Of a stretch of DNA of 41,470 nucleotides, positions 1 to 41,470 are shown piece by piece. Below the pieces are notes generated by a model. The model saw only the letters and a list, made by a program, of their open reading frames with translations. It was not told the origin of the DNA and did no database searches. Source of the DNA: a virus; the IMG/VR virus record IMGVR_UViG_3300035182_001336, positions 1 through 41,470 of that record; one strand, given 5' to 3'. A program made the translations under genes and the position numbers. The first letter of the stretch is position 1. Every line of letters starts with the position of its first letter.

Positions 1-2680
1 CAGCGGCTTCGTCAAGCACGGTAGGCGTTAGCAGCAGCGCTGAGTCATTGGTAGAACCGTCAGCGTTGATGAACGAGCCGACAGTCATGTACTTTTGGTC
101 CACGCCCAGGGCTGCGGTGCCGTCCGCGGTCATGTTGGACTTCAGCAGCTTAACGGTGTCAAACACGCGCTTCTTCGTCTCAGGGTCAACGAGGTAGGTG
201 CCTGGGCTGAACCAGAACTTTGAAGTCGGGCTTTCAAGGGCCAGCTTGTAGTTACGACGAGTCAGCCGCCACGAGTCAAGCGAGCCGTCAGCCGCGTCGA
301 CGCGCTCAACAATCATGATCCAGCTCTTGACGGAGTCGGACACGTCATACGGCAGCGCTTCAGCGTTGGCCGAGAGCGAAGCTTCGTTGATCAGCTCGAA
401 CTTGCCCAGCAAGTTCTTCTTATAGATGGTCGGCATCATGACCGTGAACGAGTCGCGTTCCAGCTTGATGATGAAGGCGTCACCAACTACCAAGGTAGTT
501 GACTGGCCGTTCGGGATTCCGAGAACGAAGCTGATATAGCCGTTCGAGTAAGCTTCGCCTACAACGCCTGACGGCTGTAATCCGCGCTTCTTGCTGTAAA
601 CGCTGAATGTACCCACGTCAGCATCGATGATTTCGATCGTGTACACATCCTCCAAGCCGCTTTGTGAGATGTTTGCCGCCGTGAGGAAGTCAGTCGAGGT
701 CACGTTGACAGCGTTGGCCGGGTTGATGACGAGCGCCGAAGCGAACGGACGGTCGGGCACAAACTTGACGCCAAAGCGCCGCTGACGGCTGACAAAGTTT
801 TGAACGCTCGAGACCGCACCTGGCCACGGAGCTAAGCTGTACGCGCTCGATGCATAGGTAACGAGCTTCAGGGCTGAGTCATAGACCCGCTTGTCGCTGT
901 CAGCGTTGACTACGCCGAAGACGGACTGAGGCGGCGTGGTCTCAGTCAGGTCAGGGCCCAGGTAGACCAGCCGTTCAGGCTCGCCGTACCAGTGCCTGTC
1001 GAGCGCGCCCTGGATGACCGTCTTCTCTTGCAAGCCTAGGCTATAGTCCTCGATGAAAGAGACGCGCGGCCGGATGTAAGCGTCAGACAGCGGGAATGAC
1101 GACTGGCTAAAAGCGTAGCTGATTAGGTTGTAGATGCCTGGCTCTGAGAGCGCAGGTTCGAGAACCTGATCGATGAACGTCCGAGCCGATACCTTGTAGG
1201 AGGTAGCTTCAGCTCCGATGTCAAAGAAGATGCGGCCGTCATCACCGAACAGCTTGATGTTCTGGTACTTGGTGGAGGCGTCATTCCACTCGATGTACTT
1301 CGGCTGACCGGCAAAGGTCCGATTGACAGCCTTCAGCTTGAGGATAGACGGGTCTTGCAGCAGGAAGTTGTTGTAATCCTGCCCGTTGACCATGCGGTCC
1401 TGGGTGTAGAAGTTACCAGGAGCCGCTTGCTTGATATGCTCGAAGTCCTCAGAGTCGGCCGAGTTTTGCAGCGCGGCTGTCAACGAGAAGGTCAACGTGC
1501 AGGTCTCACGGCGGCCCTGCTTCGAGTTGTAGACGAAGGTAGTCGAGCTGTCAACGATGTCGGTCTTTGAGACCGTCAGGCTACCACTGGTAGACGTGCG
1601 AGTCCAGATGTTGAACGAGCCGAGCGGGATCGCAGCATAGTCGCCCGAGCCGAAGACGAGCCGGATCTGGTCACGCTCGCGCGTCTCGACCTCGAACTTC
1701 TTCTGGTTGCTGATCGTGTTGAAGGCAAGGTTCGAGCCGTTAACGGCATCTACCTGCTCCCACTCGTAGAGGATGTTGCCTGCGGTGTCGACCTCATGCA
1801 GCCACACGTCAACGTCGTTGATATTCGGCAGGTCAACGTCGATGACACGGTTCGGCTGGAGGTCGGTGAAGGTGTACGGCAGCTTCTGCAGGACGCCTTG
1901 CTTCAAGTACATCAGGAAGCCGGTCATGTCTGACGAGTCACCGTAGCCATCATCGCTGTAGACAAGCGAGAAGTGCTGATTCGGGTCAGGGCTGCGCTCG
2001 AAGACGCCGGAATCGTCCACGTCGGCAGGTACCAGCTCAAACTTGAGCTCTTGACCGTTGACGTTCACAGACAATGGCAGGGTGCCGTTCTCAAAGGAGG
2101 TGCCGTCGGCTTCAGCTTCGAGCAGGTTCAGCAGCTCATACTGCTGGATGATCATGTCATCAACCTGTGTCGACTTAAACGGCGCGCCAAGCTGAGTAGC
2201 CAGCAGGCGGTTCATGACGAGCTGGAACTGCTCACGCCACAGCGGATTGTTCGGGTCAGCCCACTTGACAACCTTGTTGGTCAGGCTATTGCCTTGCGAG
2301 TCGACCAGGTTCTCTGAGCATGCAACAGACGTCAGCTTAACAAAGCCACGCAGCGGCAGGTTACGTGACGCTGAGTAGGAGACGAGGTTGGCGAGGCGAA
2401 GGATATTCTGCTTCCGGCGGGCCGTCGGCAGCATGTTCTCATGTGCAGCCATGTCGACACGGTAAGCGTGCTGCTCGGCGACATAGGCAAACAGGTCGAT
2501 GATGGCTACCAGCTCCGAGCTGTCAATGTAGTCATTGAAGTTCTCGGGATAGTTCAGCTTCAGGTAGTCAAGCAGGGACTGCTTGACCGCATCGAAATCG
2601 TACGCGGTGAAGTTAATCTGCTCAAAAGCCTTATAGACTTTATCCCAGCTCTCAGCTGCGTACAAGAGTGTGTTAGTCAT
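1..2680 (-). CDS. 6: Baseplate wedge protein, gp6-like (3' end outside window)
   Basis: The frame is open from the ATG at 2680 to the left edge, giving at least 893 residues; T4 gp6 has 660, so this copy is long. The N-terminal region (PTARRKQNILRLANLVSYSAS, about residues 85-105) and the overall layout resemble T4-type gp6, whose dimers join the baseplate wedges and form the structural ring. It is the last gene seen of the long leftward baseplate operon and lies downstream of gp25, as expected for a wedge gene. Its ATG is 5 bases beyond the upstream TAA stop, and a TAAATA late-promoter motif overlaps that stop. The gp6 assignment rests on remembered family similarity and position; the reading frame itself is certain. 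Confidence 0.8.
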   Translation of the reverse strand, partial: MTNTLLYAAESWDKVYKAFEQINFTAYDFDAVKQSLLDYLKLNYPENFNDYIDSSELVAIIDLFAYVAEQHAYRVDMAAHENMLPTARRKQNILRLANLVSYSASRNLPLRGFVKLTSVACSENLVDSQGNSLTNKVVKWADPNNPLWREQFQLVMNRLLATQLGAPFKSTQVDDMIIQQYELLNLLEAEADGTSFENGTLPLSVNVNGQELKFELVPADVDDSGVFERSPDPNQHFSLVYSDDGYGDSSDMTGFLMYLKQGVLQKLPYTFTDLQPNRVIDVDLPNINDVDVWLHEVDTAGNILYEWEQVDAVNGSNLAFNTISNQKKFEVETRERDQIRLVFGSGDYAAIPLGSFNIWTRTSTSGSLTVSKTDIVDSSTTFVYNSKQGRRETCTLTFSLTAALQNSADSEDFEHIKQAAPGNFYTQDRMVNGQDYNNFLLQDPSILKLKAVNRTFAGQPKYIEWNDASTKYQNIKLFGDDGRIFFDIGAEATSYKVSARTFIDQVLEPALSEPGIYNLISYAFSQSSFPLSDAYIRPRVSFIEDYSLGLQEKTVIQGALDRHWYGEPERLVYLGPDLTETTPPQSVFGVVNADSDKRVYDSALKLVTYASSAYSLAPWPGAVSSVQNFVSRQRRFGVKFVPDRPFASALVINPANAVNVTSTDFLTAANISQSGLEDVYTIEIIDADVGTFSVYSKKRGLQPSGVVGEAYSNGYISFVLGIPNGQSTTLVVGDAFIIKLERDSFTVMMPTIYKKNLLGKFELINEASLSANAEALPYDVSDSVKSWIMIVERVDAADGSLDSWRLTRRNYKLALESPTSKFWFSPGTYLVDPETKKRVFDTVKLLKSNMTADGTAALGVDQKYMTVGSFINADGSTNDSALLLTPTVLDEAA

Positions 2681-2685
2681 AGGGC

Positions 2686-3456
2686 TTATTTAGTCAGGTA
2701 GGCAATTGCGTTGTCAAGCGACTCTTGCCTGCCAGTCACGGCTTCATCTTCGATGAAGATTGGGCGCTTAGGGTAGTGCTTCGTCCAGTCACGCTTAAGC
2801 AGCTCCTCATACGTCTCGCCCCAGTGGAAGATCTCTACGTTAACAAGCTGCTCGACCTTGGAGCGAGGTTGACGACCGGGAACCATCAACGAGTCCTGGT
2901 CATCAATGATGATGACGACTTTCTGGTAGAGGGTAGAGAACCGATGACCATCATCCACAGGCGCAAGGACAAACACAAACCTGTCTGTTGTTGCGCCGTC
3001 TGCGGAAACACCTTTGGTCTTGATGATGTTGCTGACAGTCTCGTAGTCAAGGTTCTCGAGGTCCTGCTGAAACTTCAAGATGCGCCGCTTTATTGGCACG
3101 ACACCTTCATCCTCCTTGACCACGGGCGGCACGTAGGAGAGGCACTTAGGCAAGCGCTTGTACTTGTCCTTCAGCACAGCCACAAGCTCCTGCACGGTCC
3201 GGAACTTCTTCTCATGCTTCGAGTCAACGAAGTAGGTGCTCGTGTCCTCCCAGCCAAACAGCGGCTTGTAGAGCTTGATCACGTCCCTGAGCCCATAGCC
3301 CTTGACCACGATGCAAAGCTTCGAGCGGTTTATAATTCCGGGTTTTGAGCTGGACTTGACTTCGGCCTCGAAGCCCTTTGCCTCGAGCTCCTTAGCGAAG
3401 CGAGACAGGGTTGTATGGGCGCTAGGGCCTGTATCGAGCAGTTCAAGTAGCTTCAT
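2686..3456 (-). CDS. MKL-family putative internal protein, two modules
   Basis: 256 residues of unknown function. The ATG at 3456 is chosen because it overlaps the stop of the gene before it (ATGA) and gives the family N-terminus MKLLELLD. A first helix/beta unit covers roughly residues 15-60. A second begins near residue 125 with ILKFQQDLENLDYETVSNII and continues into beta-rich sequence, so the protein looks like a tandem duplication of the module found singly in smaller relatives (for example 4492-4782). The leader has L-L-D, not the L-L-E seen in most members. It lies between two family members or wedge genes in the coupled operon. A role as an internal or virion-associated protein is inference. 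Confidence 0.75.
   Translation of the reverse strand: MKLLELLDTGPSAHTTLSRFAKELEAKGFEAEVKSSSKPGIINRSKLCIVVKGYGLRDVIKLYKPLFGWEDTSTYFVDSKHEKKFRTVQELVAVLKDKYKRLPKCLSYVPPVVKEDEGVVPIKRRILKFQQDLENLDYETVSNIIKTKGVSADGATTDRFVFVLAPVDDGHRFSTLYQKVVIIIDDQDSLMVPGRQPRSKVEQLVNVEIFHWGETYEELLKRDWTKHYPKRPIFIEDEAVTGRQESLDNAIAYLTK
2687..2692 (-). promoter_or_regulatory. Late promoter motif (TAAATA) before gp6
   Basis: TAAATA on the minus strand lies exactly 6 bases before the gp6 ATG and overlaps the stop codon of the gene upstream. It matches the core of the T4 late promoter TATAAATA read by gp55. The initiation point would fall at or next to the start codon. Confidence 0.5.
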
Positions 3457-4121
3457 GCTGGCATCGCCCAACGCTTAAGATTTGTTCCTGGCTTCAGCGT
3501 GACGCTGTGGATAAAGTTGGTATGCCCGGCCACTTTCTTGTGCTTGTTGCCTGGATCATCGACATACATGGCAACGCCCATGCTCATATCGTCTGGGAAA
3601 TGGTAAGCAGTCGTCCAATGGTTGTCCGACTCTTTTCTTGCGAGCAACAGGATACCGCCCTCAACATCAGTCTCTTGATGCTTAATGACGGTTGGCCCGT
3701 AGTTGTGCCGCATCACCCACTTTGACGCTTGAAGCTTTGTCTCGTAGTCCTCATCAATGAGGTACTGTTGAAATTCTAGCGCTTCTGACCGGGCGCTCTC
3801 TTTAAGCTCTTGTTGCTGCTCCACCCAGTTAGCCAATGGCTGCATCGTCATAAACTCATTTACGTCATTGCAAAATCCACGGCCGCTAGCCGCATTCGTG
3901 TCCCAATAAAACATCGCGACGGTTATCTTGTTGTCGATGCATAAGGCCATGTTAGACAGCGGCTGACCTACATCCTTATCGTTGACCTCTTTCCAATAGC
4001 CTTGCGTTGGGTCAATCTTGACGATTCGAATGTCACTCTCAGGCAAGAGCTCGACGAGTTCTTGCTGAGCCTTTAGGATGGCTGACCGATCAGTTTCTTC
4101 AAGCAGTGACTGCAGCTTCAT
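3453..4121 (-). CDS. MKL-family putative internal protein, two modules
   Basis: 222 residues, beginning MKLQSLLEETD. The start overlaps the gp25 stop codon (ATGA). A helix with ILKAQQELVELLPESD (residues about 14-29) is followed by beta-rich sequence. A second copy starts near residue 115 (EALEFQQYLIDEDYE). The leader carries L-L-E at residues 6-8, which fits the (L/I)-x-E site cut by T4-type prohead proteases, so residues 1-8 may be a removable capsid-targeting peptide. I recognise no enzyme motif. It is coupled at both ends (ATGA) to gp25 and to the paralogue downstream. Confidence 0.75.
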   Translation of the reverse strand: MKLQSLLEETDRSAILKAQQELVELLPESDIRIVKIDPTQGYWKEVNDKDVGQPLSNMALCIDNKITVAMFYWDTNAASGRGFCNDVNEFMTMQPLANWVEQQQELKESARSEALEFQQYLIDEDYETKLQASKWVMRHNYGPTVIKHQETDVEGGILLLARKESDNHWTTAYHFPDDMSMGVAMYVDDPGNKHKKVAGHTNFIHSVTLKPGTNLKRWAMPA

Positions 4122-4495
4122 CGCGAACCCACCTCGATCCTCAAGTCCTTAGTGACATTGAACTCGATGTATTGGATCTTAGCCACGCAGATAAGCCGGT
4201 GGTTGTCCATGTCCGAGATGATGTCGCACTCTTGCAGCCGCACGCGGGGGTCACCGTTGATGACCTTCAGCACGTCCTCCTTCAAGATGTCCGCGGTGAC
4301 GGTGTCGTTCGGCTCGAAGACCAGTAACGGGATGCGCGTGCCGAAGTCAGGCTGCATGATTCGCTCACCCTTGACGGTGAACAACTCGTTGAAGAGGTCC
4401 TCTTGGATCAGCTCGACGTTGTAGAGGGTGAAGCCTTTGCCGACATTCTCGTAGCCTTTGGTGCTGAACCCACGGTAGAACTTGTACTGGCTCAT
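4118..4495 (-). CDS. 25: Baseplate wedge protein gp25
   Basis: 125 residues, close to T4 gp25 (132). It has the GPW/gp25 fold pattern, including RIMQPDFGTRIPLLVFEPND (about residues 45-64), the conserved core that meets the sheath and gp6 in T4-type baseplates. The protein is a wedge component and is thought to nucleate sheath assembly. It is coupled by ATGA to the small MKL-family genes on each side, an arrangement in which accessory genes are threaded between structural ones. The gp25 call is one of the firmest in the operon. Confidence 0.9.
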   Translation of the reverse strand: MSQYKFYRGFSTKGYENVGKGFTLYNVELIQEDLFNELFTVKGERIMQPDFGTRIPLLVFEPNDTVTADILKEDVLKVINGDPRVRLQECDIISDMDNHRLICVAKIQYIEFNVTKDLRIEVGSR

Positions 4496-4782
4496 AAGTT
4501 ATGCCCATGTGCGTAGTCAGCAAACTCTTGGCCGCTGTAAAAATAGACCGAGTGGAAGCTTCGAGTACGGTCATCGATGACGTTTCTAACGATGCATTCT
4601 CGCTCGTTGTACTTGAAGGCGTATAGCAGCATAGGAGCCCGCTCATCCCTGCTCACAGAGAGCTTGAACTTGTTGCCACCTAGGTGCTTGACATCAACCT
4701 CCCACCCAAGGTCAATCAGCTCCTGCTGAAATTTCAGCACGAAGGTACGGCGTTCATCTTCAAAGATGGCTACGAGCTTCAT
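4492..4782 (-). CDS. MKL-family putative internal protein, single module
   Basis: 96 residues, beginning MKLVAIFEDE. The helix FVLKFQQELIDLGWEVDVKH is followed by short beta-like strands, so this is a minimal single-module member. The leader ends I-F-E, which still fits (L/I)-x-E. The ATG overlaps the spike stop codon (ATGA), and the gene's own stop overlaps the gp25 start. Its function is unknown. Confidence 0.75.
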   Translation of the reverse strand: MKLVAIFEDERRTFVLKFQQELIDLGWEVDVKHLGGNKFKLSVSRDERAPMLLYAFKYNERECIVRNVIDDRTRSFHSVYFYSGQEFADYAHGHNL

Positions 4783-6290
4783 CCAATGTATTTAAAATTG
4801 CGAGGCTCGTTCTTAGCAAAGGCTGAGTCCTCATCACGCACCCATGACTCATGCTCAGGCTTGACCATGCCGCCTGCTTTGCCCTGCTGAGGCATCTCGC
4901 CCATGTACGGCACAGAGAGGACTTTATGACCGCTGTAAGCGCTGGACGAGCTCGCACCGCCTGTAACCACGATGGTAGAGTTATTGTCGGTGTCCTTGAG
5001 GTTCATGCTCGCACCGCTTTGCCAGTTGACGCTCGGGAACGCCAGGTTGACACTTGGGCCCTGCAAGTTGACGGAACCCGAAGACTTGACGTTGAAGCCC
5101 TCGCTGCCGCGCACCGTTAGCAACGTGCCTTGCTGGCTCACCGACTGGACCTTGCCGGCTGAATCAAGCTCGATGTTGCTCGTACCCGACCCGCCCTTCT
5201 CAGGCCAACGATAGATCACGTCGAGCGGGTTGCTTGTCTGGACAGTCTCAGCTCCGAGAGCGCCCGCTTGAGGGCCGTTGAAGGTCTTTAGCTTGAGGTC
5301 ACGGCTTGCAGCGATCAACACGTCGGCGTTTGTAGACTTTAATGTCACATCGCACTTGGCGGTCACGTGAACCGAGCGCTCCTCGCTCTTGATGTGGACG
5401 CGCTTGTTCGCGACGATGTTGATGTTCTCGTCGGAGTACAAGTTGAGGTCATTCTTGGCTCGAATGCTGACCTTCGAGTCGGAGTAGACGTAGATCTTGC
5501 CGTTACCTTCGTCGAGCTCGATGTAGTTCTTACCTTCAGCCGTCGAGATGTAGATCCGCTCATTAGTGTCGTCGAGGATGATTTGAGAGCCGTTAGTGGT
5601 TTTCAGCCTGATACGGCAATGCTCATCTACGTCCGACATCACGAACATGTGCCGGCCAGGCGAGGTTAGCGAGACGGCCTGTGAGTCAGCTTTAGCTGGC
5701 TCGAGAGGCTTAGGCGCATAGCCGTTGTCCGTAGGCTTGTTGTTGTTCTTGTTAGATGGGTGGCTGACAGATCGCTCATAGCCGCCTCGCGTTTTGAAGT
5801 GGGTTGACCCCTTCCACAAGCCTGCCTTCTGAAGCTTCTCTTGCGCGTGCGGGAAGTCCTTTTGCGGGTAGACACCCGATTCGTCAATCTCAGACGTAAC
5901 GCCGTCAATGCCTGCAGGCAAGGTCCGGTTGTGCTCAGGAATGTAGACGCAACCGACCCAAAACCGGTTGTCAGGGTTGCCGTCAATGCAACCGACCAGC
6001 ACCTGGGCGCTGTTCTTCGGGATCGCCCAGAAGCCGTAGGCTGAGATGCCTGGTAGGGTCTCCCCCTCTGGCCCCACAGCAAAGTTGGCTGTCACGCCGC
6101 CGAACGGCGACACGTATGTAGCCCAAGGCAAGTCAGCGACATTAAAGCTGTTTGCGTCATAGGCGGGCACGTAAATTTGCAGCCGTCCTTGCTGAGCAGG
6201 GTCAGCGTTATTCTTGACAATGCCTAAGGTCATGCCGTACTGCTTGCCGTAGCCCGGAATGCCTGAGGCGCCGTGGTTGATCTCTTTCAT
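4779..6290 (-). CDS. 5: Baseplate hub/central spike, gp5-like, without lysozyme domain
   Basis: 503 residues. The N-terminal part (about 1-130) resembles the OB-fold of gp5/VgrG proteins, with LGIVKNNADPAQQGRLQIYVP near residue 23. Residues about 210-340 show the repeated short beta-strand pattern (for example GSQIILDDTNERIYISTAEG) of the trimeric spike beta-helix. T4 gp5 has a lysozyme domain between these parts; I see no such domain here, and a GH19 domain occurs instead in the tape measure at 22885-25887. The last 60 residues are a serine- and glycine-rich tail of unknown role. The ATG at 6290 overlaps the stop of the upstream hub gene (ATGA). Confidence 0.8.
   Translation of the reverse strand: MKEINHGASGIPGYGKQYGMTLGIVKNNADPAQQGRLQIYVPAYDANSFNVADLPWATYVSPFGGVTANFAVGPEGETLPGISAYGFWAIPKNSAQVLVGCIDGNPDNRFWVGCVYIPEHNRTLPAGIDGVTSEIDESGVYPQKDFPHAQEKLQKAGLWKGSTHFKTRGGYERSVSHPSNKNNNKPTDNGYAPKPLEPAKADSQAVSLTSPGRHMFVMSDVDEHCRIRLKTTNGSQIILDDTNERIYISTAEGKNYIELDEGNGKIYVYSDSKVSIRAKNDLNLYSDENINIVANKRVHIKSEERSVHVTAKCDVTLKSTNADVLIAASRDLKLKTFNGPQAGALGAETVQTSNPLDVIYRWPEKGGSGTSNIELDSAGKVQSVSQQGTLLTVRGSEGFNVKSSGSVNLQGPSVNLAFPSVNWQSGASMNLKDTDNNSTIVVTGGASSSSAYSGHKVLSVPYMGEMPQQGKAGGMVKPEHESWVRDEDSAFAKNEPRNFKYIG
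4789..4794 (-). promoter_or_regulatory. Possible late promoter motif inside spike 3' end
   Basis: TAAATA on the minus strand is 6 bases before the ATG at 4782, the same spacing as at gp6. It lies within the spike's final codons, so it may be chance. Confidence 0.3.
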
Positions 6291-7942
6291 TTGTTCTCTG
6301 CTTCAGGAACCGCTGCCACCGTCAAATGCTGCTTGAACTGTCCGCCTGAGAAGACATTTTCAACCGTGATGACTTTGTAGTAGTTGGTGTAGTAAAATTG
6401 GCGCTTGCCACCCGGTGCTCGAGGGTCCAACATCCAGATGTTAACCTTGACCCACACGTTCTTTCCACCGTACAGGTCGCCGACTACGCTGCCGTCCGGA
6501 TAGTAAGCCGTACAGTCAAGGAGGTCAAGGTTACCTCGAATCTCAAACTGCTGTTGGAACGAGATCGAGGTTTGGAAGTCGCCGATGGCGTCGGACGCGA
6601 GCCGATAAGACGGCGTGGCGCTATAAGGCGCATTTGTGTAGCCGATTCGGTCATTAGCCGTGACACGGGGCGGCATCCGTACATCATTCTTTTGAAAGCC
6701 AAGAGTCGAGCGTTGGACTTCGACTGTGGTGCCGTTCTGCGTCGTGTCATCTGTAACGATGCTCTCGCTGTAAACACGAGGCCGATCCTTGGGCATGTTC
6801 GCGCTCTGGTTGAACGTGTAGTCAAAGCCGCTTTCAATCTTGACGGGAGTCCACGCTCCTACATTTTGGAACTTGACCTCGTATGAGGTGATGTCGACAT
6901 TTTTGCCGGCTTCAGCAAAGTAGTAGTCAAACACCCACGACTTCTGCATGCCACCCTTGTTGACAGCGATGTGATAGTGGATCAGCACCTGGTCATCCTT
7001 GTAAACGACACGAGGCTGAATCAACGGGATGAAGATGTTCGGATGGCCCTCCTTTTGGAGGCCTGGCTTTGATTCGCCGATCTTCTGCTGTAGCTTGGGA
7101 GAGGCTTGCAGGATCTTTTGGATAAAGGAGCCAATCTGCAGCTGAGGGTTCGAGGTAAACTGGCTCTTCTCACCCGGCGCATTTGAGTTCTTGTTAAGCG
7201 TCTCGATCGCACCCTTGATATCCGGGTCCCATGTGATCTTGTAGACGAGCGGGCGGCCTTGATCCGTGGTGCCTTCGGTCTTATAGATCTGGCCGTAGCC
7301 CTCATTGAGCCTCTTCTCGAGATTGCTCAATGCCTCCTCAACCGTGCCTGCGCTAAAGGAGACAGCGCGCTTCGTGTAAGCGTAGTTCATCGCCGCGCCG
7401 GAGAACGGGTCATCTGTCAAGCCTAGCGTCGCTGCCGTCGTAAAGGTCAGGCCATACTTGCCACCCATCTCTGAGAAGGTAGCCGTTACATTGGGCTGCA
7501 TGACCATGGGAATCAGCTTAGCCGTGATAGTCTCGATCGTGTTGTCAACCTTTCGACCGACAAAGAAGATCTTTAGCACGAACTTCAAGCTGTCAGTGGC
7601 AGCGGCTGTTACCTGATAGTTACTGCGCATTGCGCTCAGCTTCTCGATGAAGGAGAACCCGCCTGGCTCAGTGACTGTCATTGATAGCGCGCCGTAAGGG
7701 ATCAGCATTTCGGTCTTAGCCGAAGCCTCAGACTGTGCTACAAAGTGCACGTCGTCAATTGACTGATGAGCGTCCTTTCGCGTGTTAATCAGCAACGTGC
7801 CGTTAGGCGTGAAGCTGTCGGTGGACTTGTTCTCATCCTTCGTGGTTAGGTCCTGCAGCTTATCCCAGCTGGGATGAGCATGCAGCTCGAAGTGGTAGGT
7901 GTACGTGACGTACACATCGAGCGGATTAGCCGGCACTGACAT
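6287..7942 (-). CDS. Large baseplate hub protein, possibly gp27-like
   Basis: 551 residues, without a recognised catalytic motif. Position is the main evidence: it lies between a gp53-like wedge gene and the gp5-like spike, where the hub protein that carries the spike (gp27 in T4) would be expected. The centre contains a segment starting near residue 330 (VLIHYHIAVNKGG, then FDYYF) that I associate with large structural proteins of T4-like phages, and the C-terminus is beta-rich. T4 gp27 is much shorter (391), so an enlarged hub or an unrelated virion protein is also possible. The start at 7942 overlaps the stop of gp53 (TAATG). Confidence 0.6.
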   Translation of the reverse strand: MSVPANPLDVYVTYTYHFELHAHPSWDKLQDLTTKDENKSTDSFTPNGTLLINTRKDAHQSIDDVHFVAQSEASAKTEMLIPYGALSMTVTEPGGFSFIEKLSAMRSNYQVTAAATDSLKFVLKIFFVGRKVDNTIETITAKLIPMVMQPNVTATFSEMGGKYGLTFTTAATLGLTDDPFSGAAMNYAYTKRAVSFSAGTVEEALSNLEKRLNEGYGQIYKTEGTTDQGRPLVYKITWDPDIKGAIETLNKNSNAPGEKSQFTSNPQLQIGSFIQKILQASPKLQQKIGESKPGLQKEGHPNIFIPLIQPRVVYKDDQVLIHYHIAVNKGGMQKSWVFDYYFAEAGKNVDITSYEVKFQNVGAWTPVKIESGFDYTFNQSANMPKDRPRVYSESIVTDDTTQNGTTVEVQRSTLGFQKNDVRMPPRVTANDRIGYTNAPYSATPSYRLASDAIGDFQTSISFQQQFEIRGNLDLLDCTAYYPDGSVVGDLYGGKNVWVKVNIWMLDPRAPGGKRQFYYTNYYKVITVENVFSGGQFKQHLTVAAVPEAENK

Positions 7943-8307
7943 TAGATGCTTCCCACCGCTGTTGTAGGCACGCCGCCGACCTTGGTGACGCCGAAGGCTG
8001 AAGTAACCTTGTCCTTTGACGGCATGAGCAACATATAACCCGTCACCAACTCAAGCGGGTCGAGGATATCATTGTACTGCATGATGAGCCAGCTTAAACG
8101 TGTATCGCCGTAGAAGGCAAAGGCGAGCAGGTCAGGCCGCCCGACATACTTCTCTTCGAGCACGTAGATGACGTCCGAGAGGTCATGGGCGTTGTCGACT
8201 CTCTCCCACCACTCGACAAAGCGAGCCGAGACCTCCGTCACGCCGCCGCGGGTATAGCGGCCGTTGCGTTGGTTGTATGTCGAGTCCTTGACGGTATAGT
8301 CAGCCAT
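7942..8307 (-). CDS. 53: Baseplate wedge protein, gp53-like
   Basis: 121 residues. The core RPDLLAFAFYGDTRLSWLIM, followed by QYNDILDPLELVTG (about residues 57-92), matches the gp53-type pattern in which the protein names a poorly occupied baseplate position and ends in a short LysM-like strand. T4 gp53 is longer (196). It directly abuts the upstream stop (TAA then ATG) and overlaps the next start, so it belongs to the coupled wedge/hub operon. It is probably a wedge or hub-connecting component. Confidence 0.65.
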   Translation of the reverse strand: MADYTVKDSTYNQRNGRYTRGGVTEVSARFVEWWERVDNAHDLSDVIYVLEEKYVGRPDLLAFAFYGDTRLSWLIMQYNDILDPLELVTGYMLLMPSKDKVTSAFGVTKVGGVPTTAVGSI

Positions 8308-9267
8308 TTAATCTCCTACGGGGCCGGGCGGCACCAGGGGCGTGTCACGGCCGAAGGCTGATGTCGAGCTAGGTTGTGTGACGGTTGACACGCTTTTGGT
8401 GACGGTCTTGCCTACTTCGCTAACCGCTACGTTGGCGCCTGACACGAAGATGTTCTTCAGCACCGGAGGCAAGCTGTTTGTAATCGCCCTGACCGCGGGA
8501 CTATTTAGGGCGGCTGTTCCCAGCGTCCGAGCGATCGTGCCGGCGATCACGCCTGGCACTGTGACCTTGCCACCCCCTAAAGCCGACATCACGGAGGTAA
8601 TGTTGCTCGCGCTAGGAAGAGAGGTCCGCAGCGGATCAGTTCGACCGTAGCCGTTGCCCGTAAGCTCGAACGAGCTTGAGCTCTCATTCTGGCTCTTGGA
8701 GAACTCGCCTTCGCCGCCCAAGCTAAGGCGCCAGGCCCCAGCTGTCACCTCTGCTGCCGAGTACACCTCCTCAACGGTTACGTCAAGCTGGCCGATGATT
8801 GGCATCGGCTGCTCTCCAGTGAAGATGTAGTCAACCTCCTCAGGGAAGTTCCAGCCGTACTGACGGAGGACGACGCGCCGCCCGTCAATGTTGTCATTGC
8901 GGTAGCCATAGATTGTCAGGATCGGCGGCGTGGCGCCCGTGCCCCCAAAGTCAGGCAGGATCCAACGGCGGATCAGGTCAAGGTTACGCGCATTCTGTGT
9001 CGCCTCATCCGTGGTTCGCGAGATGAGCTTGCCTGTGATGGCAAAGGTCCGGCTCGAGGTCTGCTTGTAGCTAACCAAGGCCGTGGGCAGGTGGATGATG
9101 CCGTAGCCTTCATAGCCAGCTTGCCGTGACTCAGACAGCGGCGCGCTAGCTTCAAACACCACGTCGCCGCCGGGGCCGGACAAGCGGATCTTGTAGTCAG
9201 GCAGGTTGGAGCGCTTGCCGGTAATAACTACCGGCTCTTCATTTTCGGTGATGATGTCGTCGTCCAT
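8308..9267 (-). CDS. Probable baseplate tail-tube cap protein (gp48/gp54-like)
   Basis: 319 residues. I chose ATG 9267 over a TTG one codon earlier: it has a strong AGGAGAGG site just upstream and shares one base with the previous stop (TGATG). The middle holds beta-rich sequence typical of tube-cap and tube-initiator proteins (PMPIIGQLDVTVEEVYSA, about residues 155-172). The C-terminal third is rich in Ala, Gly, Ser and Val and looks helical or extended. In T4, gp48 and gp54 close the baseplate hub and start the tail tube. The assignment is inferred from position and sequence character, not from a diagnostic motif. Confidence 0.5.
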   Translation of the reverse strand: MDDDIITENEEPVVITGKRSNLPDYKIRLSGPGGDVVFEASAPLSESRQAGYEGYGIIHLPTALVSYKQTSSRTFAITGKLISRTTDEATQNARNLDLIRRWILPDFGGTGATPPILTIYGYRNDNIDGRRVVLRQYGWNFPEEVDYIFTGEQPMPIIGQLDVTVEEVYSAAEVTAGAWRLSLGGEGEFSKSQNESSSSFELTGNGYGRTDPLRTSLPSASNITSVMSALGGGKVTVPGVIAGTIARTLGTAALNSPAVRAITNSLPPVLKNIFVSGANVAVSEVGKTVTKSVSTVTQPSSTSAFGRDTPLVPPGPVGD

Positions 9268-10097
9268 CAACCTCTCCTGCTAGGCCGCTTCAGCGGCGTG
9301 TTGTGGTGATCAACTTCAAGCGGCTGGACCGGCTTACGAGTGATCAGCGTGTTGTTTGCTCGCGCGCCGACTACGAAGTCGCCGAACACGTCATGCTCGA
9401 ACTGACCGTCATAGTCATCGCCGTAGCCTAAGCCGTCAACGCTGTCGGGATCATAGAACACATCAGTTGGAGCGAGCAGACGGCTATAGTAGTCATAGAC
9501 CGGCAGGGTCGCGTTGCTCGCATGTGGGACATGCTGATCTACCAACGGTGGGGCGAGGTACAGCGATGCGTTTTCATGCTTTGAGAAGCGCAGCTTTGGC
9601 AGAATGACGTTTCCACGGGCGTCATACTCTTGCCGTAGCGGCTTGCGAAGCTCGTCAAACTGCTGGCGATGCTGTCTGTGATCAACGCCGGCGCCGTGCT
9701 GGCGGAGGTCAATCTCAGAGACGAGCTTAACCGAACCCGAGGCGATGTCAGTCAACGCTACGGTGTGCCTATTAAGGTCAGGGTTGGAGCTTTCGAGAAT
9801 GTCAAGGATGACAGAGACAGGCACGACGCGGAAGCTAGGTAGCAGCCTGAAGACTACGTTCGTTTCAGACAGGCCATAACGGCCTTCGTCACGGTAGACG
9901 CCGATCAAGATTCGCTGGCCGAAGAGAGTCCACTGTCTCGCTCCAAGCTCCGGTGCAGGCTGCCAAAGCACCAAGCACTGGTAGTCGTCATGGTTGTCAG
10001 GCTCGTAGATCCAGCAACCTTTAGGTTGAGGCAGCTCCTCGCGAGGAGCGGACAGGTTGTCAAACTCCCCGCCTCCTCCTTCAGGGTCATAACTCAT
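9267..10097 (-). CDS. Hypothetical baseplate-operon protein
   Basis: 276 residues, not recognised. It starts with a glycine-rich segment (MSYDPEGGGGEFDNL) and later has a His/Arg/Gln-rich stretch (HGAGVDHRQHRQQFDELRKP, about residues 135-154) and an aromatic, acidic region near 210-245. There is no signal peptide or membrane segment. The ATG overlaps the stop of the nucleotidyltransferase (ATGA), and its stop overlaps the tube-cap start. Its place among baseplate genes suggests a structural or assembly role. Confidence 0.65.
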   Translation of the reverse strand: MSYDPEGGGGEFDNLSAPREELPQPKGCWIYEPDNHDDYQCLVLWQPAPELGARQWTLFGQRILIGVYRDEGRYGLSETNVVFRLLPSFRVVPVSVILDILESSNPDLNRHTVALTDIASGSVKLVSEIDLRQHGAGVDHRQHRQQFDELRKPLRQEYDARGNVILPKLRFSKHENASLYLAPPLVDQHVPHASNATLPVYDYYSRLLAPTDVFYDPDSVDGLGYGDDYDGQFEHDVFGDFVVGARANNTLITRKPVQPLEVDHHNTPLKRPSRRG

Positions 10098-10786
10098 GCC
10101 GCGTCCTTCTCAACCTTCTGCTTCGCCGACTCTTCAGGCGGCGGCTTGATCATCTTGATCTTGCTAACCAGCAGGTCGAGGATGTCATCATTGACCTTAG
10201 GTCCGTAGAACTTCTTAAAGGCTGCAACCTGCTTGGCTTCGTCCTCGCCGGCGCGCTGGAAAGCTTCACGGATAGTCGTGCCGGACTGGTTACCGTCTCG
10301 AGCATTGCTGATCACATAGTAGGCGCCTGGAGGATCGGACTCGCCGGTCTTCAAGCCGGCGGCTGCATGCGCAAAGGGCACCGGCTTGCCTGACTTGGTC
10401 GGGTACTGCTCGAAGAACTTTGACGACTCATAGCGCTCTACGTCCTTATCGCCGGCTACCATGACCATCACAGTAGGAGCCTTGTAGAGCTCAAGCACCT
10501 CCTTCGGAGCGAAAGCAGGGTTCTTGCACTCGATGATCTTCTCAGGCGAGATGCCGAACAGCTGAACCATGATCTCGACCCGCTCCTCAAAGGTGAACGG
10601 CGAGATGTCACCGTTGCCTGGGTCAAAGTTGGTCTTGTTGGAGGTCGCGATCCACACGGCACCTTCGCCGAACTGCTTGCACAGCTCACGGTAGACCGAG
10701 TAGTGACCCTTGTGGAAAGGCTGGAACCGGCCGCCGTAGATGACGGCTAAGAGCTTGCGCTCTTCGAGGAGGACTGAGAGCTTCAT
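10094..10786 (-). CDS. Nucleotidyltransferase (HIGH superfamily) with MKL leader
   Basis: 230 residues. After a leader MKLSVLLEE, residues 12-30 read LAVIYGGRFQPFHKGHYSV. This is the GRF-x-P-x-H-x-G-H nucleotide-binding motif of NMN/FMN-type adenylyl- and cytidylyltransferases. A later SGTTIRE (about residue 186) corresponds to the second (ISTTxxR) motif. The enzyme should transfer a nucleotide to a phosphorylated substrate such as NMN, but the exact substrate cannot be read. The leader has the L-L-E of the small internal-protein family, so this enzyme may be carried in the head. Some T4-like cyanophages have a similar leader-plus-transferase design (family knowledge, from memory). It is coupled by ATGA to its neighbours. 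Confidence 0.8.
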   Translation of the reverse strand: MKLSVLLEERKLLAVIYGGRFQPFHKGHYSVYRELCKQFGEGAVWIATSNKTNFDPGNGDISPFTFEERVEIMVQLFGISPEKIIECKNPAFAPKEVLELYKAPTVMVMVAGDKDVERYESSKFFEQYPTKSGKPVPFAHAAAGLKTGESDPPGAYYVISNARDGNQSGTTIREAFQRAGEDEAKQVAAFKKFYGPKVNDDILDLLVSKIKMIKPPPEESAKQKVEKDAA

Positions 10787-11133
10787 TGCTTGTTAAACCG
10801 ATCTATTACTTCGCCCATCGTTTTTGTAAAAGCATCATCTAAGATAGTATCGTCGGGGGCTTGCAAAAACTGCTTGAACGGTGACATGATGTACACCGAA
10901 TCTGCTCTAATTGCATATGTGACACTATTGTACAAAGCGGTGCTCATGACAGCGTCAACGGTAGCTTTGTCAATCAGCGTTAGCTGCTTAACAAAGGCTG
11001 GATTACGCCCCGCGGTCACAGGTGAGATGCGGGTTGCAATGTCACCGTGTTCAATTAATGCTTGCTGGCAGCGTAGCACCCACCGCCTCAGCATTAAGTC
11101 GAGTGATGATTCAAAGAGAGCCGTCAACTTCAT
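10783..11133 (-). CDS. MKL-family putative internal protein
   Basis: 116 residues, beginning MKLTALFESS. The helix MLRRWVLRCQQALIEHGDIA (residues 13-32) is the family signature, followed by a mixed strand/helix tail. The leader ends L-F-E, which fits (L/I)-x-E. The start overlaps the paralogue upstream (ATGA) and its stop overlaps the nucleotidyltransferase start. The DNA is more AT-rich than the neighbouring structural genes. Its function is unknown. Confidence 0.7.
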   Translation of the reverse strand: MKLTALFESSLDLMLRRWVLRCQQALIEHGDIATRISPVTAGRNPAFVKQLTLIDKATVDAVMSTALYNSVTYAIRADSVYIMSPFKQFLQAPDDTILDDAFTKTMGEVIDRFNKQ

Positions 11134-11495
11134 TTTCCGTCTCGCTTTACAGGGCGCGCCAGCTCACAGTCCTTGATCACGTAGTCGATGAACTTAGCTT
11201 CGTTGTCGAATTGTCTGCAAGCTAGCATGCAATGTCCATCCTTGACATCGATTTCACCTGACGTGTATTCAGCGACGTAGATTCCTGGGACATAGCCTTC
11301 GTCAACGTGCGGTGCTTGAGACTCAACCCAAATCATGTATGCCTTGATGATCGACCCGCCTGGGACAGGCAGGTACCGCGCCCTCGGCCTTAGCTTCAAG
11401 TCGCGGTGCGGCAACGCTTCAACGAGCAGCTGTTGAAAGCGAAGCGCTGTCTGCCTGAGCGCGAGAGGCTGTTCCAAGAGGGCATAAATACGCAT
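11130..11495 (-). CDS. MKL-family putative internal protein, first gene of the operon
   Basis: 121 residues, beginning MRIYALLEQP; the family helix is TALRFQQLLVEALPHRD (about 15-31). The leader contains A-L-L-E at residues 5-8. It appears to be the first gene of the baseplate operon. A TAAATA late motif lies only 4 bases before its ATG, and no good ribosome-binding site fits in that gap, so a leaderless or very short transcript is likely. Its function is unknown. Confidence 0.7.
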   Translation of the reverse strand: MRIYALLEQPLALRQTALRFQQLLVEALPHRDLKLRPRARYLPVPGGSIIKAYMIWVESQAPHVDEGYVPGIYVAEYTSGEIDVKDGHCMLACRQFDNEAKFIDYVIKDCELARPVKRDGK

Positions 11496-11499
11496 GGAC

Positions 11500-11505
11500 T
11501 ATTTA
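11500..11505 (-). promoter_or_regulatory. Late promoter motif driving the baseplate operon
   Basis: GGTAAATA on the minus strand is placed at the head of the ten-plus-gene leftward operon, 4 bases from the first ATG. It matches the late-promoter core seen before scaffold, protease and sheath. Confidence 0.55.
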
Positions 11506-11618
11506 CCAACTCAGCTAGCATGGCAAAATGCCTCTAAACGGCAAGAGGTGGTAAGATCAACTTGTCTTAACACGGCCTGAGGGATAAGGCTGGTTACTTG
11601 CAATAGGAAACAGATTAC

Positions 11619-12200
11619 ATGGCAACACAGCCCACCGAAGGTAAAGTCTTTTACCTTAAGAATGCCGACCTTCTCGTTGAGGTCATTAAGTGCAAGGAGG
11701 TGGGCAAGATGAGCAATAAGCTCGCTTCGATGCTCCACATGCTAACCACACGTTACGCATCGAAGCCGAACTTCTCAGGCTACACGTACATCGATGACAT
11801 GATCGCTGAGGCGCTCGCCGACCTCTGCAAGAATGCGCTGAAGTTTAAGCCTGAACGCTCATCCAACCCGTTTGCGTTCTACACCCAATGCATCCACAAC
11901 TCGTTCCTCGGCTACCTCAACAATGAGAAGAAGCACCGTCGCATCCGTGACGCCATGCTGGTAGAGATCGGTGAGAACCCGTCCTTCAACTTCCAAGAGG
12001 AGTACCGTCAGAACTCAGGCGAAGGCTCTGAGGTCAGGAACGAGCTGCAAGAGCTGAGCGCTGAGATCGCCGAGGCTAAGATCCGCCGCGCTGCCGACGA
12101 GCAGAAGATTGCGGACGAGAAGGCCCTCGAAGCCATGGCGGCTGAATCACCTGCAGTTAGCCTGCTAACATTTGATGATGATGAACCTAAAGCAGCCTAA
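11619..12200 (+). CDS. 55: Late-transcription sigma factor gp55
   Basis: 193 residues (T4 gp55 has 185). The segment NFSGYTYIDDMIAEALADLC (about residues 50-69), with NPFAFYTQCIHNSFLGYLNN further on, matches the sigma-region-2-like core of gp55, which directs host RNA polymerase to late TATAAATA promoters. The many TAAATA motifs in this window agree with its presence. The C-terminus is acidic and alanine-rich, as expected for the part that touches the sliding clamp. It is transcribed away from the baseplate operon, and its 3' end overlaps by 14 bases a GIY-YIG gene on the opposite strand. Confidence 0.9.
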   Translation: MATQPTEGKVFYLKNADLLVEVIKCKEVGKMSNKLASMLHMLTTRYASKPNFSGYTYIDDMIAEALADLCKNALKFKPERSSNPFAFYTQCIHNSFLGYLNNEKKHRRIRDAMLVEIGENPSFNFQEEYRQNSGEGSEVRNELQELSAEIAEAKIRRAADEQKIADEKALEAMAAESPAVSLLTFDDDEPKAA

Positions 12201-12978
12201 CACGCCAACCTAAAGCAGGTCCGCTGGCTACAGGTTCTCCGCGGTTTTTCGCAGACATCAAGGTTTTAACAGGCAGACCTTGTTCTTCGCAGAAACGTCT
12301 TAGCGAACGCACGATGGTAACCTCTCCATTAGGCGAGGTTACTTCCCAAAGCTTTGAGCGGGCGAGTCGTTTTGCTTCAACGGATGGATGTAATGGATCA
12401 TCTAGATTCCGGCGAACAAGCGTTGCACGCAATGCTTCTTTCATGTGATGAGGCTTCGGTTTACCTTTTACAGCTAAGCTAATTGCGTCGCGTTGAGCTT
12501 GAGAAATGACTTTGCCTTTATGCAACTTTGACATTTTTACTCTGAACTCGTCCGAGTGAGTTTTCCCATAGAACGAGTTGAACGGACCAGCTGAAAGCAC
12601 ATCTCGTCGGCCAGCGCCACCTGGTGTTAGGTTTGATAAAATGCCACCATCAATAGAACGACGGTAAAATGCTATCAGTTCTACCTCTTTCTCCTCTGCG
12701 GCTAAACTTGCAAGCTTGGTATGTAGTTGCACTATGATAGGCCTAAGACCTAACACATGAAGCTTTCGTAGCTTGTTTAGCTTGATAAGATTTGAGCGTC
12801 TTGCCTTGCATTCAGCCATTGAAGGTTCAGTCAAATACCATTCTAACTCTGTCATGTGATCATACATTCGTCGCCGTACACCTTTACCTACGTAAAACGG
12901 CTCATGTGTTAAGCCGTTAGGATCATCGCTGATAGGCTTGCGCGGGTCAAGATAGACGTAGACATAGTAGTTATCCAT
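12187..12978 (-). CDS. GIY-YIG homing endonuclease
   Basis: 263 residues from the ATG at 12978. YYVYVYLDPRK (residues 3-13) and later PFYVGKGVRRRMYDHM (about 25-40) are the GIY and YIG halves of the nuclease domain. A catalytic Arg (in GVRRRMYDH) and Glu (KEVELIAFYRR, about residue 92) are present. The C-terminal half has NUMOD3-like repeats (GKTHSDEFRVKMSKLHKGK) and an ending like modular DNA-binding domains. The gene is inserted antisense between gp55 and gp47, is more AT-rich than the structural genes, and touches both neighbours. It is a free-standing mobile endonuclease that probably cuts endonuclease-free relatives near this site. Confidence 0.9.
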   Translation of the reverse strand: MDNYYVYVYLDPRKPISDDPNGLTHEPFYVGKGVRRRMYDHMTELEWYLTEPSMAECKARRSNLIKLNKLRKLHVLGLRPIIVQLHTKLASLAAEEKEVELIAFYRRSIDGGILSNLTPGGAGRRDVLSAGPFNSFYGKTHSDEFRVKMSKLHKGKVISQAQRDAISLAVKGKPKPHHMKEALRATLVRRNLDDPLHPSVEAKRLARSKLWEVTSPNGEVTIVRSLRRFCEEQGLPVKTLMSAKNRGEPVASGPALGWRVRLL

Positions 12979-12993
12979 AAGCAATATATTCTC

Positions 12994-14097
12994 ATGCTTC
13001 AGAAAATCAGTGGACCTGACGCGACCAAGATTGCAATGTTCACGGACATTCACTGGGGCGTACGTTCAAATTCGGTTCAACATAACCAGGATAACCTAGA
13101 CTATGTCGATTGGTTTATCAAATCACTCCCAAGTGATATTTCTCACATCGCATTTCTAGGTGACTGGTTTGAAAATCGTTCAGCGATCAATGTGCAAACG
13201 CTGTCGATGTCCGCTGAAGGCTTGCAAAAGTTAGATAAACTTGGAATCCCGATCATGTTCATCACCGGGAACCATGATCTTTACCGACGCACGACTCGTG
13301 ACATCCACTCGCTCAGCGTATTCAGCTCGGTTAGAAATGTCACCATTGTCGAAGATGCTATTAGCCTAAATGGCAAACAGCTATTCTTGCCGTATCTGTT
13401 TGACCATGAATTTCTCGCGCTTGCTGATATTATCAATGCGCATGAAACCGTCTACGGTCATTTTGAGTTCAATGATTTTGTGTTGACTGGTCATAGCACA
13501 ATCATGGAGCGCGGTCAGGACAGGCGGCTCGTTAGTAAACCGAAAAAGATCTTCTCAGGCCACTTCCATAAACGACAAGTCATCGACAATATTTGCTACA
13601 TCGGTAACACATTTCCGACTAATTTCGGTGATGCAGGCGATGACGCTCGTGGCATGGCAGTTTATGATGTAGCCGCCGACAAAGTTGAATTCAAGGACTG
13701 GGAAGACTGCCCAAAGTACTTGAAGGTCAAGCTGGGTGACGTGATCGCCAACAAGTGGTCCCCGAAAGCAAAGACGCGCGTCAAGTGCGTGGTGGACATC
13801 GACATCAGCTACACAGAGGCGCAAGAGCTCCGCGAAGCGTTGATCGAGGCCCACAACCTGCGCGACTTGGTCCTCGAAGAGGACCGAGAGGCAAAGCAAG
13901 GCTTGGTCGAAGGCGACTCATCCAAGGTGACCGAAGTGCATGACCTCAAGTTTGACAGTGTTGACGAGCTCGTGACCTCCCAGCTTGAAGCCGCCATTGA
14001 TGACGGTGCCGCCAAAGGCAAGTATGACCTCAAGCTGTTGCTTGAGATCTACAAGAGCCTCAAGATCGAAACAACAGACAAGGACGCAACAGCATGA
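12994..14097 (+). CDS. 47: Recombination endonuclease subunit gp47 (SbcD/Mre11-like)
   Basis: 367 residues. The metallophosphoesterase motifs are in order: FTDIHWG (about residue 16), LGDWFENR (about 55), ITGNHDLYRR (about 90) and SGHFHKRQ (about 185). With gp46 it forms the Mre11-Rad50-type complex that resects ends for recombination-dependent replication. The first ~690 bases are AT-rich and the rest is GC-rich like gp46, which suggests the 5' part was replaced along with the adjacent homing gene. The ATG at 12994 lacks a clear Shine-Dalgarno sequence. The 3' end overlaps an ATG at 14094 (ATGA). Confidence 0.9.
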   Translation: MLQKISGPDATKIAMFTDIHWGVRSNSVQHNQDNLDYVDWFIKSLPSDISHIAFLGDWFENRSAINVQTLSMSAEGLQKLDKLGIPIMFITGNHDLYRRTTRDIHSLSVFSSVRNVTIVEDAISLNGKQLFLPYLFDHEFLALADIINAHETVYGHFEFNDFVLTGHSTIMERGQDRRLVSKPKKIFSGHFHKRQVIDNICYIGNTFPTNFGDAGDDARGMAVYDVAADKVEFKDWEDCPKYLKVKLGDVIANKWSPKAKTRVKCVVDIDISYTEAQELREALIEAHNLRDLVLEEDREAKQGLVEGDSSKVTEVHDLKFDSVDELVTSQLEAAIDDGAAKGKYDLKLLLEIYKSLKIETTDKDATA

Positions 14098-14179
14098 ATG
14101 AGGATGCTCAAATCGTGACAGCTGACGCTCCGAATCGTTACGAAGCTAAACGTTCGGGGTACCGGCAGGAGCACAGTAC

Positions 14180-14857
14180 GTGCTGGTAGTCAAGATTCAA
14201 AGCTCGCTTGCGCCTGACCAGGTCAAGCAAGGAGCTGTCATCGAGCCAGGTGAGAGCCTAACGGTCAACCTTGACTTCGAAACCGAAGTTCTCAACATCA
14301 GCCAGCATAGCATTGGCACACATGGAGCGGAAATGTTTAACGGTACCTCAGCATTAGACCTCAACACAGCCTTCTACCAAGAAGGCGCCTTCTACAAGCA
14401 CAAGGACGGCGGCTTGTACAAGACCACCGGCGTGGGCAAGAGTACGGCTGACGGGCAACGCTACGTCATCTATCAGCATGTCTTCCCGTTCGTTCACAGC
14501 ATCTACCTTCGCCCGCTCGATGAGTGGACCCGGGACCGTTTTGAGCTGCTTGACTTCATGCAAGCCACCGAGTATCAAGGGCAAGATCGGTACGAACTGC
14601 AGACAGCTATTACCGCACGCCGTGAAACTCGTAAAGCCGCACAGGTGCCCAAGCCTGACTTCACACAAAAAACAGACGTTGTGGCAACTATCGGTTATGA
14701 TGGTCTGCTCGCTACCGGCTTCACGTTGCAGCATGTCGATGTCGACATTGAGCAGCTAAATGAGACGATTCGCGCTCACAATGAGTGGAGCCAAGAGCAC
14801 AACAAGAGCACCTTTAGCGGCGACGCTGACGACATTCATTCAACCAACGGTGTTTGA
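14180..14857 (+). CDS. DUF1653-containing protein (5' end possibly frameshifted)
   Basis: 225 residues from a GTG at 14180 that has a good AGGAG site 8 bases upstream. YKHKDGGLYKTTGVGKSTAD, then a DWTRD-like ending (LRPLDEWTRDRFE), is a DUF1653 domain (about residues 70-118). The rest is unrecognised. A second start is likely: ATG 14094 overlaps the gp47 stop (ATGA) and reads 20 plausible residues, and a -1 shift at about 14155 joins it smoothly to this frame. So the true protein may begin MNEDAQIV. The function is unknown; the location between the two recombination nuclease subunits suggests DNA metabolism. Confidence 0.65.
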   Translation: MLVVKIQSSLAPDQVKQGAVIEPGESLTVNLDFETEVLNISQHSIGTHGAEMFNGTSALDLNTAFYQEGAFYKHKDGGLYKTTGVGKSTADGQRYVIYQHVFPFVHSIYLRPLDEWTRDRFELLDFMQATEYQGQDRYELQTAITARRETRKAAQVPKPDFTQKTDVVATIGYDGLLATGFTLQHVDVDIEQLNETIRAHNEWSQEHNKSTFSGDADDIHSTNGV

Positions 14858-14869
14858 CAGGATCTAGGC

Positions 14870-16753
14870 ATGAGCAAGGTTACGTTCGAGGACATGTGGT
14901 GGAAGAATTTCATGTCCTTCGGCAACGTCATGACGACGGTCGATCTGACACGACCAGGTACCACCTTGATTGTCGGCGAGAACGCCGATGAAGGTGGCTC
15001 GTCCGGCGCCGGCAAGACCACGATCATGAACGTGCTGTCCTACATCGTCTACGATAAGATCCCTCGTGATGATGTGAAGAAGGACAAGCTGATCAACAAC
15101 ATCAACAACGCCAAGACCATCACGATGGAGGCGGGGCTCAACCTAACAGTGGGCGTTGACAAGTATAAGCTAGAGCGCCGGCGTGGGTATAACGCCGGCG
15201 TCGGGATGTGGAAGAACGGCGTCGACATCACGCCTGACTCGGTCGCCAACTTCAACCTGGCAGCTGAAGAGCTGATCGGCTTCTCCTACAACCTCTTTAG
15301 TCAGATCATCCTCTTCAACGGCAGCTCAACTCCTTTCCTGAGCCTGTCAGGACCCGAGCAGCGCTCGCTGATCGAGGAGCTCCTGCGGATCACCCTGCTG
15401 TCGCGCAAGGCTGAAGCTTTGAAGCTGCTCATGTCAGCGACCGAGAGCGAGCTGAAGATCAACTTAGCCTTGATCGAGCAGCAGAAGAAGCACGCCGAAC
15501 GGCACCAGCAGATGATCGCCGCCGCAGAGAAGCGCGTCTCAGACTGGAACATCCAGCACGTCGCGGATATCCGAGCGCAGGAGGTCAAGCTTGAAACTCT
15601 GATGTCGGTTGACTTTGACGCCGAGGAGCAGATCCATGCTATGATCAAGGAGCTGCAAGAGAAGATCGCGCCTATCGACAGCGCAATTAGCCAGCATGCG
15701 GCTCTGATTCGGGCCGAGCGAGCTAAAACTTACCCAGGCAGCAGCAAGATCGCAGTCATGCGGCGCGACCTCGCCGCTTTGAAGAGCGAGAAGGCTAAGT
15801 ATGAGGCTGAGCTGGGTCACCTCGCTGACGCCAAGTGCCCGTACTGCTTGCAAAAGTTCGAGGACGCTGCGAGTAAGATCGCTGAGCTGCAGGTCAATCT
15901 CGACTCCGCTACCATCGCTCTAGCTACCTTGTCTAACGGGTTGCAGCTTGAAGTAGACTCTCAGGTCATGTTTGAAACCCAACGCGACAATGTCGCCGGC
16001 AACATGGAGCTGGACCTTGAAGCGATGCGGGAGAGCAAGGTCAGCCTAGCTGGAGAGCTGGCTGACTACCAAGCCGTCCTGACCTACAAGACCTACAAGG
16101 ACCACGTCAACGCCGCGTCGATGGCAGGCACGCTTGCTGACAAGATCGACAAGCTAAAGGATGAGGTCAATCCCCACCTTGACGCGCATGCGGCTTTGAA
16201 GAATGATCCAGGCGTACAGCTCGACACCACCAAGGTTGACGAGCTGACCAAGCTGAAGGAGCACCAGAAGGTTCTCCACAAGCTGCTGACTGACAAGAAC
16301 AGCTACATCCGCAAGGGCATCATCAGCAAGACGCTGCCGTTCCTCAACAAGCGGATCGCCTACTACACCGAGCGGTTGGGCCTGCCGCATGTTGTGCTCT
16401 TCCAGCCTGACATGTCTTGCGAGATCGCTAAGATGGGTCTAGAGCTTAGTCACGGAAACCTGTCCAACGGCGAGCAGAAGCGCTTGAACCTTGGCCTGTG
16501 CTTCGCCTTCCGGGACGCGCTAACTTACCTGCACTCCAAGGTCAACGTCCTGCTAACCGACGAGGTCGACGGCGGCTCGCTCGATGAGCAAGCGGTGACA
16601 GCGATGATCTCGCTGCTGAAGCACAAAGCGTGGGACGACAAGATCGGCATCTTCATCATCTCGCACCGCCCCGAGTTTGACGGCAAGTGCGACCGGAACC
16701 TGATCGTCCGCAAGGAGTGCGGGTTCTCCTCGCTGATCAAGCAGGTTGACTAA
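14870..16753 (+). CDS. 46: Recombination endonuclease subunit gp46 (SbcC/Rad50-like ATPase)
   Basis: 627 residues (T4 gp46 has 560). Walker A is GSSGAGKTTIMNVL (about residues 43-56). A zinc-hook CPYC lies mid-protein (about residue 323) between two long coiled coils. A signature LSHGNLSNGEQKRLNLGLCF and Walker B VNVLLTDEVDGGSLDEQ occur near residue 525-570. It is the ATPase partner of gp47. The gap to the upstream gene is 12 bases; its last 17 bases overlap a convergent minus-strand gene. Confidence 0.92.
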   Translation: MSKVTFEDMWWKNFMSFGNVMTTVDLTRPGTTLIVGENADEGGSSGAGKTTIMNVLSYIVYDKIPRDDVKKDKLINNINNAKTITMEAGLNLTVGVDKYKLERRRGYNAGVGMWKNGVDITPDSVANFNLAAEELIGFSYNLFSQIILFNGSSTPFLSLSGPEQRSLIEELLRITLLSRKAEALKLLMSATESELKINLALIEQQKKHAERHQQMIAAAEKRVSDWNIQHVADIRAQEVKLETLMSVDFDAEEQIHAMIKELQEKIAPIDSAISQHAALIRAERAKTYPGSSKIAVMRRDLAALKSEKAKYEAELGHLADAKCPYCLQKFEDAASKIAELQVNLDSATIALATLSNGLQLEVDSQVMFETQRDNVAGNMELDLEAMRESKVSLAGELADYQAVLTYKTYKDHVNAASMAGTLADKIDKLKDEVNPHLDAHAALKNDPGVQLDTTKVDELTKLKEHQKVLHKLLTDKNSYIRKGIISKTLPFLNKRIAYYTERLGLPHVVLFQPDMSCEIAKMGLELSHGNLSNGEQKRLNLGLCFAFRDALTYLHSKVNVLLTDEVDGGSLDEQAVTAMISLLKHKAWDDKIGIFIISHRPEFDGKCDRNLIVRKECGFSSLIKQVD

Positions 16754-17015
16754 GGCTGCCAGGGTACGCGTCAACATGCTTGACGATCATGGCTGCAAAC
16801 TGCGCTCGGGTGCTCATTCTCCAATACTGATAGCCACCGACAGCTCGCCATGAGATGGTGGCGTCAGTTGTCGAGCTAACATACACATATGTGTTGTCAG
16901 GTAGCCTGACCTCCAAGCATGGCTCAATCAAACCTCGCCAGAGCTTGACCTGAACACAGTCGGGTAGCTCAGCAACGAGCCATTGCTCAAGAGCAAACAG
17001 TTCGATCCTAGTCAT
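16737..17015 (-). CDS. Small protein related to the MKL/FQQ family
   Basis: 92 residues from ATG 17015; a GTG 27 bases further upstream is possible but has no ribosome-binding site. MTRIELFALEQWLVAELPDC is a divergent form of the family's leader plus helix, and beta-like strands follow. The leader does not have a clear L-L-E. It converges on gp46 with a 17-base overlap. The promoter region is shared with the divergent endonuclease at 17058. Function unknown; membership in the family is a weaker call than for the others. Confidence 0.55.
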   Translation of the reverse strand: MTRIELFALEQWLVAELPDCVQVKLWRGLIEPCLEVRLPDNTYVYVSSTTDATISWRAVGGYQYWRMSTRAQFAAMIVKHVDAYPGSLSQPA

Positions 17016-17046
17016 CCTACGGATTGTACACCCTTGGGCCACCGTG

Positions 17047-17052
17047 TAAATA
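17047..17052 (+). promoter_or_regulatory. Late promoter motif 5 bases before start
   Basis: TGTAAATA before the ATG at 17058, with the following text AGGTGCATGAGC. A near-identical arrangement occurs at 34323 before an unrelated gene. Confidence 0.45.
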
Positions 17053-17057
17053 GGTGC

Positions 17058-17873
17058 ATGAGCGTTGAAAACGCATATGCTGTGCTTCGCCGGCAGATTG
17101 AGGAGCTCAAGCTCTTTGACTCGCGTGGCAGGTTTCAGCCCAAGGCTCCCACGCCTCCTGACTTTGTAACCGCTTGCTTTGCGGCCACCTCAGAGTGCAA
17201 GTCTCTCGAGCTGAGAGACCGCATCTACTGGGTGGTCAACGACCTCCGTTCTCACCCAACCTGCAAGTCGTGCGGGGCTCAGCTCTCGATACCTAAGAAC
17301 TTCAGCCAACGGTCAAGGGATAAGCAGTACTGTCCCGGTGGCTGCCACGCTAAGAGCGAGGAGGTCAAGGCCAGGATGCGCGAAACCTGCCGCAGGCGCT
17401 ACGGAATTGACAATGTAGGTGAGATACCCGAAGTCAAGTCAAAGATGCGTAGGACCTGCCTTGCAAGGTACGGGGTGCCTCATCCTATGCAGGACTCCGC
17501 TGTGTTCGAGCGTCATCAGCGCGCCAGCGTTAAGCTCAAGACGTTCACCACGCCCAGCGGCAACATGCTTCGATACCAGGGCTATGAGGACGTGGCTCTC
17601 AGACTGTTGTTCGAGATGAAGCTCAACGAGGCTGACATTATGGTCAGCCGAAGCAACATGCCCCGTATCCTCTACTTCAAAGGGGCGCGGCGAGCACGGT
17701 ACTATCCCGACATCTACGTGCCTAGCCTGAACCTGCTCCTCGAAGTCAAGAGCGTCTATACCTTCAATCGAGAGCGGGACCTGACCTTTGCCAAGCAGGA
17801 CGCCTGCGTCAAGCAGGGCTATAAGCACCTGATCGTCATCTGTGACAAGCGACACGTGCTTGAGATTTTGTGA
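17058..17873 (+). CDS. Putative homing-type endonuclease (Vsr/EDxHD or PD-(D/E)xK fold)
   Basis: 271 residues. A zinc-binding pair (CKSCGAQL at about residue 70 and CPGGCHA at about 92) is followed by two repeats of the form C-x-x-R-Y-G-x-x-x (CRRRYGIDNVGE and CLARYGVPHPMQ, about residues 115-145). Such repeats are typical of phage endonucleases related to I-Bth0305I. The C-terminal RYYPDIYVPSLNLLLEVKS (about 215-233) supplies the D and E-x-K catalytic residues. It lies next to a Holliday-junction-resolvase-like gene. It could be a free-standing homing endonuclease or a repair nuclease. The ATG at 17058 is preceded by a TAAATA motif. Confidence 0.65.
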   Translation: MSVENAYAVLRRQIEELKLFDSRGRFQPKAPTPPDFVTACFAATSECKSLELRDRIYWVVNDLRSHPTCKSCGAQLSIPKNFSQRSRDKQYCPGGCHAKSEEVKARMRETCRRRYGIDNVGEIPEVKSKMRRTCLARYGVPHPMQDSAVFERHQRASVKLKTFTTPSGNMLRYQGYEDVALRLLFEMKLNEADIMVSRSNMPRILYFKGARRARYYPDIYVPSLNLLLEVKSVYTFNRERDLTFAKQDACVKQGYKHLIVICDKRHVLEIL

Positions 17874-17877
17874 CTGC

Positions 17878-17883
17878 TAAATA
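17878..17883 (+). promoter_or_regulatory. Late promoter motif 6 bases before start
   Basis: CTAAATAAGC, then ATG 17890. Around the start, the sequence matches the gp6 start region closely (CTAAATAAGC then C/T-rich base, ATGACT). Confidence 0.45.
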
Positions 17884-17889
17884 AGCTCA

Positions 17890-18450
17890 ATGACTGATAC
17901 ACAAATCAACGAGCTGAAGCCCGCTCGCAAGAAGGCCGTCAACGGTCGCGCTAAAGGCGCGGGCTTCGAGCTGACCATGGCGAAGCTCCTCTCAACTACC
18001 TTCGCGCCGCTGAACTTCAAGCGGACACAGTCGAGCGGCGCGATCGTCGGCGGCAGGAACTCCTGGCAAACCCAGCTCTACAGCCAGCACATGCTGTCGG
18101 CCTTTGTCGGCGACATCTTCCCAGTCAATGAGGAGGACATAGCCAAGGCAGAGGGCTGGAAGTTCCGATTCACCGTCGAGTGCAAGTTTTATCAGTCACA
18201 GGATGCGTTTGCGACATTGTTCAAAAATCCTCAGCTATTGACATGGTGGGCACAAGCTAAGAGAGACGCTGCTAAGATCCCAGACCGCGAGCCATTGCTT
18301 ATTTGCAAATTCAACTTCACAGATACATACGTTGGGTTTGAATGCGACCCTCCCAAAACTGTTTCTCGCGTTGTACAGATCGACGATGTGAAATTTTGTC
18401 TGATGAATGAAGCCTTAAAGGATCTTAATTGGTGGAAAGCAAAGCTGTAG
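17890..18450 (+). CDS. Holliday-junction-resolvase-like nuclease
   Basis: 186 residues. NGRAKGAGFELTMAKLLS (about residues 18-35), SSGAIVGGRN (about 53), VGDIFPVN (about 77) and FTVECKFYQ (about 96-104) give the K-G-x-x-F-E, G-D and E-C-K pattern of the PD-(D/E)xK resolvases of the Hjc type. A role in processing recombination junctions fits its position next to gp46/47. The last ~260 bases are AT-rich, unlike the first part, and merge into a degraded GIY-YIG gene. The start is decided by ATG 17890, with the promoter motif just before it. Confidence 0.65.
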   Translation: MTDTQINELKPARKKAVNGRAKGAGFELTMAKLLSTTFAPLNFKRTQSSGAIVGGRNSWQTQLYSQHMLSAFVGDIFPVNEEDIAKAEGWKFRFTVECKFYQSQDAFATLFKNPQLLTWWAQAKRDAAKIPDREPLLICKFNFTDTYVGFECDPPKTVSRVVQIDDVKFCLMNEALKDLNWWKAKL

Positions 18451-18844
18451 TCTACATGTACATTGATCCCAAGACCGATACGCCTCGCTATCGGTAAAGG
18501 GCTTCCTCATAGACTATTTGATCATCTTAAGTGGTCTCATAATGTCATGCTTCACAATCTCATTAAGAGAAGGCTACAGCATGACACCGACAATATAGAC
18601 TGTCAAGGATGATGCTACAGCTCAAGTCATTGAAAGATTTTGGTAGCTGTCTATGGTCGCGCTGACTTAAACACAGGAACGCTATTCAATCACACTGATG
18701 GAGGTGATGGTGCTTCAAATCTCTCAGAGATCACGCTACAGCGCATGTCAGACGCCCAAAGGGCCACGTGGGGGAGATCCAGAGATTAGAGCAAAGAAGC
18801 CAGCAGGGATTAAGGATGCATGGGCGGATCCAACTGGTAAATAG
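18451..18844 (+). pseudogene. Decayed GIY-YIG homing endonuclease remnant
   Basis: Reading three frames together recovers GIY-YIG pieces: YMYIDPKTDTPRY, then GKGLPHRLFDHLKW (with the R-x-F-D-H of the nuclease), then VAVYGRADLNTGTLFNHTDG, then a DPEIRAKKPAGIKDAW fragment. These resemble the intact GIY-YIG at 12187-12978 in order (YVYLDP, GKG-R-YDH, AFYRRS-GG). There is no single open frame and the start is missing. The DNA is AT-rich. It is a dead mobile gene downstream of the resolvase-like gene. Confidence 0.65.
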
Positions 18845-18999
18845 CCACCCGAGGACCTGCTGATATACTATACACGAGATGAATACGCTGGCCGTTGGAA
18901 TTCTCATCTCTTCCTGCGGTTCCTCGTCGGGCGCCGCATCATCCTCATGATCGTTGATGCATACGACCCCCGCAATCACAAACTACCTGGACAAACGAT

Positions 19000-19359
19000 A
19001 TGGGCCACAAGGCAGCCAAGAAGGCGCGCAAGCTCCTCAATACCCTCCAAGCTCAAACCGGCGATAAGGACAGCTGGACGGAGCACGTCTATGTCGAGAA
19101 CGAGAATCGGCGGAAGAAGCAGCTCGTTGAGCTGAAGACCGGCGAGGAGAAGGAGATCACCGTCTCCCTGGGTCAGCTGACCCTTAAGCCTGGCTCCGGA
19201 CGCGCGGTCTACAAGGTCATCAAGCGCGCGATGCAGGGCAAGGCCTCAGGCGTCAACAGCAAGCCGTTGACCAACTTCCCAGTCGCGACCGCTGGCTTGC
19301 CTGTACAGCAGAAGCTGCTGCCCGTCGCCGAACCCACCTTCATCGAAACCGAAGAGTGA
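19000..19359 (+). CDS. Hypothetical basic protein
   Basis: 119 residues, rich in Lys and Arg at the N-terminus (GHKAAKKARKLL), with a central beta-like region (EITVSLGQLTLKPGSGRAVY). No known domain. A GGA at 18992 serves as a weak ribosome-binding site before ATG 19000. It is coupled to the next gene by a GTGA overlap. The DNA is GC-rich again, unlike the pseudogene before it. Confidence 0.6.
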   Translation: MGHKAAKKARKLLNTLQAQTGDKDSWTEHVYVENENRRKKQLVELKTGEEKEITVSLGQLTLKPGSGRAVYKVIKRAMQGKASGVNSKPLTNFPVATAGLPVQQKLLPVAEPTFIETEE

Positions 19360-19727
19360 TCATCGACTTAGAGCGGAAAGACGCTCTAGCCCAGGCGATT
19401 GTAATGGCTCACGACAATGAGATCATTGACATCGCCTGCCGCACGCTTGACACGTCGTACAAGCAAGTCAGCCATGTTTGGGTTGGCCCGAAACGAGCTC
19501 TCCACATGACGCTCTCGCTCATTGTAGGCTCTAAGGCCCGCATCGAGCATGAGTACATCATCACGGGTGTGACAGGCGTCAAGCCTGGCTACAAATACTG
19601 CATGCTACGTCGCCATGTCGGCGACTACACGTCCACGCCACTTAAAGAGGCCTTTGAAGCATTTGCCTACGCGCGAGTGAAGCAGGGCCTTTGGCAAACC
19701 GAGTCCGCAATCAGCGGCTCTTCATAA
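19356..19727 (+). CDS. Hypothetical protein
   Basis: 123 residues, starting at a GTG that overlaps the previous stop (GTGA). It is mixed alpha/beta (VWVGPKRALHMTLSLIVG and EYIITGVTGVKPGYKYCML) without any recognised motif. No signal peptide. It is probably co-expressed with the basic protein upstream. Confidence 0.6.
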   Translation: MIIDLERKDALAQAIVMAHDNEIIDIACRTLDTSYKQVSHVWVGPKRALHMTLSLIVGSKARIEHEYIITGVTGVKPGYKYCMLRRHVGDYTSTPLKEAFEAFAYARVKQGLWQTESAISGSS

Positions 19728-20104
19728 AGCTCATAATGGTAAGGTCCCGAAGCACCTAGTATGACGCCGCTCTTTGGTTGAACTTCAGAAAAGAGGAGCG
19801 GGCTGAGGCGTCCCAGATTCGCCTTTCCCTGTGTTAGAGGCCCGGGGATGGAGCATGTACGAGCATGCCCGATAAACAGCTATGCCTAAGTCATCTTTGC
19901 AGATAGCGGTACTCCGCGGCTGATAACTCGTTGCAAGGCAGGAGGGTGATGGCTCCTGACCAACTGTAACACTCGTCATGGAATCCCAACGGTTAAGGGG
20001 TGGGAACCATGGGTGTGCCTGCTGTCTACATCCCCCGGACGGTACTATTTATGGGCGCACAAACCTGCATCTAAATGCAATAGGACACATGGCTTGGCAA
20101 CCGC
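19728..20104. other. Gene-free stretch with several hairpins; possible structured RNA
   Basis: No convincing coding frame on either strand. Three perfect inverted repeats stand out: GCATG/CATGC (19853-19857 with 19864-19868), CAGGAG/CTCCTG (19939-19944 with 19953-19958), and TCCCA/TGGGA (19984-19988 with 20001-20005). A minus-strand TAAATA late motif lies at 20046-20051, pointing into this stretch. It may encode a late small RNA, or be the scar of lost genes. No tRNA shape was found. Confidence 0.35.
20046..20051 (-). promoter_or_regulatory. Late promoter motif pointing into the gene-free stretch
   Basis: CATAAATAG on the minus strand. No good protein gene follows downstream, so if active it would make a non-coding transcript. 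Confidence 0.35.
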
Positions 20105-20280
20105 CAACACCTTCGTTCTAAGCATATGATGAGGTATGGGCCTCCTAAGCCTTCCGTCAGCTGTTGCTTAGTACTGGAGGTCGGGATCACGTCGTTTGAG
20201 CTCCACGTGACCTTGCCCGCATTGGTGTGAAGGTAGAGCTGCCCGTTCTTCTGGCTCAGCTTGATGTCAGTAGGTGCTGT
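20105..20280 (-). pseudogene. Possible coding remnant downstream of the HNH gene
   Basis: One minus-strand frame without a start reads IKLSQKNGQLYLHTNAGKVT and later TSSTKQQLTEGLGG. It looks protein-like, but it has a stop just upstream and no initiation codon. It may be a broken gene or a frameshifted tail of the HNH gene. Confidence 0.3.
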
Positions 20281-20726
20281 TGCAGCTTAAGGAGCTTTTG
20301 CGCTCGGCGCTCATCGAGAATCTCCCGTTCACCGATGCTCTTCTCCTGGTTGCAAGGATAGCACATCGTTGTGGTGTTGGTCAGGTCATCCCTGCCGCCG
20401 AGCGAGCGAGCGAGGGTGTGGTCATGAGTGAACAGGACCTCCTCTTGCGTTTCAGGGTGAACGCCGTAGAGGTTGGCGTGCGGGTTGTCATTGCCCGGAT
20501 TGTTCGTTTGGCGCTCGACGCCAAAGTGCGTGGCTTGCAAGCCGCACTTAACACAGCAGAGCCGTGCACGGTCACGCCCAAACGTACGCATGCGGAGCGA
20601 GACCACGCCGATGCTGTACCCTTCGAAGAGCACGCGCCCCTTCCTGAGGCCCATGTGCTCCTTGATCGCGTCTAAGACAGGCTCAAGGGGTATGTTGGCC
20701 AAGCGTGTGTAGAGCTGTGCTGTCAT
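20256..20726 (-). CDS. HNH endonuclease-like protein
   Basis: 156 residues. Two zinc-ligand pairs (CCVKCG at about residue 57 and CYPCNQ at about 126) surround an HNH core, FTHDHTLARSLGGRDDLTNT (about 98-117), with D-H, N and the second cysteine pair in place. The N-terminus is unrecognised. The ATG at 20726 overlaps the stop of a small gene before it (ATGA). It could be a homing endonuclease or a DNA-processing nuclease of the phage. Confidence 0.75.
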   Translation of the reverse strand: MTAQLYTRLANIPLEPVLDAIKEHMGLRKGRVLFEGYSIGVVSLRMRTFGRDRARLCCVKCGLQATHFGVERQTNNPGNDNPHANLYGVHPETQEEVLFTHDHTLARSLGGRDDLTNTTTMCYPCNQEKSIGEREILDERRAQKLLKLQQHLLTSS

Positions 20727-20927
20727 CGTTTGTATCTTTGGAAAAGTTCAAGCGTGACTTCGGCTATCGTGTCAGCCTCCTTGTCACACGTGTGGGTTGA
20801 CTGCCAGATGCGAGAAGATCTTGTAGTAGGCCGTTGCGGTGCTTGTGTCACCTCGCTTGCGCTCCTCCGTCGGCCACTTGAAAAGGGTCTCGACCATGAC
20901 CAATGTTTCAATGTGCTCGGGGCTCAT
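20723..20927 (-). pseudogene. Small coupled gene disrupted by a single-base frameshift
   Basis: ATG 20927 overlaps the previous stop (ATGA), and another frame's stop overlaps the HNH start (ATGA), so one gene of about 67 residues is expected. But the span is 205 bases, one more than a multiple of three. From the ATG the frame reads MSPEHIETLVMVETLFKWPT and so on, then stops at 20784-20786. The other frame continues as THTCDKEADTIAEVTLELFQ. The join lies around 20800-20820. It could be a real mutation, a sequencing error or recoding. Confidence 0.5.
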
Positions 20928-21259
20928 GCTTGCACGCTAGCCACAAGAGCGACGGGCAGCTTGGCCAGGAAGTCAACCATGTCGGTAGCGGTCTCGCCGC
21001 AAGCCTTGGTAGCTTCCATCCACTTCAGCGGGCTCACGCCCTTGTTGGGCATGTTGAGGAAGGCGTTGATTGCCGTGCCCTTGACCTTGCCTGCTTCGAA
21101 AGCCTGATCGAGAGCGAGCGCGTCGGCGTCTTTGACGTTCTTTTGGCTTGCTGAAATCTTCCCGCCGCTGAAGCTGCGGGTCAAGTTCAGCCGATGGCCA
21201 GCGGCTGACACAACAGTAACGCGGATGTAGTCGTGCTGCGAAGTGTAGAGTGTCTTCAT
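20924..21259 (-). CDS. Hypothetical protein
   Basis: 111 residues, mostly alpha/beta with no known motif (for example VKGTAINAFLNMPNKGVSPL near residue 60). There is a good AAGGA site before ATG 21259. It is the first gene of a three-gene minus operon ending in the HNH protein, with ATGA couplings. A TACAAT -10-like box lies about 40 bases upstream, without a good -35. Function unknown. Confidence 0.65.
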   Translation of the reverse strand: MKTLYTSQHDYIRVTVVSAAGHRLNLTRSFSGGKISASQKNVKDADALALDQAFEAGKVKGTAINAFLNMPNKGVSPLKWMEATKACGETATDMVDFLAKLPVALVASVQA

Positions 21260-21346
21260 TGCGAGTCCTTAAGTTTACCGATTGCCGATATGATGATTGT
21301 ACATCATCACGGACCACGGTGAAACAAGAACTTACAAAAAGACGGT

Positions 21347-21373
21347 CACGAAGCTGGCTCAGCTTCGTGTTTT
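21347..21373. terminator. Rho-independent terminator, bidirectional
   Basis: The 8-base stem CACGAAGC/GCTTCGTG (loop of 7) is followed by TTTT on the plus strand. On the minus strand it follows the hub cluster stop and is trailed by GTCTTTTT after a few bases, so it most likely terminates the 22841-21377 operon. Confidence 0.7.
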
Positions 21374-21376
21374 ACC

Positions 21377-21613
21377 TTACCAGAAGACAGGGACCTGCTT
21401 CTTAATGAGGTCATTGACCTCCTTGAACCGGTCATTCAAGAACTCAACCGCACGGTCACGTTCCATCGGCGACATGGCCCACACGTCATTACGTGTGTAG
21501 TGGCCACGGAAGTAGTAACCCATTGACGTGAGCGATTTAACCAACGCTTCATTCTCAGTCTCGAAGGACTTGAACACTCGGGTGATGACCTGTTGGTCAC
21601 CGGAGCCAATCAC
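21377..21613 (-). CDS. Small hub-operon protein, unknown
   Basis: 78 residues. GTG 21613 overlaps the stop of the gp26-like gene (GTGA). The C-terminal helix ERDRAVEFLNDRFKEVNDLI is the most visible feature. The position next to gp26 corresponds to where small hub-assembly genes occur in T4-like phages, so an assembly role is possible. No homologue recognised. Confidence 0.6.
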   Translation of the reverse strand: MIGSGDQQVITRVFKSFETENEALVKSLTSMGYYFRGHYTRNDVWAMSPMERDRAVEFLNDRFKEVNDLIKKQVPVFW

Positions 21614-22428
21614 CCGTAGAAGAAAGAAATTGGGTTCAGGTCGAGCGGGTGAGGGAATGTCTCACCGCAGTCCTTGCATACCAGCTTAGCGGTGTAGTCG
21701 TAGCCCCAGCTGTCCGTTCGGCTGATGCCAGCCATCAGCTCATTGAGGAGCTTCTTGGACACGCAGCGAAGCCACTCAACCAGCTTAGACCTGTCAGTGA
21801 TCGGCGTTGACGTGGCGTCATTTTGGACACTCTCGATCACATTTAGCAGGTCATCAATAGCTACTCGCTCGAGGTCATCATCTGACGGCTTATGACCGTC
21901 ATTCTCAGCTCGATCCATCTCCATGCGCATGTGCATGATGCGCAGCGAGTCCTCATAGGTGTTCGGCTTGATGTTGACCACCTGCTCGTTTGACAGGGTA
22001 ACCTTGTAGAGGGTGTCCTTGTGCTTAAGCACGCCATTGTTAGGCTGTGACAGCAGATGCTCGATGTTTAGCTCGTACGAGTGCTGCTTAGCGTTCTCGC
22101 AGTCATGCTGCGTGCTGAGCTGCATGACTGGGCCGTAGGTAGCGACTCGTAGGAAGGTGAACAGCGCGTCCACGTCCTTGCTGATCAGCAAGCCAGGCTT
22201 CAGGATCTCGGGTGCGCATTCGGCGCAGATGTCCTTGATGATCTTGCCTGAGTAGAGCAAGTCAGCTGAGCGAACCTTCATCTCCATCAATGCTGACATG
22301 GGTGACACGTGCACTTCGCCGTTCTTAACGGACTCGGCGAGCACGCCAGGCCCGTAGAAGACGCCCATTGACGGCAGCGCGAAGACGCGACCTGGGAGCT
22401 TGACTTTGCTTAGGAGAGGATTTGTCAT
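21610..22428 (-). CDS. 26: Baseplate hub protein, gp26-like
   Basis: 272 residues. LPSMGVFYGPGVL (about residue 18) and a C-terminal zinc-like pair, CKDCGETFPHPLDLNPISFF (about residues 251-270), are the conserved signatures of the T4-type baseplate protein family that includes gp26. It is probably required for hub assembly. It is coupled by ATGA to the gene upstream and by GTGA to the gene downstream. Confidence 0.75.
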   Translation of the reverse strand: MTNPLLSKVKLPGRVFALPSMGVFYGPGVLAESVKNGEVHVSPMSALMEMKVRSADLLYSGKIIKDICAECAPEILKPGLLISKDVDALFTFLRVATYGPVMQLSTQHDCENAKQHSYELNIEHLLSQPNNGVLKHKDTLYKVTLSNEQVVNIKPNTYEDSLRIMHMRMEMDRAENDGHKPSDDDLERVAIDDLLNVIESVQNDATSTPITDRSKLVEWLRCVSKKLLNELMAGISRTDSWGYDYTAKLVCKDCGETFPHPLDLNPISFFYG

Positions 22429-22841
22429 TTGCGTTTTTTTGAGGATGCTTTATTGATGCTGCCTGGCTGCGACTGCTGCCTGACAGTTTGAATCTTGGGA
22501 GGCTTCATGACCTTGTCTCGAGTCATCGCTAGCGACTTGATAGGCATCTTGATCAGCTTCCAAATGGGGCACATGCGAGCGAGCTCGTAAGTCATGAGCG
22601 GTTCATCACCGTTGATCATGCGTGACTCGTTGGCCTGCATCATCCACCGAAGGAAGACCTCCTTGAACGGGATCGGCTTGACAGGAAGGTTGTCAAGGTC
22701 GAGCACAAGCATCTGCATGTTGGTAGACAGCGGCAGCAGCGGGATGGCGCGGTACCGCTCATAAGCGGCTTCGAGCAAGCCAGATGACTTCAGCATGATG
22801 CCTAGCGTCTTGAGGGTCTTAGCGTCTATCTCGGTGTTCAT
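22425..22841 (-). CDS. Hypothetical hub-cluster protein
   Basis: 138 residues with a lysine-rich C-terminus (SINKASSKKRK). A central hydrophobic helix (LLPLSTNMQMLVLDLDNLPV) is visible, without a named domain. It is the first gene of the minus-strand hub cluster and diverges from the tape measure gene; both start regions carry late motifs. It could be a tail-assembly chaperone, as small genes next to tape measures often are (inference). Confidence 0.6.
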   Translation of the reverse strand: MNTEIDAKTLKTLGIMLKSSGLLEAAYERYRAIPLLPLSTNMQMLVLDLDNLPVKPIPFKEVFLRWMMQANESRMINGDEPLMTYELARMCPIWKLIKMPIKSLAMTRDKVMKPPKIQTVRQQSQPGSINKASSKKRK

Positions 22842-22843
22842 AA

Positions 22844-22849
22844 TAAATA
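22844..22849 (+). promoter_or_regulatory. Late promoter motif for the tape measure gene
   Basis: AATAAATAG on the plus strand, 35 bases before the GTG start at 22885. It faces an opposite motif at 22858-22863. Confidence 0.5.
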
Positions 22850-22857
22850 GTCAAAGC

Positions 22858-22863
22858 TATTTA
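22858..22863 (-). promoter_or_regulatory. Late promoter motif for the hub cluster
   Basis: GATAAATAG on the minus strand, 16 bases before ATG 22841. Its core and the plus-strand core at 22844-22849 form a TAAATA/TATTTA pair separated by 8 bases. Confidence 0.5.
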
Positions 22864-22884
22864 TCACCTCCTGGAGTCCACTCA

Positions 22885-25800
22885 GTGGCCGACAACAAAG
22901 ACAGCGCGCTAAAAGATGTAGAAAACCTGACGCGAGGCCTTAGGGCGGCCGCGACGGAGGCTACGCGTCTGGCACGCGCTACAGCCAGGCTTGAGAAGAA
23001 CATGGACGAGGCGAGCAATGTCGTCTTGGACAAGACAGCGAGCGCTCTGACGGCCCTAGCTAAGCAGTCAGGCCTGTTAGAAGACTCGATCAAGGAGCAG
23101 ATCAAGGCTCACAAGCATTCGCCTCGCGAGCTAGCCAAAGTCATTGACCGGCTTGAGCAAAAGGGTGACTCGCTTGTCAAGGCTCAAGAGGCTTACAAGA
23201 AGAGCCTGAATGAGATCAAGCACAAGCATAAGCAAGCTATCAAGGCCGCCAACGGCAATACTGCTGCTGAAGCTAAGTCTCGCAGCGCAACGGTCAAGGC
23301 CGCATCAAGGGCCCACAGCGTCTTCAGGAATCAGCTCAACGATCTAGGTATCTCAGCCGGAGTTGCGTCAAAGAATATTGATGCGTTGGTCGCTGAGGCT
23401 AAGGCCAACAAGGCTGCCATCATCCGCGCGTCCCAAGACCTCGCAAAGCCGTCGGCTCGCATCGGCAAGGCTCTCGAGGGTATGCACTCAAAGGTGCAGG
23501 ACAGCATCGGCGGCTTTGGCAAGTTCAGCATCGCGCTCGACCTGGCCAAGAAGGCTGTGGGTGAGCTTTGGGGTCAAAGCATCCGTCTAGCTAACAAGGG
23601 CCTTGTCGGTTCAATGGCTCAGATGAACATTTCAGCTCTTAAGCTACGGATGACGGCTGAAGAGTTTGAAGGGTTGGTTAGCGCAAACCGTGACATGATC
23701 GCTGTCATGGGCGGCGGCGCTGAAGGCATTGCTAAGTTTGAGTCGGTCTTGTCGGCGTCATCCGTTGGGCTCGAGTACTTGGGCAAGGAGGGCAAGAAGG
23801 CTGCGGCTGTGATCCTCTCAGGCTTCTCAAAAGCCGGCTTTGGCATGATGAGCGCCAACAAAGATGTTTCGGACGCCTATACCTCAAACATCAAGGCTTT
23901 GAACAAGCAGTTCAAGCTGTTCAACGGCGCGTTCGGCGATACAGCTGAAGAGTTCGCTAACCTCTATGAGCAACAGCTGAAGAGCGAAGGCTTGCAAGCA
24001 CGGCTGATCAGCGGCGACACGAAGACGATCGGTTTGCAAATGCAAGAGATCATGACTCGGACCCAAACGCTGAAGTTGATGGGTCTGAACAATGACCAGA
24101 TCGTAGAGATGACCAAGCGGGTCGACGCAACATTTAATCCTCAGCAGAACAGGCAGGCTGATGCACAGATGGAGCGCGCTGCGGCTCGACAAGCAATTGC
24201 ATCGGGCGCGCAGGCCGTTCAAGGCACCGACCCTGACATCTCTAAAAAGTTGATGGACTTTGTGTCATCAGGTGAGATGGAGCGGCTCCAAAAAATGAGC
24301 ACGCAAGATCAAAGCACTTACATGGTTAACAACGTCGAGCTGTTTAAGTCGATGGCCAAGATGCGAGACATCATTACTGCCCAGCGTGACGCGGATGGTA
24401 CAGACGCGAGCTTTAAGGGCAATGTATTCGTTGACCGAGCAGCCGCAGCGGGTAAAGAGCTCGAAAAGTACATGGGCTTAGGTAAGGATGCAAATAGCGC
24501 TCAAGCTCGAGGCTTCGACCAGTCAAAGGCTGGCCAAGACAAACTCGCGGCTGCGTCATATAGCAATACGCTGTCAGGCGCCAACGGCGAGACGACCGAG
24601 CTAGGTAAGGCATTTGGCCGGCTGCGAGACGCTGTTGACGGTGTAACAGCCGTGATGGGCAACCCGTTCACGTCAGCTGTCTCAGCGTTTGGCGCTGCGA
24701 TGCTTGCTACCAGCTCAACCGTGCGCGGCGCTGTGCAGAACGTAGCAGGTAAGATGTTAAAGTCGGCAACGTCCTTCTCTACAGGTGTAGGAGGCTTGCT
24801 TAAGAACGTCCTAGGCGGCGTGATGCGCTGGGTCATGGCCTTCGGCCTTGACAAGGTCTTAGGTTTGGCTGGTGTCGGTGATAACAAGATTGATGAAACC
24901 CAGGATGACGCCAACTGGAACCAGATGACTGCGTGGGAGAAGATGCAGTCAGGTACGGGTCGTGGCATTGAGAAGGTTGGCTCGTTCTTCGGGCTTGAGA
25001 ACATCACCAACTCTGCTCAAGCAGGCCGTATCGACAAGGAGAGCGCTTGGCTAAAGAGCCAAGGCCGAGGCGCCACGCCGACATCAGTGCCGCAAGTCTC
25101 TGCACCGCCAGCCGCAGCCACACCGACTCAAAGCAGTGCGACAAATAAGACAAACGAAGCTCTGATGCTGAAGGCGCTCGCCGACAAGGGCATCACCGAT
25201 CCTCGTCAGCAAGCGATGTTGATGGGTCAGCTCTCGCACGAGTCGGGCGGCTTCAGCAAGCTGTTTGAAGGCGGCGCTGCCTCCTACTTTAGCAAGTATG
25301 AAGGGCGCACGGACCTGGGTAACACAACGTCAGGTGACGGCTACAAGTTTCGCGGTCGTGGGTTCATACAGCTGACGGGTAAGTCGAACTATGAGCAGGC
25401 CTCAAAAGCGCTCGGAATTGACCTCGTGGGCAACCCAGACATGGCGTCTGATCCACAGATCGCCGCACAGATCGCCGCATGGTATGTGACGAAGGACCGC
25501 GAGGGTGGTTCATCAGCCGACCTCGCCGCCAATGGTGACTTCAACGGGTTGACTAAGTCGATCAACGGTGGCTTCAACGGCGTAGAGGATCGTTCAAACC
25601 GGACGATGCAGTACTTAGCCCAAGTACAAGCAGGCAACATGCCGTTGGTCACGCCAGGTCAGGCTACCGTCACTACGCCTGTACCGGCTTCCGCGCCTGT
25701 AAGCGGCACGTCGTCGGCTCCAGTCATGACCGGCTCGCGCCAGGTTTCAAGCAACAACCCGACGCTAGATGAGCTGCAAAAGCATACCTCCCTGCTTAGC

Positions 25801-25887
25801 TCGCTGGTCAACCTCCTCGGTAAGTCACCTGGCTCACGCCGTGGCTACCAGATGGACCCACAAGCCGGAGCAAATGTAGCGCCTTAA
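22885..25887 (+). CDS. Tail tape measure protein with GH19 muralytic domain
   Basis: 1000 residues from GTG 22885, chosen for its CTGGAG site 8 bases upstream; a longer reading to 22795 would overlap the divergent hub gene. The N-terminal ~250 residues are helical and Lys/Ala/Glu-rich, and further coiled regions follow, as in tape measures. Near residues 760-915 is a GH19 (chitinase/endolysin-like) fold: QLSHESGGFSKLF, then KYEGRTDLGNT, GRGFIQLTGKSNYEQ. The acidic residue of HESGG is the expected catalytic glutamate. This would act in peptidoglycan during infection and may replace the lysozyme domain missing from the spike. The tail length it sets is not known. Confidence 0.85.
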   Translation: MADNKDSALKDVENLTRGLRAAATEATRLARATARLEKNMDEASNVVLDKTASALTALAKQSGLLEDSIKEQIKAHKHSPRELAKVIDRLEQKGDSLVKAQEAYKKSLNEIKHKHKQAIKAANGNTAAEAKSRSATVKAASRAHSVFRNQLNDLGISAGVASKNIDALVAEAKANKAAIIRASQDLAKPSARIGKALEGMHSKVQDSIGGFGKFSIALDLAKKAVGELWGQSIRLANKGLVGSMAQMNISALKLRMTAEEFEGLVSANRDMIAVMGGGAEGIAKFESVLSASSVGLEYLGKEGKKAAAVILSGFSKAGFGMMSANKDVSDAYTSNIKALNKQFKLFNGAFGDTAEEFANLYEQQLKSEGLQARLISGDTKTIGLQMQEIMTRTQTLKLMGLNNDQIVEMTKRVDATFNPQQNRQADAQMERAAARQAIASGAQAVQGTDPDISKKLMDFVSSGEMERLQKMSTQDQSTYMVNNVELFKSMAKMRDIITAQRDADGTDASFKGNVFVDRAAAAGKELEKYMGLGKDANSAQARGFDQSKAGQDKLAAASYSNTLSGANGETTELGKAFGRLRDAVDGVTAVMGNPFTSAVSAFGAAMLATSSTVRGAVQNVAGKMLKSATSFSTGVGGLLKNVLGGVMRWVMAFGLDKVLGLAGVGDNKIDETQDDANWNQMTAWEKMQSGTGRGIEKVGSFFGLENITNSAQAGRIDKESAWLKSQGRGATPTSVPQVSAPPAAATPTQSSATNKTNEALMLKALADKGITDPRQQAMLMGQLSHESGGFSKLFEGGAASYFSKYEGRTDLGNTTSGDGYKFRGRGFIQLTGKSNYEQASKALGIDLVGNPDMASDPQIAAQIAAWYVTKDREGGSSADLAANGDFNGLTKSINGGFNGVEDRSNRTMQYLAQVQAGNMPLVTPGQATVTTPVPASAPVSGTSSAPVMTGSRQVSSNNPTLDELQKHTSLLSSLVNLLGKSPGSRRGYQMDPQAGANVAP

Positions 25888-25895
25888 GCGGCGCC

Positions 25896-25924
25896 TAAAT
25901 AGCTCCATTGATCGTGGATAAATA
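25896..25924 (+). promoter_or_regulatory. Two late promoter motifs before HNH/portal
   Basis: TAAATA at 25896-25901 and again at 25919-25924. The first is followed by GCTCCATT, which resembles a start region interrupted by the HNH insertion. The second overlaps the probable original start of the HNH gene. Confidence 0.4.
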
Positions 25925-26523
25925 AGTATAGCCGTTGCTACAATGCTATCATCGATTCAGCTCGACATCGCATTTTAGATGGCTATGCTGAACGTCATCA
26001 TGTGCTTCCCAAATCATTGGGCGGGACTGATGACCAGAGTAATGTGGTTAGCTTAACAACACGTGAGCATTTTATCTGTCACGCCTTGCTTGTGAAGATG
26101 ACCGAAGGGAAGGATAAGTACAAGATGGTACTTGCCTTAGCCAAAATGAAATGCTTTAGCCCTGATCATGAGCGATATGTGAATGCACGGTTATTTGAGT
26201 TTGCTCGACAGCAGCATAGCATAATGCAACGAGATCCGGTGCTTGATGTTGAGCGTCGAAAGAACATTTCTGCTGGTTGGGCAGCAAGGACTAAGAAAAA
26301 GATTCTCTCGGCTGAGCATAAGCGTAAGATCGCTGAAGCTGGTCAAGGTCGGTTACATACCGATGAGTATAAGGCGCATATGTCTCATAGCAAATCCCAA
26401 TACTGGGCCGATAAGAAGGCCTCAGGTGAGTTTTACTCAACACGTGTATGCCCTTGCGGTATAAGCGGTCGAGGCCCTAACATGTCTCGTTATCACTTTG
26501 CAAATTGCAAGGGAGCAAAATAA
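25918..26523 (+). CDS. HNH homing endonuclease, canonical start codon missing
   Basis: About 201 residues if read from the ATA at 25918, as NKYSRCYNAIIDSARHRILD then YAERHHVLPKSLGGTDDQSN (HNH core, about residues 25-45). Homologues of this family usually start with M-N-x-x-Y. The first ordinary start in frame is GTG 26002, but it removes the E-R-H-H of the active site. The C-terminal half has NUMOD3-like repeats (LSAEHKRKIAEAGQGR). The AT-rich DNA is unlike its neighbours. It sits between tape measure and portal, with its stop overlapping the portal ATG. It is a mobile endonuclease, possibly inactive or started at ATA. Confidence 0.7.
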   Translation: MNKYSRCYNAIIDSARHRILDGYAERHHVLPKSLGGTDDQSNVVSLTTREHFICHALLVKMTEGKDKYKMVLALAKMKCFSPDHERYVNARLFEFARQQHSIMQRDPVLDVERRKNISAGWAARTKKKILSAEHKRKIAEAGQGRLHTDEYKAHMSHSKSQYWADKKASGEFYSTRVCPCGISGRGPNMSRYHFANCKGAK

Positions 26524-28199
26524 TGGCTGGTCAATTTGTAGACTTCTGGAGGATTGTCAAGCCCTCCGCACCGAAGACCAGCTACGTTGGTGACCCTGAC
26601 GACTTCAAGCTCTACAGCAACTTCAGCTGGTATAGCAAGGTCATGAAGGGTGCGGGTAGCCGCTTCCAAAAGTACTCGCAGTACAAGAACATGGACGGCG
26701 ACGTGTTCGTCTCTCGCGCGCTTGATCAGATTGCGGCTGAGATGACGAGCGAGGACACAAAGACCAACCTCCCTTTCAAGATTACGTATCAGTCTGAGGC
26801 CAATGAGGAGGTGCCTGAGAACATCGTTGTGACCGTGCGCGCTGCCCTGCGGCACTGGTGTGACATGCAGAACCTGTATAAGCTAAGCTTTGACATCGCT
26901 CGCATGACGGTCAAGTTCGGCGACTGCTTCTTCCGCAAAACCTCTGACTTCAAACTGTGGGAGTATGTTGACCCGTCCGACGTGATCGGCATCCACTTGG
27001 ACAAGGAAACGGGCAAGCCCCAGTTTTACCAAGTGCGTAAGGGCGACAGCTCTGACAAGAACTCCTTCGGTGACGCTGAGATCGTGCCTGCTGCAGGCAT
27101 GGTCCACTTCTCGCTGTCTTCGGGCATCGGCGACAATGGACCGTTCGGCGAGTCCGTCCTCTTTCCGGTCATCAAGGCGTTCCGCCACTTGAGCTTGCTG
27201 CAAGACTCGGTCATCATCTACCGAATCGTGCGAGCCCCTGAACGTCGCGTCTTCTCGATTGACGTGGGCAACATGCCGCCCCAGCGCGCTAAGGCCTACC
27301 TCGAAGCGATCAAAAACGAGATCAAGCAGAAGCGCATGCCTAACGAGTCGGGCGGTCAAGAGAAGATCGACAGCGTCTACAACCCGATGTCCATGGTCGA
27401 AGATTACTTCTTCATGCAAACGGCCGACGGCCGAGGCTCAAAGGTTGACACGCTCTCCGGCGGTGAGAACCTCGGCGAGATCAAGGACCTGAACTACTTC
27501 CAGAACATCTTCCTGCAAGGCCTGCGGATCCCATCGAGCTACATGCGCGGTTCGGATGACAACGGCTCGCAGGTGCAGGACGGTAAGGTCGGCGTCGCCT
27601 ACATGGAGGAGCGCAACTTCTTCAAGTACGTGCAGCGGCTGCAGCGCAACCTATGCCCGTCCTACGACCGCGAGTTCAAGGCTTACCTCAAGTCAGCAGG
27701 CATCCGTGTCGACTCGAACCTGTTCAAGATTGAGCTCACCGACCCGCAAAACTTCGACGTGTACAAGCAGGCCGAAGTCGATGAGAAGTTGATGTCCAAC
27801 TTCAACAATATCAAGGACGTTGAGTTCATCGCCGGGCGCGTTAAGCTGTCGCGCTACCTGGGTTGGTCAGAAGACGAGATCCAAATGAACGAAGAGATTC
27901 TCAAGAAGGAGCTTGGCCTGCCTGCCGATGACATCGACGAGCGCCTGACCATCATCCGCATGATGTACGACAAGAACTGGATCGAGCATCGCCCTGAGCC
28001 GAAGGTTGACGAGTCGTGGGACAACCACGTAGCGGCCTCGAAGCAGCAGGTAGCCCCAGAGGAACAAGAGCCGGCTGAAGACGAAGCCGCGCCGGAGGAG
28101 GAAGCTGAAGAAGGCGGCGAAGAGGAAGCTCCGGATGACGAAGCAGAAGCAGGCGCTGACCTGCCATCCGTCGATGACATGAAGAAGACCTTAGGATGA
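26523..28199 (+). CDS. 20: Portal protein gp20
   Basis: 558 residues (T4 gp20 has 524). The start is ATG 26523, with AGGGAG inside the HNH gene as its ribosome-binding site and a TAATG overlap. The N-terminus (FWRIVKP) and central conserved regions, such as VYNPMSMVEDYFFMQTADGR (about residues 290-309), are typical. It forms the dodecameric vertex through which DNA enters, and with gp22 it initiates prohead assembly. The last ~50 residues are Glu/Asp/Ala-rich, an acidic tail. The stop overlaps an MKL-family start (ATGA). Confidence 0.9.
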   Translation: MAGQFVDFWRIVKPSAPKTSYVGDPDDFKLYSNFSWYSKVMKGAGSRFQKYSQYKNMDGDVFVSRALDQIAAEMTSEDTKTNLPFKITYQSEANEEVPENIVVTVRAALRHWCDMQNLYKLSFDIARMTVKFGDCFFRKTSDFKLWEYVDPSDVIGIHLDKETGKPQFYQVRKGDSSDKNSFGDAEIVPAAGMVHFSLSSGIGDNGPFGESVLFPVIKAFRHLSLLQDSVIIYRIVRAPERRVFSIDVGNMPPQRAKAYLEAIKNEIKQKRMPNESGGQEKIDSVYNPMSMVEDYFFMQTADGRGSKVDTLSGGENLGEIKDLNYFQNIFLQGLRIPSSYMRGSDDNGSQVQDGKVGVAYMEERNFFKYVQRLQRNLCPSYDREFKAYLKSAGIRVDSNLFKIELTDPQNFDVYKQAEVDEKLMSNFNNIKDVEFIAGRVKLSRYLGWSEDEIQMNEEILKKELGLPADDIDERLTIIRMMYDKNWIEHRPEPKVDESWDNHVAASKQQVAPEEQEPAEDEAAPEEEAEEGGEEEAPDDEAEAGADLPSVDDMKKTLG

Positions 28200-28768
28200 A
28201 GCTATCTAACCTGCTCGAAGGAGCTGTCCCCCGGCAACAGCTCTTGAAGTTCCAGCAAGAGTTGGTTGATCAGCTTGATGATGACTTCAACGTGCAGGTT
28301 AGCAGCGACAAGATCCTAATTCGACACCCTTCCCTGAAGCAGCCGATGAAGCTCGACATGAAGGACCCGGAGCATGTCAGATTTTACGCTCAGAAATGCA
28401 GCATTAACCATCCGCTGTTCATTCACGGTGTAGTCGAGATCATCAATGAGCGAATGGCTATTCCTAAGATGAAGGCGTGGCTGCTCGCGCATGGCTTTAA
28501 GCAGCTCACAAATGATGAGAAAGCTGAGCTGTGCGCAAGGCATAACGTGACACTGTATTCAGCTGGCTCGAAGATGGAGAACTTCCATCATGAAGCACAC
28601 GGCAGCGAGCCTCCGATCATCGTGATGCTTGGTTATGACAGCTATAAGAACGTGCATATGAATTACATGCTGTTGCCATTTGATAAGATGCCTCAAAATA
28701 AGTTTCTCCAAGGCCATGACTTTGAGGGCTATGATGACATGGTCAAGAAGCTCGAGAAGATAGTATGA
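28196..28768 (+). CDS. MKL-family putative internal protein, two modules
   Basis: 190 residues, beginning MKLSNLLEGAV. The helix QQLLKFQQELVDQLDDDFNV (residues 14-33) is the family signature. A second unit begins at about residue 90 (MKAWLLAHGFKQLTND). L-L-E at residues 6-8 matches the protease consensus. It is coupled to portal (ATGA) and to the next paralogue (ATGA). Its placement among head genes, before the prohead protease, is the best context evidence that the family has head functions. Confidence 0.75.
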   Translation: MKLSNLLEGAVPRQQLLKFQQELVDQLDDDFNVQVSSDKILIRHPSLKQPMKLDMKDPEHVRFYAQKCSINHPLFIHGVVEIINERMAIPKMKAWLLAHGFKQLTNDEKAELCARHNVTLYSAGSKMENFHHEAHGSEPPIIVMLGYDSYKNVHMNYMLLPFDKMPQNKFLQGHDFEGYDDMVKKLEKIV

Positions 28769-29271
28769 AGCTGACTAACCTGCTTGAGCAAACCGTTACC
28801 TCGAAGGATATGCTCACTGTTCAACAAGCTGTTGTGGATGACTTGCATGATGACAGCTGGGAGATTAGCTTGTCAAAGGGTGCATTGACAATGAAAAAGG
28901 GCGACGTCAAAGTAACATTCAACTTTGAGAGCCGTACTATCACCTCAGCTCAGCCTAAGCTCGTCTACGAGGTTGACTTTGCTGACCATCCCGAAGCGGC
29001 CTTGCTATCAGTGGCTGCCCTACTTGACCTGAAGCATGAGTTGGTTAAAAGCTTAAAAGGCTACAAATACAGCTTCATCATCAATGACGGCGACGGGACG
29101 ATTTTGCTAATCGCTGAGAAGCGCATCCACCCATCGACATTTGAAGTACGCTTTGAGTTTGAGTATGACGGTGAGTGGATAGCTAATCATGCTGATAAGT
29201 CAGGTGACCGAACAGCTAGTTTTACCTCACTTGAAGACACCATGGTGTGGGTCGAAGAGTGGGAAGGATGA
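28765..29271 (+). CDS. MKL-family putative internal protein, two modules
   Basis: 168 residues, beginning MKLTNLLEQTV. The helix MLTVQQAVVDDLHDDSWEIS and strands form one module. A second helix, LLDLKHELVKSLKGYKYSF (about residues 91-109), leads into more strands. L-L-E is at residues 6-8. It overlaps the paralogue upstream (ATGA). No enzyme motif is visible. It is likely an internal head protein, by leader and context (inference). Confidence 0.75.
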   Translation: MKLTNLLEQTVTSKDMLTVQQAVVDDLHDDSWEISLSKGALTMKKGDVKVTFNFESRTITSAQPKLVYEVDFADHPEAALLSVAALLDLKHELVKSLKGYKYSFIINDGDGTILLIAEKRIHPSTFEVRFEFEYDGEWIANHADKSGDRTASFTSLEDTMVWVEEWEG

Positions 29272-29310
29272 AGCTCTTCACGGATTAGCCTTCACTAGCA
29301 TTTTGCTCGG

Positions 29311-29316
29311 TAAATA
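29311..29316 (+). promoter_or_regulatory. Late promoter motif for prohead protease gene
   Basis: GGTAAATAG is 26 bases before ATG 29343; an AAGGGA ribosome-binding site follows. This is a normal spacing, unlike the close motifs elsewhere. Confidence 0.6.
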
Positions 29317-29342
29317 GCACAGTTACTCCCCAAGGGATCCCA

Positions 29343-29978
29343 ATGTCTGACAAGCTCGTTCTCATCGAAAGCATCCACCCGTCGAACGCACGGCTGATTG
29401 TCGAGGAGCATGACTCTACGAAGTCCTCCTACCTCAGCGGCATCTTCATGCAAGCTGACCTCGTCAACGGCAACGGTCGTGTGTACCCGCTGGAGGAGAT
29501 CGCCGCTTCGGTGAACTCGATCAACCAGCGTATCGCTGAAGGCCAGACGGTCTACGGCGAGCTGAACCACCCCGACAACCTGACGATCGACCTCAACAAC
29601 GTGTCGCACATCATCACCGAGATGAAGATGGACGGCGCAAACGCGATCGGCAAGGCACGCATCATCGAAGGTCACCCGAAGGGTCAGATCGTTAAGGCTA
29701 TCTTGAACGCTGGCGGCAAGCTGGGCGTCTCCTCGCGCGGCTCGGGTAACGTGGTCGAAGGCCGCGTGTCAGGCTTCTCGCTAGTAACCGTTGACGTAGT
29801 TGCAACTCCGTCCGCACCGAATGCATTCCCTGGCCATGTCATGGAAGCGCTGACAGAAAATAAGAAGATCATGACCCTCGCTGAAGCGATGGTCCACAGC
29901 AATGACGCCCAGAAGTACTTCGCGAAGGAGCTCGCCTTCTTCTTCGAAAAGCTCACTGGCCAACAGCTCAGGAAGTAA
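29343..29978 (+). CDS. 21: Prohead protease gp21
   Basis: 211 residues, the same size as T4 gp21 (212). YGELNHPDN (about residues 71-79) holds the catalytic His, and LGVSSRGSGNV (about 128-138) the catalytic Ser of the herpesvirus-protease-like family (S80). It cuts scaffold, capsid and internal proteins at (L/I)-x-E during head maturation. It has its own late promoter and an AAGGGA site. Confidence 0.92.
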   Translation: MSDKLVLIESIHPSNARLIVEEHDSTKSSYLSGIFMQADLVNGNGRVYPLEEIAASVNSINQRIAEGQTVYGELNHPDNLTIDLNNVSHIITEMKMDGANAIGKARIIEGHPKGQIVKAILNAGGKLGVSSRGSGNVVEGRVSGFSLVTVDVVATPSAPNAFPGHVMEALTENKKIMTLAEAMVHSNDAQKYFAKELAFFFEKLTGQQLRK

Positions 29979-29980
29979 TC

Positions 29981-30487
29981 ATGGAACTCGAACTTTTGAA
30001 GTCCCTCGTCATCCTCACGGAGTCGAAGGCTAAACCTAAGGTAAAGAAGGAGCCTGAAATTGCTGCAGATGATGCAGCTGTAGCTCCTCCTGAAGGTGAT
30101 ACAAGCCTCGCGCCGAATAAGACAGCGTTCTTCTTCCGTCCGAAGTTTGACATCTACACAAACCTCGAACAAACCGAGAATCAAGACCTTCGTCGCGAGA
30201 CGAAGCGCGTCTACGCAATCTTCGGTCGTGAGCATGAACGTGCTGCCGTCTACGGCGTCACCTCAGGCTCTGAGCGCGAGTTCAAGCGTGCCGCACGTGC
30301 CCTGGGCATCTCAACGGACGGCGAAGTTACCCTGGAGCGTGTCAAGCGTGCAGGCTTCACCCTCACTGGCCGTATCGGCATCAAGCGCTTGATGAAGCGC
30401 GGCGACTTCGTTGTGTCCCTTGTGGGCCCGAATGATGACGCAGCGCCGATCACTTTCTACACGGCAAAGCCGATTGAGGAGCAATAA
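29981..30487 (+). CDS. Head-region protein, possible prohead core component
   Basis: 168 residues. The N-terminus MELELLKSLVILTES contains L-T-E at residues 12-14, which fits the prohead protease consensus. Residues 15-45 are Lys/Pro/Ala-rich, then a folded basic region follows (YAIFGREHERAAVYGVTSGS). It lies between protease and scaffold, where T4 has small core proteins (gp67/gp68), but I see no direct similarity. The two-base gap to gp21 suggests co-translation. Confidence 0.6.
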   Translation: MELELLKSLVILTESKAKPKVKKEPEIAADDAAVAPPEGDTSLAPNKTAFFFRPKFDIYTNLEQTENQDLRRETKRVYAIFGREHERAAVYGVTSGSEREFKRAARALGISTDGEVTLERVKRAGFTLTGRIGIKRLMKRGDFVVSLVGPNDDAAPITFYTAKPIEEQ

Positions 30488-30808
30488 ATGTTGGACGTAA
30501 AACGCACTGGATATGATAACCTCTGGCTCGTAGTTGGCCATGACTGGCAAGCGCGTATGCTCGCCCACGGTTTTGCCGGCGATGCATGGCAAGCTGAAGC
30601 AAAACGCCTGACGGACAACTTCGCCAAGCTGGACAAGAAGGACGTTGTTGAAGTTGCTAAGTGGGAGAACGAAGTCCTCCACGCTTGCGGCATGCATGGC
30701 AAGCCGCTGCCAGCCGTTAAGCAGCCTGAAAAAGTTGTCAAGGCTGTGGCAGTTGAAGAGGTTAAGGCTGAGCCTGTTAAGGCCGCTGAAGCTCCTAAAA
30801 CTGAGTAA
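30488..30808 (+). CDS. Small head-region protein with Lys/Ala/Glu-rich tail
   Basis: 106 residues. It starts right after the stop of the preceding gene, with GGAG inside that gene. It has a compact N-terminal region rich in Trp and His (NLWLVVGHDWQARMLAHGF), and the last ~35 residues are a Lys-Pro-Ala-Val-Glu repeat-like tail. It ends the gp21 transcript before a strong terminator. A prohead core role is possible; no homologue recognised. Confidence 0.6.
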   Translation: MLDVKRTGYDNLWLVVGHDWQARMLAHGFAGDAWQAEAKRLTDNFAKLDKKDVVEVAKWENEVLHACGMHGKPLPAVKQPEKVVKAVAVEEVKAEPVKAAEAPKTE

Positions 30809-30870
30809 CACTGAAGCGGCTTAGCGACAAAAGCTCGCTAAACCAGCCCTTCCAAGAGGGCGCAATCAAG

Positions 30871-30908
30871 GGCCGAAGCATCATAACGGCGATGCTTCGG
30901 CCTTTTTT
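30871..30908 (+). terminator. Strong rho-independent terminator after the protease/core genes
   Basis: Perfect 12-base stem (30871-30882 with 30891-30902) and TTTTTT. A weaker hairpin with TTAGCGA arms lies just before it (about 30820-30837). Confidence 0.85.
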
Positions 30909-30943
30909 ATCATCAAAAAGTAGCATATTTTTCAGAATGCTAG

Positions 30944-30949
30944 TAAATA
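30944..30949 (+). promoter_or_regulatory. Late promoter motif for scaffold and capsid
   Basis: AGTAAATAT follows the terminator and is 51 bases before the scaffold ATG. Confidence 0.6.
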
Positions 30950-31000
30950 TCCTCTGTCAAAGATTGATTTGACAGCAACTCTAAACCGGAGACAACACGA

Positions 31001-31909
31001 ATGGATGAAATCCTCAAAAAGCTGCTTGAGTCAGACTTGCTGAGCGAAGAAACCAAGGCCACGTTGGCGGAGCAGTTCAAGACTGCCACCGACACTTTCC
31101 TGGCCGAGGAACGCGCCAAGCTCGAGACTGAAGTCAACGCACGCCTGACGGAGGAGTTTGTCAAGGCCCGTGAAGAACTCGTTGAAAGCCTGAACATTAA
31201 GCTCGACGAAACCATCAAGGGCGAATTTGACGAACTCAAGGGCGACATCGAACAGTTCCGTGACCTCGAAGTTGAGTTTGCCGAAAAGCTCGTTGAAGAG
31301 AAGGAACAGCTTGCTGTCCGCTTCGGCGAAGAGATGGAGATGCTTGTTGACAAGCTCGACCTCTTCCTCGAGTCCCGCGTTGACGCGGAGTTCGAAGAGC
31401 TCAAGGAAGACATCGCTGAGGTCAAGAAGCTCGAACTCGGTCGCAAGATCGTTGAAGCGTTCGGCGTTGAGTACAAGAAGATCTTCAAGGAAGACACTTC
31501 GAAGACTGAACGTGAACTCACTGAAGCACAAGACAAGCTTGCAGACGCTACCAAGCGCCTGGCTGACATCGAACGCCAACGCGTCGCTGAAGCCCGCCAA
31601 AGCAAGCTGGACGAGCTGCTCACTCCGCTGACGGGTTCCACCCGCGAGCAGATGAAGCTCATCCTCAACAATGTATCCACTGAGAAGCTGGACGAAGCGT
31701 ACAAGGTTTACCTCGCACGCGTTCTGAAGGAATCGACTGTGGCTACCCCGGTGACTGCAAAGCCGGAAGCTGTTGTACAACTGACCGAAAGCAAGGTTGT
31801 CACCGGTAACGAAGGCGAAACTGAACAAGTTCAGAAAGTCGATGCAATCACAGACCCAACCGCCGCAGCTTGGCTTTCGCGTCAGCGTAAGCTTGCTGGC
31901 ATGGCATAA
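31001..31909 (+). CDS. 22: Prohead core scaffold protein gp22
   Basis: 302 residues, almost all charged helix, Glu- and Lys-rich, and probably coiled coil from residue 10 to 215. The location just before gp23 and the composition identify the scaffold. Several (L/I)-x-E triplets such as LLES (residues 8-11) and LTES could be protease sites, since the core is destroyed at maturation. A GGAG site precedes ATG 31001. Confidence 0.85.
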   Translation: MDEILKKLLESDLLSEETKATLAEQFKTATDTFLAEERAKLETEVNARLTEEFVKAREELVESLNIKLDETIKGEFDELKGDIEQFRDLEVEFAEKLVEEKEQLAVRFGEEMEMLVDKLDLFLESRVDAEFEELKEDIAEVKKLELGRKIVEAFGVEYKKIFKEDTSKTERELTEAQDKLADATKRLADIERQRVAEARQSKLDELLTPLTGSTREQMKLILNNVSTEKLDEAYKVYLARVLKESTVATPVTAKPEAVVQLTESKVVTGNEGETEQVQKVDAITDPTAAAWLSRQRKLAGMA

Positions 31910-31932
31910 CCCTACTCCCTGGAGACACTCAA

Positions 31933-33288
31933 ATGCAATTTCTGAAAGAAGCAAAGGTTTGGGGCGAAGCCAAGTCCGCTCTGCTCGAAAACCTTGACCC
32001 GACCAAGACGCGTATCGTCGACCTCGCGCTGGAAAACCAGCGCAAGTACCTCCTGGAAACTGCTGGCGCTGACGTCGTTTCGACCGGCAACGTCGCTAAC
32101 TTCCAGAAGATCATGATGCCTATGATCCGCCGGATCATCCCTGGCACCATCGGTACCGAAATCGTTGGCGTTCAACCGCTGACTGGCCCAACCGGTCTGA
32201 TCTTCTCCATGCGCTACGTTTACAAGAACGCAGCAACCACGGCTGAAACCACGGCTGGCGACATCGCAGTTGATGACGAAGCTTTCGGCAATACGTCTGC
32301 TTCGGCACCGTACGCTGGCAAGATGCGTCGCTTCTACTCCGGTGGCGTGACTCCTGGTGCTTCGGGCGGCCTGTACAACGCTTCTGGCGTTGCAAACGGC
32401 GGCGCGTTCACACCGGCTGGCGCGTTCTCGCTGTCTAGCTCCCCACTGTCTGGCAACGCCGGCGATGTCATCGACATGGAAGCCTTCCCAGGCCGTTCCA
32501 TGGGCATCCAAGTGCTGCGTCAGGCTGTTGAAGCCAAGACCCGCAAGCTGCAAGCTAAGTGGTCGATCGAAGCTATGCAGGACCTGTCCTCGCAGCACGG
32601 TCTCGACCTCGAAGCTGAGATCACGCAGGCTCTGTCTGCCGAAATCGTGCACGAAATCGATAACGAAATCGTTACCGACCTGATCCGTCTGGCTGGTACG
32701 ACTGAGCTGTTCGATATGGCTGGTTCCTTCACGGGCACCCCGCACTACATCGGTGACCGCCACGCTGTTCTCGGCGTGCTGATCAACAAGGTGGCAAACG
32801 ACATCGGCGCTAAGACACGTCGCGGCATGGCGAACTTCGCTGTGGTCAACCCGCAAATCGTGTCGGTGCTGCAGTCCGCTGCAAAGTCCGTCTTCGCACC
32901 TGCCGTTTCTGGCTCGTTCGAAGGTCCGAACAACACCAAGCTGGTTGGTACACTGAACGGCGCGATCAAGGTTTACTCCTTCCTGTTCGATGCATCGTTC
33001 GGTACTGTGGCAGCTGCTTCGGCAGTCCCAGGTGGCGCAGGCGCTTCGTCGCAGATCGTTCTGATCGGCTACAAGGGCGGCAACGGCGAAACGGACGCAG
33101 GTTACTTCTACTGCCCGTACATCCCGCTGATGACCAGCAACACCGTTGTGGATCCACAGACCTACAACAACCAAATCGCGGTCATGACCCGCTACGGCAA
33201 GGCAACGTTCACTTCGAGCGCTTCCTCCCTGGCGAACTCGGCCGACTACTACGGCAAGATCGTCGTCAACAACCTCACGTTCCTGTAA
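31933..33288 (+). CDS. 23: Major capsid protein gp23
   Basis: 451 residues (T4 gp23 has 521). FQKIMMPMIRRIIPGTIGTE (about residues 57-76) and VQPLTGPTGLIFSMRYVY (about 79-96) are gp23 hallmarks, and the HK97-like fold follows. KYLLETAGAD at residues 39-48 provides an L-L-E that is probably cut after Glu42 by gp21, as T4 gp23 is cut after Glu65. The gene has a GGAG site and follows the scaffold by 23 bases. Confidence 0.95.
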   Translation: MQFLKEAKVWGEAKSALLENLDPTKTRIVDLALENQRKYLLETAGADVVSTGNVANFQKIMMPMIRRIIPGTIGTEIVGVQPLTGPTGLIFSMRYVYKNAATTAETTAGDIAVDDEAFGNTSASAPYAGKMRRFYSGGVTPGASGGLYNASGVANGGAFTPAGAFSLSSSPLSGNAGDVIDMEAFPGRSMGIQVLRQAVEAKTRKLQAKWSIEAMQDLSSQHGLDLEAEITQALSAEIVHEIDNEIVTDLIRLAGTTELFDMAGSFTGTPHYIGDRHAVLGVLINKVANDIGAKTRRGMANFAVVNPQIVSVLQSAAKSVFAPAVSGSFEGPNNTKLVGTLNGAIKVYSFLFDASFGTVAAASAVPGGAGASSQIVLIGYKGGNGETDAGYFYCPYIPLMTSNTVVDPQTYNNQIAVMTRYGKATFTSSASSLANSADYYGKIVVNNLTFL

Positions 33289-33337
33289 TCCAGGAAGCCG
33301 TCGCAAGGCGGTGTTGTTTACGGCTCAAGCCAACTCA

Positions 33338-33360
33338 GGCCACCCGCGGGTGGCCTTTTT
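33338..33360 (+). terminator. Rho-independent terminator after major capsid gene
   Basis: Palindrome GGCCACCCGCGGGTGGCC with TTTTT, 50 bases after the gp23 stop. Confidence 0.9.
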
Positions 33361-33414
33361 CTTGCTTGAAGTTTTCTACTCATGGAAAATGTAAGCTGCG
33401 AAAGGCTGTGTTTT

Positions 33415-33440
33415 AAGATCCGCCTCTCATAACGGATCTT
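33415..33440 (+). promoter_or_regulatory. Hairpin overlapping the probable ribosome-binding site
   Basis: AAGATCCG/CGGATCTT (8 pairs, 10-base loop) ends 4 bases before ATG 33445. The only GGA near the start is inside the 3' arm, so the stem could mask it. Confidence 0.45.
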
Positions 33441-33444
33441 CGTC

Positions 33445-33699
33445 ATGGCATTCAATAAGTTAGCAGCCTTCAAGAAGCCTAAGGCGTTAAAGTCAGCTGA
33501 TGTTGAGTATGAAAGGAACAACATCTTCAAGATGGTTAGTCTCCTGACACCTAAGCCTCCTAAGCCGACATTTAAGCGTTGGGAAGATCCGCTTCACAAG
33601 CTTGCCATCACAGCTGCTCCTCCTTCTGCTTGGCAAGAAGCCGAGTATAAAGATCGGCAAGATCGGCAAGTTCGGGCGATTGAAGACGCGCTTAGCTAG
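33445..33699 (+). CDS. Small basic hypothetical protein
   Basis: 84 residues, Lys-rich (AFNKLAAFKKPKALKSADVE), without a known domain. ATG 33445 lies just after the hairpin described at 33415-33440, and there is no free Shine-Dalgarno sequence. Its stop is TAG. It stands between the capsid terminator and a small FQQ-family relative. Confidence 0.55.
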   Translation: MAFNKLAAFKKPKALKSADVEYERNNIFKMVSLLTPKPPKPTFKRWEDPLHKLAITAAPPSAWQEAEYKDRQDRQVRAIEDALS

Positions 33700-33734
33700 T
33701 TTACATGCATCGGCGGACTGAATAAAATCCGTAC

Positions 33735-34118
33735 ATGGCGCACGCTAGCATCCCATTCTTCCTCAAGCTGCAAGCTGCGCTCATCGACAACATCGATGAT
33801 TGCAAGACTAGGCTTAAACGGGAACAGGATGAGCCTTGCCTCATCTATCATGACCCGGCCCTCGGCCGCTTGTACTTTAGGCATATCGGAAAGTCCATCA
33901 CTGTTAGCATAGGCCGAGACGGCAACCGCGAACGTGTGACCAGGCTGCCCAGCCCGATCTCAGCAGCAATTGGGTCAGAGCTGTTTGAGGAGAACATGAG
34001 CTCGATCGGCATTGCGGTGACCCACATTGTCTATCGTCGTGCCCGCGCTCGGGACACGTTGGATAACACCAATACCTATAGCGAACTGGTCTTCGATAAG
34101 TTCTATGCTGTCGTATAA
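33735..34118 (+). CDS. FQQ-family relative without MKL leader
   Basis: 127 residues. The N-terminal helix PFFLKLQAALIDNIDDCKTR (residues 7-26) is the family signature, but the leader MAHASI differs and has no L-L-E. Strand-rich sequence follows. The last 14 bases overlap the next small gene. Function unknown; it may be a relative that is not processed. Confidence 0.55.
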   Translation: MAHASIPFFLKLQAALIDNIDDCKTRLKREQDEPCLIYHDPALGRLYFRHIGKSITVSIGRDGNRERVTRLPSPISAAIGSELFEENMSSIGIAVTHIVYRRARARDTLDNTNTYSELVFDKFYAVV

Positions 34119-34284
34119 GCGTTTCCTGCTTGAGGTTCAACAGCTTCTGCTATCGAGCGATGAGGCCATTGGGGCTCTCAAGGTGCCTAGCACGACCGTG
34201 CACTCGGTGCGGATCATTTCTCCTAGCGACCGTAACTTCCTGAACGGCGACGAAGTCACCTTTGGCGGCTGGGACATCCCGTGA
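34105..34284 (+). CDS. Very small FQQ-family relative
   Basis: 59 residues. MLSYKRFLLEVQQLLLSSDE combines an L-L-E at residues 8-10 with the Q-Q helix, after which the rest looks beta-rich. It overlaps the previous gene by 14 bases. The ribosome-binding site is weak (AAG). If the leader is a protease site, the Q-Q helix starts right at the cut. Confidence 0.5.
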   Translation: MLSYKRFLLEVQQLLLSSDEAIGALKVPSTTVHSVRIISPSDRNFLNGDEVTFGGWDIP

Positions 34285-34322
34285 CTTCAAAAGAGAGATG
34301 GGTAGCTGGCCATAAGCCCTGG

Positions 34323-34328
34323 TAAATA
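34323..34328 (+). promoter_or_regulatory. Late promoter motif 5 bases before start
   Basis: GGTAAATAGATGCATGAGC, close to the sequence at 17047 in motif and spacing; ATG is at 34334. Confidence 0.45.
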
Positions 34329-34333
34329 GATGC

Positions 34334-34573
34334 ATGAGCATCTTTACCACCCTCCTCGAGAACGACGAGACCGCCAAGCTAGAGGCTTGGAAGGCTGGCG
34401 TTAAGAAGGCGCATCCTGACTATGCGTCCAAGATCCAGTTCAAGGGCCGTACTGAGCCTGGCAAAGACGGCAAGTCACGGAACCTCATCAATGCTGAGGT
34501 GCCAGGTCTCGACCGTTCTTTCGGCGTCTTCAACCTTGATGACCCCGATGACAACGAAGTCCTAGGCGACTGA
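34334..34573 (+). CDS. Small protein with L-L-E leader
   Basis: 79 residues, beginning MSIFTTLLENDE, with L-L-E at residues 7-9. The remainder (KKAHPDYASKIQFKGRTEPG) has no family Q-Q helix. The C-terminus is acidic. It may be another targeted protein, but the assignment is weak. It converges with the disrupted gene on the minus strand (12-base overlap). Confidence 0.55.
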   Translation: MSIFTTLLENDETAKLEAWKAGVKKAHPDYASKIQFKGRTEPGKDGKSRNLINAEVPGLDRSFGVFNLDDPDDNEVLGD

Positions 34574-35111
34574 AAACCAAGTAGGCTGTTCGCGCTTGGT
34601 CCACTTGGCCAAGTGCTGCTTGCACTTGACATAGTACCTACGGTAGGCTTCGACAGCATTCGAGCCTCGTAGCTCCTCGGGCATCGCCTGAGCGGGTTCG
34701 GTGAACCCGATGTCATCAAGACCTTTAGGCGCCTTTGCAAGGAACTCACCTAGTTCTCTGACTGTTTTCCCTACGCCTGGTGTAAAACGGCACTGCCGCT
34801 CGATATCGAGCTCTATCATTAACTGATAGAGCCTTGCTACGTCTAACCCAGACGGCGCACGGGTGGTTGACGTGCGTCGCAACATAGCATATACGATTTG
34901 CGATGGTAAGGCGCTGAGCATCTAAGTTAAAGACAGCATCCTCGCCTGCCAGCTTCAAGATCCGCTTTCCCTTGTGCTCGACGTAGCTGCCATTGAGCAG
35001 CCTGTGAGTGCTTAGCATCTGTGCTGATTCAAGGACCATCTTGACCACATGCTTGTCAGCGTGTTGTTGGGCTGCTAACGCTGGGTCATCTGCTAGCATG
35101 AAGATGTTCAT
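34562..35111 (-). pseudogene. Conserved phage protein broken by a single-base frameshift
   Basis: From ATG 35111 one frame reads MNIFMLADDPALAAQQHADK (residues 1-20) and NHPCAVW (about 85). A second frame then carries SNAVEAYRRYYVKCKQHLAK and ends WTKREQPTWFSVA. Together these match a widely distributed phage protein family (N-terminal H-A-D-K, C-terminal Y-Y-x-x-K, W-T-x-R-x-x-P-x-W). The span is 550 bases, one too many, and the crossing lies near a GGG run at about 34850. The family's role is uncertain. It may be a real pseudogene or a sequencing error. Confidence 0.6.
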
Positions 35112-35159
35112 GTCGCCATCATAACCGCTCGGCAACAGATAGTAAACACGCAAAGAAAA

Positions 35160-35178
35160 GGCCGCTCATCGAGCGGCC
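35160..35178 (-). terminator. Rho-independent terminator for the 35199-35486 gene
   Basis: GGCCGCTC/GAGCGGCC with loop of 3, followed on the minus strand by TTTTCTTTG. Confidence 0.75.
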
Positions 35179-35198
35179 TCGTCGCTAACCTGCTAGGA

Positions 35199-35486
35199 TT
35201 AGCTGATTGTCTTCAGGGCGCCGATGGCAGCCTTGATAGCAGCAGCGGTAGCTGCAACAGTGGTGGTGTTCGCTGGCGTGAGGTTGTCAACGATCACGGT
35301 CGGGAACGTGACGAGCTCGTCGCCTGAACCGGCTGTCGAATTGGTCGTCAGGTCATACTCGACGCCTTCGAGAGCGAAACCCTCGATGACGACTTGCAGG
35401 TTGGACAGGGCCAGGGCGCCTGCCGAGTTGATTGCAACGACGCGGCCGCGAACGGCGAAGTCGAACTGTTTCTTAGCAATTGCCAT
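35199..35486 (-). CDS. Small unknown protein, probable abundant virion protein
   Basis: 95 residues, rich in Ala, Thr, Val and Ile, and strand-like (FDFAVRGRVVAINSAGALAL), ending in AATAAAIKAAIGALKTIS. It is monocistronic, with its own late motif (35521-35526), a GGAG site and a strong terminator. This layout suits a product made in quantity late in infection, such as a head decoration or tail component (inference). No homologue recognised. Confidence 0.7.
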   Translation of the reverse strand: MAIAKKQFDFAVRGRVVAINSAGALALSNLQVVIEGFALEGVEYDLTTNSTAGSGDELVTFPTVIVDNLTPANTTTVAATAAAIKAAIGALKTIS

Positions 35487-35520
35487 GGTGAGGGGGTCTC
35501 CGCAAAAAGGTTAGCGGATG

Positions 35521-35526
35521 TATTTA
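35521..35526 (-). promoter_or_regulatory. Late promoter motif for the 35199-35486 gene
   Basis: GGTAAATAC on the minus strand, 34 bases before ATG 35486. Confidence 0.6.
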
Positions 35527-35779
35527 CCTGGCCGGGCGGCTGGAAGCCAGCCCAGGAATGGCAATTGACACGGTGAACAATGTTCCAAAAAGATGTCAAG
35601 ATGTCTAAAACCGTGATATATATCATACAATTGATGTTTCAAACATTGGTAAGAGGTTAAAGAGTGTAACTTGGTAGTTTACAAAGCTCGAGTATGGGAT
35701 TAAATTCAAACCCGTGAACAGCAACGGCAACCGCCAAACAACGAGTTCACTTCCACCAACACCTCTGGAGTAGTACCAA
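35527..35779 (+). other. Leader region with a 12-base palindrome
   Basis: No gene was found in these ~250 bases. The palindrome TGATATATATCA (35614-35625) and a TTGACA (from about 35565, without a good -10) are the only signals. The region precedes the 35780 gene. Confidence 0.4.
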
Positions 35780-36184
35780 ATGAACACCGCAACCACCCCC
35801 GTTTCCACAGCCGCAGCCGCACCTGCACCCGCCCAGACCGCCTTCATCATGAAGGACGGGGACAAGTTCGCCTGCGTGGTGAACAACGAGCGGGTAGCGA
35901 CCTCGAAGCATGCCGACTACGTCGAATACCATCTCCGCCGCGGCGACGTCAAGGTGCTCACCGAGCTGTCGATTAACAACATCGCCTACGTCGATGACAA
36001 CGGCGTGGTCACGAAGATCGTGGCGGCTGAACGCACCCCGCGCCGTCAGCAACAGCGCGCCCAGAAGGCAGCAACGGCCGCCGGCGCCCCGATCGCGGTT
36101 CCGCAGGTACAGTCGAAGATCCCGGTCGCCGTCAGCCGCGCCGCCAAGGCTGCCGTCAAGCTGTTGGCGCCCGCCACACATTGA
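35780..36184 (+). CDS. Hypothetical Ala-rich protein
   Basis: 134 residues. An Ala/Pro/Thr-rich N-terminus (about 1-20) precedes a compact region (FIMKDGDKFACVVNNERVAT and YVDDNGVVTKIVAAE) and a basic, Ala/Gln-rich tail. No known domain. There is a GGAG site 9 bases before the ATG. The flexible ends suggest a structural or nucleic-acid-binding protein, but this cannot be decided. Confidence 0.65.
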   Translation: MNTATTPVSTAAAAPAPAQTAFIMKDGDKFACVVNNERVATSKHADYVEYHLRRGDVKVLTELSINNIAYVDDNGVVTKIVAAERTPRRQQQRAQKAATAAGAPIAVPQVQSKIPVAVSRAAKAAVKLLAPATH

Positions 36185-36213
36185 ACGGCCAGCAACTTTT
36201 CTAACCTTCCCCT

Positions 36214-36255
36214 AAGCCCCCGGCTTTTTGTAAGCCACCCGATTGGGTGGCTTAC
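36214..36255 (+). terminator. Terminator region between convergent genes
   Basis: A small AAGCC/GGCTT hairpin with TTTTT is followed by an 11-base perfect inverted repeat, GTAAGCCACCC/GGGTGGCTTAC (36230-36240 with 36245-36255). The second has only a poor T tract. Confidence 0.5.
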
Positions 36256-36663
36256 TCATTTCCAGGCTGATTTCCAGGCTGAGAGCTTCTTACCAGTCAG
36301 CATCCTGGCCATTGCCTTGCGCTGCTTCTCATGCTCCGCAAAGACAAAGGGTAGCTGTCCTACAATCAGCGGTACCAGCTTCTCAAAGCTGATGATTGGT
36401 GAGTCAAAGATGCCAAACCAACCATCGCCGGCTCCGTACACGGCCCCTGCGCCCACGTAGATTTCAGCTGAGTCGCGCTCGCTTCTCGCTATCACAAGCT
36501 TTACGGTCTCTTCGTCATGCTTGACCGTCCCTGTATTGGTGATCAGCTCGCGCTTGATCGTGTGATGCTTGCGGGCCAGCTTGATATCGAGGTCAGCGTC
36601 AAACTCGACCAACGCTTGCTGGAGCTTCAGCGCACGTTGCACTGCGTTGTCGGGCGTGCTCAT
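36256..36663 (-). CDS. FQQ-family relative without MKL leader
   Basis: 135 residues from ATG 36663, selected for its GGAG site 7 bases upstream over a TTG at 36687. The helix VQRALKLQQALVEFDADLDI is the family signature, followed by strands and a basic C-terminal tail (KQRKAMARMLTGKKLSAWK). The leader does not have L-L-E. The 5' end overlaps the preceding gene by 65 bases. Function unknown. Confidence 0.6.
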   Translation of the reverse strand: MSTPDNAVQRALKLQQALVEFDADLDIKLARKHHTIKRELITNTGTVKHDEETVKLVIARSERDSAEIYVGAGAVYGAGDGWFGIFDSPIISFEKLVPLIVGQLPFVFAEHEKQRKAMARMLTGKKLSAWKSAWK

Positions 36664-37843
36664 ATACGGTCTCCACGAGAACTTCAACCTTGCAGCGGGA
36701 CAGCACCGTTTGCTTGACGCCCTTGTACGTGTCGTGCTCGACGATCGTGCCGGTCACCTTGACGCTGTCCTCCTTGTGTAGGAGGTTACCTGCCGAGGTC
36801 TTCTTCCACTTGAAGGTCCGACCTTCGATGTCCCTCATGATCACCAAATAGTCATAGGTGTCATGGTAGTAATTGCTGGTGATCGGATGCACGAGCGTGA
36901 CGGTCAGCTCCAGGTCTCGAGCGCGGTCACCGACAACGCCGTAGAACTCGTTGAGTGTCTTCGCCTTGCCAGGCAGCGAGCCATGAGCCTTGTGGTAGGT
37001 GTAGACGCTCGAGACGACGTAGTTCAGGTGGCGAGCTTCAACCTCGTTGGCGATCAGCATGATCGAGAGGTTCTTGAAGTAGTCCGAGTCGTAGCGCCGA
37101 GCCAGGATATAGGCGATGATCTTGTCTGCCAGCTCGTGGTCTTGGTCATCGATTGACTTGGCCTGGCCGTTAAACATCAGCTCCCACACATAATTGGTCG
37201 TGCCACGGGTATCTTCCGAGCAGAACTCGTACTTGCCACGCTCACGCACCACCTGGCAAGCGTAGGAGACAGCGAGCGCCGCAAGCAGCGTCACCGGCTT
37301 GTAGTCATGCCGTTGGCTGTTGTGATATGTGGGCTCGCGCTTGGCCAGGTCATTCAGGTAGTCAGACAGGGCCTTCAGAGAGGACATCCACCACGCAACG
37401 GCCTTCTCGGGGCTCTTGGCGCTGAGGAAGTCATCCATGCAGCTCGAGCCGACCTGCTTGTAAGCACCGTCATCGTGCTGCAGCAGCCAGGTGAACTTGC
37501 GCTTGCGGTTCTGCCCGCAGTGCTCGCACAGGTAGGCTGAGCTCTTGCGGTAGCTGTCAGGCGCGTTCTCGCCGGGCACCCCGAAGATCAGGTTGTCCTG
37601 GCCTTCAACCGCTTCGATGCGGCCGAGGAAGCGCCAGCCATTGAGCTTGATCGGCTCGCCGAACACCTCGATGTCAATGACCTCGTCAACTTGGTTGTTG
37701 CGGTTTGAGCGGAGGTAGGTGTCGGAAACCGTGTGAGCCAGCGGCTGGCAGCCCAGCTTTGTCGCCTTCTTGTTGAGCTTCTCCAGCTCAAGCACCAGCA
37801 GCGGCACGCACTCGGGAATGATGGTTGCTTTCAGCAGGCTCAT
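36599..37843 (-). CDS. Hypothetical zinc-binding protein
   Basis: 414 residues from ATG 37843, which overlaps the preceding frame's stop (ATGA) and follows a GAGG site. A zinc-finger-like segment, YLCEHCGQNRKRKFTWLLQH (about residues 103-122), then VGSSCMDDFL, resembles a conserved part of large phage/plasmid proteins of unknown function. A later part (about 310-380) looks like an OB-fold (VKVTGTIVEHDTYKG). The last ~20 codons run 65 bases into the next gene, an unusual overlap. Confidence 0.7.
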   Translation of the reverse strand: MSLLKATIIPECVPLLVLELEKLNKKATKLGCQPLAHTVSDTYLRSNRNNQVDEVIDIEVFGEPIKLNGWRFLGRIEAVEGQDNLIFGVPGENAPDSYRKSSAYLCEHCGQNRKRKFTWLLQHDDGAYKQVGSSCMDDFLSAKSPEKAVAWWMSSLKALSDYLNDLAKREPTYHNSQRHDYKPVTLLAALAVSYACQVVRERGKYEFCSEDTRGTTNYVWELMFNGQAKSIDDQDHELADKIIAYILARRYDSDYFKNLSIMLIANEVEARHLNYVVSSVYTYHKAHGSLPGKAKTLNEFYGVVGDRARDLELTVTLVHPITSNYYHDTYDYLVIMRDIEGRTFKWKKTSAGNLLHKEDSVKVTGTIVEHDTYKGVKQTVLSRCKVEVLVETVYEHARQRSATCAEAPASVGRV

Positions 37844-37988
37844 TTTGTCACCTCGACAAACAGCAGTTGCAGGCCGCATTCTTTTGCGATGCGGATGGCA
37901 CGAGCGCGTTCCAGCGGAGCCTTGGAATCCCACAGCACAGGCTCTCCGACTTCGTTGATGAATCCAACGCTTCGATCTTCAGCTCCAT
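37840..37988 (-). pseudogene. Small coupled gene with single-base frameshift
   Basis: ATG 37988 has a GGAG site. It starts MELKIEA and would then need a -1 shift near 37967 to read VGFINEVGEPVLWDSKAPLE and RIAKECGLQLLFVEVTK, whose stop overlaps the next start (ATGA). The span is 149 bases, one short of a multiple of three. The coding quality of the second frame is good, so a base was probably lost. Confidence 0.55.
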
Positions 37989-37998
37989 GTTGCTCTCC

Positions 37999-38247
37999 TC
38001 AAGCATTTGTTGCAGCCAAGGCAGCCTGCTTCGTACCCAGCGGCCCAACCGCCTTGCCAAGCAGATGCTTCATAGTGGTTGTAGTAGCAAGGCGCTTTTC
38101 AGGCTCAACAGGCTCGATGATCACTTCGTCCTGCACGTCGGCTGCCCAAGCGGGAACCGGGTCGTGCTTGAACTAGCGAAACCGAACAGGCTTGGCGGAG
38201 GTGTCATTGCAATGACGATACGTGATCGTTGCGCCAATGTCTGCCAT
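37999..38247 (-). pseudogene. Small gene interrupted by an in-frame amber codon
   Basis: ATG 38247 follows AAGGAG. The 82-codon frame reads MADIGATITYRHCNDT and, after a TAG at 38173-38175, continues as FKHDPVPAWAADVQDEVIIE and on to a TGA at 37999. The frame on both sides looks coding. A mutation of TGG, CAG or similar is the simplest cause. Confidence 0.55.
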
Positions 38248-38284
38248 GATGCTCTCCTTAAGTATCTGTTGAACGATTGATTTG

Positions 38285-38313
38285 ATTATACACTTGATAT
38301 AGCTCCTTGTAAA
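38285..38313 (-). promoter_or_regulatory. Sigma70-type promoter for the minus-strand accessory operon
   Basis: TTTACA (38313-38308), 17 bases, TATAAT (38290-38285) on the minus strand: five of six and six of six consensus bases. It precedes the 38247 gene and its coupled followers to 36256. Confidence 0.7.
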
Positions 38314-38315
38314 TA
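38310..38315 (+). promoter_or_regulatory. Late promoter motif (distal) before sheath gene
   Basis: TGTAAATAG, overlapping the opposing minus-strand -35 box. Confidence 0.35.
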
Positions 38316-38376
38316 GGCACGAGACATCCTATGTGAGGAAAACTTCGGAAGAGGCATCTCCCTGGCTATCTCGTCA

Positions 38377-38382
38377 TAAATA
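38377..38382 (+). promoter_or_regulatory. Late promoter motif (proximal) before sheath gene
   Basis: CATAAATAC, 34 bases before the gp18 ATG, with a GGAG ribosome-binding site between them. This is the closest match to the T4 form before a highly expressed gene. Confidence 0.6.
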
Positions 38383-38416
38383 CACAGTCTAAGAAATTGA
38401 CAGGAGACACCCTACC

Positions 38417-39988
38417 ATGCCAACTCTCGTCTCACCAGGCGTTAGCGTTACCATCATCGACGAGTCGTTCTACGTCGCCGCTTCTGCGCCTTGCGTGCCG
38501 TTGTTCTTCGTCGCAACGCGCGAGGACAAGAAGAAGGCCGACGGTACGACGGATGCACCTGGCGCCAAGGAATCCAGCGTCGTTCGAACCATCACATCCC
38601 TGAACCAGTCTGTGGACACCTACGGTGTTCCATACTTCCGTGCGGACAACACCGGCGCTCAGCTGCACGGTGACGCTCGCAATGAGTACGGCCTCTTTGC
38701 GCTCAACCAGTATCTGTCCGTTGGCAACCGCGCTTATGTCGTGCGCGCCGACGTTGACCTGGCTGATGCACCGGTCGTAACTCTGACCCCAGGCTCCCCA
38801 ACCTTCACCGGTGCGGGTAACGGTGCAATGACTTCGGTCGCTGTGAACCAGACAACTGGTCACGCTGAAACTTGGACCGTCACGGCTACCAGCTCGACGA
38901 ACTTCTCGGTCTCTGGTTTTGTGTCAGGCGGTCAACCGACAGCCATTGTAGGTACGCCTTACAACAACGGCATCATCTCCTTCACGATCAATGCGGGTTC
39001 TACTCCGTTCTCGGCAGGCGATGTCTTCACGGTCGTAGTCACGTCTTCGACAGCCGCAAACCCGCTGGGCGCCAATGACGCTGCCAAGCGCGTTACGATT
39101 GTCACGGCTCTGGCCGCTGAGATCAACACGAACTCTGACGTGCGTTCGGACTACTACGAGTACAACATCATCCTGTGCCCTGGCTACCCAGAGGTCATCG
39201 ACGAGCTGTTGAACCTGAACCTGTCCATCAACGAAGAGGCGTTCATCATCGCTGACACGCCGATGAACAAGAGCCCAGAGGATACGGCAACGTGGTCAAT
39301 GACTTCGGCGCGCTTCCGCTCGCAGAACGTTGCGTACTACTACCCGCACGTCTTGGCCTCCAACCTCGACGGCGTTGACGTGCTGGCTTCGGCTTCGGGC
39401 GCTGCGCTCAAGACCTTCGCCTACACAGCGAACGTTGCTGAAGTTTGGTACCCACCTGCAGGCTTCCGCCGGGGCGTGCTGACTGGTATCTCGAATGTCG
39501 GTTACGTCACCGGCACGTTGGGTACGCCGACAACCTTCGTTCAGTCTCCGCTGAACCAAGGCCAACGCGACGTACTCTATGAGTATCAGAAGAACGTCAA
39601 CATCATCCCGTACTTCCCGGGTCGTGGCTTCGTGGTCTTCGGTCAGAAGACCTCCTACAGCCTGACATCGGCGCTTGACCGGGTCAACGTCATGCTGCTG
39701 CTGCAAAAGCTGAAGCGCGAGATCCGCAAGGCCTCGATGGCTTACCTGTTTGAGCTGAATGACCGCATCACGCGCGACTCGATCAAGACGATGATCGATG
39801 ACTACCTGAATGACATCATGGTCCGCCGTGGCCTGTATGATTACCTGGTAGTCTGCGATGACAGCAATAACACGCCGACTCGCATTGACCGTAACGAGCT
39901 GTGGGTTGACATCCTCGTCAAGCCGCCGAAGTCGGTCGAGTTCATCTACATCCCAATCCGGGTTGTTGCAACGGGTACTTCGATCTAA
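38417..39988 (+). CDS. 18: Tail sheath protein gp18
   Basis: 523 residues (T4 gp18 has 659). VSPGVSVTIIDESFY (about residues 5-19) and a C-terminal region with LVVCDDSNNTPTRIDRNELW and VDILVKPPKSVEFIYIPIRV are classical for contractile-sheath proteins. It is alone between a late promoter and a terminator, as for an abundant structural protein. The shorter length points to fewer protruding outer domains than in T4. Confidence 0.95.
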   Translation: MPTLVSPGVSVTIIDESFYVAASAPCVPLFFVATREDKKKADGTTDAPGAKESSVVRTITSLNQSVDTYGVPYFRADNTGAQLHGDARNEYGLFALNQYLSVGNRAYVVRADVDLADAPVVTLTPGSPTFTGAGNGAMTSVAVNQTTGHAETWTVTATSSTNFSVSGFVSGGQPTAIVGTPYNNGIISFTINAGSTPFSAGDVFTVVVTSSTAANPLGANDAAKRVTIVTALAAEINTNSDVRSDYYEYNIILCPGYPEVIDELLNLNLSINEEAFIIADTPMNKSPEDTATWSMTSARFRSQNVAYYYPHVLASNLDGVDVLASASGAALKTFAYTANVAEVWYPPAGFRRGVLTGISNVGYVTGTLGTPTTFVQSPLNQGQRDVLYEYQKNVNIIPYFPGRGFVVFGQKTSYSLTSALDRVNVMLLLQKLKREIRKASMAYLFELNDRITRDSIKTMIDDYLNDIMVRRGLYDYLVVCDDSNNTPTRIDRNELWVDILVKPPKSVEFIYIPIRVVATGTSI

Positions 39989-40006
39989 AGGCATAAACGC
40001 CTCTTC

Positions 40007-40031
40007 AAAAGCCGCCTTCGGGCGGCTTTTT
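40007..40031 (+). terminator. Rho-independent terminator after tail sheath gene
   Basis: AAAAGCCGCC, TTCG loop, GGCGGCTTTT then T; 18 bases after the sheath stop. Confidence 0.9.
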
Positions 40032-40143
40032 CATGCGTGACTCCTGGACCTGAGGTGCATTGCGCCTCATCAACTTGGTAATTTTGTAATAAGCAACTGG
40101 CATACTGTGCTGGTTTACATTTGAGTCTCTTTTGGTTTAAGAT

Positions 40144-40155
40144 TCTACATGTAGA
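40144..40155. repeat. 12-base palindrome upstream of the 40175 gene
   Basis: TCTACATGTAGA is self-complementary and lies 20 bases before ATG 40175, a position where an operator could act. Confidence 0.35.
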
Positions 40156-40174
40156 CTTTTGTAGGATCCCTTAA

Positions 40175-40528
40175 ATGGAACTAGCTCAACGACCTGGGAC
40201 CAGGCTTGAGCGGATCAAGTATTACTGCGACATCCGCCGTAAGACCTTCATTCGCAATGCTTTGGTCGATGATGACCTCGAGGTCAGGCGCGCCCTGTCC
40301 GACGTGGTGCTCTCCCTACGCACGGACAATGACACCGGGTTCCAGCAAGTGCTGGTCAAGACCATCCGCGGCTTTACGGTAGGCCATGGCAACGGCCTGT
40401 CGTCGTCGCTACCGGGCTTGCTCTTCGGCAAGGAGCACTCGCGCCGTAGGCGCGTTGACCCAACGAAGCTCTGGGACTTCACGCGCGAAGCATGGGGCCT
40501 CAAGGCTCCTGAGAAGCTGGCGGCCTGA
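40175..40528 (+). CDS. Hypothetical basic protein
   Basis: 117 residues, with many Arg and Lys residues (RRKTFIRNALVDDDLEVRRA and KEHSRRRRVDPTKLW), possibly nucleic-acid binding. There is no strong Shine-Dalgarno sequence apart from GTAGGA 12 bases before the ATG. The start of the next small gene lies 2 bases after its stop. Function unknown. Confidence 0.6.
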   Translation: MELAQRPGTRLERIKYYCDIRRKTFIRNALVDDDLEVRRALSDVVLSLRTDNDTGFQQVLVKTIRGFTVGHGNGLSSSLPGLLFGKEHSRRRRVDPTKLWDFTREAWGLKAPEKLAA

Positions 40529-40529
40529 C

Positions 40530-40663
40530 ATGGTGCCCATCATCTTCTTTGGCGGCCTTGCCTTCATCATCTCTACTTTGAGACGCAAACGCTGCTCATC
40601 ACAGGAATCGCGTTTGTGATAGCTTTCTTGCTGGGCAGCATGCATACTCGCTCAAAGCAATGA
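40530..40663 (+). pseudogene. Small membrane-protein gene with single-base frameshift
   Basis: ATG 40530 reads MVPIIFFGGLAFIIST, then a -1 shift at the TTT run (about 40578) leads into FETQTLLITGIAFVIAFLLG and SMHTRSKQ before the TGA. Two hydrophobic segments result. The span of 134 bases is one short of a multiple of three. A lost T in the homopolymer would explain it. Confidence 0.5.
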
Positions 40664-40664
40664 C

Positions 40665-40766
40665 GTGAGTTCTTGCATGGAGCTCAGTTGCGGCGCCTTC
40701 ATGGTTTTCATCTTGGGCGCTGGCCTCAAGGAAGTTGTGTCGTGGGTGAGGTTGATTTTTGCTTAA
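40665..40766 (+). CDS. Very small possible membrane peptide
   Basis: 33 residues from GTG 40665 or 29 from ATG 40677, with one hydrophobic stretch (GAFMVFILGAGL). Only weak initiation signals. It starts one base after the stop of the preceding disrupted gene. Confidence 0.3.
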   Translation: MSSCMELSCGAFMVFILGAGLKEVVSWVRLIFA

Positions 40767-40790
40767 CTGAGCCTTTAGATGGTGTATAAT
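40763..40790 (+). promoter_or_regulatory. Sigma70-like promoter with inverted repeat around the -10 box
   Basis: TTAACT, 16 bases, TATAAT (40785-40790). The -10 is framed by AGATGG (40777-40782) and CCATCT (40791-40796). Confidence 0.55.
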
Positions 40791-40816
40791 CCATCTCAAC
40801 ACAACAGGGATACTTT

Positions 40817-41299
40817 ATGGCCAGCGATGACCGCCTCAAGCACCTAGCACAGACAGTTGCGAATGCCATAGCGAAGCAGTACAACGCCCGAGGCGCTCGC
40901 ATTCCGGTCCCGGTCCCGATGACGTTCGAGCTTGAGTTCGAACATCCAAAGTATGCGGGCTTGGCTACAACTGTGACAATACTGGATGGTCATGGCCTCA
41001 GGATCATCACCGAGCAGCACATCGCTCTGAGCATGACCGTGTTCCGGGACAACGTGCAGGCCTTCTTGAATACGGTCGTGCCGCACGAAGTGGCCCACCT
41101 CGACCAAAACTGGAAGGACTTCTTCTCCCAGTCTCAGTCCCAGCCGCACGGCTACGTGTGGCAGGGCTCAATGCGCGCCATGGCACAGCTGCCTAAGGCG
41201 ACAATCGATCTCGATTACTCCAAGGCGGAGAAGGCCTGTCGAGAGCACAAGGCCGCAAAGAAGAAAGCGGCAAAGAAACTTCAACCGAAGGAAGCATGA
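40817..41299 (+). CDS. SprT-like zinc metallopeptidase-fold protein
   Basis: 160 residues. VPHEVAHLDQN (about residues 88-98) is the HExxH zinc/catalytic motif, with a further HGYVWQGSMRAM (about 112-123) that provides the third ligand region, as in SprT/Spartan-like proteins. The C-terminus is Lys/Ala-rich. SprT-like proteins process DNA-bound proteins in cells; the phage role is not known. It has a sigma70-like promoter, so it may be early. The stop overlaps the next ATG (ATGA). Confidence 0.75.
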   Translation: MASDDRLKHLAQTVANAIAKQYNARGARIPVPVPMTFELEFEHPKYAGLATTVTILDGHGLRIITEQHIALSMTVFRDNVQAFLNTVVPHEVAHLDQNWKDFFSQSQSQPHGYVWQGSMRAMAQLPKATIDLDYSKAEKACREHKAAKKKAAKKLQPKEA

Positions 41300-41470
41300 T
41301 GGCAACACCCCGGAAAGCTGCACCTGCAAAGGTCAACTACAGCCTGTTGAAGGCGGTCGAAGCTCAGTTTGGTGCTCGTAAGCGCGTTGACTGGACACCC
41401 GACGAGAAGGTCAAGGTCTGGAAGGCCTACCTGCTCGAGCTGAACGTTGACGGCAACAAGAAGGCCGCGT
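41296..41470 (+). CDS. Hypothetical protein, 3' end outside window
   Basis: 58 residues visible. ATG 41296 overlaps the SprT-like stop (ATGA); a second ATG follows directly. Basic and helical (SLLKAVEAQFGARKRVDWTP, then KVKVWKAYLLEL). Function unknown. Confidence 0.6.
   Translation, partial: MMATPRKAAPAKVNYSLLKAVEAQFGARKRVDWTPDEKVKVWKAYLLELNVDGNKKAA

Follow-up and report, generated by a model that had tools for sequence, protein, structure and literature searches.

Eight ORFs in a 41,470-nucleotide stretch of DNA from a T4-related jumbo phage, the window of this analysis, begin with a short leader of the general form MKLxxLLE. We think it probable that this leader is a portable tag resembling the T4 capsid-targeting sequence (CTS), whose cargo would dock on the prohead core, be cut by the gp21 protease and stay in the head. 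The leader, its enrichment at N-termini, its modularity, its replacement by a T4-CTS-like form in homologs and the match of its end to the gp23 maturation site can all be read in the sequence, and on comparative grounds the capsid-targeting reading is well supported.

A leader shared by eight ORFs

All eight ORFs named in a preliminary description of the window are present at the positions given there, with ATG starts and the N-termini claimed, six on the minus strand and two on the plus strand. Seven of them also have in common a second motif, LKxQQxLID (the FQQ helix), and are thus mostly paralogs, members of what we call the FQQ family. The view that the leader sits on unrelated proteins needs correction for these seven. 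The NMNAT-like protein at 10094-10786 is the sole independent one and within the window carries the argument from unrelated proteins.

2686..3456, minus strand: 256-aa leader protein with an internal FQQ motif; leader MKLLELLD at 3433..3456, with Asp at residue 8 and LLE at residues 3-5
3453..4121, minus strand: 222-aa leader protein with the FQQ motif twice; leader MKLQSLLE at 4098..4121
4492..4782, minus strand: 96-aa leader and FQQ protein; leader MKLVAIFE at 4759..4782
10094..10786, minus strand: leader and nucleotidyltransferase (CTP_transf_like; NMNAT-like; PF01467 6.6e-9, TIGR00125 2.6e-9), not an FQQ paralog; leader MKLSVLLE at 10763..10786
10783..11133, minus strand: 116-aa leader and FQQ protein; leader MKLTALFE at 11110..11133
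11130..11495, minus strand: 121-aa leader and FQQ protein; leader MRIYALLE at 11472..11495
28196..28768, plus strand: 190-aa leader and FQQ protein, immediately 3' of the portal gene; leader MKLSNLLE at 28196..28219
28765..29271, plus strand: 168-aa leader and FQQ protein, immediately 5' of gp21; leader MKLTNLLE at 28765..28788

Seven of the eight leaders end in (L/I)xE, with Glu at residue 8 and Leu or Ile at residue 6, the exception being ORF 2686-3456, for which searches of Pfam and PHROG at E 0.1 gave no match. Residues 3, 6 and 7 are encoded by a variety of codons (CTG, CTC, CTA, TTG or ATT at residue 3), so the conservation lies at the protein level and is not that of a recent DNA copy.

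The strict motif, M[KR][LIV]..[LIV][LIF]E, was counted at N-terminal start codons with internal in-frame start codons as the control. It is found at 6 of 178 N-terminal start codons of the window (57 ORFs) and at none of 542 internal ones (p=2e-4), and over 183 kb of the phage at 13 of 750 versus 0 of 2605 (p=3e-9). The control rules out chance or an ORF artefact as the origin of the leader, and the counts are if anything low, because the simple ORF picker loses 10783-11133 and gp23, both overlapped by longer antisense ORFs. The ending itself has a preferred position: among the 242 N-termini in the 183 kb, 19 contain [LI]xE with its Glu as the eighth residue (1.6 expected, p=6e-9), 12 of them M[KR] leaders and 7 miscellaneous starts, with a weaker excess at residue 9 (6 versus 0.8 expected, p=4e-3) and no p below 0.1 at any other position between residues 6 and 23. 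When N-termini were mined for patterns without bias, the main return for this phage was the QQ motif; elsewhere different patterns came up.

With the broader pattern M[KR][LIVMFWY]..[LIVMF].E, the 183 kb contain 15 leader proteins (10783-11133, missed by the ORF picker, was added by hand): 12 FQQ proteins, one NMNAT-like protein and two with other bodies. Across 14 FQQ rows, picked for having leaders, mean pairwise identity is 57% in the leader, 53% in the FQQ helix, 17% in the linker and 14% in the rest. A structure model of ORF 4492-4782 assigns no secondary structure to residues 1-7 of the leader, where pLDDT is under 50, and a fold search against the PDB gave a best match of E=0.064, with none at 0.001 or better. 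The FQQ profile matches the contig of L004; it has no match in eight records of relatives (four with gp23 at 75% identity or more, four at 50-57%) and nothing at E<=0.01 in the T4 record, so that by this search no T4 internal protein body is homologous. When viral contigs were searched with 28765-29271, the phage's own two were the only ones to match.

Leader bodies and T4-like replacements

Relatives bear MKLxx(L/F)(L/F)E on NMNAT-like, Nudix, phosphoribosyltransferase and orphan proteins. Clustering of 78 leader proteins from the studied phage, G012, G013, Atu_ph07, L004 and other gp23 loci yielded 41 body families, some single members of which are probably chance matches. The protein at 10094-10786 has a nucleotidyltransferase domain of the GRFQPFHxGH type, for which PF01467 and TIGR00125 score above their cut-offs and the NMNAT models far below theirs, and it has homologs in other phages; the NMNAT-like enzyme carries the leader in the studied phage, L004 and G012. 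The leader is also found on a Nudix protein of G012 (GTG start; PF00293 6e-16) and a phosphoribosyltransferase of G013 (PF00156 2.8e-10). An ADP-ribosyltransferase (ART)-like leader gene, G002:23799, is a candidate by motif and a sub-threshold PARP match (E=0.049), its single-sequence structure model (pLDDT 35) being unusable. Viral NMNAT-like loci have a median of 25 residues before GRFQP, versus 7 in cellular ones, and this stretch contains [LIVM]xE in 65 of the 79 viral loci, as against 1 of the 80 cellular ones. A recognisable leader is missing from 16 of 81 homologs of the NMNAT-like protein, and that of G013 starts MKLTELKD; the Nudix of L345 starts MLLAEIKKE, with no recognisable leader, and the studied phage's homolog of the G012 leader protein 174999-175829 starts MKLVELSGSVK.

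In several homologs the leader is exchanged for a form close to that of T4, in whose record IPII and IPIII read MKTYQEFIAE. The Nudix leaders MKLVDIFE, MKLEELFE and MKLQELFE correspond to the T4-CTS-like MFKKTFKQFILE in L347 and L348, and the phosphoribosyltransferase leader MKLTELVE of G013 to MITFKQFLSE, MTTFKQYLSE and MKTNFKLFLEE in G012, L251 and L259. A third replacement, MKLAILLE in G012 for MAELKTFIAE in the studied phage, is based on 31% identity. A further protein of L347, 90 aa long, begins with MKKTFKQFINE; BLASTP at E 10 gave no match between its body and that of the Nudix protein. In L272, five leaders of the T4-like kind sit on mutual paralogs and were not counted as independent. 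A regular expression for the T4-like class gave a weak genome-wide signal (p=0.02 in XacN1, 0.04 in G012, 0.06 in the studied phage and 0.24 in T4); its two N-terminal matches in T4 are IPII and IPIII, a count that is not significant. In XacN1, T4-CTS-like starts belong to the ORFs at 53927-54784, 190362-191417 and 238329-239063; proteomics data for this phage are deposited as PXD008065, according to PMC5852040.

Head genes and the capsid-targeting reading

The genes around the leader ORFs, together with late-type promoter boxes and FQQ ORFs that start differently, are as follows.

4118..4495, minus strand: gp25-like baseplate wedge subunit (phrog_261 9e-20), flanked by two leader genes
4779-6290: gp5-like (phrog_13211 1.4e-19)
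4789..4794, minus strand: TAAATA (T4-type late promoter core), beginning 12 nt upstream of the 4492-4782 ATG
11500..11505, minus strand: TAAATA, beginning 10 nt upstream of the 11130-11495 ATG
26505-28199: portal (phrog_213 3.1e-87)
29343..29978, plus strand: gp21 prohead protease, N-terminus MSDKLVLIE with LIE at 7-9 like T4 gp21
31001..31909, plus strand: protein in the gp22 (scaffold) position, placed by position and its acidic, Glu-rich composition only
31933..33288, plus strand: gp23 major capsid protein (phrog_138 8.7e-87; tblastn 51% to the XacN1 major capsid protein)
33735..34118, plus strand: FQQ paralog without an M[KR] leader
34334..34573, plus strand: 79-aa ORF with the variant leader MSIFTTLLE, TAAATA beginning 11 nt upstream; no Pfam match at E 0.05
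36256..36663, minus strand: FQQ paralog without an M[KR] leader

The preliminary description was right in assigning gp21 (Peptidase_S77 1.7e-27; phrog_207, head maturation protease, 3.3e-60) and in placing LLE at the expected maturation site of gp23, which reads RKYLLE|TAGADV with the predicted cut after residue 42. The corresponding gp23 sites are LLE in RAS14, LTE in G012 and G013, LAE in XacN1, LME in Atu_ph07 and LRE in CBB. The sole match of 31001-31909 is phrog_10922, of unknown function (7.1e-20). A late-type box lies 9-14 nt before the ATG in 8 of 34 genes of either leader class versus 48 of 1046 others (p=2e-4).

Capsid targeting is favoured by the different body families that carry the leader, the T4-CTS-like leaders in orthologs, the agreement of its LxE end with the gp23 site, the presence of gp21 in the window and the viral N-terminal extension on the enzyme. 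We infer that the leader, hydrophobic at positions i, i+3 and i+4, would attach proteins made late to the prohead core as it assembles, after which gp21 would cut behind the Glu of (L/I)xE, as expected for gp23 after LLE, and the freed body would stay inside the head alongside the DNA and probably be ejected into the next host. The cargo would consist of the expanded family of small FQQ proteins and of single enzymes, the NMNAT-like 10094-10786 among them. The earlier proposal that the listed proteins enter the prohead and are clipped is partly supported by the comparative tests, with the reservations that most of these proteins are paralogs and that the 2686-3456 leader ends in Asp.

The paralogy suggests another account, that the leader is just the conserved N-terminus of the FQQ family with no function of its own; indeed, seven of the eight examples in the window bear the FQQ helix, and leader and helix are the two conserved parts of these proteins. 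We regard this as improbable, since the leader is found on NMNAT-like, Nudix, phosphoribosyltransferase and other bodies without FQQ in the studied phage, G012 and G013, several of the eight relatives' records without an FQQ match contain leaders, 8 of the 23 FQQ ORFs detected by profile in the 183 kb lack the M[KR] leader or its one variant, and the leader residues fall outside the confident part of the FQQ model. As a full explanation, FQQ ancestry was rejected on account of the non-FQQ bodies and the relatives that have leaders and no FQQ match. Less credible still is an artefact of translation starts, in which ATG AAG CTN would favour initiation and LLE would follow by chance. The more frequent location of leader genes just behind a late-type box fits such an effect, but Glu8 and residues 6-7 are outside the usual start context, the codons are mixed, and other genes at the same box spacing start with MKRG, MARG, MTDT, MILN and so on.

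That the leader docks proteins to some other late structure (baseplate, neck, tail), or is a chaperone or membrane tag, in either case without being cut, is unlikely, although the six leader genes between 2686 and 11495 lie among baseplate genes (gp25-like, gp5-like): the leader ends match the gp23 maturation site, T4-CTS-like leaders replace the tag in homologs, and two leader genes are located between portal and gp21. It is also unlikely that the leader binds the core and is generally retained on the body in the head. According to PMC9026906, an Asp in the cleavage position of T4 IPIII still permits targeting and inhibits processing, and by this precedent the 2686-3456 leader, with its Asp, need not be clipped at residue 8; its LLE at residues 3-5 may serve as an alternative cleavage site. 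Glu8 with Leu or Ile at residue 6 in the other seven leaders argues against retention as a rule.

The T4 CTS of IPI, IPII and IPIII, as described in PMC9026906 and PMC3012670, is likewise a short N-terminal sequence that ends in (L/I)xE, can be removed and is carried by otherwise different proteins of a gp21 phage. It differs from the capsid-targeting leader proposed here in its sequence, the latter having 8 residues with Glu directly after the hydrophobic pair, and in that the leader here is borne by a paralog family and metabolic enzymes, with packaging and cutting predicted from sequence. T4 Alt, whose propeptide is given in PMC5694885 as processed at ITE-6, is similar in its very short propeptide ending in xTE and, by motif, in the possible ADP-ribosyltransferase-like cargo, which unlike Alt is assigned only by the criteria given above for G002:23799. 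In phiKZ and SPN3US a prohead protease also removes N-terminal propeptides of packaged proteins, although these are, in the account of PMC5694885, mostly long and cut at A/S/G-x-E and not LxE sites. No report of an MKLxxLLE leader in the studied clade was found in the open-access literature searched.

Cargo prediction and other phages

The head cargo and injected proteins of jumbo phages are largely unknown, and one survey, as presented in PMC9503650, predicted virion-packaged NAD+/ADP-ribose enzymes from gene neighbourhood and fusions. Its set has Nudix, ART and NAD+ synthesis enzymes in common with the cargo proposed here, which unlike in that gene-context approach would be marked by a sequence tag. 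Such a leader would turn the prediction of packaging into a sequence search, metagenomes included, would suggest that NAD+-related enzymes and FQQ proteins are delivered as infection begins, and could serve as a tag to load proteins into phage heads. Whether T4-superfamily jumbo phages in general use it as an exchangeable barcode for packaging, in at least two interchangeable dialects (MKLxx(L/F)(L/F)E and the T4-like FKQFLxE) and with a clade cargo that includes an NAD+/nucleotide kit and the FQQ radiation, is to us an evenly balanced question. If so, the ejected cargo of uncultured phages would be readable from sequence, the kit would comprise the NMNAT-like, Nudix, phosphoribosyltransferase and perhaps ART proteins, and the approximately two dozen FQQ proteins of the studied phage would plausibly be anti-defence effectors delivered with the DNA.

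The excess of the motif varies across phages. None was significant in XacN1, RAS14, T4, CBB, G004, G005 or G008; it is weak in G013 (5 of 631 ATGs versus 2 of 1887, p=0.013), and the residue-8 scan is not strong in G012 (p=0.09) or G013 (p=0.03). In CBB, CBB_299 starts MRFSQITE and is listed among the virion proteins (PMC5259590), yet CBB_42 (MKFEELNE), which has the motif, and CBB_321 (MRYNQLQE), which is annotated as structural, are absent from that list. A kinship of CBB_299 with CDS 43 of Atu_ph07, alike by eye, was rejected at a BLASTP E of 0.21. The Agrobacterium phage Atu_ph07 has a residue-8 count of 23 (6.5 expected) and a leader, M[KR][WL]xxLxE, which is also 8 residues long and differs in often having Trp at residue 3. 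Twelve of its 23 leader ORFs fall within CDS 31-76, a region from which, as reported in PMC6102473, 29 proteins were detected in virions by mass spectrometry, the phage having 131 virion proteins in all; 11 of the 12 are adjacent and mostly paralogous, and the comparison with these data is at the level of the cluster only. The bodies behind the Atu_ph07 leaders also differ, being paralogs with a YRGM motif, one of which has a zeta-toxin-like kinase domain.

Source phage and its capsid maturation genes

The window is a 41 kb fragment of an uncultured jumbo phage of the T4 superfamily. Its major capsid protein, gp23, shares 51% identity with the Xanthomonas phage XacN1 protein, and two IMG/VR contigs overlap the window at 99.99%, jointly giving ~183 kb of the same phage. 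Other structural and late genes in the window are:

Portal protein (phrog_213, 3.1e-87)
Late sigma factor (phrog_12791, 7.5e-28)
gp25-like and gp5-like baseplate proteins and tail sheath (PHROG-type matches)

The preliminary description had the phage encoding the prohead protease gp21 and had L-L-E at the expected gp23 maturation site, and both points were borne out, by a Peptidase_S77 match (1.7e-27) and by the sequence RKYLLE|TAG. The matching column of gp23 from other phages, aligned without the window protein, reads LLE, LTE, LAE, LME, LRE, LDE or VTE. The window gp21 itself carries LIE at residues 7-9, as does T4 gp21.

Distribution of the leader

We consider it likely that the N-terminal leader M-K/R-L/I-x-x-L/I-L/F-E is a capsid-targeting sequence, and the proteins carrying it would then be packaged and clipped. 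All eight N-termini read as originally described, and the codons of the conserved residues are mixed. In the window, 6 of 178 N-terminal start codons open the strict motif but 0 of 542 internal start codons do; for the 183 kb the figures are 13/750 and 0/2605. These counts are conservative, since the ORF picker drops genes under longer antisense ORFs, such as 10783-11133 and gp23. When the 183 kb proteins were scanned from position 6 to 23 for [LI]xE, residue 8 alone stood out strongly: the motif falls there in 19 of 242 N-termini versus 1.6 expected (p=6e-9), a set of 12 M[KR] leaders and 7 miscellaneous cases. Motif ATGs were likewise in N-terminal excess over internal ones in the window phage (12/347 vs 0/1038, p=5e-8), in two other phage records, G012 (9/847 vs 1/1784, p=2.6e-4) and G013 (5/631 vs 2/1887, p=0.013), and in Atu_ph07 (22/1422 vs 2/2472, p=2.5e-8); the excess was not significant in XacN1, RAS14, T4, CBB or records G004, G005 and G008.

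The preliminary description, which presented the proteins as of unrelated length, missed a second motif, LKxQQxLID, in seven of the eight, a few residues past the leader or, in 2686-3456, internally, so most are paralogs (the FQQ family); the nucleotidyltransferase 10094-10786 (NMNAT-like; PF01467 6.6e-9) is the sole independent body in the window. A profile of this motif matched 23 ORFs in the 183 kb at domain E <= 0.0014, of which 14 have an M[KR] leader (2686-3456 included), one the variant MELLQSLLE and eight none. The profile's seed came from this very family, which makes the result a census rather than a test; leaders were scored by eye. The radiation takes in 33735-34118 and 36256-36663. 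The AlphaFold prediction for 4492-4782 (mean pLDDT 66) puts residues 1-7 of the leader under pLDDT 50 and an FQQ helix at residues 10-24, with strands after it; no PDB relative was found at E 0.001.

The leader is separable from this body. In the same phage it also opens two non-FQQ ORFs, 23799-24272 and 55460-56182 of contig G002. A gp23 scan returned 70 loci, 30 of them at least 75% identical (the phage's own two contigs among them); the FQQ profile had no match in eight records of relatives (four at >= 75%, four at 50-57%), and among the records searched it matched beyond the window phage only in the contig of another phage, L004. Leaders are present among the relatives, carried by other proteins. 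Leaders were found on the NMNAT-like body in the window phage, L004 (73% identical) and G012, on a Nudix body in G012 (6e-16) and on a phosphoribosyltransferase (PRTase) body in G013 (2.8e-10). Pooled from all sources, 78 leader proteins form 41 body families (BLASTP 1e-3 plus FQQ motif), some singletons being chance. At G002:23799-26059, a leader gene encoding an ART-like motif (LYHQTRKENVESILANGF) is immediately followed by the gene for a 596-aa protein whose leader, MTFKTFLSE, is T4-like.

Among the best 80 listed homologs of 10094-10786 on viral contigs, the start lies a median of 25 residues ahead of GRFQP and 65 of 79 loci have [LIVM]xE in that stretch, although the viral loci represent only a handful of leader types, so the 65 are not independent, and the longer stretch leaves more room to match; among the best 80 listed from bacterial and archaeal assemblies the median is 7 residues and the count 1/80. 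That one case, L354, and also L353 come from Pelagibacter-type MAGs, where each NMNAT-like gene has a phage-like start; both look like phage sequence, the contigs probably having been mis-binned. In AT-rich T4-like phages (L013:9968-14800, L043, L046, L053), an NMNAT-like domain with a leader (MNELSQYLVNQILLEE and the like) opens proteins of 1204 to 1615 aa, and the genes downstream are terminase- and portal-like by eye. Several small ORFs on L008, L012 and other AT-rich contigs begin like MKVSQLRKLIREEAKKALNEG, possibly another leader dialect.

Exchange with the T4-like leader and virion content

T4 IPII and IPIII begin MKTYQEFIAE, a leader reported as proven to bring cargo to T4 heads (PMC9026906, PMC3012670). 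The Nudix protein of G012 starts MKLVDIFE, from a GTG codon, and its orthologs start MKLEELFE (L346) and MKLQELFE (L350), while that of L347/L348 begins MFKKTFKQFILE; L347 also has a 90-aa protein that begins MKKTFKQFINE, and BLASTP does not match its body to that of the Nudix protein. Similarly, the G013 PRTase begins MKLTELVE and its homologs MITFKQFLSE (G012), MTTFKQYLSE (L251) and MKTNFKLFLEE (L259), and a third family has MKLAILLE in G012 versus MAELKTFIAE in the window phage (31% identity). Because the same enzymes carry either, the two leaders may well do the same job, and this is the best available sign of their equivalence. Against this, the L345 Nudix ortholog (MLLAEIKKE) has no clear leader, and no leader is recognisable in 16 of 81 NMNAT-like homologs or in the window-phage homolog of G012 174999-175829.

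So short a leader has a precedent in T4 Alt, reported to be processed at ITE-6 (PMC5694885). In Atu_ph07, CDS 31-76 holds 12 of the 23 leader ORFs, and 29 proteins of that interval, a count at interval level, are reported from virions (PMC6102473). In CBB, CBB_299 (MRFSQITE) is on the virion list, CBB_42 (MKFEELNE) is absent from it, and CBB_321 (MRYNQLQE) is annotated as structural yet also absent. At Atu_ph07 39484-50592 (L136, L139), eleven leader genes stand side by side. Ten of them combine M[KR]WxxLxE with a YRG motif, ART-like at the level of the motif only, and one of the eleven encodes a kinase domain of zeta-toxin-like type (PF06414 1.5e-14).

Late-type promoter boxes

Genes with either leader class more often have TAAATA 9-14 nt 5' of the ATG (8/34 vs 48/1046 in three genomes, p=2e-4), which is consistent with late expression. 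This T4-type late promoter core precedes 4492-4782, 11130-11495 and 34334-34573 in the window, and occurs in G002, G013, XacN1 and RAS14 too. Starting 11-12 nt ahead of an ATG, it was counted in 15 cases in the window phage, 17 in G013, 15 in XacN1 (some in terminal repeats), 8 in RAS14, 6 in G012 and none in T4 or CBB. None of the 13 first-ATG genes of the window phage with a box at this spacing carries an SD-like motif, whereas 53 of 200 other genes do, though the space is filled by the box itself; this absence suggests leaderless late mRNAs in this clade.
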